From NCBI RefSeq assembly GCF_019649055.1, contig NW_026570376.1, positions 62,001 through 126,000 of the forward strand: 64,000 nt of DNA, written 5' to 3'. The DNA comes from Paramacrobiotus metropolitanus. Taxonomy: Eukaryota; Tardigrada; Eutardigrada; Parachela; Macrobiotidae. Below, in pieces: positions 1 to 64,000 of this stretch (its first letter is position 1; each line of letters starts with the position of its first letter). Below the pieces are notes generated by a model. That model saw only the letters and a list, made by a program, of their open reading frames with translations, did no database searches and was not told the DNA's origin. The position numbers and the translations under genes are program-made.

Positions 1-373
1 ATCCGGTTCGAGAGTTATTAGTGTAAAAAAATTCCAAAAGTTTAAACGCGCGGAAGTGTGCCAAAAGTTTCATTATGAACCGATGCTCTTCAAATTTTGC
101 ACAAAAAGGCACATTACTATGAAGATCGTTTTGGTACCGAACCAGCTCTCTACCATTTTTTTTCAAATTGTAAATTAATTTTTAAAATTTTTGAAATTTA
201 TTTTAAAATTTGAAAAAAATGGTAGAAAGCTGGTTCGGTACCAAAACGAACTTCATAGCAATGTGCGTTTTCGTACAAAATTTGAAGAGCATCGGTTCAT
301 AATGAGACTTTTGGTACACCTCCGCGCGTTTAACTTTTGGAATTTTATTTCATTAATAACTCCCGAACCGGAT
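1..373. repeat. Foldback (inverted-repeat) element
   Basis: Positions 1 to about 175 are the near-exact reverse complement of about 200-373. The outer ends read ATCCGGTTCG and CGAACCGGAT, and the centre is a short AT-rich spacer. It forms one long hairpin, as foldback or MITE elements do. The left end coincides with the window edge, so the element may continue outside. No coding capacity is seen; the short open frame at 191-451 is part of the palindrome. Confidence 0.8.
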
Positions 374-1404
374 GTTGCGCGCGCAAACGAATTTCACGCC
401 TACGTATACCGTAATTATCGAATTTGCCGCATTGGGCGGCAAATAGTTTGAATACCATGGAGCAGGTGCGCTTATTTCGGGGAGATGCGGCTTTTCGGGG
501 GGTGCTCTAATTTTTCAAACAAAAAACGTCAGAGGGGGCTATTATTTTTGAAACAGTAAAGTTTTGAGGGAACCATTATATTTGAACCTTCTTTGCTGAA
601 ACCGAGCGCAGCTGTCACCGGGTATATGGCGAAGCTTGCTTTTGAAGTATGCAGTTAGCACATCTCCCATGCAAAATCCCGGTACAGACTGTACTTTGTA
701 CAGTTGCTTGCCATTTGCCAGGATTCACCACCACATTTTTATTTCTGTTTATCGACTTCGCTTCGCGATTAATATTCAGCAATATGAATAAATCCTACCT
801 TTTAAAATGAAATTTGCGGTATAATTATTGGTTAGTTATCGCTTGACATTTTATAACGGCACCCGGTGCCGTAATTTCGGGGGGTGCCATTATTTTTCGA
901 ACACGGATGGGGAGGTGCGTTTATTGCGGGGGGTGCGCTTATTGCGGGGACTGCTTTTAGTTGTCATTTTTTCATGGAAGTACAGAGAACGTTTACAAAA
1001 CAATGGTCTGCCAACCAACAAATTAGCTGTTTACAGTTGCAATGGGAGTAATACTGCTTCGGTAGCTTGCCAGCAAATGGTGAGAAAACGGTTTGTTCGT
1101 ACCATTTTACTGCAGCTTCTAGATCTACCGTTACTAATTAATTTTTCGTTACTCATTAACTTTTGATAGTGTTAAATAAGTTTTTCATGCGCGGTCAACC
1201 GAAGGCAGCGGCAGGCGAAGCCGTGCTGCGGCGCGAGCGGGGCTCGCGAAGTCCAAGATAGGCATTTGATTTCTGTAAAAAACCCGTCTCCAGTGACAGA
1301 CGTGTACGGAGCGGAGGATTATCAAGATACGGACTTAAATAATATTATATAAGCAATTAAGCATAATTTCCACACTACAAGGTACTTCAGTTTGCAAAAT
1401 TTAT
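374..1404. other. Non-coding, G-rich direct-repeat tracts
   Basis: No gene is seen. Two tracts (about 460-580 and 860-960) carry repeated units of the form GGTGCGCTTATTTCGGGG. They resemble the interior of the terminal-inverted-repeat element at 25052-25279, so this is probably a decayed copy of that family. Clear terminal repeats could not be placed here. Confidence 0.45.
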
Positions 1405-1462
1405 AAAAATGCGACATTAAAAACTATTATGCATATATAATAGTTTTTAATGTCGCATTTTT
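1405..1462. repeat. Perfect hairpin upstream of array copy 1
   Basis: Two 26-bp arms (1405-1430 and 1437-1462) are exact inverted repeats around a 6-bp spacer. It occupies the place where other array copies have a different stem-loop (CCGTG..CACGG). The text just after it (TGTTTCGGTTGCGGTAAAAT) matches the common promoter block of the array. Confidence 0.8.
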
Positions 1463-1540
1463 GTTCCTGTTTCGGTTGCGGTAAAATTCTTTCGAAATCT
1501 AACTACTTTGTACATATCTATCACGCCGGTAATAGTAGTC

Positions 1541-2860
1541 ATGGATGACTCCGCGATGCAAAATGTACCGAATCCGCCGGATCTCGTCCGCTCCCGGTCG
1601 TACAGTGATTTGTCCATGCTTGATCCTGCCTTCGATGATTTAATGAGAAAAGCTGTCGAGAAGAGCTCGTATGTCAAGCGTTTCAAGCCCTTTACACGAC
1701 GGTTGGTATTGCAATCTTTCACCCGCAGCTTGCATAGCTTGTTCTGCATAGCTTTTGCAATTATGCGAGAACTATCGCACGACAAGCGTGAAAACCAGGA
1801 AGGCGAACACCAACAGCAGGTAAGTTTTATCGGTTTACCATTAAGAATATCCTCTGAAAGACAGTACCGTGCGATTATGCGAACATCAGGAATTTTCGAA
1901 CGTAAATCTGTACGAGTAACATTCACTTAACTTAAAAAAACCAGGATGCCAATGTATGGCGTGTGGTTTTAAATAAAATCATTCAGCAAAGTGCTTCTAA
2001 TAAACATCAAAGTACAGATATGTACAGTATATAAATAATTCTGTTATTCTATACGTTACTTGTTTTAATGAGCTTAATAACTTTAAAGGTAACTGCCAAC
2101 CAAAAACAAAAATAGTTACGAGCGCGGGTACACTTAGTTATAGTTAAGACCATGCAGCTTACTTAGTTGCAAGTGTGCTAGTTATATAATTATATGACTG
2201 TTATGTTATAATAATTATATGACTGCCCTTTTTCTAGCCAAGCCAACGTCCATTCCTCCTAGAGTATCTCCCTTTCGCTATCGGCGGATGTGCTGGTTTC
2301 GCCTTTGCCGATTTCGGCAATGCTGTCTTCCTGTGGTACAGTACACGCAAGATGCGCGGGCAGTGGTTTTTGTCGGCTGCCAATATGCGAGACAGAATGT
2401 GGGTGTCTGTTGGCTGGTGTGAAAGCGACTGTTTGCTACTGAACACGGGACTGTATTTAACTGTCCACGATCACCACGGTGCTGGTCGTGGGGATTGTCG
2501 AGTTCTCCGGGATTCTTCCTCTCTCTCTGGTGGCATGTCGTCCATGTTCTGTGGCACCATTACACCCTGCATGTACCGGCCCGGCTCGAACTGATATTCG
2601 TTATTCTACCATGTGCCGGCTTAGCGGTGGCGGACTTTGTTACCGTTTGGCACTGTCTCCAAGCCATTCTGCAGTTTCGACAAATTTGCCGGGTGGACTG
2701 GCACGACTTTTTTGACTTTGATTGGTCGATCATTGTTGACCAAGTGTACTACAGCGTACTGGACCTTGTCAATTGGTCGGCCATCTGGGTGGGGTATGTG
2801 ACCTTTGTACTTCTTCGCCGGAAAGTAGTGTTCTGTTCTGTTTTAATGACTAAAGGGTAA
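1541..2860 (+). pseudogene. Array copy 1: two-exon multi-pass membrane protein, damaged
   Basis: This is a member of an unrecognised tandem family. Exon A (1541-1819, 93 codons, starts MDDSAMQNV) ends in CAG before GTAAGT. Exon B starts at 2238 after TTTCTAG, in the same phase 0 as all relatives. Exon A is intact. Exon B follows the family (PFLLEYLPFAIGG, then RKMRGQWFLSAAN) to about 2465. It then has two deletions relative to copy 8, of about 11 and 5 bp, in the second hydrophobic segment. The rest (SLWWHVVHVLW to the last membrane segment LLRRKVVFC) reads in another frame. A small insertion near 2840 also replaces the usual FCVND ending. It is probably a pseudogene, although the open frames are long. 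The function is unknown. Confidence 0.75.
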
Positions 2861-2868
2861 CCCACTCG

Positions 2869-2891
2869 AGATCCGGTCGTCGACCGGATCT
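2869..2891. repeat. Short palindrome after copy 1
   Basis: Two 11-bp arms (AGATCCGGTCG and its complement) flank one base. The arm resembles the ATCCGGTTCG end of the foldback element at 1-373. It could be a solo end of that family or a chance stem-loop in the 3' flank. Confidence 0.5.
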
Positions 2892-4388
2892 GCTTAGACT
2901 CCATTCACCGATCCGACCATCCGCGACTTTACCGCAGTTCTGAATATGAATAACTATTTTTCAGTCTTGATGTTTTTCATTATATTTTATGTACAGTACA
3001 TAAATAACCTTCTGCAACAGCTTTTCGGAAGGTCATGTCTTTCTTCATATACGTAGTAACTAGTAAAGTATGGCAATTCATAATATAATTCTTGGAAATT
3101 CAACGCGTCGGCGCGGTACTCGTTTCGGAACAATGGATGGAGCGGGAAAATAAAACTCTGTTATACACACAAGAAAAATGCATAGTTTGCTGCTCTATGT
3201 ATAGAAGTATCGGAAACGCATTGTATAACACTAAGAACTAGAACAATATATAGATTATATACTGAATAATTACAGTGCCTTCTAAATAGACCATCATATT
3301 TCCAAAATCCAAACTAACTTAGTTTAGTAATTTATGAATAAACATATATTTACCATCGAAAACATCTATAATTGGACAATCCACATGGGCTACTGAGTAG
3401 AGTACGGTATCCGTTTCGTCATACTGGTACGAGTGTGTTGATTACTGACGCTTGTGGGAAGCCCTCCTCGCTATCATCACGGCCCATCCGTTTGACTTTA
3501 ATTTTATATGAGCGCTGACATATGGTATATACTGACATGCTATGCGGAAGTCGCACCGCGACAACCGCACTAGATGACCAAACCTACTCAATCGGTAGAG
3601 TGGGAATATGCTCTGACTCCGTAAGTGGTACTACTGCCTACAGATCTGTACTTCCGCTAGGTACGAGCGGATTGCTGTGCCTAACGAAAGTTACCGAACC
3701 CGAAACACTCAGGAACTTCCCAAATGTTTAATCACCAAACCGAACGAACAAGTAAACAGGACAGAACAGAACGAAAGAAATGAACTTCCTTCTAACCTAG
3801 AGTCACACGACCTTTCAGCTAGAAACAAGCTCACAGATTTAGTTGAAATTAGAAACTTCAGACTGATTAGTTAAACCAGAATCGTGGATGCCATTAGCGA
3901 TCAAATGCGTTAGATAAGAACAGCAAATCGTACGTAACGGAACAGACAACACGTACGTAATACGCGCAATCTATGCATAGCGCGTTAATACTGTATATGT
4001 GTAAACAGCTTTTCCATGTTTATTACTTTATTTTAACGCTTATTGCTGACCTGTACCCTGCAGGCATACATTTCTATAAACCACTTTAAAAACCATCACG
4101 CTTTAAACCACGTCAATCGTCGTTTGGCTATAACCTTCCCTGTGCTCAGCCTTGTCCTATTGCAAGGACCGAAACAAAATCAGCAAATACGTATCTCGGA
4201 TCCATGCTAAACGCTAATCGGCTGCTTTTCCCGACGACCTACGTCGTGTGGTTTTCTGACAGAAAAAGCTTAGCTACAGGCCACAACTTTTAATCAATTC
4301 GGCAATACCCATCTCTCACAACATTTACGCTCGCGCTAAACTGTGCATTCCCAATCAAGGCACACTGCGTACTCTGTAAAAGCCTCCT
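2892..4388. other. Intergenic, no gene seen
   Basis: AT-rich spacer. The motif ACCGATCCGACCATCCGCGA at about 2907 recurs, with changes, downstream of most array copies (9309, 9619, 26270, 30656, 37793, 41938). It therefore belongs to the duplicated 3' flank. The short open frames at 3522-3874 show no recognisable domain or family match. Confidence 0.5.
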
Positions 4389-4450
4389 GTCCCCAGTTTT
4401 TTCCAAGATCTCCGCTGCAGCGCACAGACATTCCGCATTCGGCACAATAC
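4389..4450 (-). pseudogene. Relic of histidyl-tRNA synthetase exon 6
   Basis: On the minus strand this stretch reads VPNAECLCAAAEILEK. The intact HARS exon at 45274-45441 has [16 protein letters not shown] in the equivalent place. The DNA similarity extends a few bases on each side only. No other part of HARS is seen nearby. It shows that HARS sequence has been copied into the array. Confidence 0.7.
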
Positions 4451-4870
4451 GAAAATTCTGACACCTTTTCTCGGAGACTGGTAAACGGCTAGTGCAGCGC
4501 ATTATGCACAAAAAACCTACATAGGCGTTGGATGATACCCGAATGTCTGAATCTGAGCAATGACATTAACGGATCAACCAATTTGACAGTGCGATGACCC
4601 AGAAAGTGGAGCCTCTCCTTCTCATAAACTGTTAAACTTCTGATGCGTACCTGGTAAGTGAGTGCCGACTGATGCTAAAAACATCAAGAGGATTCTTCAC
4701 AGGTAAACAGCGAGTAGGTCAACCTTAGAATCTGTAGCTGGTAACGGACTACTCGCTGACCACTACAACCGCGAAGAATTCCCATACGCTGGAAAAGCCT
4801 TGGTTCACGCCGAAATTCAGCAGAGCGGGAATTCTCTTTACGAACTCGGACGCTCGTAACGTTTATGTTG

Positions 4871-5121
4871 GATCTTTGAAGGATTTGTTGGTAGCTTGGA
4901 AATGCCGCTCGATTCTGCCGTTTCGTCAGATTTACGGGGCCGGCACTGATATGGACTTTATTCTGGAGAATACGATGGACCCGATAATGTGGGGTTTTTT
5001 TAAGTTTTCTGACCGTGTGCGTTATGGTGCTGCTTGAGCTTGTCGACTGATGGGTCCTTTGGATGGAATATGTTGGGTTTGTCCTTCTGCACCGAAAAGA
5101 AATCCTCAGTGTTAATGACTA
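4871..5121 (+). pseudogene. Array relic 2: 3' part of exon B
   Basis: Starts near GGATCTTTGAAGGA and reads LLVAWKCRSILPFRQIY, equivalent to LITAWQCRRAILRFQKIC of intact copies. It ends with FVLLHRKEILSVND and a stop, equivalent to FVLLRRKEVFCVND. The middle is eroded by indels and stops. No 5' part or exon A is found upstream. The ending places it in the FCVND class. Confidence 0.8.
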
Positions 5122-5127
5122 AAGACT

Positions 5128-5583
5128 AGTGTTGGGTCGGCCCGGCCCGGCCCGAGCAAGAGGGCCGGGCCGTCGTTTACACGGCCCGGGCCGCGGGCCG
5201 ATCCGGGCTGCGGCCCGACATGTCCCCGGGCCGCGGCCCGGGCCGTCTTGCAGCACAATTAAATTTCATTCCCGGATGTCATTATGCAAGCGGCTACAGC
5301 GGGTATGTAAACGGAAAAATAGACGGATTTTCACCGAGAAACGTTTAATGCTATGAAAATTAGGAAAAACTCATCGAAAACTACTAAATTTCAATAAATA
5401 CCAATGAAATTTTTTGTTTTCTACGTCTTTTCATATTTAACGTCCACAACGGGCCACGGCCGGGCGGCAGGCCATGGCCTTCTCCCCAGGCCGAGGGCCG
5501 CGGCCCGCGCAGCCCTCAGAAGGGCCGGGCCGAACACGGCCAGGCCGTTCGGGCCTTGACCTGGGCCGGGCCGGCCCAACACT
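5128..5583. mobile_element. GC-rich terminal-inverted-repeat element with 10-bp target duplication
   Basis: The ends are inverted repeats (AGTGTTGGG then Y, then CGGCCCGGCCC; about 21 bp with one mismatch). The directly flanking 10 bp, ACTAAAGACT, is duplicated at 5118-5127 and 5584-5593. The ends and subterminal parts are extremely GC-rich; the middle is AT-rich. It inserted just behind the stop of relic 2. A 9-11 bp duplication is typical of Mutator-like elements, so a non-autonomous MULE is the best guess. No transposase is present. A partial relative lies at 34009-34224. Confidence 0.8.
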
Positions 5584-5593
5584 ACTAAAGACT

Positions 5594-6720
5594 AGCCTGC
5601 TCGAACGTTCAAATGTGCCACGTACCATTTCCTTTCACCGATCCGACCGCGTCCACGAATTAAAGTGACTGCACTTCTGCACTTACTGCAATGCTGATGC
5701 TTTGCTGTTTAATAATTTTTATCCTCTGTTATGACTGGATATGTACAAAAAGTTTTATACTTCAAAAATTTGTGTCTGATGCTCACGTCTTTCACCAAAT
5801 CTCACTAAATATATTTCCAAAAATCAGTATACGAGACGTAACGAGAGTACGTACGTGCCGCGTACGATAGCGTTACAGCCAGTTAGAAATTACATTATAC
5901 ATACTTATTAGCCAGCTTGAATAAATCCTCCCCATGTGATTTTTTAGCAGTTTTTTATCAGTTTTGTTGTCATATTTATCGGTACATGTTGATGGCTTCC
6001 AGAAACTACAGACTGTATTCGCCGCGAGTTACGATACCTTTTTTCTATTTTTCTTCTGTTTTTAGTTCTGCATTTTAAAATCATTTTCTTTCGAAACGTA
6101 AAGAGCGAAAACTGTATGACATTTCAACATCTAAATTCTTACGAGTTAGTTATGGATCCGGTCATAGACACACGCGGCATAACGAATCTGGATTTTGAAT
6201 TCTGATCAATCCTCACTCTATGCAACTAATATTTCGCAGGAATAATTTATTTGATTTGTGATTCCATCGCAGCCAGTTCTGTATTAACGCACAGTAGAGC
6301 AAGTTTACCACCACCGTGAAAAAAATGCTGCGCCAGACGCTCGACAAGGTTTGGTAGACTTAACAATAAGCATCGAAACTTCAAAAATTGGCGCTGGCGG
6401 TTGTGGAAGACGCGGAATTAAGTCAGTACTTCCGAATGCAGTAGTGATATTACAAAAGTATCGTGCGGCAACCGGTTTTCGTGTTACCTGGTTGATGCCG
6501 GTCTGGTACAGTCTGTAGAACGTAAAAGCGCAATTAAACATTTAATTATTCGCCGTTTGCTCTAATCGCATCGAGCAGCGACAGTGCAAAACAGATGGAA
6601 ATGGTTTATTTCGGCCTCGAGTTAGCACAAATTTTTATTAATCGTCAGCTCAGTGCGTACATGAGCGCTATCTTCTAGTTCTAACCATAAAAATATGTAC
6701 TCTTGTATCGTATGTACTCG
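5594..6720. other. Intergenic duplication module
   Basis: No gene is seen. The part 6300-6540 (CCACCGTG.., then CGGCAACCGGTTTTCG..GTTGATGCCGGT) recurs at about 24140-24240, 35340-35560 and 39250-39460. In each case it lies a few hundred bases before an exon A. It is therefore part of the repeat unit of the array and not an independent gene. Confidence 0.6.
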
Positions 6721-6721
6721 G

Positions 6722-6881
6722 TTCAGCCAGTGTAGTTGATTTGCTGTCAGCTGATACAGTAAAAACCGTGTTGCACATGCACGGTTTTTATGCCGTTTTT
6801 TATTTCGGTTTCGGTTGGTATGAAATTCCTTCCAGATCAGAGTAGTTCTCAAGCCAGGCTAAGCCTACAACGATCATTTCC
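6722..6881 (+). promoter_or_regulatory. Conserved promoter block, array copy 3
   Basis: Shared with copies 5, 8, 9, 12 and 13. The order is: a CAGCCAGTGT box; a stem-loop (AAAAACCGTG at 6761-6770 against CACGGTTTTT at 6780-6789); a pyrimidine-rich GGTTTCGGTTG box; then a TATA-like site. Here the TATA-like site is altered (GGTATGAAAT instead of TTATAAAAT). The coding start follows about 60 bp later. The role is inferred from conservation and position only. Confidence 0.6.
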
Positions 6882-9225
6882 ATGGATGACTCCGCGATCC
6901 AAAATGTGCAGAAGGCGCTGCACTTTAAGCGTTCTCGCTCGTACGGTGATTTTTCCACGTTTGATCCTGCTTTTGACGATGTGATGAGAAAAGCTGTGGA
7001 GAAGAGCGCGTATGCCAAGCCTTTCAAGCGCCTCATACGACGGTTGGCACTCGTGTCGTTTGCCCGTATCTTGCTAATATGGATAGTCCTTGCTGCTGAA
7101 TATATGCACGCCCAACCAGGGGATAAGCGTGAAAACCAGGAACGCGAACACCAAGAGCAGGTAATCTTTTAACGGTTTAATCTACAGATATCCTGTGAAG
7201 AGCAGTACAGATACATTGTGATTGTGCGTCGTGCTATCGTCGAGAATTCTCGTACAGATAATGCTGAGCTGCATAAGTACATTAGTTTTGATAAACTTTA
7301 AATAAAATAACAAAATAAAACTAAATAATAAACTAAACAATACTTAAAACCTACTAATTTTTGAATAAGGAGCACTCGCTTCGGATATGTGTCCCGCTGC
7401 AGCCTTCATTTAGTATGCGGTTTTAAATAAATAAATAAAGATACACCGGGTGGCCCAACAAAATGGCGGTCTCCGCTTTTGGTTTACCTCTCGGCTCTCG
7501 CGAACCACACATCATATCGTTAGCAGACTCATTCGATAGACATTCTCCCTGTTGGCTACCGAAAACAATTGTACAGTAATTTTTTCCGGCCCGTAATTCA
7601 GAAACATGTTTTAAAGAAGGATGTCAGGTAAAATGGTATGAAACTTTATTGTGTCCCGGCTCACAAAATGCAGAATCTCGTGGCTTTATTTTCCTTGCAA
7701 ACTTTTTGAAACATTTTCAACTGTTTTTTGTGGTGAATAATTTCTTTTTTCAGTAGAAAACAAGTTGCTGGCATGGCACATGCGCTGAATTAACTAATCG
7801 GTAATCGCACTTTACGACTTTCTCCAGAAATGGAAGTTTTTTATACATTTGACGTTACCAAGTAATTTTGTCACGAAATTTTTTTATGGATGACAGGAGT
7901 GACAGAAAATGCCTCTTTAACTAATAAGTGGCCACGTCATAACAAGTTTGACTAAAATTACGCGAGGCCGACGCACGTTTTTACAGCTGAAATTTCTAGA
8001 AACTCTACATTCTGGTCACGCTCCATTTGGAGCATGGTTTATTTATAAAAGAATAAGACATATTTCGTGTGATATGCGGGCTTTGCGGAAAATAGTAAAT
8101 TGTATACTTATATTTTGTGCAATGATTTTAAACGTTCATTCATTAAAATCCGACAACTGGTTGATTTTGTGCGGAGCGCGAAGCCAACATACAGTTTGAC
8201 TGCAAAATTTGTTAGTACCGTATTTCAACTAAGAACACTAATTTCTGCGGTTTTTTTCCCAAGCCGGTTAACCTTTATAGGCAGCACTCCCCTTTACTTT
8301 TTGAAGTACCCACTTTTCCAGAACTTCCGGGGCACGTGCCCCCGTTAAATTCGACACTGCCGCGAGTTTCTGAATATCATTCAGCGAAAATGGTCATGAA
8401 AAGAAGGGCATTAAGGAACAACATATTTTTGAATAAAGGTTTATGCGCTTAGTTCGTTACTTTACTAAGTTTACTTACGTGAATTTTATAAATTAGTTGC
8501 AACTACCTATTGTACCTATTGTTCTGACTCTATTCTGACTTTATCGTTCTGTGGCTGCGTTTTTTTAGTCAAGCCAACGTCCATTCCTCCTGGAGTATCT
8601 CCCTACCGCTATAACCGCATGGACTACCTTCGCTTGTGCCGGTTTTGGCAATGCTGGCTTGCTCTGGTACAATGCGCGCAAGATGCGCGGAAAGTGGTTT
8701 CTGTCAGCGGCAAAGATTGAGAACAACATGTCCATGTCTGTCGGTTGGTGGGAAAGCGAAAGCCTGCTATGGAACCTGGGCTTGAACTTACTGTTAGCCA
8801 TGCTGGCCACGGTCAGCATGGTGACGGTTGTGGGGATTGTCGAGTTACATTTTCCTGGATTGTTCATCTCGCTCTGGTGGCATGTCGTCCATGTCCTGTG
8901 GCATCATTACACTGTGCATGTACCGCCCCGGTACGAATTGCTGTTGGCTATGCTCCCGTGTGGCGGTTTCGAGGTGATCAAGCTGATTACCGTTTGGCAG
9001 TGTCGTCGAGCCATGCTGCGGTTTCAAAAAATTTGCGCCGCAGACGCGCCCAAGGAAAACGCCTTTGACTGGTCGATCATTGTGGAGGGATTGTACTATA
9101 GTGTCCTGGCTGTTGTCCATTGGTTGGTCATTTGGGTGGGGCATGCCCTTGTTCTGTTGCGCCGAAAACCATTCACGCATTCATTCATTCATTTATTCAT
9201 GTATCAGAAGCGGACGACCCGGTAA
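6882..9225 (+). CDS. Array copy 3: two-exon multi-pass membrane protein, intact, 311 aa
   Basis: Exon A is 6882-7160 (93 codons, MDDSAIQNV start) and exon B 8569-9225 (218 codons plus stop), joined in phase 0 over a 1,408-bp intron (GTAATC..TTTTTTAG). The N-terminal 60 residues are soluble, with RSRSYGDFSTFDPAFDD, then a basic KPFKRLIRRL stretch and a hydrophobic segment (about 64-82). Exon B has hydrophobic segments near FLLEYLPTAITAWTTF, LLLAMLATVSMVTVVG, LWWHVVHVLW, LLLAMLPCGG and LVIWVGHALVLL. The ending is the microsatellite-derived type (FTHSFIHLFMYQ). I know no family that matches; the number of membrane spans (five or six) and the function are inferred or unknown. There are no frame breaks. 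The TATA box is altered. Confidence 0.8.
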
Positions 9226-9485
9226 ACTGGTCTTCGGTATGTGAGACTTCTGTTAACGACGAAAGAACACCAGCTCGAACATTCCCAATTTGTTACGATA
9301 CCTGGTACCGATCCGACTGTCCGCGTCTTTACACTATTCTTCAAACTAATTTCTTGGCCTTCTCATCTAATGTTTTTCTGCTTCATGCATAATTGTCTGC
9401 AATGTGAATTTCGTAGTTATATTTTGTAGTTACGCGCGATGGATGTTGTAGAAGTCTTTCCCGAAAATACATACGATAGTTTTCC

Positions 9486-9501
9486 GTACCGCAAGCGGTA
9501 C
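9486..9501. promoter_or_regulatory. Palindrome GTACCGCAAGCGGTAC downstream of copy 3
   Basis: A 16-bp near-perfect palindrome with 7-bp arms and an AA centre, 261 bp after the stop. The same site follows copies 9, 10, 12 and 13, all of the microsatellite-tail class, and is not seen after the FCVND-class copies. The function is unknown. Confidence 0.6.
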
Positions 9502-10839
9502 AGTTATTAGACTCATTTAAACAACTTACTGAACAGCACTCAGTGGGCACCGGCTTAGTCTAGTTAGTTTGTGTTTTCGTTTCTGTGTTCTGGTGGACTG
9601 AGAAAACAAACGGTGGCACCGATCCGATCATCCGCGACTGTTGCCGCGATTTTGAAAACTAGAGTAATCTTCGAGTCTACTCGAATAATCATTCAATATT
9701 TTTCGAATCATCTCATGCTATTTAAGTTCTGCAAAAGATTGTTACTGATGTTCACGTCTTTCCTAGTATGTATGCGTAAGCACAGTTCACAGATATCGCT
9801 GGAGATATAAGAAGTAAATGCAGCTCCTTCTCGGTGTAAGAGAGTGAGCGGAAGAAGTAAAGGATGCCATTTTGTTATTTTGATAAATGTTTACTTGGCA
9901 CTTTCTGAATACAAAAGGAAATACATATATAGCAAAGAATTCACAATTGCAAACTGCATTTTCTACTACTTGCTTATCTAACATTGTCAGAATTAATATT
10001 TTCTGCTATTGTACCGGAAGCATACCCTTCTCTTCGTATTCGAACCCTTGTTCATCATTGCCAGTAGCACATAGTTAGTAGCATTTCCGAATTCTTAAAC
10101 AGACCGCCATGCGTATCTTCGCCGCATGACCGCCGCCCTCGTCAAACGCAGCGCCAACAACGCGGTTTCCCCCCCAAATGGGCAGTTGCATCACGGGAAC
10201 AAAACACATAAACAAATAAAACTCTTCTCAATCAATCAGATACAAATAACTGGTTACAAGTACATTACTTCGTAGCTTGGCTGATGATGACAGCGCATCT
10301 AAGTTAGGAGTACCGCGCTCTCCTACAGTCATAAAACACGCATCTTTCTTGGATGAATGGAATGAAATTCGTTCATAAAACGGCGGGTAGCGCGCGGTAC
10401 TGGATTTTTCGAACTTAGTGTAATCACATCAGGTCAGCAATAATAAAGGTCAGTCCATTCGCGAAATTCCTTGGCATTCGGAGGGGTCATGTGATTAATG
10501 AGTCCGCACTCCGAGCCGTTTTCGAAAGGACGCAGCAAAAAAAGCAACTGCAAAGTACGGCTGCGTTTTCAAGACCAGCCTTAATTGCATATATTCATAT
10601 TGGTGCAGAATTTTTATGTGAATTATTTAAGTTCCGTAGCGCTACTTTTCCCGACTAGCGAAATGGCGGACTGAACAGCTGGGATCCCGGCAAAATCAGA
10701 GCCGCGTCTTAAAGTGTCACACATTGTATCAACTATCAAGTACTATCAAGTACCAAGTACAATATCAACTATCAAGTACAATATAAAGACACCCGGCAAA
10801 TAGGTATGTAAGAACTCCGAAATATCGGCTCTGTAATGG
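9502..10839. other. Intergenic, shared 3' modules
   Basis: No gene is seen. The stretch GCCCTCGTCAAACGCAGCGC at about 10130 recurs near 14340, 31140 and (altered) 42750, just downstream of HARS. The part 10620-10740 (GAACAGCTGGGATCCCGGCA) recurs at about 31740. A tandem ATCAAGTAC motif lies at 10728-10785. Confidence 0.55.
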
Positions 10840-11375
10840 TTTCCCTGCAAAGCAATACCGATGCCGGCCCTGCAACAGCATAACCGATCGGCGACACTTC
10901 TAAGCCGTAAGGAAGTCGAACACCGCTAAACCGACATACGGGAAAGCTGCAAGGAAGATTTCGTGTTTCGCCGCATAAATTGTATAAGAATGGCACAATA
11001 CGTAGCAGACATGCCGCCGGCGTGAGAAGAACAATTCCGGATCACACAACTCGGCAATCCCCACGACAGTTACCCTGCTGACCGTGGCGAGTACGGTGGA
11101 CGCGAAGTAAGCGTCAGACACACTTGCACAAGCACAGACTGTGGTGAAAGTGCAACGAAGAAGTGTGCAAACGAAGAAGTGTACAAACTGTGGTGAAAAT
11201 GTGCACTTTCACCACAGTTTGCACAGTTCCACGTGCTTTGCAGTACATTCGCTGCCGACAGGAAACAGTGTCCATCCAGCTTTTTACCACAGCACCACAT
11301 CACTGAAGCACCGAATAAATCGGCAAGGGAGAGCGCAGGACAGATTCCCAAAAGGCAGCCAGCCAGGAGGAAGAG
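10840..11375 (-). pseudogene. Array relic 4: inverted exon B
   Basis: Minus-strand relic of exon B. It reads LLAGCLLGICPALSLADLFG, then FLSAANV, then (in another frame) TVLATVSRVTVVGIAEL, a degraded SRRRHVCYVLC, and YVGLAVFDFLTA. A stop replaces the conserved W before QCRR. The loop after FLSAAN is filled by a local duplication that includes a hairpin at 11184-11221. It is the only copy in reverse orientation. No exon A is seen with it. Confidence 0.75.
11184..11221. repeat. Hairpin inside inverted relic 4
   Basis: The arm CAAACTGTGGTGAAA (11184-11198) is exactly complementary to 11207-11221, with an 8-bp loop. A further partial direct copy of the arm lies at about 11127-11142. It appears to have arisen by local duplication and inversion within the relic. 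Confidence 0.7.
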
Positions 11376-12287
11376 ACATTTAACTATCTATTTAAAAACG
11401 ATAGTCGTAGAATTGTTCATATTATTGATAGAATCAGTGGAGTTTTAACAATGTACATAATACGTATTATGGGTTTACGTTTGAGGAACGGCAGAATAGA
11501 TTAAATTTGATTAAGTTCTTCTCCCCGAGGAATTTTAATACAACGCTCGGCAAGCTAATTTAATTAGATTGAAAAATAACAGTGTTTTGACAAATCACTT
11601 TTTAATTATTGAGGTTGCTTAGAACTTGGAACCAGATATATAACAGATTCTCAAAACGACTAATATTCGAGTGCAAATCGCTTGTTAGATTAGCACAATC
11701 TAGCACTATTTTGCCTGAAGTACCAATGGCTCAACTACCCTAGTACTTGTATAAGCGGCGTATTAAGTATGCTGCATGCATAACACATAGCCATCGTCAT
11801 AATTCTTCTGCTTGATAATATAATTATATATTATATATTATTATATATTATTATTACTATCTGTTATAACTGTTAAATGTACTTAATCTTATACGGTAAT
11901 TCCAAAATAACGTCGACTGTTCACGTCTTTCTCTCTTTGTAGTGTTTCAAACTGTTAAAATATTTAAAAGCTGGTTCTCATCCTTCGTGTGTGGCTTTCC
12001 GTTTCTGATATTAAGAAGTTACGTGCGAATGCACGTAACTGCTCCCTGCTTGCTTTGCGTAACCGGAAGTTTATCATTCTTTACATGTTCGGCTCCTTTT
12101 TAAGCTTTTGCAGAAAGCACATGACCAGTCTTTTCCGGTTTTTCGACGCTTGCTCTAATCGCGTCATACAGCAACAGCCTGATGAAATGGTTTATTATAG
12201 CCTCCCGTCCGGAGTAGTGATTGCGAGCTAATTATACATCGTCAGCTCAGCGAGTACATGAGCTGTACTTTGCGTCACAGAATGTAC
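11376..12287. other. Intergenic, no gene seen
   Basis: AT-rich, with a TA-rich low-complexity tract at 11816-11866. From about 12100 the text is again the 5' flank of an array unit (CAGCAACAG..GATGAAATGGTTTAT), as also seen before copies 9, 12 and 13. Confidence 0.5.
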
Positions 12288-12458
12288 TCGGCTCGCCCAG
12301 TGTTATTGAGTGTGTGCCTGTGTGGCTGCTTCAGTAAACCGTGTAGCACAACATGTATGGTTTTATGTCATTTGATTTTGGTTTCGGTTGTTGCAAAATT
12401 TCTCCCAAATCTGAGTACTTCTGAAGTGTAAGTTTCTGAAGCCAAGCCTGTAGCGATC
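12288..12458 (+). promoter_or_regulatory. Conserved promoter block, array copy 5
   Basis: Same order as in copy 3: a CCCAGTGTTATTGAG box, an imperfect stem-loop (GTAAACCGTG.. against ..ATGGTTTTA), then GGTTTCGGTTG. The TATA-like site is lost (TTGCAAAAT). The coding start context is GATCATGGCCATGG. Confidence 0.55.
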
Positions 12459-13845
12459 ATGGCCATGGATGACTCCGCGGCCGGAAATATGCAGAATCCG
12501 CTGCATCTTATCCGTTCTCGCTCGCGATCGTGCGGTGAGTTTTCTACCTTTGATCCTGACTTTGACGATGTGATGAGAAAAGCCGTGGAGAAGAGCTCGT
12601 ATGCGAAACCTTTCAAGCGCCTAATACGGCGGTTGGTACTCGTGACTTTTGCGTGCACCCTGCCATTCTGGATGACCCTTGCCGCGCAGTTTAGGCAAGG
12701 CCAATCGGGCGAAAAAGCGTGACAATCATGAACGCGTACACCTAGAGCAGGTAATCTTATGAGGGTTTAAAATTAAGAAAACCCTCTAATAAAATCATAT
12801 AAAAAACGATCACAATTATATCAGCTGTATGCCTTCATTGACAACCCCTTTAGCATGCTTTTATGAATGAGCATACTGCATATATAAAATTAATATACGT
12901 ACTCGCATAAATTCATACTGTATAACGTTCTGTCAACCCGGTTTGTGTGTATTTCCGTTTCCGCAGCCGTCAGACTGGTAATAATAGATGTCTGGATGAA
13001 AGAAAATGTCCGGTAGCTGAATGCGATACAAAACCCAAACGATACGATGCGATACATCACTCGCGGCAAATTTGTCTGCCAATGTATGGCTAGAGTTTCT
13101 TAATATCATTTAGCAAAATGTCTCTGAAAAGAAAATAAGACATCAGGACACTTAATTACCGGTAATCAAATTAGTGCAACTTGCAACTATTCTAATTCTT
13201 TAGTTCTGCGGCTGCGTTTTTCAGTCAACCCCATGGCCATTCTTCCTGGAGTACCTCCCTACCGCTCTAGAAGGTTGCTATACCTTCGCCTTTGCCAGTT
13301 TTGGCAATGCTTGCTTCCTCTGGTGCATTGCGCGGAAGTTGCGCGGACAATGGTTCCTGTCGGCTGCGAATAACCTCAGGGACGACATTTCGGTGTCGGT
13401 CGGTTGGAGCGAAAGCAATGGCCTGCTATGGGCCATGGGATTTAATTTGATGTTGGCCATACTGGCCACGATCAGCATGGTGACGGTTGTGGGGATTATC
13501 GAGTTCAATTCTCCTGGGTTTTTCATCACGCTCTGGTGGCATGTTGGATATGTTTTGTGGCATGATTATACGGTGCATATACCGCCCCGGCTGGGGCTGC
13601 TACTCGCTATTCTCCCGTGTGCTGGTTTGGAGGTGGTCGGATTGATTACCGTTTGGCAGTGTCGCCGAGCCATTCTGCGGTTTCAGAAAATTTGCCCGGC
13701 CGACGGGCTCGACGATCTTTGGTCGTTGATTGTAGATCGAGTGTACTACACTGTACGGGATCTTGTGGATTGATCGGTCATCTGGTTGGAATACATGCCC
13801 TTTGTCTTGCTACACCGGAAAATAATGTTCTGTGTCAATGACTAG
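12459..13845 (+). pseudogene. Array copy 5: frameshift in exon A, stop before last membrane segment
   Basis: Exon A (12459-12750) follows the family, with a two-residue expansion in the RSRSRSCGEFS block. One extra A in an A-run at about 12712-12717 shifts the frame shortly before the donor. Exon B starts at 13225 and is open (STPWPFFLEYLPTALEG onward) until TGA at 13771-13773. This TGA replaces a conserved TGG just before the last membrane segment. Beyond it SVIWLEYMPFVLLHRKIMF and the FCVND ending are still readable to 13845. The first half of exon B is closest to copy 13, but the ending is the other class, so the copy looks mosaic. It is a pseudogene unless both lesions are sequence errors. 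Confidence 0.75.
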
Positions 13846-13892
13846 TGAATTACTCGTTCTGTGCACATAATGGTCTGCAGATGGTCACTGCG

Positions 13893-13923
13893 AAAGCCAG
13901 TAGACTATTAGTCTACTGGCTTT
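13893..13923. repeat. Hairpin after copy 5
   Basis: The arm AAAGCCAGTAGAC is exactly repeated in inverse after a 5-bp loop. It is flanked on both sides by GTCACTG. No coding or RNA gene is recognised. Confidence 0.75.
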
Positions 13924-15365
13924 GTCACTGCTGATGCTCGCGTCTTTTCCATTATGCATGCATAAAACTAAAAGAGTCCATACTGTATCACTACAGATTC
14001 CAAAAGGAAACGCAGCTCCGTCTGTTATAATAGAGCAAGCCGAAAACGTCTGGAATTTTTGTTATTATGATAAATGTACGGTTTTGTAGTTTCTGCATAT
14101 AGGAGAAAGCATATAACCATGAATTTAAAAAAAATAAATCAGCATTTTCTACTGGTAAAGTAATTTGCTTATTCATCGTAAGTTATCAAAATAATACCAG
14201 TTTGTACATTTTCTGTTATTGTGCCGGAAGACCAGTAATACATAGCTATTAGCTAGTATAGTAGCTGTTATTGTGCCAGCAGCACATAGCTACTGTAGTT
14301 GCAGTTGGCCGTTTGAACAGACCGGCATGCGTTTCTTCGCCGCCCTCGTGAAACACAGCGCATAACATTGCCGTTTTCAAATAACTTGTTACGTGCTTTA
14401 TACAATAGTTTGGCTACTGGTAACCGCGCATTTGATTTTGCGCTTTAGTCATACACACAAATAAATATTTTTCTTGAATGAGTAAAATAAAATTCGTCCC
14501 TACAATTAGAGCGCGGTAGCGGATTCATCCAACTTGGTATTTACGTCAGGCCAGCAATAGAAAAGGTGACAACTACTCTGTAGTCGAATAAAGTAATCGA
14601 AGTATGACTGTGTTTTCATTACAGTAGAAGTCATGGTACATATTACATTGTACCGTACAGTAAGGAAGTTTGGTTTAAATTTTTAAGTTCCGTTAGGTCT
14701 CTCTGCATAGTTCGTCTATGGCAGTCTGTCCTCTAGCACAGGAAAGACGAAACAAATATAAGGTCAGAAGGTACATAGACAGAAGTCTGGCAAAGTTAGA
14801 GCATTACTGAGTAGGATATAAATAGCCCTTCCCTGCTGTCATGATCGCCAGACCGGTCTTGGCGTAGTGCATATGAAGCCGCGCGTAAATACGCGGCTTC
14901 ATATGCACTACGGTCTTGGATATTGTTCTAAGGTAAACCCTCATCCTGCCACAGCCGTCCACCGGTTGTGCCTGCTGTGCGGTGTCCACGACCGTCAGTC
15001 CCAACTACTCCCAAGTCAGCGCGATATTTCAATGATACAAGCCAGGCTCAGGGAGTACAACAATAATATTTCCGAGAAACTGGGTATGTCCGTGCTCAGC
15101 CAGTATTAGCTCACTGGTGGCCGTTGCAATCTGCAGATGACCGTTGTTGCCCAGTCATGTCATCTGCTCTTCTTTATGTCATCTGCTCATCTCCATATTG
15201 CAATATAAAAGGTTTATATTTTGTTATAAAAGCTTGCGGTTTTCGCTGATAGTACCATACAGTAGTTAAAATATTTTGATTCTCATTCACTTGTTACACA
15301 ATCTCTTCCAAATTCGATATACATACAGACATGATACAGTTTTCGAGCCAGTAGAAATGATCACC
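13924..15365. other. Intergenic with a strong hairpin
   Basis: No gene is seen. Modules shared with other units occur at 14330-14400 and 14696-14800. A perfect hairpin with 21-bp arms lies at 14863-14912, listed separately. The short open frames here run mostly through this hairpin. Confidence 0.5.
14863..14912. repeat. Perfect 21-bp-arm hairpin
   Basis: The arms 14863-14883 and 14892-14912 are exact inverted repeats (beginning CGTAGTGCATATGAAGCC) around an 8-bp loop. The phrase GGTCTTGG lies on both sides as a direct repeat. It could be a foldback insertion or a microRNA-like precursor; nothing decides between them. Confidence 0.8.
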
Positions 15366-18300
15366 ATGGACGACTCCGCAGTCCACAGTTTGCAGGAGCC
15401 ACAGCAGTTTATCCGCTCTCGATCGTGTGGGGATTTTTCCGTGTTTGATCCTGACTTTGACGATGCGATGAGAAAAGCTGTGGAGAAGGGTTCGTTCGCC
15501 AAACGTCTGAAGCCCCTTATACGACAGCTGATACTGCTCTCTGTTGCCCGCAACCTGCTTTTATTTACATTCTTTACCATGGAATATATGCGAGCCCACT
15601 CTGGCAACAATCCTAAAAGCCAAAAAAAAGTACTTATGTTTTACAGTTATAAAATTAAATAAATATTACATATCTTTCGAAAGATTGTACGACTGCACTT
15701 CGAATTCCTGTATAGTCACATTCAATTACAGCAAGCAGTTCAAATCAGAGTTGTAAAATAGAAACGTTTCTGTTTGTGGTATAACTATTATTAATTTTTG
15801 TATTTTTACATAAACAGGTGCATACTGTGCATAGATACATATATACTGTAACAGTGGCCTATCTGGCTACTGTTCTAGTGGGGTGGCGATCAGCCTTTAC
15901 CACGATTAAACGGCTGTTGGTGTGAAAGGTGGCACGGCCGGCAACGATGCTGGCCGAGGACGCTCTTACTGATGTACACAATTACACAGGTGGCTCCGAT
16001 TGGGATGACGCTAGTTCATCCCAAGCGGTCAAACGCAACAACGTAACTCAAGGCATGTTTAATGACAAGGGAATCAAGAACACAGCAAGGTTGTAAGCAA
16101 GGGTTTCAGCAAGAGGAACAATCAAGTAGATGCAAGCTGTAGCAAGCTGAGCACAAGACTGAATTCTAGAAGTTCATGAGAAAGGAAACTAGCCGGTAAA
16201 GTGGACAAATTCATAACGCGATGGAATGATTCATCATAACTGGGCGGTCTTATCGTTCGTACAAATACTATCGCTACATCCCTCACGGTAGCGATGAGAT
16301 ATACCTGTCTCATCAAGACAACAAAACAAAAGAATAAGAAAACAGGAAAATAAAGCGTTAGGAATTAGAAAGTAGTACAACACAATGGTCCGGGATGATC
16401 CTTAACGTACGGCGTGGTGGTCCCTCACGTTGAACTACCACGAGAATCCATCCGGCGATCGGAAGGATCCTACAGTCAGGTTCCGCTGGATATGTCCGGG
16501 ATTGAGAAGGGGTCCCTCACGGTATCCGGAAATTTTCCGCGTTTATCCGCCGATGTGGGGGAGTAGTGGGGGTTTCACATAACGGCAGTGTGCCGGCGTT
16601 TGGGTGAGTTATTTTATGCGGCTGTCTCATTAACTGCCGGTAGAATGGGGACTGACGAATACTCTGGATTATGGAGACCATTGCTTTTAATTTTGATTTT
16701 AATGTCGCCGGCTTTAATTTTGTTTTCGATATCTTTGGCAATTTAACTTTCGGCACTTGTACTAAGGAAGTCCGTAGTGTCTGTGTGACATCTTCGCTTT
16801 CGACAACTGACTTTAATTTTGGCGATACCAATGCGGAGATTTCAGTGATTAATTTTTCACACTTCTTTAGTTTTTGTAAAATCGTAATGTTTTTATTTGA
16901 AACAGCGGAACAATTTGAGCAATTTTTGCTTACGCTTTTAGCAACAGGCGAATTAATATAAGGCGTTCGCGGTTTGAGAAAATCGGATGTGCGCATATTC
17001 TCTCGCTGTTCAATTAATATTTTTCTGCAACGTGACGCCGGGTCATCTGAACGATTATTGTAAAAATTAATTTCAGTTGTCGTGTAAAACACGGGAGGCT
17101 CGTACGCGCGGCCATACGGTCCTCCTTTCTGGTAACCCCAGAACCTTTTACCTTGTTCACTGCGCCAAAAGGCGTTTCCTTTCTGCCATAGCATAAGTTC
17201 TACGTAGTTATCAAATCCTGCTTGGACTTTGACTTTAATATCTTCGGGGCATATACGCGGTATCTTGTGCTTGTCATCGGGACTGGAGTTTGTACATTCT
17301 CCATAAGAATGAAAATAATCATGACATTTGGGACAGAATAATTTTCCATTTTGTAATCTGTAGCTGTCGAAGTCAACAAATTTTGGATGTATAACTTTAT
17401 CCGCGTCAGCTTTTCTGCGATTACAATATTTTGTATGATCTTGACGATACGAGTAACGACGATATCGGGTCGAGTAATTTTTGTGACTACGATCACTCTC
17501 GGGTGAGAAGTTGTGGCGTTCCTGGGAAAGGGCGCGGCGATTATCATGGCTGGAATTACTGTCGGGCGACCAATGAAGGCGTTGAGCACGGTAAACCGGC
17601 GAACGTGACCGGTGGCGGTGTGCACAAGGCGACCGATTATTACTAAAATTTCTGCGGCTGTGCGAGCGGTCAGTAGGTCTGTAATGTCGGCGTGGGCTGG
17701 GTGACCGGCGGTCATCTAAACCATCATAATGTTCTTGACGAGTACGGTGTCGCTGGACGTCGGCGTCCCTGTTGTCACTGTGACGGTTACAAGTGTCGGA
17801 GAGTTTAATTTCAGTCTGAGCTGATTGTACAGTAGTGTTTACTGCGGTGTCGGCAGCAGCTACCTTTTCAAGCACAGAACGAGCTTCAGAGAAGGTGACT
17901 GCGTGAGAAACTATAAGATATTTCCTGTATTCTGGCATATTGTAAAATACGCGGTGAAGTTCAACAAGTTTGTGCGAATCAGACATTTGAGGATCTATTT
18001 CGTTTAACAAAATTTCCAAATCAATCAGAAATGTCTTAATATCCGACCCTTTCTTGAACACCTTTTTTGATAATTCAATGCGTTTCTTTATTAAGTAACC
18101 TTCAGGGAAAAAGCGGTCAATTAGTTTGCATTTCCACTCTTCATAATTTAATTTTGAACATGTGGGCCAATTGCGCTCAAAATACTGCCGTGCTTTATCA
18201 CCAAAGTATGTAGGTAAGATACAAATTCTATCTTCTGAACTCCATCCAATTGCGTCAGCAGCTCTTTCGAATTGTTGAAAGAACGCAGTGATAATATAAT

Positions 18301-21300
18301 CAGGAGTATCATTAAAGACTTTAATATTGAAATCTTTTGCAGTATATCCGTAACGCGACTGTAACGCGAGCACTTGTACCAAGCGGTTAATATCAAGCGG
18401 CAGTTGTACAGTAGTAATGTTTGTATCGGTATGAGCGGATGCGGCGTGCTGCGCGGCTGTGTGCGCGGCATGCTCTCTGTGCGGTTGCTAACGGAGCGCT
18501 GTGCAAAGCAGTTTGAGTGAGTGACTCATCGGAAGGCTCATCATCTGAAAAGGTAATTAATGTTTCTTCCTGTTTATAACGTTGCTCCAGTCTGTCGTGT
18601 CGAAGCACCGGTTCTGTGTGGCTGATGTGAGTGCATGCTGTATTCCCACGCACTGCGCTCTGTCCACTGTTTTCCCTTGACGGTGCATGTGTAAGGCTGC
18701 GGGCCGGTTGGGCAGAGGCCAAGACTGGACAGCAGACGTTGACGCTGCGTGTAATGTCGACAGGAAAGCGCGTTAATCTTTCCAGTGTTATCATTGTTGA
18801 TACAAGTGTTCGGCAAAGTAATGTTGTGCTTTAACATGTAGGAAGATAATTTATCAACATAACCTGACCTAGAGACTTTCCGATTAATGTACACGTTTAG
18901 ACTGTTGCTGATGTCCTGCAACTGCGCCTTGGTGAGTTCACCAAGCTGAGACTGCAAATTTATTTCCTAAGATTCCATTGAACTGGTGGACCATGACAGT
19001 TAATGTTGTGCTCTCAGAGCATCTAGACCAGTGTTTACGATACACAAGGAAGTTTTGGCGCGAACCAGACCACGGCGGCACAGCGGCGCCGGGTGAACAA
19101 CGGTAATATAACGGTTAGCCAAAGCGCGAACAAATAATGCAGCAAAAATTATTTTTCTATATTCGCAGTTTTAAGATTTTCTGATAAAATGGCATCGTAA
19201 CAGGAACAGTGATATTAATTAATTTAGCGTTCGGAAAATTAATACAAAACTTTGATGTTATTAATGTATCAAGACCGAAAAAAGCAAATCTCACTGCGTC
19301 AACGGACACAGTAAACACTCACGAAACGGCGATCCGTTCCGGGACTTCCGCTGGTTGGTGTGGGAAGTGGTGATATTATGGAAATTGCTGGTATATGCAG
19401 GCGTCCAGGTGGAATGGTTCTTTACAGGAGCGCCATGTAACAGTGGCCTATCTGGCTACTGTTCTAGTGGGGTGGCGATCAGCCTTTACCACGATTAAAC
19501 GGCTGTTGGTGTGAAAGGTGGCACGGCCGGCAACGATGCTGGCCGAGGACGCTCTTACTGATGTACACAATTACACAGGTGGCTCCGATTGGGATGACGC
19601 TAGTTCATCCCAAGCGGTCAAACGCAACAACGTAACTCAAGGCATGTTTAATGACAAGGGAATCAAGAACACAGCAAGGTTGTAAGCAAGGGTTTCAGCA
19701 AGAGGAACGATCAAGTAGATGCAAGCTGTAGCAAGCTGAGCACAAGACTGAATTCTAGAAGTTCATGAGAAAGGAAACTAGCCGGTAAAGTGGACAAATT
19801 CATAACGCGATGGAATGATTCATCATAACTGGGCGGTCTTATCGTTCGTACAAATACTATCGCTACAATACTATATACTGGGAAAAGGCATGTATATATA
19901 TATATAGATATAATACTTGTAGTTGTATCATGTATGTATATATTTAATGTGTATACAGTATACAGTGAAACCTCTCCTAAAATACACTTCTTTATAAAAT
20001 ACCCTTCTCTATAACATTCAGACCGTAAGGAACCGGATCGGCTCGTAGACTATAACATAGGGGGATTCTCTTTATAGCATTCACCTCTTTATAAGCCTTA
20101 CATACACTATTCGCGGAACCGAATGCATATTTATCGGTGTAGAGAGCCTCTACATAACATTCAGCACCGGTTGCATACAGTTGCATACAGCTAACCGGAT
20201 GCAGATTGATGCAGTCAGCTCACACCAATCAATCGAATACTTAATAATAATCAACTCCAAATTGTTTGTGTAAATACTAATTAGTTTTACAAAGTGCATC
20301 GCAGCAGAACATTGTTATTTCATCAGTCATACAGTCACTTACACCACAAAAAGATGAACTCTAAGCGGAAACGTGAAAGTTTTTCTGTTGGTAAACTTCA
20401 GAATATCTAGGTTGAATTGTGTTTCTTGTGTATGTGTATGTGCTTGCTGCTGTCTTGTTAATTGTTAAAGTAATAAAACCTTGCTCTGCCCTCGCCCCCC
20501 ACGCCCCCAATATATACCACTGCCCCTGGGGGCAGTGTCCCTGCATAAAATACACCCCGATATAAAATACAAAATGGATGGAACCGTGCCTGTATTTTAT
20601 AGAGAGGTTTCACTGTACGTGTATTGTTATATGACGTGCAGTCACGTATATACACAGCTGCGCTTACCGATAAACATGTGTTTACGCAATTGTTGTGAAG
20701 TGGGAACTATCTTTACGTAGTGTGTGTCTAACGACGTCTGTGCATGCTTACTTCTCAGCATTCTGCTGAAGTTTTTGATTTGAGCGATTCGGTACGAGTA
20801 CTTACAAAATCTATCGTGAGCGGCAACAGTAAGAATCTGTAATGGGATTCGGCAGTATTCTCCGTTGCGTAAATTGTACGAGAATCGTTCATTTGTCAGT
20901 ATTTTCAAGTAGGTATTTGTTTTATGTATCGTCTTTTGCTAAGATTAATACATTGTACGTGATTGGCTAAAACTGTTTTGAGCGCCTCAATAATTATGCG
21001 ACTCCTTATTTTTTAGACAAGCATGCCTCAAACCCTCCGAGAGTATCTTTATTTTGTTGGAGCACCTGGTCTTGTTTGCTCTGTTGCCGATCTAAGCAAT
21101 GCCTTGATGCTGTGGCACCGTGTGCGAAGGATGCATGGATATTGGTTCCTGTTGGCAGTGAATGCGCGGGAAGGCACGTGGATGTCTATAGCCTGCTATG
21201 AAAGTCAGCTCCTGCAAGTATTCACGGACGGGCAACTGATGATTGCCATTGTTGCCCCTGTCAGCATGTTAATGGGAGTGGGGCTTATTGAGTCACATTT

Positions 21301-21637
21301 TCCGGGACTATCCTGGGCTCTCTGCTGGCATGGTGTCGATACATTGTGGCATCGGTTGACCGTGGACGCGGCGCTGTGCGAAGTATTGTTGGTCACTCTC
21401 TTGTGCGTCGATTTAGGCTCCTCCAGCTGGATGATCACTCTCCAGTGTCGCCGGACGATTCAGCGGTTTCGAAAAATTTGTTGGGAGGAGGTTGGTATCA
21501 ACCCGGATCTATTCGTGGGCGCGTTAGAGCGCTTGTATTACATTGTACTGGATCTTGTCAACTGGACTGCTATTTTGGTGGCATACGTTGTCTTTGACCT
21601 TCTGCGCCGCAAAGTAGTGTTCTGTGTTAATGATTAA
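15366..21637 (+). CDS. Array copy 6: open two-exon membrane protein split by a 5.4-kb intron
   Basis: Exon A is 15366-15629 (88 codons, MDDSAVHSL, with RSRSCGDFSVFDPDFDD and a hydrophobic LLLFTFFTMEYM) and ends before a weak donor, GTACTT. Exon B is 21017-21637 (TSMPQTLREYL to FCVND; 206 residues) after a TTTTTTAG acceptor. Both are open and join in phase 0 to about 294 residues. It is the most diverged open member: exon A has lost the usual charged KRENQEREHQEQ tail, and exon B has changed the first-loop consensus. The intron holds a complete LTR retrotransposon (15847-19867) and a pogo-like element (19963-20615). If the two exons no longer splice, each is an orphan. The function is unknown. 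Confidence 0.6.
15847..16278 (-). repeat. LTR (3' LTR in element orientation)
   Basis: 432 bp, TG..CA bounded, identical to the other LTR except A/G at about 16120. Just inside it, the phrase TCCCTCACGG (minus: CCGTGAGGGA) is the only purine-rich tract next to the LTR. It recurs twice more before the end of the Gag frame. Confidence 0.92.
16517..18382 (-). CDS. Gag-like polyprotein of the LTR element
   Basis: A 621-codon open frame whose first codon here is TTG; no upstream ATG is in the same frame. Residues 1-150 resemble a retrotransposon Gag core (FFQQFERAADAIGWSSEDR, then YFGDKARQYFERNW and YLIKKRIELSKKVFKKGSD). A long Arg/Ser/His-rich region follows. Near residue 350 there is one CPKCHDYFHSYGEC cluster, a CCHC-like knuckle. 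Upstream frames at 18393-18794 and 18574-18957 look like further N-terminal Gag (a SAP-like LTKAQLQDISNSL..KLSSYM helix pair, then an acidic TFSDDEPSDESL). The full Gag is thus spread over three frames, by indels or frameshifting. No pol follows. Confidence 0.75.
   Translation of the reverse strand: MVQVLALQSRYGYTAKDFNIKVFNDTPDYIITAFFQQFERAADAIGWSSEDRICILPTYFGDKARQYFERNWPTCSKLNYEEWKCKLIDRFFPEGYLIKKRIELSKKVFKKGSDIKTFLIDLEILLNEIDPQMSDSHKLVELHRVFYNMPEYRKYLIVSHAVTFSEARSVLEKVAAADTAVNTTVQSAQTEIKLSDTCNRHSDNRDADVQRHRTRQEHYDGLDDRRSPSPRRHYRPTDRSHSRRNFSNNRSPCAHRHRSRSPVYRAQRLHWSPDSNSSHDNRRALSQERHNFSPESDRSHKNYSTRYRRYSYRQDHTKYCNRRKADADKVIHPKFVDFDSYRLQNGKLFCPKCHDYFHSYGECTNSSPDDKHKIPRICPEDIKVKVQAGFDNYVELMLWQKGNAFWRSEQGKRFWGYQKGGPYGRAYEPPVFYTTTEINFYNNRSDDPASRCRKILIEQRENMRTSDFLKPRTPYINSPVAKSVSKNCSNCSAVSNKNITILQKLKKCEKLITEISALVSPKLKSVVESEDVTQTLRTSLVQVPKVKLPKISKTKLKPATLKSKLKAMVSIIQSIRQSPFYRQLMRQPHKITHPNAGTLPLCETPTTPPHRRINAENFRIP
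18393..18957 (-). CDS. N-terminal Gag segments of the LTR element, frame-shifted
   Basis: Two overlapping minus-strand frames precede the main Gag frame. The first (18957 down to 18574) begins MQSQLGELTKAQLQDISNSL and has a SAP-motif-like pattern. The second (18794 down to 18393) continues with a Ser/Thr-rich part and an acidic patch. Their order and composition fit one protein interrupted by frame changes. Whether this is decay, sequence error or programmed frameshifting cannot be read from here. Confidence 0.45.
19436..19867 (-). repeat. LTR (5' LTR in element orientation)
   Basis: 432 bp, the partner of 15847-16278. The tRNA primer-binding candidate TGGCGCTCCTG lies immediately inside it on the minus strand (plus-strand 19425-19435). 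Confidence 0.92.
19963..20615. mobile_element. Pogo/Tc1-mariner-type non-autonomous element
   Basis: The ends are inverted repeats, CAGTGAAACCTCTC and GAGAGGTTTCACTG, flanked by TA on both sides (19961-19962 and 20616-20617). CAGT..AACCTCTCTATA ends and a TA duplication are typical of pogo/Tigger elements. The 653-bp interior has no transposase. It repeats the subterminal phrase CTCTATAACATTC. It sits in the intron of copy 6 next to the LTR element. Confidence 0.8.
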
Positions 21638-22369
21638 AGACTATGTAATCGACTCGAACGTCTTGATGTGCAACATTACTGTCACCGACCTGACCGTCCT
21701 CGCCGTTACAGTTTTGCAAGCTGCTTTTCTGTCTTTATCGTTTGTTGGTGTTCTGTTTCGTAATCACCCCTTAATCGTTTATAATCTCATTCGGATACGG
21801 GATAAGGTCAAGCGGTATGTTAAAGGTTTTCGTCAGTTTTGGATCAATAAAGATCCCTTTAGAAATGCGCTTTTAAGCCCACCTGTGAACGAGTTCGGAA
21901 CACCGATTTTATACAAAATTTTTATGCTATAAATATGTAATTTTCTTTTTATGATTCTGTTAAACAGCTGAAAAATTGCGGTTGCTAACTCGGAAAGCTG
22001 CCTTGGATGGCAATCATGGCATCGACGAATTTTTTACCTGCAAAAATTTGGTATAGTAATTTCTACTATTTCGTATATTTCCACTATTTTGTAAACTTAC
22101 GCTTTTGTAGAATGCATGTGTTAAGTTTTTTCCGCTTTTTATCCCATTTCCGGGAGATACATCCTCAGTTACTCTGGTACATTTCTGGCAGACTGACCGG
22201 CAATACTGCGACGGCACGCGCTACTTCGCCCGCATGTTTATTGATTCTGTCAAAACTCAGCGCCAACAATAATGCCGTTTATATCAAACAAATAATCCAG
22301 CCAAACTGCCTGGTGCTAACTTTAACATCCATCGTACAGTTATTATTAATAAAAAAATGTGCAAAATCC
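21638..22369. other. 3' flank of copy 6, no gene supported
   Basis: Open frames of 102 and 146 codons (21624-21932 and 22007-22447) occur here. They overlap the duplicated 3'-flank phrases (a variant of the ACCGATCCGACC motif, and the module ending CAGCGCCAACAATAATGCCG) and have no recognisable domain. I treat them as chance. Confidence 0.45.
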
Positions 22370-22810
22370 AAATTTTCTGAGCTTCCGGATTGCTTTAACC
22401 GCTCTTCGATAGCGTTGACCAGTCCGTTTTATTTGACCTCCACCTGATGTTGTCACCTGCACGAGGTTGTACTAGACAAACGGTCAAGATAGCTGTCACA
22501 AAAAAACAGCCTTTACAACAATTCTTCGAGGCATCACAATCAAAAAAAAGTCTTATCTGTATGAAGGTCCATTCTTATACCGTTGGTGATGCTGTCGTCA
22601 ATCGTTACCCCTTCGTGCAAAACGCAACCTGCTTATTATTCAGGTAAGAAACTGACCTCAGCGCGGGTAGCGACGTTCTTCAGTTTTTACTAGACCGCTC
22701 TTGCAGTTCCGATTTACCCAAAATGACCGACTAGGGTATCCAGTTCACCTCGCAGTGCTGCAGTTAGACGAGAAGTTTGGGATTCTGCTTGTAGAAATGC
22801 TCCGTCTGTC
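22370..22810 (-). pseudogene. Relic of the last two HARS exons
   Basis: On the minus strand, about 22810-22657 corresponds to HARS exon 10 (43086-43232). The NPKLLV..LQHCE and VKLKNVAT-equivalent codons are recognisable but broken. 22446-22380 corresponds to the last exon (VEVK..LVNAIEERLK against VEVKRDELVSAIRERLK). The distance between them is larger than in HARS. It lies behind copy 6 as the true HARS 3' end lies behind copy 13, so copy 6 and its flank were duplicated together with the HARS end. Confidence 0.8.
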
Positions 22811-23202
22811 AGCAACAAACAAAATCAACGCTTCTGCTGCCAACGTTTTGTTTCCGATGGCAACTGCATTTTAACGCTACCCATACAAGCCGCAAGAAAC
22901 AATGTACAGATACAAGCAATTGCTGTAACATAACGTAGAACAGTGGCTGTAACATAACGTGATTCCTTGGCTCTCGCCTCTCACTAAAGCTAGGGAAAAA
23001 CGGAAACATTGCGCAATGCAGAAAATATTTAGGAAATTTAAAAGTATACGGAAAAGTTTTTTTTTGCAGTAGTGGGTAATATTGTCCTCACCAAACGAAG
23101 CAAACATCTGTAGCATTCATTTACTGTACGTGGCATTTCTGGTGGCACTGCGTTATTTAAACAGTTTATCAAGGATTAAAGATAAACCAGAAGGAAAAAA
23201 CA

Positions 23203-23776
23203 CCTTAATATTGCAGTGCACGAAAGATGCACGGGGAGTGATCTCTTTCGGCAGGAAATAGGATGCCAGGGAAGGCACATTGGTTTCTGTCAGTTGGTTT
23301 GAAAGCGACTGCCTGATACGGGCCACGGGACTGTATTTGACGTTCGTCATACTGGCCATGGACCGCATGATTTTGGTCCAAGGGATTGTCTAGTTGTATT
23401 CCACTGGATTGTGCATCTCTCCCTGGTGGCATGCTAGCTATGTATTCTGGCACTATAACACCGTGCACGTACCGCCCCCGGCTGGAATTGCTGTCGACTG
23501 TTCTTCCACGTGCCGGTTTTGGCATTCGAGGCGATCGGTTTGTTTACCGCCTGTCATTGTCGCCGAACATTTCTTCCCTTCGACAAAGTTTCCGGGCGGA
23601 CGGGCACGACGATAATGTTCCTGACGGGATAGGGTTCTCTTTTTCATGGTTTCAGTCAGTTTAATAGTACTCGTCGGCGCATGAGTGTTGGCTGTTGCTG
23701 TTCAGAAAGCGCATGCGATAGTTTTATTTTTGTCCTTCTCCGTCGGCGAGAAGTCTTCTGTGTCCTGGGTCCATGA
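23203..23776 (+). pseudogene. Array relic 7: exon B
   Basis: Recognisable pieces in shifting frames: a degraded RKMRGQWF region; SVSWFESDCLIRATGLYLTF; SLWWHASYVFWHYNTVHVPP; CHCRRTFLPFDKVSGRTGTT; and, after an insertion, LLRRREVFCV near 23730-23760. It has several frameshifts and in-frame stops, and no exon A is seen upstream. The ending is of the FCV class. No promoter block is found before it. Confidence 0.75.
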
Positions 23777-24449
23777 AGGGAATTAAGTCGCCTCAAGCTT
23801 TATGGGGTGGGATTTCCAGGCTTTTTGCCGAATCCGTTGGCGTTATCAGTTTTTATTTTCATTTGGTTTTTTATCCAAAATTTAGCGGGAAGGGCTTTAC
23901 AGTTAATATATGTACGTAGATCTTCCGTTTCTAAAGAATATTTTCGTAGCAGACAGAAGTAAACAATGACAATATAAAATTTTACAACTGATGCCATCAG
24001 TGAGTTTGTCAGTGTGGTATCCAGAAAGGTCAGCCACGGTGCGCGCGCCTCTTTTTGATGACAACCGGCAAAGTGCCGGTCGGCGCATGTATGCTACAGA
24101 GGTACACCTAACCGTCTTCTGATCATAAAGAAGACTCTGAACTGCTCCCGACTGCAGTACTGCTACAACAAAACGTAGTGCGACAACCGGTTTTTGTCGC
24201 GTTTCTTTGATGCCGGTTTGGTAGTACGTAAAATGTATAGCAATAAACTTTTTGCCGTCTGCTTTAATCGTGTCATGCAGCAAGACTGCTTAAATAATGA
24301 AGTGGCTTCTCACAATCTTCGGTCAGCATAATATGTTGATAATGCGAGCTAATGCATCGTAAGCTCAGCGATTACCACGTAGAGCGCTATTCTGAGTATC
24401 TGTATTTTAGAAGGCATACCGTGTACTGCGTAGTTGTACCCTGCTCAGC

Positions 24450-24590
24450 CAGTGTTATTGATTGCTGTTAGCTTTTAGCAGTTTTCATATCATTTTTATT
24501 CCCTTGTTTTGGTTGTTAATTTGTTATAAAATTCTTTAAAAATCCAAGTAGTTCGTATCTGCCACGCCGGTAGTGATAGTGGCCAATGCC
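24450..24590 (+). promoter_or_regulatory. Conserved promoter block, array copy 8
   Basis: CAGCCAGTGTTATTGAT box, GTTTTGGTTG box and a good TATA-like TTATAAAA at 24524-24531, 60 bp before the ATG. The stem-loop present in other copies is not recognisable here. Confidence 0.55.
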
Positions 24591-26220
24591 ATGGACGACT
24601 CAGCGATCCAATACGTCCCGAATCCGCTGCATATGGTCCGCTCTCGCTCTTGTAGTGATTTTTTCGCGTTTGACTCTGCTTTCGATGATGTAATGAGAAA
24701 AGCTGTGGGGAAGAGCGCATATGTCAAGCGTTTCAAGCCCCTCATACGACGGTTGGCACTGCTATCTTTCGTCCGCATCCTGCTAATATGCACACCCTTT
24801 GGCGTCGAATTTATGCGAGCCGATTCTTTCTACAAGCGTGAAAACCAGGAACCTGTACACCAAGAGCAGGTAATCGTTCAACGGTTTAAAAGAATATTCT
24901 CTGAAGGACAATACAGAGCAATTGTGCAACTATTGAGAATTTTCTAACGTTGGACTTGTACGAGTACATTTGAATTAACTTTAGAAAACAATCTCAATTA
25001 TATCAGTTGCAGTAACAGCCACTTTAGCATGCAGCTATACTTTACAGAATATACCGTAAAATCATGGTTTAAGGGTGTGCATTAGCTAAATTAGCAAGAT
25101 GTACCACTAAGACCGTACCGACAACACACTAAAAAAGGGCGGCGCCGCAAATTATTAGACGCCCCGGGGCAATAATTTCGGGGGGGGGCTTTTATTATTT
25201 CGTGACTTACGAGAGGGGGCGTTTAAAACCGCACGGGGCGTTAATTTCGGGGGGGGCGTTAATATCGGATTTTACGGTATGCGTTGAGTCTGCAAACATA
25301 TAAATTCATATAATGATAGGACTAAAAAAAACAAGTTTGTGGTTGTATTCATTTTCGAGTGAGACTGGTTGTAATATGTAACGTAACGCAGTCTAATCAA
25401 ATTTGTATGTCTATAAGGTATGGCGCGTGATTCTTAAATACAATCTTTTAGCGAAAATTATGTTTCTAAAAAGAAAAACATCTAAGTACAAAATTAAAGA
25501 ATTTGGTAATGACTTATGCTTACGTTTTCAGTTTTACTTAGTTGCAACTGTGCTGATTCTACTGTATAATTGTGCCGCTGCACGGTTTTTTAGTCAAACC
25601 AGACGCCATTCCTCCTGGAGCATCTTCCTATCGCTGTGGTCGGGTGTGTTGCCTTCTCTCTTGCCGATTTCGGCAGTGCTGTCTTCCTGTGGTATAGTGC
25701 GCGAAAGATGCGTGGTCAGTGGTTCCTGTCGGCAGCGAATATGGGCGACGGCCTGTCGGTTACGGTCGGTTGGTTCGAAAGCGACGACTTAATATTGACC
25801 CTGGGACTGTATTTGACGTCCGCCATTCTGGCCACCGTTAGCATAATGATCTCGGTGGGAATTATCGAGCTGTATTCTCCTGGATTGTTCATATCTCTCT
25901 GGTGGCATGTTGGCTATGCTCTCTGGAATTATAATACCGTGGACATACCGGACCGGGTCGAAGTGCTACTGGTTATTCTGCCCTGTGTCGGCTTAGCGGT
26001 GTTCGGCTTGATTACCGCTTGGCAGTGTCGCCGAACCATTCTGCAGTTTCGGGAAATTTGCTGGGCCGACGGCCACGACAATGATGATGCTGATCTATGG
26101 ATTGTGATTGAACGAGTTTGCTACCGTTTACTGGATCTTGTCGACTGGCTGGTCATGATGGTGGGATATATCATCTTTGTCCTGCTGCGCCGGAAAGAAG
26201 TCTTCTGTGTTAATGACTAA
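24591..26220 (+). CDS. Array copy 8: two-exon multi-pass membrane protein, intact, 301 aa
   Basis: Exon A is 24591-24869 (93 codons) and exon B 25594-26220 (208 codons plus stop), phase 0 junction, intron 724 bp with GTAATC and TTTTTTAG. It is the best intact member of the FCVND class. Order: MDDSAIQYV; RSRSCSDFFAFDSAFDD; KRFKPLIRRL; hydrophobic segment; charged KRENQEPVHQEQ; then exon B segments FLLEHLPIAVVGCVAFSL, LTSAILATVSIMISVG, LWWHVGYALW, LLVILPCVGLAVFGLITAW and LVMMVGYIIFVLLRRK. The acidic ADGHDNDDADLW stretch before the last membrane segment is a variable loop in the family. The intron contains a transposon (25052-25279). A start codon 18 bp upstream (MIVANA) is possible. Confidence 0.82.
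25052..25279. mobile_element. G-rich MITE in the intron of copy 8
   Basis: The ends are inverted repeats, TACCGTAAAATC and GATTTTACGGTA. The inside has repeated GGGGCGTTAATTTCGGGGGG-like boxes. It is 228 bp long with no coding capacity. The target duplication is ambiguous (AT or TA). The interior is related to the tracts at 460-960. Confidence 0.7.
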
Positions 26221-26880
26221 CCCACTTGATTAACCAACTCAATTAACGACCGCATCTTCTCCAATCTCATTCTCCGATCCGGCCTTCCGAGACATTACCT
26301 TATTACCACAATTCTTGCAAGCTAATGTTTAGGACAATGTCTGTCAATGTTTTTCTAGTTATTTGCTATGTACTTATTCGTCTGAAAATGGGCACCTCTG
26401 ATATTCACGTCTCTTCCGGTATGTACAAAGTACAAACCCGGACGAAAAAACTGAGCATGTAAAGGTACCGATAAAGCGATTTTAGCGCTTAGAACCGCTT
26501 TTCGTTGCGCTTGGGCCTTGGCTGATGTCGGTTTGGTAGAATGGTCTGCAGGAGTTTATTGGGTTACACTGAAATGTGAAGTACAATTAAGCAATATTCG
26601 TCACTTACTCTAAGAGAGTCATGCAGGAACCCTGCAAAACAGATGAAATGGTTCATAATAGCCTTGAGTCAGCTCAATTTGGATTAACATGCGAGCTAAT
26701 AATGCTCGTACATGATCCTGCTCAGCAGTTATTATTAAATGTCTTTGCTGAGCAGATGACGTACGAGCATCGTACAGCAGATGATGCACGAGCCGCAGAT
26801 GACTGTACATCGGCTCAGGAAGTACAGCGCTATTCTGATGATGAGAATCCTCTAAGATAGATAGAGGAAGGAGTATGTGC
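26221..26880. other. Intergenic between copies 8 and 9
   Basis: Starts with the shared 3' motif (CTCCGATCCGGCCTTCCGAG at about 26271) and ends with the shared 5' flank (ACCCTGCAAAACAGATGAAATGG at about 26630). The open frames near 26620-26860 are antisense to each other and without known domains. Confidence 0.5.
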
Positions 26881-27045
26881 TCGGCTCAGCCAGTGTTGTT
26901 GAGCTGATGTTAGCTGCTGCAGTAAACCGTGTTGCACATGCACGGTTTGTATGTCAATTTATTGATTTTTGGTTCGGTTACGGTTGTTATAAAATTTCTT
27001 CCAAATTGAAATCTGAATCCTTCTGAAGCCAAACCTGTAGCGATC
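26881..27045 (+). promoter_or_regulatory. Conserved promoter block, array copy 9
   Basis: The most complete example: CAGCCAGTGTTGTTGAG box; stem-loop AAACCGTG (26924-26931) against CACGGTTT (26941-26948); GGTTACGGTTG box; TATA-like TTATAAAA at 26988-26995; ATG 51-57 bp later at GATCATGGCCATGG. The spacing suggests a very short 5' untranslated region. Confidence 0.65.
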
Positions 27046-28458
27046 ATGGCCATGGATGACTCCGCCATCCGAAATGTGCAGAAGCCGCTGCACTTAAAGC
27101 GTTCTTGCTCGTATGGTGATTTTTCTACGTTTGATTCTGCGTTTGACGATGTGATGCGAAAAGCTGTGGAGAAGAGCTCGTATGCCAAGCCTTTCAAGCG
27201 CCTCGTACGACGGTTGGTACTCGTGTCTGTCGCCCGCGGCCTGCTAATATATGCAGCCCTTGCCGTCGAATATATACGATCCCAATCGGGTGATAAGCGT
27301 GAAAACCAGGAACGCGAACATCAAGAGCAGGTAATCTTTTAACGGTTTGAAATTGGGGGTATCCTCTGAAGGACTTTACAGTTTGATTCTGTGACCACCG
27401 GGAGTTCTCTAAAACTGAAGGGCTTGAACTGTATGAGGACATTAATTGATAAACTTTAAAGCATTAGTAATACTAATAGTTTTTCTTACCAAAAGTCCTT
27501 GGTACGTATATATTCCATATTAAAAAACGATTACAGTAATTATTTAGCTGCAGCAGCTGTATATATCAGCTGCAGCCTTCATAAACGACCGGATGTGGAT
27601 GTACGTTAACGGAATACGATAAAGAACCCACTCGCGACAAACTTGTATGCCAATGTATGGCGCGAGTTTCTGAATATTATCATTTACCGAAAAGGTTTCT
27701 AAAAAGCCATTAGAGCAGAAGATTTGTAAATAAATGTTTGTGCGTACACCACTTAGCTAAATTTGTGCCGATCTGTTAGTTCTATCTGAACCTATATTTC
27801 TGTGGCTGCTTTCTAGTCAAGCCAACATTCATTCCTGCTGGGGTATCTCTCTACCGCTATAACCGGATTTACTTCCTTCGCCTGCGCCGGTTTTGGCAAT
27901 ACTTGCTTCCTCTGGTACTGTGTGCGCAAGATGCGCGGTCAGTGGTTCCTGTCGGCAGCAAAGACTGAGGACGGCATGTCAATGCCTGTCGGATGGGTCG
28001 AGAGCAATGGCATGCTATGGAACCTGAGCCTGAATTTGACGCTCGCCGTTCTGGCCACGGTCAGCATGGTGATAGTTGTGGGGATTGTCGAGTTACATTT
28101 GCCTGGATTCTTCATCTCGCTCTGGTGGCTTGTCGCCCATATTCTGTGGCACCACTACATCCTGTACGTACCGCACCGGTTCGAATTGCTGCTAGTTGTT
28201 CTCCCGTGTGGCGGTTTGGAGGTGATCGGGTTGATTACTGCGTGGCAGTGTCGGCGAGCGATTCTGCGGTTTCGAAAAATTTGCTCGGCCGACGGGCCTG
28301 ACAATAACAGCGTTGATTGGTGGTCGATCATTGCGGAGCGAGTGTGCTACACTGTCCTGGAACTTGTCCATTGGTCGGTCATCTGGGTGGGACATGTCCT
28401 TGTTCTGTTGCGGTGGAAAGTATTCACGCATTCATTTATTCATTTAATCATGTGTTAG
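27046..28458 (+). CDS. Array copy 9: two-exon multi-pass membrane protein, intact, about 308 aa
   Basis: Exon A is 27046-27330 (MAMDDSAIRNV; 95 codons if the first ATG is used) and exon B 27817-28458 (213 codons plus stop), phase 0, intron 486 bp. The first ATG is preferred because copy 13 keeps only that one (MALDDSA). N-terminal block SYGDFSTFDSAFDD, then KPFKRLVRRL and a hydrophobic ARGLLIYAALAVEYI. Exon B: FLLGYLSTAITGFTSF, LTLAVLATVSMVIVVG, LWWLVAHILW, LLVVLPCGGLEVIGLITAW and SVIWVGHVLVLL. The tail is KVFTHSFIHLIMC and a stop, the microsatellite type. The exon B half and its 3' flank are repeated as copy 10. The function is unknown. Confidence 0.83.
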
Positions 28459-28738
28459 GAGCGGACAACCCGGTAAACAGGTCTTTAAGGCCTGGTCGGA
28501 CTTATGTGTTAACGATAAAGAACAACCAGCTCGAGAACGCTACCTGGTGTGACGATGCCTCGTACCGACCCGACTTCCTACGTCTTCACACAATTCTACA
28601 AACTAATTTCTTAACTTTATCGTCTAAGGTTTCTCGGTTTAATGCATAATTGTACATTTTGCAGTCAGATTCTAAAAAAGTTTTATGCGCGATGGATGTT
28701 GTACAAGTCTTTCTCGAAAATGCATACGATATTTTAAC

Positions 28739-28754
28739 GTACCGCAAGCGGTAC
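28739..28754. promoter_or_regulatory. Palindrome GTACCGCAAGCGGTAC downstream of copy 9
   Basis: The same 16-bp palindrome as after copy 3, 281 bp behind the stop. It is repeated at 30110-30125 in the duplicate. Confidence 0.6.
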
Positions 28755-29198
28755 AGTTATTGGACTCAATTAATCATTAAAAACTACTTACCGAACACTG
28801 GCGAACAGCACTCAGTGGGCACTGGCTTACCCTGGCTAGTTTGGGTTATCATATTGTTATTGGTTTGAGTGTTTGACTGCAGATAGCTAGCCATTTTCGA
28901 AAGACCTTACCTAACTTGAGCTGCCCGTTTGGCATGGATAAAGCTCTTTCGGGTGTTCGTCTCGAAAGTGAGATGACTCCATGATGCCCACCTAATCATA
29001 TGCTTGTTGTTAAAAATGAGTTGTTAATTTTAATTTAGTCGGTCTTGTATTATTGTTCTATGGAAGTTTCTGAAAAGGTTTCTAAAAGCCATTAGAGCAG
29101 AAGATTTGTAAATAAATGTTTGTGCGTACACCACTTAGCTAAATTTGTGCCGGTCTGTTAGTTCTATCTGAACCTATATTTCTGTGGCTGCTTTCTAG

Positions 29199-29860
29199 TC
29201 AAGCCAACATTCATTCCTGCTGGGGTATCTCTTCACCGCTATAACCGATTTACTTCCTTCGCCTGCGCCGGTTTTGGCAATACTTGTTTTCTCTGGTACT
29301 GTGCGCAAGATGCGCGGTCAGTGGTTCCTGTCGGCAGCAAAGACTGAGGACGGCATGTCAATGCCTGTCGGATGGGTCGAGAGCAATGGCATGCTATGGA
29401 ACCTGAGCCTGAATTTGACGCTCGCCGTTCTGGCCACGGTCAGCATGGTGATAGTTGTGGGGATTGTCGAGTTACATTTGCCTGGATTCTTCATCTCGCT
29501 CTGGTGGCTTGTCGCCCATATTCTGTGGCACCACTACATCCTGTACGTACCGCACCGGTTCGAATTGCTGCTAGTTGTTCTCCCGTGTGGCGGTTTGGAG
29601 GTGATCGGGTTGATTACTGCGTGGCAGTGTCGGCGAGCGATTCTGCGGTTTCGAAAATTTGCTCGGCCGACGGGCTGACAATAACAGCGTTGATTGGTGG
29701 TCGATCATTGCGGAGCGAGTGTGCTACACTGTCCTGAACTTGTCCATTGGTCGGTCATCTGGGTGGACATGTCCTTGTTCTGTTGCGGTGGAAAGTATTC
29801 ACGCATTCATTTATTCATTTAATCATGTGTTAGGAGCGGACAACCCGGTAAACAGGTCTT
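29199..29860 (+). pseudogene. Array copy 10: exon B duplicate of copy 9 with indels
   Basis: Exon B text of copy 9 without an exon A. A one-base loss near 29249 and a further loss near 29300 leave a short out-of-frame stretch. The middle is in frame again (MRGQWFLSAAKTEDG to CRRAILRFRK). Single-base losses near 29655, 29677, 29735 and 29766 then break the last third. As it stands it cannot encode the full exon. All breaks are homopolymer shortenings. Confidence 0.8.
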
Positions 29861-30109
29861 TAAGGCCTGGTCGGACTTATGTGTTAACGATAAAGAACAA
29901 CCAGCTCGAGAACGCTACCTTGTGTGACGATGCCTCGTACCGACCCGACTTCCTACGTCTTCACACAATTCTACAAACTAATTTCTTAACTTTATCGTCT
30001 AAGGTTTCTCGTTTAATGCATAATTGTTTTTGCAGTCAGATTCTAAAAAAGTTTTATGCGCGATGGATGTTGTACAAGTCTTTCTCGAAAATGCATACGA
30101 TATTTTAAC

Positions 30110-30125
30110 GTACCGCAAGCGGTAC
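30110..30125. promoter_or_regulatory. Palindrome GTACCGCAAGCGGTAC in the duplicated unit
   Basis: Copy of 28739-28754 carried by the duplication. Confidence 0.6.
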
Positions 30126-30435
30126 AGTTATTGGACTCAATCATCAAAAACTACTTACCGAACACTGGCGAACAGCACTCAGTGGGCTTAACACTGCTAG
30201 TTTGGGTTATCATATTGTTATTGGTTTGAGTGTTTGACTGCAGATAGCTAGCCATTTTCGAAAGACCTTACCTAACTTGAGCTGCCCGTTTGGCATGGAT
30301 AAAGCTCTTTCGGGTGTTCGTCTCGGAAAGTGAGATGACTCCATGATGCCCACCTAATCATATGCTTGTTGTTAAAAATGAGTTGTTAATTTTAATTTAG
30401 TCGGTCTTGTATTATTGTTCTATGGAAGTTTCTGA

Positions 30436-33159
30436 CTAGACTGTGATACCGCTGTACTTTCGATTAAATACTGTTGCTTGATTGTATTTCAAGGTGGGAG
30501 AATGTTTACCGTGCGTTTGATTTTGCATTTGAAACTGGGCCGGTGATCGCCCAATTTTGCTCACACTCACAGCGTCGACCTTTTGACGACTTGAACATGT
30601 TTAGCTCATTTGTTTTTTTAACAAAGTTTTCTTCATAAATTTTGTTATTTATTCACCGATCCGACCATGCATCCGCAACTATTGCCCCAGTTCTGAAAAA
30701 CTAGAGTAACCTTCGAGTCTAATCGAATAATCAATCAATGTTTTCTAATTATCTTCTGTTTATGTTAATAACCGTCTGCTATGTATTGTACATAATCGTC
30801 TGCGGTGTACATAATCGTCTGCTCCTTCTAGGTGTAATAGAATGAGCGAAAAAGTAACGGATGTCCTGTAATTTTTTTTTATTATGATAATGTTTATTTT
30901 TGCAGTTTCTGAGTACAAGAAAAAATATATGTATAACAAAGAATTCCCGAAATAAATTGCATTTTCTACTGCCAGAGTAACAACTTCTTATTAAACAACT
31001 TGCTTATTTAACATTTCAAGCTTATCATTTTTTGCTATTGTACCGGAAGTAAAACCATTCTCTTTTGTACTCTTGCTCGTCTATAGTGGCATTTTCGCCT
31101 TCCTGAACATACCAGCATGCGTTCTTCGCTCGCATGAGCGTCGCCCTCACCAAACACAGCGCCAACAACGCGGTTTCCCCCATCAACCCGGCAATCGCAT
31201 CCTTAACACAAACCGCTTAAACAACAAATAAAACTCTTCTCAATTAATCAGATTCAAATAACCGGTTACAAGTACTTTATATTTTGGCCAATGATAACAG
31301 CGCATTTAATTTTCCAGGACCGCGCTTTGCCGTCGTCATAAAGCAAATATGTATCTTTCTTGGATGAATGAAATGAAATTCGTTCGTACAACTATGCTAC
31401 AAGTGCAGATACTGCGTGCACTGGATTCATCAAACTTGGTATAATCCCATGAGGTCAGCAATTATAAATGTCAGTCCTTCGCGAAATTTCTTGACATTCG
31501 GAAGAGTCATATGATTAATGAGTAGGTAAACCGAGCCGTTTTTTTGAAGAACCCAGCAAAAACAACAATCACACAATACGGCTGTGCTTTCGAATATTAG
31601 TCTCTGCATATATTCCATTAGTTCTCTCCCTGCAAGTTCCGTTAGTCCTCTCTGTGCAGTTCGGTTATGACTATGCGTCCTCTATCACAGCCAAGATGGA
31701 AAGTAATTAAAGTTCAGGTAGACACACTCATACGACATGGCGGACCGAACAGCTGGGATCCCGGCAAAACTGAAGCCGCGTGTAAAAGTGTCATACATCG
31801 TATCACGACGGATGTGGGATCCCATTCAAACGGCTACCCACGAGCCATTTCCAACGCGTCAAAATTCAGCTAACTGGACAGCGGCTAATTTGGGCTCCCG
31901 TTATGTTAAAGTTTTGGGTGTTTTGAATAGCTTCGAACCTTAGCAGCAATACTCTTCGATATACGTACAAATATTTACAACTATCTGTAGATGTGCTCTG
32001 ACAAATATCGCTCATTGAGTCACAGTAAATCATATTCAAATAAAAATTTAGCCCAGTATCATAGAGAGGATTGTTATTATAATTATGGTGTTACAAAACA
32101 GTCTGTCAATCAACAGAACAGCTAAGAAATTGGAGGGTTGTTAAAAGGGAGCACGATATCCCACGGCCACGATCAACGGCCGACAGTGACTACCAGCTGC
32201 TTTTCCCGACAAGCGGCAATGTACAGTACATCGCGTTAAAGTATAGCCCGGGCTTGTTCATGCCACCTTAAGAATGCCGTTGTTAATGTTTGGTTTAACG
32301 TTCTGCATTCGAATTCCGAATGTTAACTTCTGACAGTCGTCCACTTCCATTGACTGTGATATCACCCGTCTGCAGTTTTTCTACAATCCCGCCACAACTA
32401 CATACCGTGAAGAATTGCTGCAGAGGTTAGAAAGCGTTTGTTTGACAGAGACGTTCGGCTAAACGGGGAATCAACATTGCACGCTCTGAAACTCGTAACA
32501 TTTGCATTCGGTCTTTGAATAATTTTTAAGCAAACGGTCTCCATGCTCCCATCGTTACACAGCAAGACGACACATGATATACAGAGTAGATCTGCCATCG
32601 TAATGTACAGTACTTCGGCAAAGCGTGCTGTTATATTCATTTCCGCCGCATCTACCGGCCGCCGAGATGTACAAGCTATCTATGTTTGCGCAAGCGCATC
32701 GGCCACCTATATAATTTGCACCGAGCGCGAAGCGCGAGGTGCTGCAATTAACGGATCGTCAAGAGCATAAATTTGTCTCACGCCCCACGAAGAGCGTCAC
32801 GGCTCACTTTCCCAATTCCACAAACCCAGTACCACTACTCAGTCATATTGACGCTCGCGCTCGTGCAATAATGTGGTTAACAACCACCGCTAGTATCTGT
32901 AAGTACATCATTTCACAATTCACACACCACTGGTTTATCGTTCCTCCACGGAAATAGCACGCGCCGGAACCGGCGCGTGCTATTGATTTGTAGTGTTATT
33001 GATTGTAGTGTTATTGACTGTAGCGTACGCGAGCTACGTAGTGTTTTGATTTGCTGTTGGCTGATGCAGTAAAGGAGTTGTACAATTTTTATTCCTCTTA
33101 ATTCCTGCCCGTGTTCTTCATAATCCGAACAGTTCTTAAGTCACGCCCTAACGTTACTG
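30436..33159. other. Intergenic, duplicated flanks
   Basis: No gene is seen. It holds the shared 3' motif at 30656, the module GCCCTCACCAAACACAGCGC at 31142, the GAACAGCTGGGATCCCGGCA module at about 31748, and a perfect hairpin at 32953-32984. Short open frames show no recognisable domain. Confidence 0.5.
32953..32984. repeat. GC-rich perfect hairpin
   Basis: The arm AATAGCACGCGCCGG (32953-32967) is exactly complementary to 32970-32984, with a 2-bp loop. It is about 210 bp before the relic exon A of copy 11, where other copies have their promoter block. The text after it (TGTTATTGATTG, TGCTGTTGGCTGATGCAGTAAA) matches that block. Confidence 0.8.
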
Positions 33160-34007
33160 GCCATGAATTTGTCGCATTTCGGACGACAGAGGCATGGTCC
33201 TCACGGATGAGTCTACCAACTGATACGCGCCGAAACCCCGGCATTTTATCCGTTCTCGCTCGTGTTTCCAGGTCTGATCCTGTCTTTGACGATGTGATGA
33301 GAAGAGCTCTCGAAAGGAACTCGTACGCAAAGCACTGATGCCCTTATACGACAGCTGGCACTGCTCTCTTTTAACCGCAACCTGCTTATATTTGAAGGTA
33401 GATCACTAGATCTTTTGTCTTCAAATATGCGAGATCGTTCTGATTCTAGCGATGAACAAGAAAACCCGGAACGCGAAGAATGAATTTAAAGCACACTTCC
33501 TCTGGGTTTCACTGAAAATCGAGACGAGGTGTGCTTTAAAGTCAAAAATTACAGCATATCCTACAAAGGCACTGTGCGACCAATGGAGAGTTTTACTGAG
33601 CAATGAGCATTATCTAAAATGGAATAACAGTACTCTTCCATTCCTCCTGGAGCCTCTTCCTGTCTTATTTGGAGCCGGTCTTGCAGTGCTCTTTGCCGAT
33701 TTATTCAGTGCTTCGGCGATGTGGCGCTGTGTGCGGAAGATGCACGAGCCTCGTTTCCTATCGGCAGCGAATATATGGAATACTGCAGGTTGTTATGAAC
33801 GTGTGTTCATTCAAGCATGCCTTAGAATTTATTTCGCGTTCACCATTACCGCCACGGTCAGCATGATAATGGTTGTGGGGATGGTCGAGTTATATGTCCC
33901 ATGATTTATCTTGGCTTTCTAGCTGGCGGCAGGTCCTCCATGTATTGCAGTGAAACACGAAACGTTCTTAGCTACCCTCCCGTATGTCGGTTTAGCCGTG
34001 TTCGGCA
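33160..34007 (+). pseudogene. Array relic 11: exon A and exon B
   Basis: The exon A remnant (33160-33395) keeps RSDPVFDDVMRRALERNSYAK and a broken basic/hydrophobic part. A first-codon region is not recognisable. The exon B remnant (33636-34007) reads PFLLEPLPVLFGAGLAVLFA, then SASAMWRCVRKMHEPRFLSAANI, then TATVSMIMVVGMVELYVP, then a stop. It ends abruptly at GTGTTCGGCAC, where a transposon fragment begins. It has several stops and frameshifts. Confidence 0.8.
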
Positions 34008-34008
34008 C

Positions 34009-34224
34009 ATAAAAAAAAAACAGACAACGCTGTGAAAATTAAGAAAAGCTCGCCAAAAAATACCAACTTTCGGTAAATTTTAATATTATTTTTCATTTTC
34101 CAAATGCTATTTGCAAAAATATCGTTCACTGCAGGGCTACAGCCCGGGCTGTGACCCTTCTCCCCGGGCCGAGGGCCGCAGCCCTGCGAAAAAGGCGGGG
34201 CCGACTGAACACCACACCAGTGCA
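34009..34224. mobile_element. Fragment of the GC-rich element family
   Basis: Resembles the part 5345-5545 of the element at 5128-5583: first the AT-rich GTGAAAATTAAGAAAAGCTC stretch, then the GC-rich end (CTTCTCCCCGGGCCGAGGGC). It truncates relic 11. Its other end and target duplication are not recognisable. Confidence 0.65.
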
Positions 34225-35787
34225 TGGTGCGTTACATAAATAACCGCTGACCACGCGACTCGCTAGTTGACTTCCTTCACTGTCTTATAATAATCAAAAC
34301 GAGCCAAAATTTTTAGAAACTCGAAATTAATGAGAATTGAGATTTGTTTACGTTTAACGGTGGAAGAAATTTGTACAAGTGTTCTCCATCACTGCACCCA
34401 GCCCAGTTCCTTTTAGTGAATTGCTTTTGATAAAATTTATTGAGCAAGATTTTTAATACATTATGGAAGTTATTCGTATCTTTTCGTTGGGTGTAGAAAT
34501 TTAACACCCGGTTACCGATGGAAACCCACATGCACAGTGATCAAAATATGCGATAAGTTGAAGTCCAGCACAAGAAAGGCATTTCAGATCGTTTATTTTC
34601 CGTTCCAAAGCGGAACTGGAAAATTTGCGGCTGTTACTGCTTTTTTCGAGTATGCAAGCTATATAGTTCCACTGATTTCGTCACTTGGAATTTTTTTAGC
34701 CGCTCCCGGAAGTGTGTCTGTTTTCTGCCTGCGTAACCTTTCTTTGCTTGCCTCTTTATTTCCGTCTCTGCTCTTCGGGCGCGATTGTCTCAACATCTTC
34801 GGAATTGTTGGGACTCTGTCGACTTACTTACTAGGTCTGTGGACTTAGTATGTCCCCGTGCCGTGTACTATATATGGGAACACTAATGCGGAAATTACGG
34901 GATAGGGAAGTGATGACGTAATAAGGAAGTGCGCAATAAGGAAGTGACTGCGTAACAAGGTGTAGTTTTGTCTATGATAATTAGAGCAGTTGTTAGCAAT
35001 TTTGGGGAAAGCTATATTATAAATGCCAAATTTAGTTAAGTAAAAAATTTTTATCATCACTGATGGCGCCGTTGTTTCCGACCGGAGTAGCGAGCGGACT
35101 GTCTTGAAATGCCGCTGCGCCTCAGATTGACCGCCTAAGGTAGTTATTCTGTTCTGCTCGCAGTGCTTGTTTGTTTTGTCGACAAAACAAAAATCCAAAA
35201 TTACCAATACACACCGAGAATAACGTTTCTGGAATGGCAACTACCGTTCCGCGTTTTAATTCGCAAGAACAATTTATTTTAGGTTTGATTCGATCGCAGT
35301 CATTTCGGTTCTGTAGGATCGGGCGTGGAGCACGGTTCATCACCACCGTGGAAAAATGCTCCAGATATTGACAAAGTTTTGGTTGGCGTAGACTAAGCAA
35401 TAAGCATCGGGACTTCAAAATTGGCGCGGAGGGTGTATAAAACGCGGAATTAAGTAAGTACTCCCGATTGCAACACTGCTACTTTTAATTAAATGTCGTG
35501 CGGCAACCGGTTTCCGTCGTACTTTGTTGATGCCGGTCTGGTAGAATGTATGGAAAAGACAGTTATAGTTATACCGTACATCAATTATCCTCGCTTGCTC
35601 TTATCACTTCATGCAGCAACAGTGCAAAATAGATGAAATGGTTTATCATAGTGCGAGCTAATAATTACATCGTCAGCTCAGCGAGGCCATGAGTGGTACT
35701 CTGACACGTGAGTACCTTCTCTGTTTATTTGAGATATAGTACCGTATGTGGATGGTATGATGGTACTACGGCGACAAAATCGGTTTA
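34225..35787. other. Intergenic, upstream module of copy 12
   Basis: No gene is supported. A 103-codon hydrophobic open frame (34537-34848) begins with GTG and lacks ATG, so it is at most an orphan exon. From 35340 the module shared with 6300 and 39250 begins (CACCGTGGAAAAATGCTCCA, then GCGGCAACCGGTTTCCGTCG). Confidence 0.5.
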
Positions 35788-35939
35788 GCCAGGGTTGTTG
35801 AGTTGTTGTTGGCTGCGGTAAACCGTGTTGCACATCCAGGTTTTTATATCATTTTTGATTTTGGCTTTGGTTGTTATAAAGTTTCTACAAAATCTTTTAG
35901 TACTTCTGAAGTAGTTCTGAAGCCAAGCCTGTAGCGATC
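35788..35939 (+). promoter_or_regulatory. Conserved promoter block, array copy 12
   Basis: GCCAGGGTTGTTGAG box, AAACCGTGTTGCACATCC with a partial stem, GGCTTTGGTTG box, and TATA-like TTATAAAG at 35874-35881, 66 bp before the first ATG. Confidence 0.55.
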
Positions 35940-37697
35940 ATGGCCATGGATGACTTAGCGATCCGAAATGTACAGAATCCGTTGCATCTTATCCGTTCTC
36001 GCTCGTGGGTGGATTTTTCCACGTTTGATCCTGCCTTCGACGATGTGATGCGAAAAGCTGTGGAGAAGAGCTCATATGCCAAGCCTTTCAAGCGCCTCAT
36101 ACGCCGGTTGGTACTCGTGTATTTCGCCCGCAGCCTGCTTTTCTGGACGGCCCTGATCGTCAAAGCAATCAATGCAAGCCCAATCGGGTGATAAGCGTCA
36201 TGAAAACCAGGCACGCGAACACCAAGAGCAGGTAATCTTTTAACGGTTTAAAATTATCTTCTGAAAGACAGTGCAGTATCATTCATAACTAGATCATAGA
36301 GCAATGGCCGATGTGATACCGCCTCGATTTAGATTCGGTATTCGCCGTACGGTTCAACATCCAGAAAACGTGCACCTGCGCATTCTGATCTTTTTCGTTC
36401 CTTTTTTCCCGCGTTAATCAAGAATATCGTCACGCACTCATTTATTCACATATCTTAGTACTCACAAGTTTCAACCAGTTCTTCCTTCAAAAAAATTATT
36501 GCATGGCAAAAGGCAAAAACTAAAGAGAGGAAAGAAATTTTCTTGGGACAATCTTTTCTGTACCGCGAAAATTGTTTGTGGGTTCGTTTTGAAAGTTGTA
36601 AATAGACGTCTAGTGTCTACGAACTACTGCATATAGATTAAAGAAATATATTTTATGGCCCAAGTATAATTATCCCTTCCGAGTTCCGAGCGAGACTGAG
36701 TGGATGTACGTACTGTAACTGAATGCTATGCAGAACCTACTCGCGGCAAATTTGTAAGCACAATGTATAAGTATGATGTGATTTCTGAATATGATTAACA
36801 GCGAAAAGGTTTCTGAAAAGAATGGCGTCTGCGTACAATATTTTTAAATAAATTTTTATGCGTATGTTACTTGATGAGTTAAATTAGTGCAACTTGCAAC
36901 TATTTTGATTCTATAGTTCTGCCATAGTGTAATTACATTATACATGTATAGCTGACTACATATAGTACAGTATATTACGTGTACATGTACGAGTATATAT
37001 CTGGTAGTAGACTCAGGTTCTCGGTTGCTTTTTCTAGTCAAGCCGACGTCCATTCCTCTTGGAGTATATCCCTACCGTTATAGATGCATGTACCATATTT
37101 GCCCTTTTCGGTCTTAACAATGCTGGCTTCCTCTGGTACATTACGCGAAAGTTACGCGGACAGTGGTTCCTATTGGCAGGGAATATGGAGGACGACATGG
37201 TGGTGTCTGTCGGTTGGGCCGTAAGTAATGCCTGCTATGGGCCCTGGGAGTTACTTTGACCGTGGCCACCCTGGCCACGCTCAGCATGGTGACGGTTGTG
37301 GGGATTATCGAGTTCTATTCTCCTGGATTGTGCATCACGCTCTGGTGGCATGTTGGCTATGCATCGTGGCATAACTCCACGGCGCACACACCACCCCGGC
37401 TGGGGCTGCTCCTGGCAATCCTCCCCGTGTGCTGGTTTGGACGTGATCGGGTTGATTACCGCGTGGCAGTGTCGCCGAGCCATTCTACGGTTTCAGAAAG
37501 TTTGCTCGGCCGAGGGGCTTCACAATAATGACTCGGATTGGCCCTACATTGTAGAGCGAGTGTACTACACTGTCCTGGATCTTGTCCAGTGGTCGGTCAT
37601 TTGGGTGGGACATGTGGTCTTTGTTCTGTTGCGCCGGAAAGCATTCGTCCATTCATTTATTCATTCAATCATGTATCAGGAGCAGCCAGCCCGGTAA
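35940..37697 (+). pseudogene. Array copy 12: complete but frame-broken
   Basis: Exon A (35940-36231) is normal up to IVKA. A net 4-bp insertion compared with copy 13 then shifts the frame and gives a stop at 36189. The KRHENQ..EHQEQ end is still readable in the next frame up to the donor. Exon B (37038-37697) has a one-base loss near 37229 and a one-base gain near 37428. Outside these it follows the family (FLLEYIPTVIDACTIF, LATLSMVTVVGIIEFYSPGL, VIGLITAWQCRRAILRFQ, SVIWVGHVVFVLLRRK) to the microsatellite tail and stop at 37697. The three lesions suggest a pseudogene, but two are in short homopolymers. Confidence 0.75.
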
Positions 37698-37984
37698 ACA
37701 GGTCTTCAATGTCTGGCCGGACTTCTGGGTTAACGTCTCAACGACTAAAGAACAACCAGCTCCAACATCCCCGTATGTTTCGATGCCTTTTTACCAATCC
37801 GACTGCCCGCGCCTTAAAACAACAATTCTACAGTACTCTGAACAAACTAATTTCTCAGCCTTACAGTCTAACGTTTTATGCTTGATGCATATCTGGCTGT
37901 AATGTACATTTTGTAGTTATATTCTAGAAAAACCTTATGCGCGATCTTTAAGTCTTTCCCTAAATACATGCGGTAGTTTACCGG

Positions 37985-37996
37985 ACCGCAAGCGGT
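37985..37996. promoter_or_regulatory. Palindrome ACCGCAAGCGGT downstream of copy 12
   Basis: The same site as after copies 3, 9 and 10, with one changed outer base pair (GGACCGC..GCGGTAC). It lies 288 bp behind the stop. Confidence 0.55.
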
Positions 37997-38260
37997 ACAG
38001 TTATTACAATCGTTACTGTGCACAGTCCCTTCTCATGTTAATTGGGACAAATTCTTCATTTGATTGTTACTGTTGAGCGAAGCTCGCTTTGTACATATTT
38101 AGAAATAAATCGCTACTAAATAAAAACTGCTTACTGAAAACAGTACTCAGTGGGCACTGGCTGGTTTGTGTTATCGTACTGATCCCTCTGCATAAGTTCA
38201 AGCTTTTCTTTCTTTATTGGACAAAAGCCATCGATACAATAAAAAGTGCATACGCAGAAT

Positions 38261-38519
38261 TAGAGCCCCCAAACAGTACTTATACTGTACTGCCGTATAC
38301 GGCATACTGTACGGCACAACAGTACGTAACCGTAGTGAAAATTGGTACGGTAACAGTGCCGTACAATAACCATAAAACAAAAACACGGTTTTACAATGGG
38401 CTTGCCATAACGGTATACGGTACGGTCAATCCAGTTATTTCTGCCGTGTACCGTAGCCGTGGGCCGTAATGGAAACCGTACGTAGCCGTACAAAAATTTG
38501 CTACTGTTTGGGGGCTCTA
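38261..38519. mobile_element. hAT-type MITE with 8-bp target duplication
   Basis: The ends are inverted repeats, TAGAGCCCCCAAACAGTA and its complement. The 8-bp duplication CGCAGAAT lies at 38253-38260 and 38520-38527. It is 259 bp, with an interior rich in CCGTAC/GTACGG phrases and no coding capacity. An 8-bp duplication and TAGAG ends fit hAT elements. Confidence 0.9.
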
Positions 38520-38527
38520 CGCAGAAT

Positions 38528-39740
38528 ACTACGCAAAATGATTCACATTTAAACATAAAAAAAAACAACCAAAATCGTTAGCGCTGTCAGTCATTTTAGA
38601 ACGCATACCCAAAGTACGTGCCCAAAACAGCAGCAGCATTTCCCTTTACAACATCTAGACTAAATCTCTGCTTTAAAAATGCGGTAGTTCAAGCTTGATA
38701 TCGATGGTTTTCGAAGGAAACTATCGAATTTGTATGTCACAGTTCCCTGACATGTTGAATTTGATGACTTCTATACTTCTGTAAAATAGCTGAAAATTTG
38801 CGGTTTGAATTCGACAAGTTGCCGACAACTACTGACCTGTGGTATCGGTCACTTTGCCGAGTTGTCATGACCTTTCCTGTGTGTTACGCTATTGGAAAAA
38901 AAGTTATTCGGATTAGACTAATTGGAGATGTAGTGTCGCCTGTAACATTTCTGGTAAATTTTTTATATAGAAAAATGTGTATATTCTTGCGGTTTTGTTT
39001 GAGATACTCGTACACGTAATAACGATAATACTCGTATTTTGGTGTTTGTACTCGCATTTCTCTATCTGTACAGTATTTTTATTGTATCACTATAATTCGT
39101 TTCTAAACAGAACAACACTTGTGCAACATAATTTCTCTTATTTCCGGGCAGGTACACCCTCAGCGACATGCCTCGTCCAACGCGGCGTCAACAGCGCCTT
39201 CTCCGCATCTAGTTCGACTCTGTAGGAACGGACAGTGGAGAATGGTTTACCGCCACCGTGGAAAAACGTTTAAGACGTTGACAAGGTTTTGGTTGGCGTA
39301 GACTTGGCAATACGCATCGGGACTTCAAATTTGGCGCCGGAGGTTGTAGAAGACGCTGAATTAAGTACTCCCGATTGCAGTATTGCTACTATAAAAATGT
39401 CGTGCGGCAACCGGTTTCCGTCGTACTTGGTTGATGCCGGTGTGGCAGAATCACTAGAATGTATGTAAAAGACAATTAAACCTGATCGTCTCATGCTCTA
39501 GTCGCTTCATGTAGCAACAGCGCAAAACAGATGAAATGGTTTATCATAGTCTCGACTCTCCAGTGAGCACATTGTCAATGGCATTGATTATTAGCTCGCA
39601 TTGCGCTAATAATACATCGTCAGCTCAGCGAGTGCATTAGCGGCATTCTGGAACATGGGTATTCCGTGAGTACAGTATGAGATAATATTATAGTACCGTA
39701 TGTTGTACTATGTACATGGTACAACTACGACATTCTCGGC
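38528..39740. other. Intergenic between copies 12 and 13
   Basis: No gene is seen. 39140-39220 (GCAGGTACACCCTCAGCGAC, then CAACGCGGCGTCAACAGCGC) matches the region just downstream of HARS at about 42710-42790. 39250-39460 is the upstream module also seen at 6300 and 35340. Confidence 0.55.
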
Positions 39741-39883
39741 TCAGCCAGTGTTATTGAGTTGTCGTTGGCTGCTGCGGTAAACCGTTGTTGCACAAACCGT
39801 TCTTCGGTTTTAAATTTTATGTTATAAAATTTCTACCAAATCTAAGTATTTACCAGTAGTTCTGAAGCCAAGCTGTAGCGATC
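39741..39883 (+). promoter_or_regulatory. Conserved promoter block, array copy 13
   Basis: CTCAGCCAGTGTTATTGAG box, an altered stem-loop (AAACCGTTGTTGCACAAACC with a second AACCG..CGGTT stem) and TATA-like TTATAAAA at 39822-39829, 55-62 bp before the ATG. Confidence 0.6.
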
Positions 39884-41844
39884 ATGGCCCTGGATGACTC
39901 TGCGATCCGAAAGGTGCAGAATCCGTTGCATCTTATCCGTTCTCGCTCGTGTAGTGATTTGCATCTTATCCGTTCTCGCTCGTGTAGTGATTTTTCCACG
40001 TTTGATCCTGCCTTTGACGATGTGATGAGAAAAGCTGTGGAGAAGAGCTCTTCTGCCAAGCCTATCAAGCGCCTCATACGACGGTTGGTACTCGTGTATT
40101 TCGCCCGCGGCCTGCTGATATGTACAGTCCTTGTCGTCAAATCTATGCAATCCCAATCGGGCGATAAGCGTCATGAAAATAAGGGACGCGAACACCAAGA
40201 GCAGGTAATCCTTTAACGGCTTAAAATTATCCTCTGAAGGACAGTACAGTATGATTGCCGTCGTAATTTACTAATTTGTCGACCATCGACGATTCTCTAA
40301 TGTTGTACCGGATGAATACATTTTATAAACTTTAATTATTAAAAAACGGGTAAGTTTATCAGGAGCACTCGCAACGTATTGTACTATTATGTTTACTCTT
40401 ATATTTTGTTTTAAAATAATCACAAAATCAGAATCATATCAGCTGCAGCCTTCTTTAACAACCCCAAGGCTCTTAGCATGCGGTTATGTATACATATATA
40501 TACGAGGGCGCTTACAGAAATTTTTGCTTAGCATTGGCATCACCAAAAAATCATAAAATTAGGAACTATTTTTTAAAAACTGTATTATTCATCACTAGAT
40601 AATAGGGCAGTGGCCGATGTGATACCGCCTCGTAGGACCATGGAAACGATAGCAAAAGAACTAAAACTTTAGGAAGGAACGAGTCGGAGTTTCGCTGCAG
40701 CTCCTCTCTGATGAGCGTGGGGATGATTCATTTTTGATTTCCTATTCTCCGTGTACGGTTCAACATCCAGAAAACGTGCACCCGCACTATTTGATCGTTT
40801 TCGTTCCTTTTTTTCAACGTTAATCAAGAATATCTTCACGCAGTCATTTATTCACATATCTTTGTACCGTACAAGTTAATTTCAGCCATTTACTATGTTA
40901 TATGTACTTCAAAAACATTTTCGCGTGACAAAAGGCAAAAAATAAAGAGGGGAAACGAATTTTCGTAGGACGATCTTTTCTTACTGCGTAAATTGTTTGT
41001 GGGTTAATTTTGAGAGTTAGGGAATATTCAATAGACGTCTAGGCGGTATATAGACTAAAGAAATATGTTTTATGGCACAAATATAGTTTTCCCGGCCGAG
41101 TGTTCTGCGATTCGACAGTTCTGCGTTTGCTTTTTTTAGCCAAGCCAACGTCCATTCTTTTTGGAGTATCTGTCTACCTTTATAGACGCATGTACTACCT
41201 TCGCCTTTGCCGGTTTCGGGAATGCTTGCTTCCTCTGCTACGTTACGCGAAAATTGCGCGGGAAATGGTTCCTGTTGGCAGCGAATATGGAGGACGACAT
41301 GTCGGTGTCTGTCGCCTGGAGCGAAAGCAATGGCCTGCTATGGGCCATGGGATTTAATTTGTTGCTGGCCATACTGGCCACGGTCAGCGTAGTGACGGTT
41401 GTGGGGACTGTTGAGTTCTATTCTCCTGGATTGTTCTTCAAGCTCTGGTGGCTTACTGGCTATGTTTTGTGGTACAATGCCACGGTGGGTATACCGCCCT
41501 GGCTGGGACCGCTACTGATTATTCCCCCGGGGGCCTGTTTGGACGTGATCGGGCTGATTACCACGTGGCAGTGTCGCCGAGCCATTCTGCGGTTTCAAAA
41601 AATTTGCTCGGCCGACGGGCCGAGGATAATGACGACGATGACGACGACGACGACGATAATGACGATTGGCCCTTCATTGTAGAGCATGTGCACTACACTG
41701 TGTGGCAAATGTGCCATTGTCCTGGAAATTGTCCATTGGTCGGCCCGTTGCGTGGGACACGTGGTCTTTGTTCTGTTGCGCCGCAAACCATTCACGCATT
41801 CATTCATTCATTTATTCATGTATCAGGAACGGGCAACCCGGTAA
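39884..41844 (+). pseudogene. Array copy 13: nearest to HARS, truncated before the last membrane segment
   Basis: Exon A (39884-40204, 107 codons) starts MALDDSA, so only the first of the two family ATGs is present. It contains an exact 33-bp tandem duplication (LHLIRSRSCSD twice, 39926-39991). Exon B starts at 41140 and is open to TAG at 41680-41682. Family order is kept through LITTWQCRRAILRFQKICSADG. A one-base shift then puts a GAC/GAT microsatellite out of frame; in the other frame it would encode a poly-Asp loop before WPFIVEHVHYTV. A 17-bp insertion near 41700 restores the frame, and the last membrane segment and tail (HSFIHLFMYQERATR) can be read to the stop at 41844. As written, the product of about 288 residues lacks that segment. 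Confidence 0.72.
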
Positions 41845-42111
41845 ACAGGTCTTCAGTGGCTGGTCGGACTTCTGGGTTAACGACAACAGAACAATCAGCT
41901 CGAGCCTCGAACGTCCCCGTTTGTTACGATGCCCTGTACCGATCCGATTGCCCGCGTCTTAATACAATTCTGCTCTGTGCAAACTAATTTCTCAGCCTTA
42001 ACGTTTTATGCTTGATGCATAACTGGCTGTAATGTACATTTTGTAGTCGTATTCTAAAAACAGTTTATGCGCGATCTTGAAGTCTTTCCCGAAATACATG
42101 CGAGTATACCC

Positions 42112-42125
42112 TACCGCAAGCGGTA
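42112..42125. promoter_or_regulatory. Palindrome TACCGCAAGCGGTA downstream of copy 13
   Basis: Fifth example of the site; the outer pair is altered (CTACCGC..GCGGTACG). It lies 268 bp behind the remnant stop. Confidence 0.55.
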
Positions 42126-42879
42126 CGGTTATAACAGTCGTTTCTAATTAAAAACTACTTACTGAACAGTTGTTCATTCTGCATAAGTTCAAGCATGATA
42201 CTGATGGTTTTCTTCGGTTTAAATCACTTAGGGTCACTATAATATTACACTTTCACTGCTCATCTTGGGACCGCGTTCAGAACAACGTTTTTCTACATAT
42301 TTGTATGTCACAGTTTCCTGACATGCTGGATGGTCCTGGATCTGATGACTCCCTATAGTTCTGTAAAACAGCTGAAAATTTGCGGTTTTAATTCGACAAG
42401 TTGCCGACAACTACCCACCTGTGGTATCGGTCACTTTGCCGAGTTTCATGACCTTTCCTGTGTGTTACGCTATTGGAAAAAAGTTATTCGGGTAAGGCTG
42501 ATTACTCTGTAGTATCGCATCCAACATTTCTGGTAAATTTTGTACAGACAAAAATTTTTTATATTCTTGGGTTTTATCGTTTCAGATAGTCGTACATGTA
42601 ATCATTTCAGTGTTTATACTCGCATTTCTCTATCTGTATTTTTCTTGTATCGCTTTAATTCGTTTCTGAACAGAACAACACTTTCGCAACATAATGTTTC
42701 TCATTTCCGGGCAGGCACACCCTCAGCTACATTCCTGGCGGACGTCACACGCCCTCGTCAAACGCGGCGTCAACAGCGCCGTCTCCGCATCAAACCAGCC
42801 AATGTCGCCTAATCGCTCAGCACCGACCCAGCATCACGCTAACATTAAATAATAAAAAAACTATCGAATCCAGTTCTTC
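42126..42879. other. Intergenic between the array and HARS
   Basis: No gene is seen. Several phrases recur inside the array behind other copies: ACACCCTCAGC, CCTCGTCAAACGCGGCGTCA and the TGACAT..GCTGAAAATTTGCGGTT part. This is therefore the probable source of the duplicated 3' flanks. Confidence 0.55.
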
Positions 42880-47327
<4,448 letters not shown>

Positions 47328-47780
47328 ATTTAGCACAGATATTCGCTCTTTATAAAATCCACAATACTCCAGACAGGTAGCTGGTAGTAACAAAATCAAA
47401 AAGAAATTCGACGAAATCAACGATGGAAAAATGAAAAATCAAGGAAATAAAATGCAGCACGCTGTTATCGATATCGTTTCCGCTAGACACGCGAGTAGAA
47501 CACGCTATGCCAAGCGTGCGGCTGCCTGGGGCTACGTGTATTAAAGCATGCGGTTGGCTTGGACTTTTACTACTGGCGGCTCAAGAGAATAACGAAAATC
47601 CTGAAGAGAAGCAAAAATCGAAATAAAATTTGTTGTTTGTTTGTGAGTTTTCGTACGATCTTTATTTTTTTTGATTCTCTGTTATCGTTTTCGTGGTTGC
47701 GTTTGCGTTTTCAGTTTTCGTCCGAAATTTGTAGACCCTTTGCTCCTGTAGTTAGTAAGGTTGATTTGTTGTATGTGAGC
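47328..47780. promoter_or_regulatory. Head-to-head promoter region HARS / NOL6
   Basis: 453 bp between two divergent start codons. It contains TATCGATA at 47466-47473, which is identical to the insect DRE core-promoter element, and a CpG-bearing stretch (GACACGCGAG..CCAAGCGTGCGG). There is no TATA box. A shared promoter for two housekeeping genes is likely. Confidence 0.55.
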
Positions 47781-50700
47781 ATGAAAACGAAAAAGAGCAA
47801 GAAATCGCTCCAGCGCGATGAGCCAACGGAGCAGCCATCTAAAAAGAGAGTCCGAATCAAACGCGAACCAGACAACGATGTCGTGGAGATACCTGTCGAC
47901 GAGGTGCTTGAATATTTATCCAATAATTTTCCTAAAATATTCGCGCTTTCAACACCACAAGTGCCATGCAAAACGTCCTGATGCGTTTGTTTTCATGTAG
48001 AAACCAGCCGTCATCGACGCGCACCTCTGGAACCTCACCTACGACCACATCATCCACATCGACAGCATCTCTACTCCCCAGATCCTCCAAGCGCTCTCCT
48101 CCCAGCTCCCCTCCCCCGCCACCCTCACGGACATCACCCGCACCATCCATTCCCTTCTTCTGAAAGCTTTGGGACCCCGCGTATCCCATCTGGAGGTGGG
48201 ATTCCGCCAACCGACCTTCCTGTCTTCCCCGGTGTTCCCGTTAAGCATCGGGTTGAGGCTGGCGCAGCACGAGTACACAGAGACGGTGGAGAAGGGTCCG
48301 GAGGGCGGGGGGCCGGAGGCGGAGGGGTTCCGCGGGTTCTGGGGGACGGCGTGCCAGTTGCGGCGCTTCCCGGACGGGAGTCTGCGGGAGGCGGTGGTGT
48401 GGCCATGCGGGACGGGGACGCGGATGGAGAAGCGGACGGTGTGCGGGAAGATTGTGCGGACGGTGCTGCAGCGGCACTGTGCGGTGGGGGGAGCGTGCGT
48501 GCGCTCTACGGGGAATGTGTGGATGGAAACCTTGGCGTTGCAGCGGTAAGGAATTGTAACATCTGTCGCATTTTTTGGACATTTTTCGGAAAAATTTCTT
48601 CCCGAACGTTTTTGTTTATTTATTTATTTCTCATAATTTTTTTTATTTATTTATTCTCATAATTTCTCATACTGTTTGAAAAAATTTTACGTTTTTTGTA
48701 TTGCTCTAATTTAAATTTTCTTGCTTATTTAGTTTACGCATTTTTTATTTATTTTTATTATATGATTTTCTTTTAGGCATTATTTGCTGTTATTTGATGT
48801 ATTTATTCGTTATTGTCCTGTTGTGTTATTTGGATCATCAGTCTTTCTGCGAATATTTATTCAGGCTTGCAGATTGCTTAGTTGACAATTTTTTGCGTTA
48901 AGGTTTTGTCGCGTCTAGATAACGCAGTATGCCTGAGTATGGTGTAGCCCGTTTTTGCGGATTGTAAAAAAAACTTGGCAAAATGAGGCATTCAGTCTGG
49001 TGGCGGGAGAAAATTAAAAAATTATTCAGCAGAAATATTTAATGTAAGCAACGTATAAAGCAACTACTAATTCTTGTTAATTAGTGTACGCAACAGTCGC
49101 AACTAGCGCTTGGAAGGCGAAAGCGTATATGTATGCGCCACTCCACTACAATATCTTGCAAAGTATATTGTGTGACATTTGATGATTTAAGTGGCAGTCC
49201 TTATGTTCATCTTATTTTACTACTCTAGTTAGTAGTACTTTAGCAATTAATTAGAAACCAAAACTCGAAGTGATAAGAATAATGGTTCATTTGAAAAAAT
49301 ACAATAAGCGGTCAGAAATTACACGTCTTTCGTAATAAAAAATACATTTATTACGAAACACGTGTTATTTCTGATTTCTGAATTACTTACTTGATTAGTC
49401 TGCCAGTCTGAGAAGTTACTAGTTAAACAAGTGTTCCGCTTTTCCGTGTAGAATTGAACTTCCCAAGGACTGGCCGGCGTATACCTCGGGCGAAGAGTAC
49501 CTCCAAACCCTGACCACTACCTACGACACCCTCGCCCGCGATCTCCGCAACATCCAGGACCTCCCGCTGGCCATCACGGCCATCCGCAGCACGGCGCCGG
49601 CCCTTCGCCACACGGAGCCCTTCCCCCCGCTCCCGGCCACCTTCGCCCCCGAACACCGCACCCCGCCGCCCTTCACCCGCTCCCTCCCGGTGCAGGTGGT
49701 CCTGGAGGGGAGTTCCCGGTGGCCGGATGACCGCCCAGCCATCCAGCGGTTAAAAACGGCGTTCCAGCTGCAGTTCGCCGAGTATCTGAAGGAAGCCGGC
49801 TACCGGGTGGTGGTGCGGGGCGTCGAGGATGTGCTGGTGTGGAAGGAGGGCTGGTGTTTCCGGTTGGAGGTGGTGTATCTCGGGGAGATGCAGTTGAGTC
49901 GGCGGGTGGTGCTGCCGGATGGGCGGGTGAAGATGGAGGATACGGAGGAGTTTGCGCGGCTGCGGATGGAGTATGATTTGTTGCCGAAGCTAGCTAGTGG
50001 GGTGGCCGGTGTGGCCAGGCTGAACGAGAGCTTCGGTAGGAAATGCGATATGATAAAATAAGTTTTCAATCCTGTAACGCAAGTCGCAGCGCAGATTAGT
50101 GAGACTGGATTGAAAAACTAGAAAAAAAATGAACAATTTTTTAACAAATCATTAAAAAGTAAATAGACATTATGTTAATTGGATTTAGGGATTGTAGCGA
50201 TGGTTAATAATAGCAACAACGTTTTTTATTGGTTTAATCATGTGCCGCGGTGCTGCATTTATTTAAAAACGGAGTAAAAAAATATTCTGATGATTTTATC
50301 AATCACAGTGCACTGAACTGATGTTAGTTTAAAATCGAATGTTATTCCTTCAATGAACCCTTGCACTACGAAAACCACTGCAGTGATATTATAATGGCGG
50401 GCGAATGTGTGCCACACATAAAACGGCAGCTAAATTACAGACTTGCAGTCAACATTAATTGGATAATTTCACGGATAATTGATGAATACCGTAAATTACT
50501 GATAATTAAATAATAATTGTGTTGATATTCAGGTGTGGCTTGCCGGCTGGCCAAACGCTGGACCGCCTGCCAGCTGCTATCCGGATACCTCTCCGCCGAA
50601 GCCGTGGAACTGATCATGGCGTCCGTATACCTCCATCCCGATCCCGGCCACACCTGTCCCGTGGCACCAGAATTGGGATTTCTCCGCTTCCTGCATCGTT

Positions 50701-52147
50701 TATCCCACCACAACTGGCACAAAGATCCCTTGATCGTCAATTTCAGTGATGAACTGAAAGCGGAAGATATCGCGGAGGTTCGGCGTGAGGTTGCGGAGGA
50801 ACGATCAAAGAAAGAGGGAGCCGCGATGTGGATTGCGGTCCCGTTTGAGCGGACGTCATTGTGGACGACACCCTATCCCAATGGGATTGTGCTGAAACGG
50901 TTGACGTTGTTGGCGCAGTCGGCACTGACGATCGCGGAAAATATCCGCATGGGTCCAGTGACCAAGGCAGAAACGGATGTTAATGTACGTGAATGTCGTA
51001 GTGCAGTGGAATTTGGTGTTTGCGGATGCGTACTTTACACAACCGCCATGATGCTAGAACAGTTATTTGCTATAGTCTATATCCTAGAAATATGCGCTAG
51101 ATTAACAAGCAGTTCAGAGATTTTTCTGTCGTTTTTGCTATTCTATTTTTATTTGAATTTTTTGTTATTCTGTTGTTTTTTATTTTTTTCTATGTTTTTG
51201 TTATTCTCTTTCTTATTTTTTATCCTATTTTTTTATTTTTTACATTTTTGTTGTTGTGGTATTGTTTCTGTATTTTATTTTTTATGGTGTAGTTTTTTGT
51301 GCGCATAACCGCCAGAGCGGCCAACATTAATGCTTCAAATGTTTCGAAGATCTTTGTTTTCTATACGAAACAATTAACCTACTGTAGAAGAAAAATGGTT
51401 TAAAAAAAATGGTTCGACTGGTTTAAAATTTTTCTTTCAGTAAGCTGTGGAAGTTGAACATTGCTGTCAGTTTGGTGTGGATTAAAATAACACGAAAGTG
51501 GACAGTTTGGTTTCTATGGGTATACTGAACGACGTTCCAGTTGTCTGGATTTTTCTATGATACTGGCATACTGCGTGGGATCTTTTGAAGTTTTTATCTG
51601 TTATCGTTTGGCAAAAGCGTTCAGTGCTATAAGCCGGTTCGACTAATTGCAGGTGATTTTCCATGGGAAATTGATCAGCGGCGACGACTGGGACGTGATC
51701 ATCCATCTAAAACCCGCCAGCGTCAGCCGCGCCCACGAGCAACTCCCCGCGAAAACCCCCCAAACCAAAGCAAAAAAATCCCACCTTCCATTGCTCAAAT
51801 ACCGTGCCCAGAAAGACGCGGACACCTCCCCGGCCGGGATCATCGTGGACCTGGACACCGTCTCCACGTACGTGGAGAAGTTACGCGCCGCCTACGACCA
51901 CTGCGCGTATTTCATGGCGGACCCCAGCGGACACGCCGTGATGGTGAAATGGAAGCGCGCGGCGTTCGCGGCGCAGGAAGTGGAGAAGGTGGAGGAGTTC
52001 CCGTGGGCGGGGCACAGTGTGGGAATCAGGGAGAAGGGGCGGATGACGGGGGTGCTGGATGTGGCGGCGGTGCTGGAGGATGTGGGGCTGATGGGGCGGG
52101 GGATGGTGAAGAGTGTGCAGGTGCTGACGGAGCACTGGCAGATTTAA
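47781..52147 (+). CDS. Nucleolar protein 6 (NOL6/Nrap/Utp22), N-terminal half missing
   Basis: Part of the small-subunit processome in ribosome biogenesis. Exons: 47781-47960 (uncertain), 48001-48545, 49452-50035, 50533-50984 and 51653-52147. The last four join in frame into 691 residues. They cover the C-terminal Nrap domains: FRGFWGTACQLRRFPDGSLR with EAVVW; later GVACRLAKRWTACQLLSGYL with HPDPGHTCPVAPELGFLRFL; NFSDELKAEDIAEVRREV; and the C-terminal GRMTGVLDVAAVLEDVGLMG. The family is usually about 1,000-1,150 residues and starts with a nucleotidyltransferase-like domain, which is absent here. The first exon is a basic leader (KKRVRIKREPDNDVVEIPVD) and would need a 40-bp intron, unusually short. 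So either exons are lost from the assembly or the gene is shortened. Codon use is GC-rich compared with its introns. Confidence 0.9.
49312..49374. repeat. Hairpin in a NOL6 intron
   Basis: The arms of about 28 bp (49312-49339 and 49347-49374; TTTCGTAATAAA / TTTATTACGAAA at the inner ends) pair with two mismatches around a 7-bp loop. It is a MITE-like remnant with no visible target duplication. Confidence 0.7.
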
Positions 52148-52780
52148 TTCTGTGGTTTTGATGGCTAACGTTAAAATTAAAATGCAGTTAATAAAACTGG
52201 TTTGGTTCGGGTTTTGTTGGATAAAGAAGCTGTTGTTGTTGTTGAATGGCGGTGTGATCGTGTTCCGTAGGCTTATATCAGTTTAGTATTGAAGTAGAGA
52301 GATATTAAGGAAGGAGAGCGTAAACTGAAACAAAATTAAAATCATTCGAGATAAAATCAACATGTAAATTTGGAGTACTATTTTAGTTCTGCCGCTCGAA
52401 TGCGGTTTCCATTGAATATAAATAGAAATTTCTGTACTCGTACTAGCGGCTCTTTCTTGAATCAAGAGCAGACAACCCGGTTAACGGGACTTCCGTGTCT
52501 GGCCGGTTAAAAATGGCAGCCAAATGCTAAGAAAACAAAGCCGGTAAAAAAAGCTGGTAAGCCGTCAAATTACTCAATGTACATTATAAAATATGAATCT
52601 CGACCTCGGATGTCCTGCTCGTTGCGGTATGTGTAACAGGTTAACAAGTACTCAGTAGTGACTATATTACGGTAAATCGAAGGTCACCATTAACCTAAGG
52701 ATACGTTTTCCGGTAAAATAAGCTGCAGCTATAAATCAACTTCAAAATCAAAATACTGTTTAAGGATATTGCGTCAGTAA
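52148..52780. other. 3' flank of NOL6, no gene seen
   Basis: A polyadenylation-type AATAAA lies at about 52190 behind the NOL6 stop. The rest is AT-rich. One phrase near 52470-52500 (AGCAGACAACCCGGTTAACG, then GACTTCCGTGTCTGGCCGG) resembles the microsatellite-tail 3' flank of array copies (for example 28460-28500), a stray piece outside the array. Confidence 0.5.
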
Positions 52781-53838
52781 AGGCCCCCACAGACTTCGGT
52801 TTGTCGCACGTTTGAAGCGAGTGTCAAGCAATATTTGACGCAAGTATGTGTAGAAAGTAGAAACCGTAATTCAATGAGTGTAACTCATGTCAAACAATGT
52901 ATGTGGGGAATCGAAAACTGTGTGACAAACAGGTGTTTGAAGGGGGAGGGGAAATCGTTCCTCTTCAAGCATGTTTGAAGGCCTCTGGCCAATGCGGGCG
53001 TGCTGACCACACTGACGCAACCGAAGTCCAGTAGTGAACAAGCGATAGCATTGTAATAACAGCACATCTCCTTTCAAATATTGTTAAATAAGCAAAACTT
53101 CGAAACAAGTTCCAAGAACATTTCTACGTCCTAGCCGGTATTCAGTTTTGTATTTTTGTGTTTTCGGATCTTTCTCAATATATTAAATATGTCGGAAATC
53201 AGTGCTGCCGTTGAGAAAACGGTAATTGAGCTCGTGCGAAGTTATCCTTGTCTTTAATGCCGGACTGATGACACATATAAAAACTACCGATGAAGCGGAA
53301 CGCGTGGAAAGCGATTGGCCTTGAAATCACCTTTCCGGGGGAAACGTGCAAAAAGAATGCTCGCCAAGGGAACATCCATCTCCAGCAGTTTGTCAAACTG
53401 AGCAGGTGACGTGCGAAAGTATGAAAAAAATCACTAACGGTGCGATAAAATTCGCTGGAACGTGGCATGTCCAATGGTTTTTTTACGCACACCTTCCATA
53501 TTTTATGCACAAATAATTTTATTAAAAAGGAATGTAAGTGTTATGCGGACTTTTGTGAAATGCGAACATACATACAATATAATAATAATAGAATTGTACG
53601 TCCAGCGCCTTTTGTGCCGGTCTTGGACTGCAGTATCTGCCCATCGACCGCCTACTTTTAGGGCTTGCTTCATGTTTGCCATGAAGTATATGGGATTGAG
53701 TACTTCCAAACAAATCGTCTCACATTCAGTTGTCTCACAATCATTTGCTTGAAACGCTTCACCTTGCAGCAAGCAGTTTTGTTCTACACTCACGGCAATC
53801 ATTTCAAACGTGTGACAAACCGAAGTCTGTGGGGGCCT
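52781..53838. mobile_element. PIF/Harbinger-type DNA transposon remnant
   Basis: The inverted ends AGGCCCCCACAGACTTCGG and complement (about 25 bp) are flanked by TAA at 52778-52780 and 53839-53841, the three-base TWA duplication of PIF/Harbinger. At 53189-53409 a plus-strand relic reads SAAVEKTVIELVRSYPCL and, after a frameshift, AWKAIGLEITFPGETCKKNA. That is a MADF (Myb/SANT-like) DNA-binding domain, the accessory protein of such elements. No DDE transposase is recognised. It is a non-autonomous, internally deleted copy. Confidence 0.85.
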
Positions 53839-54063
53839 TAAGTCAGAGTGCCTTAGCCTTAAGCGTTTGTCTGTAGGTACAATGACGAAATGATGAACAA
53901 AGCAGGAGGCCTTCGGCGGAAATTTTCTATTCGCTGCTAGCGACATATTGTGTCAAAATGAAGATTAAAACATAATCTTCGCTTCATCATTTCTGGCATC
54001 AGTTTCTATCGTACAATAGAGAAATGTCGCGGATTGTCATGATTAATTTGCGTGCTTCCAGGC

Positions 54064-54071
54064 TATATAAG
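54064..54071 (+). promoter_or_regulatory. TATA box of the astacin-like gene
   Basis: TATATAAG, 112 bp before the ATG at 54183, in an otherwise unremarkable 5' flank. Confidence 0.6.
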
Positions 54072-54182
54072 ATAGGCGTTAACAATTTCCGTCGTCGATA
54101 AGGGATATAAAAAAGCGGCATCACCTGCTCCTTACTTTTGCTTGTGTGAAAGGTGGGCACTTATACCAGCCAAACAATAAAT

Positions 54183-55481
54183 ATGCGGTACTTTGGCGTG
54201 TACATATTGCTGGCGGCGGGTGTTCTTCCTGTTCTGGCGGCGGGTTATGCCATACGCAATAAGGACGCCTTGTGGCCCAACAATACCATTCCCTACAAAT
54301 TCTATGGGCGTGAGACATTCAGTAAGTAACGTGACTACGTGGTAACAAAAGAAACCATAATGTTTCCGAATGTTTCCAAACCATACTGTGTAACCGTAAT
54401 GTTTCCGAATTCTGACCTTTAGCTGCGAAACAAAAGGATGTTGTTCGGGAATCCATGCAGACGATCAGCCGGCTTACCGGCAACTGTGTGCAATTTGTCG
54501 AGCACACAACGGAGGATGACTACGTCGTGTTCAAGAAAAGCTTGTGGTAAGTGTAGTGGAATCGTTCCAACAGTTTTTAAAGCGAAAGGCAATCGCTATA
54601 CAGATGCCTATTATACCGGGTACATCTTTACGAGTACTGCATGCTCGTCTTGCTTAAACAGGAATAATTAAACGAGAAATAAATATCAATGGATTATTAA
54701 TTATTTCGCTAAATTAATATCTGTGTTTCTTTAACGTTTAAATTCAAATCATTTTACGTAGTATTACGCGAATGCATATTTTGTTATATTGATGGCCTTT
54801 TTGCCCAATAAAGATAGTTATATTGTGTTTAAGAACAGCTACCGAAAACTGAATGATTATACAGGTGCTCATCCATGGTGGGGCGTCAGCGTGGCGAACA
54901 AGACGTATCCTTATCCACGGTCTGCTTGACCAGTCACCGAGAACCCTTACGCCAACTACTGCACGCGCTGGGATTTTATAACGAACACACACGCTCGGAC
55001 AGAGACGAGTTCATTACCATTAACTGGGACAATATCCGCGACGGTAAGTTCGCATTGCTCTATTTTGCTGCAAGGGCTTTATAACAGTCAGTATACGTCG
55101 TACATAAATTGAAATATGTTTATTATTGCTAATTTTTTTAACTTTACCATATTCGTATATTAGTCATTATTTTTTCCTCAAGTATACTAGCTGATTCCAA
55201 TATTGATAGATTTAAGAAACGTTTTCGCCATTGTGCCGGATGGAGACACGCTGGGTCTGCCGTACGATTATCGCTCTATTCTGCATTATCCCGTTCATGC
55301 CTTCGCCACCGATCCGCGTATTCTCACCATCGTGCCCAAGTTCCCAAAGGTCACCGATGTGGGAACGCACGACGAATTGAGCGCTCTCGATGTAATGATG
55401 ATCGAGAGACTGTACGGGTGCCCGACAGCGGAGGAGAAGGCACCTGTTTCAACATGGGACGAATTGGTGAATGTTGCATAA
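54183..55481 (+). CDS. Astacin-like protein without catalytic residues (pseudoprotease), 237 aa
   Basis: Exons 54183-54321, 54423-54546, 54865-55043 and 55210-55481 join in frame with GT..AG borders. A signal peptide is present (MRYFGVYILLAAGVLPVLAA). The astacin (M12A) domain fills the rest: LWPNNTIPYKF; TGNCVQFVEHTTEDDYV; CSSMVGRQRGEQDVSLSTVC; then the zinc site; then YDYRSILHYPVHAFATDP. The zinc signature HExxHxxGFxHE is RQLLHALGFYNE here. Two of three zinc histidines and the catalytic Glu are changed, and the Met-turn SIMHY is SILHY. The reading frame and cysteines are otherwise preserved, so this looks like a maintained inactive homologue and not decay. There are no EGF, CUB or ShK domains. 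It is presumably secreted. Confidence 0.9.
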
Positions 55482-56618
55482 ATGGCAGGAGGGTGGAGCG
55501 GGTTCCGGTATTGCCAAGAGAATTACAGCCAAATACATACATACTTACCTTGTCTTTCAACGTATAAGAAACTCTTGTAATGTCGTAGTGCATAAAGTAC
55601 CGCTGATTTGAGAGTGTGGGTATATTATTTGCAAATTGGTGACAGCTTTTGTAACAAGTAAATATTGATTGGCTACTATACTCGTATACATTAATTATAA
55701 AACTATGATGTCGTAGCAAATTAATTTGCTTTTGGCCGGGCTTACTTTGACATCCGTGATATACGTCCTGTACACAGTGTACAGCACACGTGGTCTTCTG
55801 AAATAAGCCGTCATGTGTCGACACCTTCTTTCTACGAGCATATCATGACAATAATCAATAAATATGTAGAAGTGTACTGTATTACTGTACTGTACTGTTT
55901 GTGCAATATTATGTACCGGATAACTGTTACTGTATTTTTAAAACTTGCCAAGGGCTCCATGCCGTTATGGGCGGATCTGGAAGCATAATACATGGTTAAT
56001 TAATTTTACATAGTAATAACGATCGCTAACATGCCAATGTTTTGTGGCGCCGTAACATTCCCATGCTCAGTGATTCAGCAAACACCGCGCTGTATAGAAT
56101 AAAGTTATGTAAATCCTGAAGTATTGCTCCAGTTTTACCTTCTGCCTGTTTTCGATCTCATACATAAAAAAACATGCTGCACCGGTACTTATGAAAACCT
56201 TTTACGATTAGTCTATCGAACCAACAACAGGCGCAATCTTATAATGTCTGCACTGTTTTCAAGGAGGGGCTGCAGCACGCCGGTACTCGGAAGATTTCAC
56301 CGGCCGATATGCGCGTCCGATGCTGCTGGCTGTTGACCTATATGAATTTGCATTTGTTCAGTGGATTGGGTAATATCTGTATAGTAAACCTGTGGAACTG
56401 CGATACATGTCTCGGCTAATACCACGGACCACGGGAAATACTGTGAATGCGACCGCAATTCAGTGGTTGCAAAAATAGAATTAGCACCAAACTTCACCAC
56501 GTCCTTAATCGTACATATGCGGTCCGTATTTGTATTTTGTAAATTCGTAGTGCTAGTTTATCAGTTGACGTACCTCTACAGAGCGCACGCCTTATTAATA
56601 CGTTGTTGGGATCGCAAA
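55482..56618. other. Intergenic between astacin-like and lipocalin-like genes
   Basis: AATAAA at about 55857 may serve the astacin-like gene. Open frames on both strands are short and without domains. No repeat family is recognised. Confidence 0.5.
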
Positions 56619-58455
56619 ATGCCCCACAGTATCGGCCTTATACTGCAATTCCTGGCGCTTACCTTTCTATGTGCGTTAAAATTGGAATGACCTTTAGATA
56701 TGCATAATTCGTATTAAGAAATATAAAAATTTACCCGGAAATATTTGACGTACCAGCATAATTATGCGTAAAGAATTGCAACTTATATTTTATGGAATCA
56801 TTCAGTGCATGAAGTGGATTACATACTAATGATGTTGCGATTGCATCACAGATTGCCGAGTTTTGTGCCAACCGTACGGTACATTTTATCCCCCAGGACC
56901 TCCACCTCCCGGGAACAATGTCCCGTACGCCAGTCCGGCACAGCCATATCAATGTTTACGTGTTTTACCCAATTTTATCCCTGGTGCTTATGTAACGGTG
57001 CAGCCGGAACAGGTGCTTATAAATTGTTTAATTTCCATACAAACCGTTCCAACTTACTTATGCCGGTAACTTAACTATAGGTGTATAACAATTATATTGG
57101 CTATATGTATTGTACATACATATACAATTAATGATAAACTGTAGTATTAAACTATAAAATTGTGTTCAGTTTCACTTGCGGGTACCTACAGTAATTAACT
57201 CGCGGCGTTGTACATATAAAGGTCACTTCCTAATTTACGTACGCACAGAAAGCGACGAACTGGTGGTAACAACTTCTTCTTCAATTTTGCAGTTTCTGGG
57301 AAAATGGTACTTTTATCGTAACAACAATGTGTACGGTCCGGTCGCCGTCAACGGTGTTCTCAACTACCATTTCATTGTCAAAGATTACAACATCATCTTG
57401 AACCAGCCGGCAGTCGCCTCGTGGGTGTCGGCCGACTGGCATAATTCCACGAACGCCGCACCGGCCAACTCCACTACCATAACCTGCGATTCTTTGATTT
57501 TTGTGGGGAAAATTATGATCACCGGCTTATTCGATGGATTCCTGTGGTCAAACGGCGAAGGGCCTCCCGGTAAATCGAAATGCTCTTGTCAGGGTGATAG
57601 CGAAAAAGTTACTAACCTAAATAAAGTTTCATTTGAAAATTAATTTTTTGAGTTAAATATATGTATCATCCATTATTCAATGGCGCCATCGGCAAATCCA
57701 GGAACCATTTTAACTACCTAACAGTCTACATTTCTGAATGTTTTTTGATTATTTTTAGTAGTAGTACGTCGTTTAAACCATAATTATTATTTGGGTCGGT
57801 TAAAATAGAATAATTATTTGAGTCGTGAGGTGCACGATCGAAGGATATCATGATCGCAGTAATTCGTGATCAGGTGTTGCGTTCGGCATCATGATCCGCA
57901 GCATACGAGTTACGTAGTGCATTGCCAATAACTAAGTATCCATGCTACCATGTCCAGTTATTGTGCTATCCCATGCGAGGAATTTCTATGCGCTTGTAAT
58001 TTCATTGTCAAATTTTTAGTTTATTACTGTAATTTAATTATTAACACGATAATTGCTTAGTAAATTCTCTTTTCATATTTTTTAGAATAATTATTAAAAA
58101 AGACAAAATTTTTACAGCGGTTGGTATATATCAGACTTTATACATCGAGCCTCGTCTGTTCTACATCAAATACAGCTGTGGTCAGGTGAATATACGGACC
58201 GGCAACTGCGATCAGCCACAGTTCCAGATCAACACGCGCATCCCCTGGAATAAACTGGACGCCCAGGCTCTCTACCGCATTGACGGGATTATCGACGCCG
58301 TGCTGGCACCCTACTGTCGCCGGTCGGCGGATCTCACCCGGTATCCCCAAGGCGCCGATTTAGCGGAGTGTCCGGAGCCGGCGCTGAGCGGATGTGCCCT
58401 CGAAATGCAGCAAGGCTACTTAAACGCCGCCACACGACGTTGTCCAAGTTGTTAG
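56619..58455 (+). CDS. Secreted lipocalin-like protein, 275 aa
   Basis: Four exons join in frame: 56619-56670 (signal peptide, MPHSIGLILQFLALTFL), 56852-57012, 57293-57569 and 58118-58455. After the signal come a Cys-containing and Pro/Gly-rich stretch (YGTFYPPGPPPPGNN) and CLRVLPNFIPGAYVTVQPEQ. Next is FLGKWYFYRNN, the G-x-W lipocalin motif with the usual NF before it. Beta-strand-like segments follow (NYHFIVKDYNIIL, ITCDSLIFVGKIMITG, LYIEPRLFYIKYSC), then NIRTGNCDQPQFQINTR and a Cys-rich C-terminus (CALEMQQGYLNAATRRCPSC). Binding of a small hydrophobic ligand would be the family role; the ligand is unknown. It is longer than typical lipocalins (about 180) because of the Pro-rich insert and the C-terminal extension. 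The assignment rests on the motif and exon pattern. Confidence 0.65.
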
Positions 58456-58833
58456 CGATTTCTTATGACCCTCGGAAGTCCTCTGATGGACTAAGTCTCA
58501 ACAACAAAAACGGGGCGAATTTATCTGTTAATTTAATTAATAACTATGAACCTTGCAGTTTAAATAATGTAATTATTCTTGCGTGAACATTTTCTTTCAA
58601 TTTTTTAAACTACTGCGAATATTAATCATGATAAATAAAAAAATCATTCCAAATTTTAAACCGATTTTGCATTTGGGAAAAAATATTCTGTGTACCATCA
58701 TTGCTATGCGTCGATTCGTCGAAGCGTGCAGCGTAAGTCTTGAGCTTTTTCGTAACAGAGAAAAATAATACTGATGGTTAGAAACATTAATGGCAGAAAA
58801 AATATAACGAAATGTCGCAGATAAATGATAAAA

Positions 58834-60236
58834 TTATCGTTTTATTATCGTCTTCGTTTTCTCCAGCATATCATAACCGGTCGCCCATGTAAACACCCCC
58901 GCTTTCACCAACTCCGCGTTTTTCTTCAACAAATTCACCAACTGAAACCGCTGCCGTGCAAAAACAAAATCCTGCGGACGCAACCGTAAACTGGGACAGT
59001 AATCGTTCTGCCCATCACCCACAAATATCACACAATCATAGAGACATCCGTCATCCAGCGGCTTCAGCAACTCTTCCGCTGCGGACGGCACATCTTCCTG
59101 TTGGGCGTTGGGATAGCAGAGCCGGCGCAATACAGCGCCTTTACAGATATTCCGTGCGCTTAACTCGCACCAGGTGTTGGTGTGATAAAACGCAATGTGC
59201 ATCCGGTCCGTGTCGTCGATCCAGGCCGGGTTGGTGTGGATGCGGCCGGTGAAGACTTCCAGGAGGTGGTGGGCCTCCAGGATCCACGGGATGAAGAGAC
59301 CGTTGGCGTCGGAGATGATCGCGCAGTCCACGATGTCTCTAAAAATTACGGCAGTGCAAATACCACAAACACAAAACCACAAATGAAAATACTACAAGAA
59401 AAACTGATTAACATATCAATTACTGCTAAGTTTCACACACGTGGACCGATGTGGTTAATTCTACTATTTATACAATATGGGAGTGGAGACTGACCATACC
59501 GCGAGAGTTTATATCCACTGCACTACGCTTTTTTATGCAAATATCAATTTTCACCATTTTCTAACACGGAGAAATTGCTAAATTGCATTGCTAAATTTAC
59601 TGCATGACTCGTGAAGATGATGAGAACCACCCGGCCAGTGGCTCATCGATTACTATTAAATTACAGTTTAAATCAAAATTTTAACTCAAACTCAATTAAA
59701 GAAACAAATCTAACAACTCTAGCATCGAAAACGATGTGCGGGCACACTGCGACCGCCACGGGAAGTTTATACTTCGCAACGACATAATATTATTAAGTAC
59801 TCGTAGTATTACTGTAAATAATGTAAATTTAAAGTTTTTTGGACCTACTTACTTCCTTGTAGTTCCTACAGTCTACCAGAAAACCTACGTATACCCAGGT
59901 TTTACATTCTAATTTCAAAACTCACTTGTTGGTGGACAGAAATTCCAAAAATTCCTTGACGCCTTCCACCAGCGGTACGCGCTCCTGGTGCTGGTGTATC
60001 GCTGCCGTGGAGATTCCAAGAGAGTGCAGGTGCCCGTAAATGGCATCCATGTATTCCGTCCAGCCTTTTTCGCCCCGTACGTCCTCGATCTCTTCGGGTA
60101 AAGGGGTATCCAGAAGGGACAGAATAAAGGTGTCAGAGTTATCATTGACGATCGTGTGGTCGAAATCGAAGGCAACGAGGATACGCTTGTTGCGCGCAGC
60201 AGTATCTGCACGAGGCAGAATCTTCGCGGATTCCAT
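58834..60236 (-). CDS. PHOSPHO1/PHOSPHO2-type HAD phosphatase, 271 aa
   Basis: Two exons: 60236-59926 and 59338-58834 (intron 587 bp, GTGAGT..TTTTTAG). HAD-family phosphatase acting on phosphocholine/phosphoethanolamine or pyridoxal phosphate. Motif I is AFDFDHTIVNDNSD (residues 22-35; nucleophile Asp24, acid Asp26). Motif II is in VDCAIISDAN. Motif IV is IFVGDGQNDYCPSLRL, with LRPQDFVFARQRFQL after it. The length matches the family (about 240-270). The human paralogues cannot be told apart from here. The start ATG is followed by a short polar leader. Neighbours are unrelated in function. Confidence 0.92.
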
Positions 60237-60655
60237 GAGTTCTAAGTCGTGCGCAGCAAGATTAGTGCCCTTGGTGCGACACAGATTGTGAGCAGCGCTG
60301 ACTGATCAGATTCCCACAAGGCCATAAGTATAGCTAAGAAAACGTAAACGGTAAATCCAGAGAATATGGAGGTTTTCTTTCTCACTCCTAATTATAAACC
60401 GAAAGTCCTGCATAACAACATATCTGTCCTATCTGTACAGTACTTAGGTATTGAATTTGACATATGATAATTCTAACTGCTAAGAAATAACCTGATTGCA
60501 GGATCAATCCATAAAATATCAGCCCATTTCATTCGGGCAAACGTAATAAAACAGTAAAATAGAAAAAAATGTTTGACAAATTAAAATATTCAAAGTTAAA
60601 AACTGACTTTTAATAAGCATCACATACAAGTACATACTAAGTACTAAAACAAAAT
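60237..60655. other. Intergenic, no feature seen
   Basis: 5' flank of the phosphatase gene and 3' flank of the retroelement remnant. AT-rich, without recognisable motifs. Confidence 0.5.
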
Positions 60656-62011
60656 TCATAACAAAAACACTTCTTCAATGCTATCCTGCTCGGGGATCGT
60701 ACCCATGACACATAACGCGTTTCCCCGTTGCATTTGAATAGATAGCCGCTGTCTAAAAAACTCTTTTGCCCGCTTCTGGCCTGTGGCGGAAGCCATGCAG
60801 TTGCCGACCTTCCCCACGAGTTTTTTCGTTCCGCCTCCCCAGGGTCCGTAAATTTCCAAGGCGGCAGCTACTAGATTGTATCTTGGTTGTAGCCAGCCGT
60901 GTTTCGACAGTTTTCTTCTCTCCGCCTGCTCCGCTGCTGCACCGACGCACACGGAAGTACGGTCGATATACGACGCGGCGAGTGGGTCCACGCAGGTTAC
61001 GTCAATAGCCAGTGGTTTTCCCCGCTCCCACGGGACGAGGGTAATCACATCTGGCCGTTTTTTATCTTTCACGGACAGACCTTTTGGCTCCATTCTGGCC
61101 GGAAAACCTGCGGTTTTCAAAGCACGGGTGAATTCTCCACTGATTCCATCGTGTCGTGGCAGCCTCCAAGCTGACCGTTTGCAACGGAGCCCGTGACGGC
61201 CCAGCTCGTCGACCAGACTGCCGCAGACGCACACGTGAGGAGTGACAATAGGAGCTCCCAGACGCAACGCCACACTTATACGGAAGGCGTTGTTATCCAA
61301 CAGGTTACCAAGGCACGCTGCGGGCAACGCATGGATCCACACACCGGATTCCGGCGCTGACACCGCCTTCAGGTGAGCGACTTCCTCTTTTGAGACCCTT
61401 AACGCGGCCAGCTTTGATAAGGCGTTCAGGGTCGCAGGTGTGTCCCAGGCTTTTTGGACGTGGCGCAACGCTAGGGGCGGAAGTTCATCTGTTTCGGTTA
61501 ACGCTTTCCAGGCACACGTGGCGGATGTCAAATCCGTAGCCGTTAGCTTCGGGCACAGTCTGGAAATCAGCGGGTGCAACGAAGAAGCCGATGCCAAATA
61601 GGCAGAGGGAGCTAGCTTCTCCGTGCGTCTGATCCCCAAACCGCCAAAGCGAACGGGAAGGGAGGCTTGCAGCCAGGTCGGGTGGTCCATTCGTACATTC
61701 GTAATGGTCTCCACTGCTTCGCGAAACACCTGATCGAGTCTGTACAGCTCTTTTGGGAACATCCAGGCCAGTGACGTGCGCAAAACATGGACGATTTTCG
61801 GCACCGCCAGGCAATTCTTCAGTAGAAACAGGGCTTGGTGCTTGGGTATCAGCTGAAGTCGGCTGCACATAACTTCCAGCTGACGGATCTTCTCGTCGAT
61901 CATCGGAACTACTGCGGCTGGCAACAGAGGAGATCCGAGTAGGCTCAGTTTTTCCGCCGAAACAATAGCAATGCCGGGAAACAAACCGGCAAAGTATTCA
62001 AAGTGAAACAC
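60656..62011 (-). CDS. 5'-truncated retroelement: reverse-transcriptase thumb plus zinc-finger / nuclease C-terminus
   Basis: A 451-codon open frame without a proper ATG start (first codon GTG). The first part (VSAEKLSLLGSPLLPAAVVP, then LIPKHQALFLLKNCLAVPKI) is the region following a reverse-transcriptase catalytic palm, which is missing. The last third has CVCGSLVDELGRHGLRC, a CCHC-type zinc cluster. KRPDVITLVPW then DVTCVDPLAASY follow, a PD..D spacing like restriction-type endonucleases of some non-LTR elements. The frame has no stop inside, so insertion is recent or the piece is conserved. It probably inserted by incomplete reverse transcription. The exact clade is not determined. Confidence 0.7.
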   Translation of the reverse strand: MFHFEYFAGLFPGIAIVSAEKLSLLGSPLLPAAVVPMIDEKIRQLEVMCSRLQLIPKHQALFLLKNCLAVPKIVHVLRTSLAWMFPKELYRLDQVFREAVETITNVRMDHPTWLQASLPVRFGGLGIRRTEKLAPSAYLASASSLHPLISRLCPKLTATDLTSATCAWKALTETDELPPLALRHVQKAWDTPATLNALSKLAALRVSKEEVAHLKAVSAPESGVWIHALPAACLGNLLDNNAFRISVALRLGAPIVTPHVCVCGSLVDELGRHGLRCKRSAWRLPRHDGISGEFTRALKTAGFPARMEPKGLSVKDKKRPDVITLVPWERGKPLAIDVTCVDPLAASYIDRTSVCVGAAAEQAERRKLSKHGWLQPRYNLVAAALEIYGPWGGGTKKLVGKVGNCMASATGQKRAKEFFRQRLSIQMQRGNALCVMGTIPEQDSIEEVFLL

Positions 62012-62827
62012 TGAAAATCTGGGTGATTGAAAATTTGCGCGCAGTCAGAGCAGCTAGCCGCCATCCGGTGGTGGCTCCTCGGCTGTTACATTCCACTGCC
62101 AAACAGTTTTAATAATACAGTAATATTGTCTATTAAATGGCGGATGACATATGGACATATGCATCCGGTAGCCTTTACTGTAAACATTCAGCAGGCATCC
62201 GTACTTCTATACTCGTACGTAGTTGGCAACACCGGAGGACTTAAATCAACAAAAAAAATCCATCTCGATTCACGCGCACGGGAACACATTAATTTTGTCA
62301 AAACCTATAACAACTCAAACGACAAACGCTGAAATAAAAATAAACAAAGAAGACTAAAACAGCAGCTAATCTCTTTAAATACAGCAACAGCAGCTTTGCA
62401 TCACGAACAAAATTAAAGACGCGCGGAAAATAACAACAAACACCAACAACGGTGCATGGTTACAAGGACTCCTACTGTGTCGCTCCTTTTGGACATTTTC
62501 CGTCTAATTTCTGAGCAAAGGTTCAACAATCGGCCGGCTATGGCCGAAAAATCAATTGATGGTCGCTGAATCGTAACTGCAAACAGTTTCAGACTTGGAG
62601 ACAGTCCAACTCAAAGCGTTTCCGTGAGGACCAGTCAATACTACAATTTACGAATTAAATTAAACCGTTTTCGTTACTTATTTTACAGATACCGAGTATC
62701 GACATACCGCACTGTATCTGTAACTCCAGTCTCCAGTGGTTTTGCAATATGTCGTAGTATATAAATGAATACTTCAACGGTTCCACCATCTACTTAATTT
62801 TTATCTGTTTAGTGTATTTATTGCTTA
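62012..62827. other. Intergenic, no gene seen
   Basis: AT-rich. A 101-codon frame at 62027-62332 has no recognisable domain. No clear target duplication of the retroelement remnant is found at this border. Confidence 0.45.
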
Positions 62828-63714
62828 CCAGGGCACATTTTCCGGGTCCAAATTCAGAAAATTCTCATCTTTTGCAGGAAAGTAGTTTATACCCATAGTA
62901 TAATTAAAAAAATTATTTCATGTGCTGCATGACACTCAAGGGCGTGGCCAGAATAAATAAATAAATACCATAATACTACGTACTATTACGATGCGCTGTT
63001 TTTGCAGTACTCGTGCAGGCTGCTTTCGTACTGTACTAATAACCGTGAAAAATCTCCTGTTTTGCTGAAGGATGCGAGTACTGAACGACTGCGAAATGTT
63101 TAAAAAATGATTTTATGTGCAAAATAATGTTAATAAGGCGCCGCCCATCATTACAAATTTACAAAAATCGACTACGAGATACAGATACAATAGCTCTGCA
63201 GGTATTCGATCACATTTTCATGCATATTTCGTTTTTATGGGCTGACTATCTTCTGATAACTATATTGTTTCAGGTTTACTATGCCGCGTATCCGTGCTTT
63301 GAGTCTTGAGAGAATAAGACACAAGATTTGTTTGTTAATTAATAAAATTTCAGAAACATAATGTTGTCATTACGTTTGCCGACCATTTAGCTGCAATACT
63401 ACAGTAGTGTACTCGTACCTGTAATCTATTTTTAAAACTGTTATTCTGGGCGACGCCCTCTGCACATGCAATTAATTTTTTAAGCATTTCGCATTTGTAC
63501 ACTACGAGTACCGTTCGGCAGAAGACTACATAAACGGCCTGTACAGTGCATTGTAATAATTGTATGTAGCGTTATGGTGTTCATTTATTTTTTCTGGCCA
63601 CGCCCATGAATATCAGCGCATGAAATTATTTTTTTAATTACACTATGGGTATTTACTAATTTCCTGCAAAAGATGGGAATTTTTTTGAATTTGGACCCGG
63701 AAAATGTGCCCTGG
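62828..63714. mobile_element. Non-autonomous element with 140-bp inverted ends and TTA duplication
   Basis: 62828 to about 62967 is the inverted repeat of about 63577-63714 (outer ends CCAGGGCACATTTTCCGG and complement). TTA flanks both sides (62825-62827 and 63715-63717). The three-base TTA duplication suggests the PIF/Harbinger group. The 887-bp element encodes nothing recognisable. Its ends differ from those of the element at 52781. Confidence 0.85.
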
Positions 63715-63772
63715 TTAGTGGTGTACAATTGTACGTGTATCGTATCTCACCAACAGAACAACTGATTGTACA

Positions 63773-63808
63773 AAACGGGAAACATATAGATATATATGTT
63801 TCCCGTTT
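63773..63808. repeat. Perfect hairpin near the window end
   Basis: The arms AAACGGGAAACATATA (63773-63788) and complement (63793-63808) flank a 4-bp loop. It is unrelated in sequence to the other hairpins. Confidence 0.75.
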
Positions 63809-64000
63809 AGTACGTATATACGTACAGTTCACCAGTGAAGTTCACCAGTGTGATCGTAAGTTCTAACTAGGCGCACATGCAGTAGGAGTAGAAGGTCACA
63901 GGAAGACATTCTATCCATGCAAGGTTGTATCATATCCCACAATTTGGATCAACAAACTTTCTAAAAGTTGTTTGCACAACGATTTCCGCTTGCTCGAATA

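What the first reader, a model, noticed from the sequence alone, without database searches (positions are those of the whole stretch)
1541..41844. Tandem array of an unrecognised two-exon membrane-protein family next to HARS
Thirteen copies or relics within 40 kb share one design: exon A (MDDSA start, a soluble conserved block, one hydrophobic segment), a phase-0 intron, and exon B with four or five hydrophobic segments. Conserved parts include RSRS..DFSTFDPAFDDVMRKA, RKMRGQWFLSAAN, SLWWHV and ITAWQCRRAILRF. Four copies are open. I know no named family with these motifs. Such local expansion with many dead copies is typical of fast-evolving, lineage-specific genes (receptors, defence or secretory proteins); the role here is inference only.
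Basis: partly seen in the sequence, partly recalled or inferred. Interest (0 to 1): 0.85.

Follow-up and report, generated by a model that had tools for sequence, protein, structure and literature searches.

The report
Tardigrade array of unknown membrane proteins
A stretch of what is almost certainly a water-bear (tardigrade) chromosome carries a long row of related two-exon genes for a membrane protein that matched no family we searched; many are intact and under selection, and some that look dead are probably sequencing errors.

Summary
The window has 13 exon-B and 9 exon-A loci. They are the downstream end of a larger array: 30 exon-B and 23 exon-A loci in about 104 kb of contig C156. Relatives also sit on C1, C5, C6, C29 and C68. 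Assembly statistics point to the tardigrade Paramacrobiotus metropolitanus. Of 21 pairs tried (picked because each exon was in one piece), 18 join at an in-phase GT-AG intron into frames of 301-334 aa; copy 6 (294 aa) was joined by hand. Four joined frames are in the window (copies 3, 6, 8, 9). dN/dS is 0.30-0.74 in the five closest pairs, and most array copies tested share a TATA-like upstream block. No convincing match was found in Pfam, NCBIfam or PDB, while gustatory-receptor-like genes of the same genome do ring. One claim needs correcting: 'many dead copies' is partly assembly error. The only HARS match found, next door, leaves frame just before GLDYY, and exon A is split at 6 of 10 loci in C156 but at 0 of 10 in the matching contig. 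Copy 10 is probably an artefact. Function is inferred: most likely receptor-like surface proteins. Expression was not testable.

The parts
1541..1819 (+). copy 1 exon A (open)
2238..2857 (+). copy 1 exon B, frame-broken here; the matching locus on contig C355 (94.5% identical DNA) is open. Ends approximate
4882..5119 (+). relic of exon B (short, diverged)
6882..7160 (+). copy 3 exon A (open)
8569..9225 (+). copy 3 exon B (open); usual tail replaced by residues read from an ATTC-type repeat
10903..11357 (-). relic of exon B on the reverse strand
12465..12750 (+). copy 5 exon A (labelled c4 in my scripts); 1-nt insertion in an A run
13228..13842 (+). copy 5 exon B; one in-frame TGA. Start approximate
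15366..15629 (+). copy 6 exon A (open)
21017..21637 (+). copy 6 exon B (open); the 5.4-kb intron holds a long antisense ORF (16517-18382)
23265..23590 (+). relic of exon B
24591..24869 (+). copy 8 exon A (open)
25594..26220 (+). copy 8 exon B (open), ends LLRRKEVFCVND
27046..27330 (+). copy 9 exon A (open)
27817..28458 (+). copy 9 exon B (open)
29072..30435 (+). 'copy 10': head-to-tail repeat of 27689-29073 with 9 mismatches and 15 gap openings (14 in this copy); probable assembly artefact
33203..34006 (+). copy 11, relic of exons A and B
35940..36231 (+). copy 12 exon A, 4-nt insertion relative to copy 9
37038..37700 (+). copy 12 exon B, four 1-nt indels relative to copy 3. Ends approximate
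39884..40204 (+). copy 13 exon A, open, with an internal duplication of LHLIRSRSCSD
41140..41844 (+). copy 13 exon B, with 24-nt GAC-repeat and 19-nt insertions relative to copy 3. Ends approximate

Best explanation
It is a live, lineage-specific multigene family evolving by birth and death in a tandem array of a tardigrade. Each gene makes a protein of about 300-330 residues from two exons. Read from the sequence: exon A encodes a conserved, basic N-terminal segment (RSRSxGDFSTFDPAFDDVMRKA..KRFKPLIRxL) and the first membrane segment; exon B encodes three further clear membrane segments and a weaker C-terminal one, which in 11 of 19 models (and copy 6) ends in a tail like LLRRKEVFC(V/I)ND. Loop charges favour the N-terminus inside. 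Inferred: the variable membrane core (segments 2-3) and fourth loop bind or sense differing ligands, while the constant N-terminal piece, and the tail where it is kept, dock to a common cytosolic partner, so the array works as a repertoire of surface receptors or channel subunits. My confidence in gene structure, family identity and the tandem-array reading is about 0.9; in the receptor-like role about 0.4. The confidence below is for the whole statement.
For: 18 of 21 tried pairs join in phase at GT-AG, plus copy 6. dN/dS is below 1 in every listed pair with dS under 0.9 and 0.30-0.74 in the five closest (one of these five pairs uses the C42_43k model with the shifted donor). Mean pairwise identity is 0.62 in the N-terminal segment against 0.37-0.48 over exon B, with segments 2, 3 and loop 4 lowest. 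Loop K+R means 10.7 / 4.2 / 4.7 / 1.0 / 7.2 fit N-inside. A 34-nt TATA-like block: 34 of 46 profile hits lie within 140 nt upstream of an exon A, 12 elsewhere, none in three one-strand mononucleotide shuffles; the profile was trained on 22 of these starts. Wider relatives at C5, C68, C6 and C29 by protein search; in the second C5 gene, C68 and C6 the sequence shows the same phase-0 GT-AG intron between a one-segment exon and a long exon.
Against: No expression data. No structure model. No hit to any receptor family. The number of membrane segments (4 or 5) is not settled and is not the 7 of known chemoreceptors. dN/dS shows relaxed constraint, not positive selection. The tail is not universal: copies 3 and 9 have lost it and five models (C42_54k, C42_14k, C156_46k, C355_34k, C1_4174k) have another one.
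Confidence: 0.4

Rival explanations
1. A reproductive (sperm or male-biased) membrane protein family. The species has separate sexes, and about 2,000 male-biased genes concentrate at 29 genomic loci.
For: PMC11191345 (passages seen): strongly male-biased genes are enriched in 325 bins on 29 scaffolds. Fast-evolving tandem families are common among reproductive proteins (recalled).
Against: I could not see which scaffolds or genes are male-biased (supplements not available). Nothing in the sequence points to gonads.
Confidence: 0.25
2. A stress or anhydrobiosis membrane protein family, a membrane counterpart of the expanded tardigrade CAHS and SAHS families.
For: Tardigrade families with a stress role are expanded in several species (PMC8277472, PMC5531438; passages seen).
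Against: CAHS and SAHS are heat-soluble proteins, and the passages I saw do not mention this family. High divergence between copies would be unusual for a dosage-driven protectant (inference).
Confidence: 0.14
3. A very divergent branch of the insect-type gustatory/odorant receptor superfamily (7tm_6/7tm_7).
For: Multi-pass, tandem, fast-evolving; N-terminus inside.
Against: In this genome 36 matches at E <= 0.001 ring for 7tm_7 and 6 for 7tm_6, but neither family is among the four that any of 15 family members matched at E <= 1. Six of the 7tm_7 genes, singly or as a profile, score 12.9-21.4 against the family, within the range of shuffled controls (maxima 17.2-21.3) and against 116.9 for the family's own C5 relative. 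The 7tm_7 matches cover most of the model in one long frame, unlike the A/B plan.
Confidence: 0.07
4. A largely dead array, a decaying relic of an older family.
For: Truncated relics in the window; 5 of 12 matched exon-B loci upstream are split on both contigs.
Against: Nineteen in-phase GT-AG joins that are open (18 plus copy 6), dN/dS below 1, a shared upstream block; many breaks are present on one contig and absent from the other, 98-99% identical one.
Confidence: 0.06
5. Exons A and B belong to separate genes.
For: Four exon-B loci in the window have no exon A beside them.
Against: All 9 exon-A loci in the window are followed by an exon B on the same strand; phase and splice sites agree down to about 27% protein identity, also on C1 and C5.
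Confidence: 0.03

Closest known systems
Insect/arthropod gustatory and odorant receptors (Pfam 7tm_7, 7tm_6)
   Same: Multi-pass, intracellular N-terminus, tandem arrays, fast turnover (general features recalled).
   Different: No sequence or profile match; 4-5 rather than 7 segments by hydropathy; different exon plan.
Nematode serpentine chemoreceptors (Srx)
   Same: Large lineage-specific multi-pass families (recalled); one member of 15 scored E = 0.013.
   Different: Not significant for 15 members scanned; no other member matched.
Tardigrade expanded families CAHS and SAHS
   Same: Lineage-specific expansion in eutardigrades (PMC8277472, PMC5531438; passages).
   Different: Those are heat-soluble proteins; this one is multi-pass membrane by hydropathy.

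Membership tests
Gustatory/odorant receptor superfamily (7tm_6, 7tm_7) | Match to the Pfam models | tested here: not met
   Not among the families matched by any of 15 members (15 of the 19 models) at E <= 1, while the same genome gives 36 matches for 7tm_7 and 6 for 7tm_6
Gustatory/odorant receptor superfamily (7tm_6, 7tm_7) | Seven membrane helices | tested here: inconclusive
   Hydropathy gives 4 clear segments plus one weak; no structure model
Gustatory/odorant receptor superfamily (7tm_6, 7tm_7) | Profile similarity to the genome's own 7tm_7 genes | tested here: not met
   Six of 36 compared: scores 12.9-21.4, within the range of shuffled controls
Nematode Srx chemoreceptors | Significant match to the Pfam model | tested here: not met
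   1 of 15 members, E = 0.013
Tetraspanin, claudin, innexin | Match to the Pfam models | tested here: not met
   Not among the four families that any of 15 members matched at E <= 1
Birth-and-death tandem multigene family (kind of system) | Array of paralogues with open genes and relics, and constraint on open copies | tested here: met
Birth-and-death tandem multigene family (kind of system) | Expression of the open copies | not testable with these tools

The most novel reading that the evidence does not exclude
A previously undescribed tardigrade superfamily of multi-pass surface receptors: an old dispersed tier (C5, C68, C6, C29) and one young exploded array (C42/C156/C355), forming a second chemosensory or recognition repertoire beside the gustatory-receptor-like genes.
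Probability: 0.25. Interest if true: 0.8.

Novelty: new variant of a known kind. Interest (0 to 1): 0.5.

Why it matters
If true, tardigrades have a sizeable membrane gene family with no named relatives, which expression data for the species could place at once (transcriptomes of both sexes and of dried animals are reported in PMC11191345 and PMC8277472). It also warns that pseudogene counts in a nanopore-based assembly can be wrong: here the neighbouring essential gene is out of frame too.

Tried and rejected
Insect origin: I first read the 7tm_6 matches as showing an insect. I dropped this when assembly size, GC and longest scaffold fitted Paramacrobiotus sp. TYO. The glutathione-transferase and lipocalin searches did not help to name the species.

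Known-family searches: Pfam on 3 proteins, then on 15 of the 19 models, then on 3 wider relatives (one search gave one weak hit, UPF0300, E 0.016); NCBIfam on 2; PDB by single protein and by profile (best E 1.7 and 0.079). PHROGs and PADLOC were not searched. Viral contigs with the alignment: 43 pattern matches, none a relative. Prokaryote genome contigs with copy 8: 22 pattern matches, none a relative. The histidyl-tRNA-synthetase model gave no match in the genome, although the gene is there; a direct query with one exon gave exactly one place.

Link to the C68/C6/C29 group: weak to the array itself (score 24.3, probability 5%, against a shuffled maximum of 17.2), stronger to C5_635k (37.6, probability 71%, no shuffle run for this pair). 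The shared phase-0 intron speaks for it. I take it as probable, not proven.

Literature: searches list no paper on this family, but the lists were capped (1 of 1, 15 of 40, 15 of 634, 12 of 138, 12 of 41,757 and 8 of 9 shown). I saw passages only of PMC5531438, PMC8277472 and PMC11191345. Preprints and most subscription papers are outside the library.
Full report
What is there. The window is G000:C156:62001-126000. Exon-A and exon-B profiles grown from the window's open copies find 13 exon-B and 9 exon-A loci in the window, and 30 exon-B and 23 exon-A loci in C156:1-104 kb. Two further gene loci lie on C42 (64-65 and 73-74 kb) and one on C355 (19-20 kb). Genome-wide, one exon-B query gives 59 matches and one exon-A query 43; fragments and second copies of the same locus on other contigs are included.

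Which organism. The genome is 169,799,020 bases in 533 contigs, and C1 is 4,484,719 bases. Hara et al. 2021 (PMC8277472; passages seen) give 170,483,395 bases, 684 scaffolds, longest 4,484,941 and GC 43.46% for Paramacrobiotus sp. TYO, by nanopore plus Illumina. PMC11191345 (passages) gives a 170-Mbp genome for P. metropolitanus; that the two are one species is recalled. I take the species as nearly certain, but this rests on assembly statistics, not on a sequence match.

Gene model. I tried 21 A/B pairs by script, chosen because each exon came as one piece. Eighteen join at a phase-0 GT-AG intron into an open frame of 301-334 aa; with C42_43k the introns span 246-2200 nt. C156_1k and C156_23k did not join. 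C42_43k was held open by moving its donor by hand; the matching exon A on C156 has the in-phase GT donor. The set includes second copies of the same locus on another contig. Copy 6 joins likewise (294 aa) across 5.4 kb that hold a long antisense ORF. The same plan and phase hold for the diverged C5_635k gene, 27% identical to copy 8, and by reading the sequence for C5_632k, C68 and C6.

Topology. Averaged hydropathy (19 models plus C5_632k with a guessed junction) gives segments near residues 54-75, 103-127, 165-190 and 216-236 of copy 8, and a weaker one near 272-292 that carries charges in most members. K+R counts favour the N-terminus, loop 2 and loop 4 inside. The RRK after the last segment would fit four helices with both ends inside better than five; this is open.

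Selection. By Nei-Gojobori counts, the five pairs with dS under 0.35 give dN/dS 0.54, 0.74, 0.30, 0.59 and 0.50; all listed pairs with dS under 0.9 are below 1. Three of the five are C156/C355 counterparts of one locus. Pooled pN/pS is lowest in the N-terminal segment (0.49) and highest in segment 2 (0.87); the pairs are not independent, and no test for positive selection at single sites was run.

Shared upstream block. A 34-nt profile (consensus TATAAAATTTCTTCAAAATCCGAGTAGTTCTTAA) trained on 22 exon-A starts gives 46 hits over 12 bits in the 218 kb fetched. Of these, 34 lie within 140 nt upstream of an exon A and 12 elsewhere; three mononucleotide shuffles (one strand) gave none. Training and test overlap, and 2 of the 22 training sequences scored below the threshold (copy 12 and C42_49k). 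C355_19k, C1 and C5 were left out of the training.

Dead copies. C156:57-40511 matches C42 reversed; about 32 of 40 kb are 98-99% identical, the rest 91-96% or without a listed match. In one 8.6-kb stretch there are 12 mismatches but 32 gap openings, and 22 of 26 one-base indels lie in homopolymers of 3 or more, while such runs hold 19% of the bases there. At 10 matched exon-A loci, 6 are split in C156 and 0 in C42. At 12 matched exon-B loci (one relic pair left out), 8 are split in C156 and 7 in C42; 7 are whole in at least one contig, 5 in neither (read by me). Control: one HARS exon gives one place in the genome. It aligns to cytoplasmic histidyl-tRNA synthetase chains and then leaves frame before GLDYY, which appears in another frame. 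I read this as a consensus error; a true defect is not excluded. Copy 10 begins where its source ends and has 9 mismatches and 15 gap openings over 1386 columns, 14 of them in copy 10. Against this: copy 5 has an in-frame TGA, copy 12 a 4-nt insertion, copy 13 larger insertions, copy 1 deletions of 11 and 5 nt, and four loci are short, diverged relics.

Family. No convincing match was found: Pfam on 15 of 19 models, best Srx E 0.013 in one; NCBIfam on two; PDB. Relatives inside the genome: C5_635k, C5_632k, C68, C6, C29 and C67. hhalign scores of the array profile are 116.9 to C5_635k, 42.5 to C5_632k and 24.3 to C68 (probabilities 99, 84 and 5%); the maxima of 40 column shuffles each are 21.3, 19.3 and 17.2. 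Six 7tm_7 genes of the same genome score 12.9-21.4 against the array, so the array-C68 score alone is only slightly above unrelated membrane proteins. The tree of 20 proteins groups copies 3 and 9 (100/99) and, less firmly, the C355 counterpart of copy 1 with them (91/95); copy 6 lies with the upstream copies (95/99).

Conclusion. A real, unnamed, rapidly evolving tardigrade membrane-protein family with many usable genes. The mechanism is inferred: a repertoire of surface receptors or channel subunits with a constant cytosolic N-terminal piece. Reproductive and stress roles remain open because no expression data could be seen.

Noticed in passing
window 44216-44424 (- strand): The one HARS exon match found in the genome goes out of frame just before the GLDYY motif; an indicator of consensus errors in this contig.
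   Followed up: yes
window 8569-9225, 27817-28458: Copies 3 and 9 have lost the usual KEVFCVND tail to an ATTC-type repeat that is read through (THSFIH).
   Followed up: partly
window 16517-18382 (- strand): 621-aa ORF inside the intron of copy 6; no Pfam match at E <= 0.001; looks like a retroelement gag-type protein to me (recalled, untested).
   Followed up: partly
window 60656-62011 (- strand): 451-aa ORF without a Pfam match at E <= 0.001; resembles the C-terminal part of a non-LTR reverse transcriptase protein (recalled, untested).
   Followed up: partly
G000:C355 against C156:41.7-65.3 kb: C355 matches C156 in direct order at 10-14 and 26-28 kb but inverted at 32-37 kb: a haplotype inversion or a misassembly.
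   Followed up: no
G000 genome-wide, e.g. L038-L043: 36 matches to the gustatory-receptor model 7tm_7 at E <= 0.001 (111 of 129 candidates scored), mostly in single frames of 335-449 aa; a tardigrade GR-like repertoire. One literature search (8 of 9 listed) showed no paper on it.
   Followed up: partly
G000:C50, L003-L010: Eight glutathione-transferase matches on one contig; the one compared with PDB is closest to zeta-class (maleylacetoacetate isomerase) chains.
   Followed up: no
window 49690-52144, 55203-55478, 58837-60236: Neighbours past HARS: Nrap domains (NOL6, name recalled), an astacin and a Put_Phosphatase (PHOSPHO type, recalled).
   Followed up: yes
G000:C42 against C156, array gene at C42:41.7-43.2 kb / C156:17.9-19.4 kb: The same gene is broken differently in the two contigs: the exon-A donor is out of phase on C42 and in phase on C156, while exon B is split on C156 and whole on C42.
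   Followed up: yes
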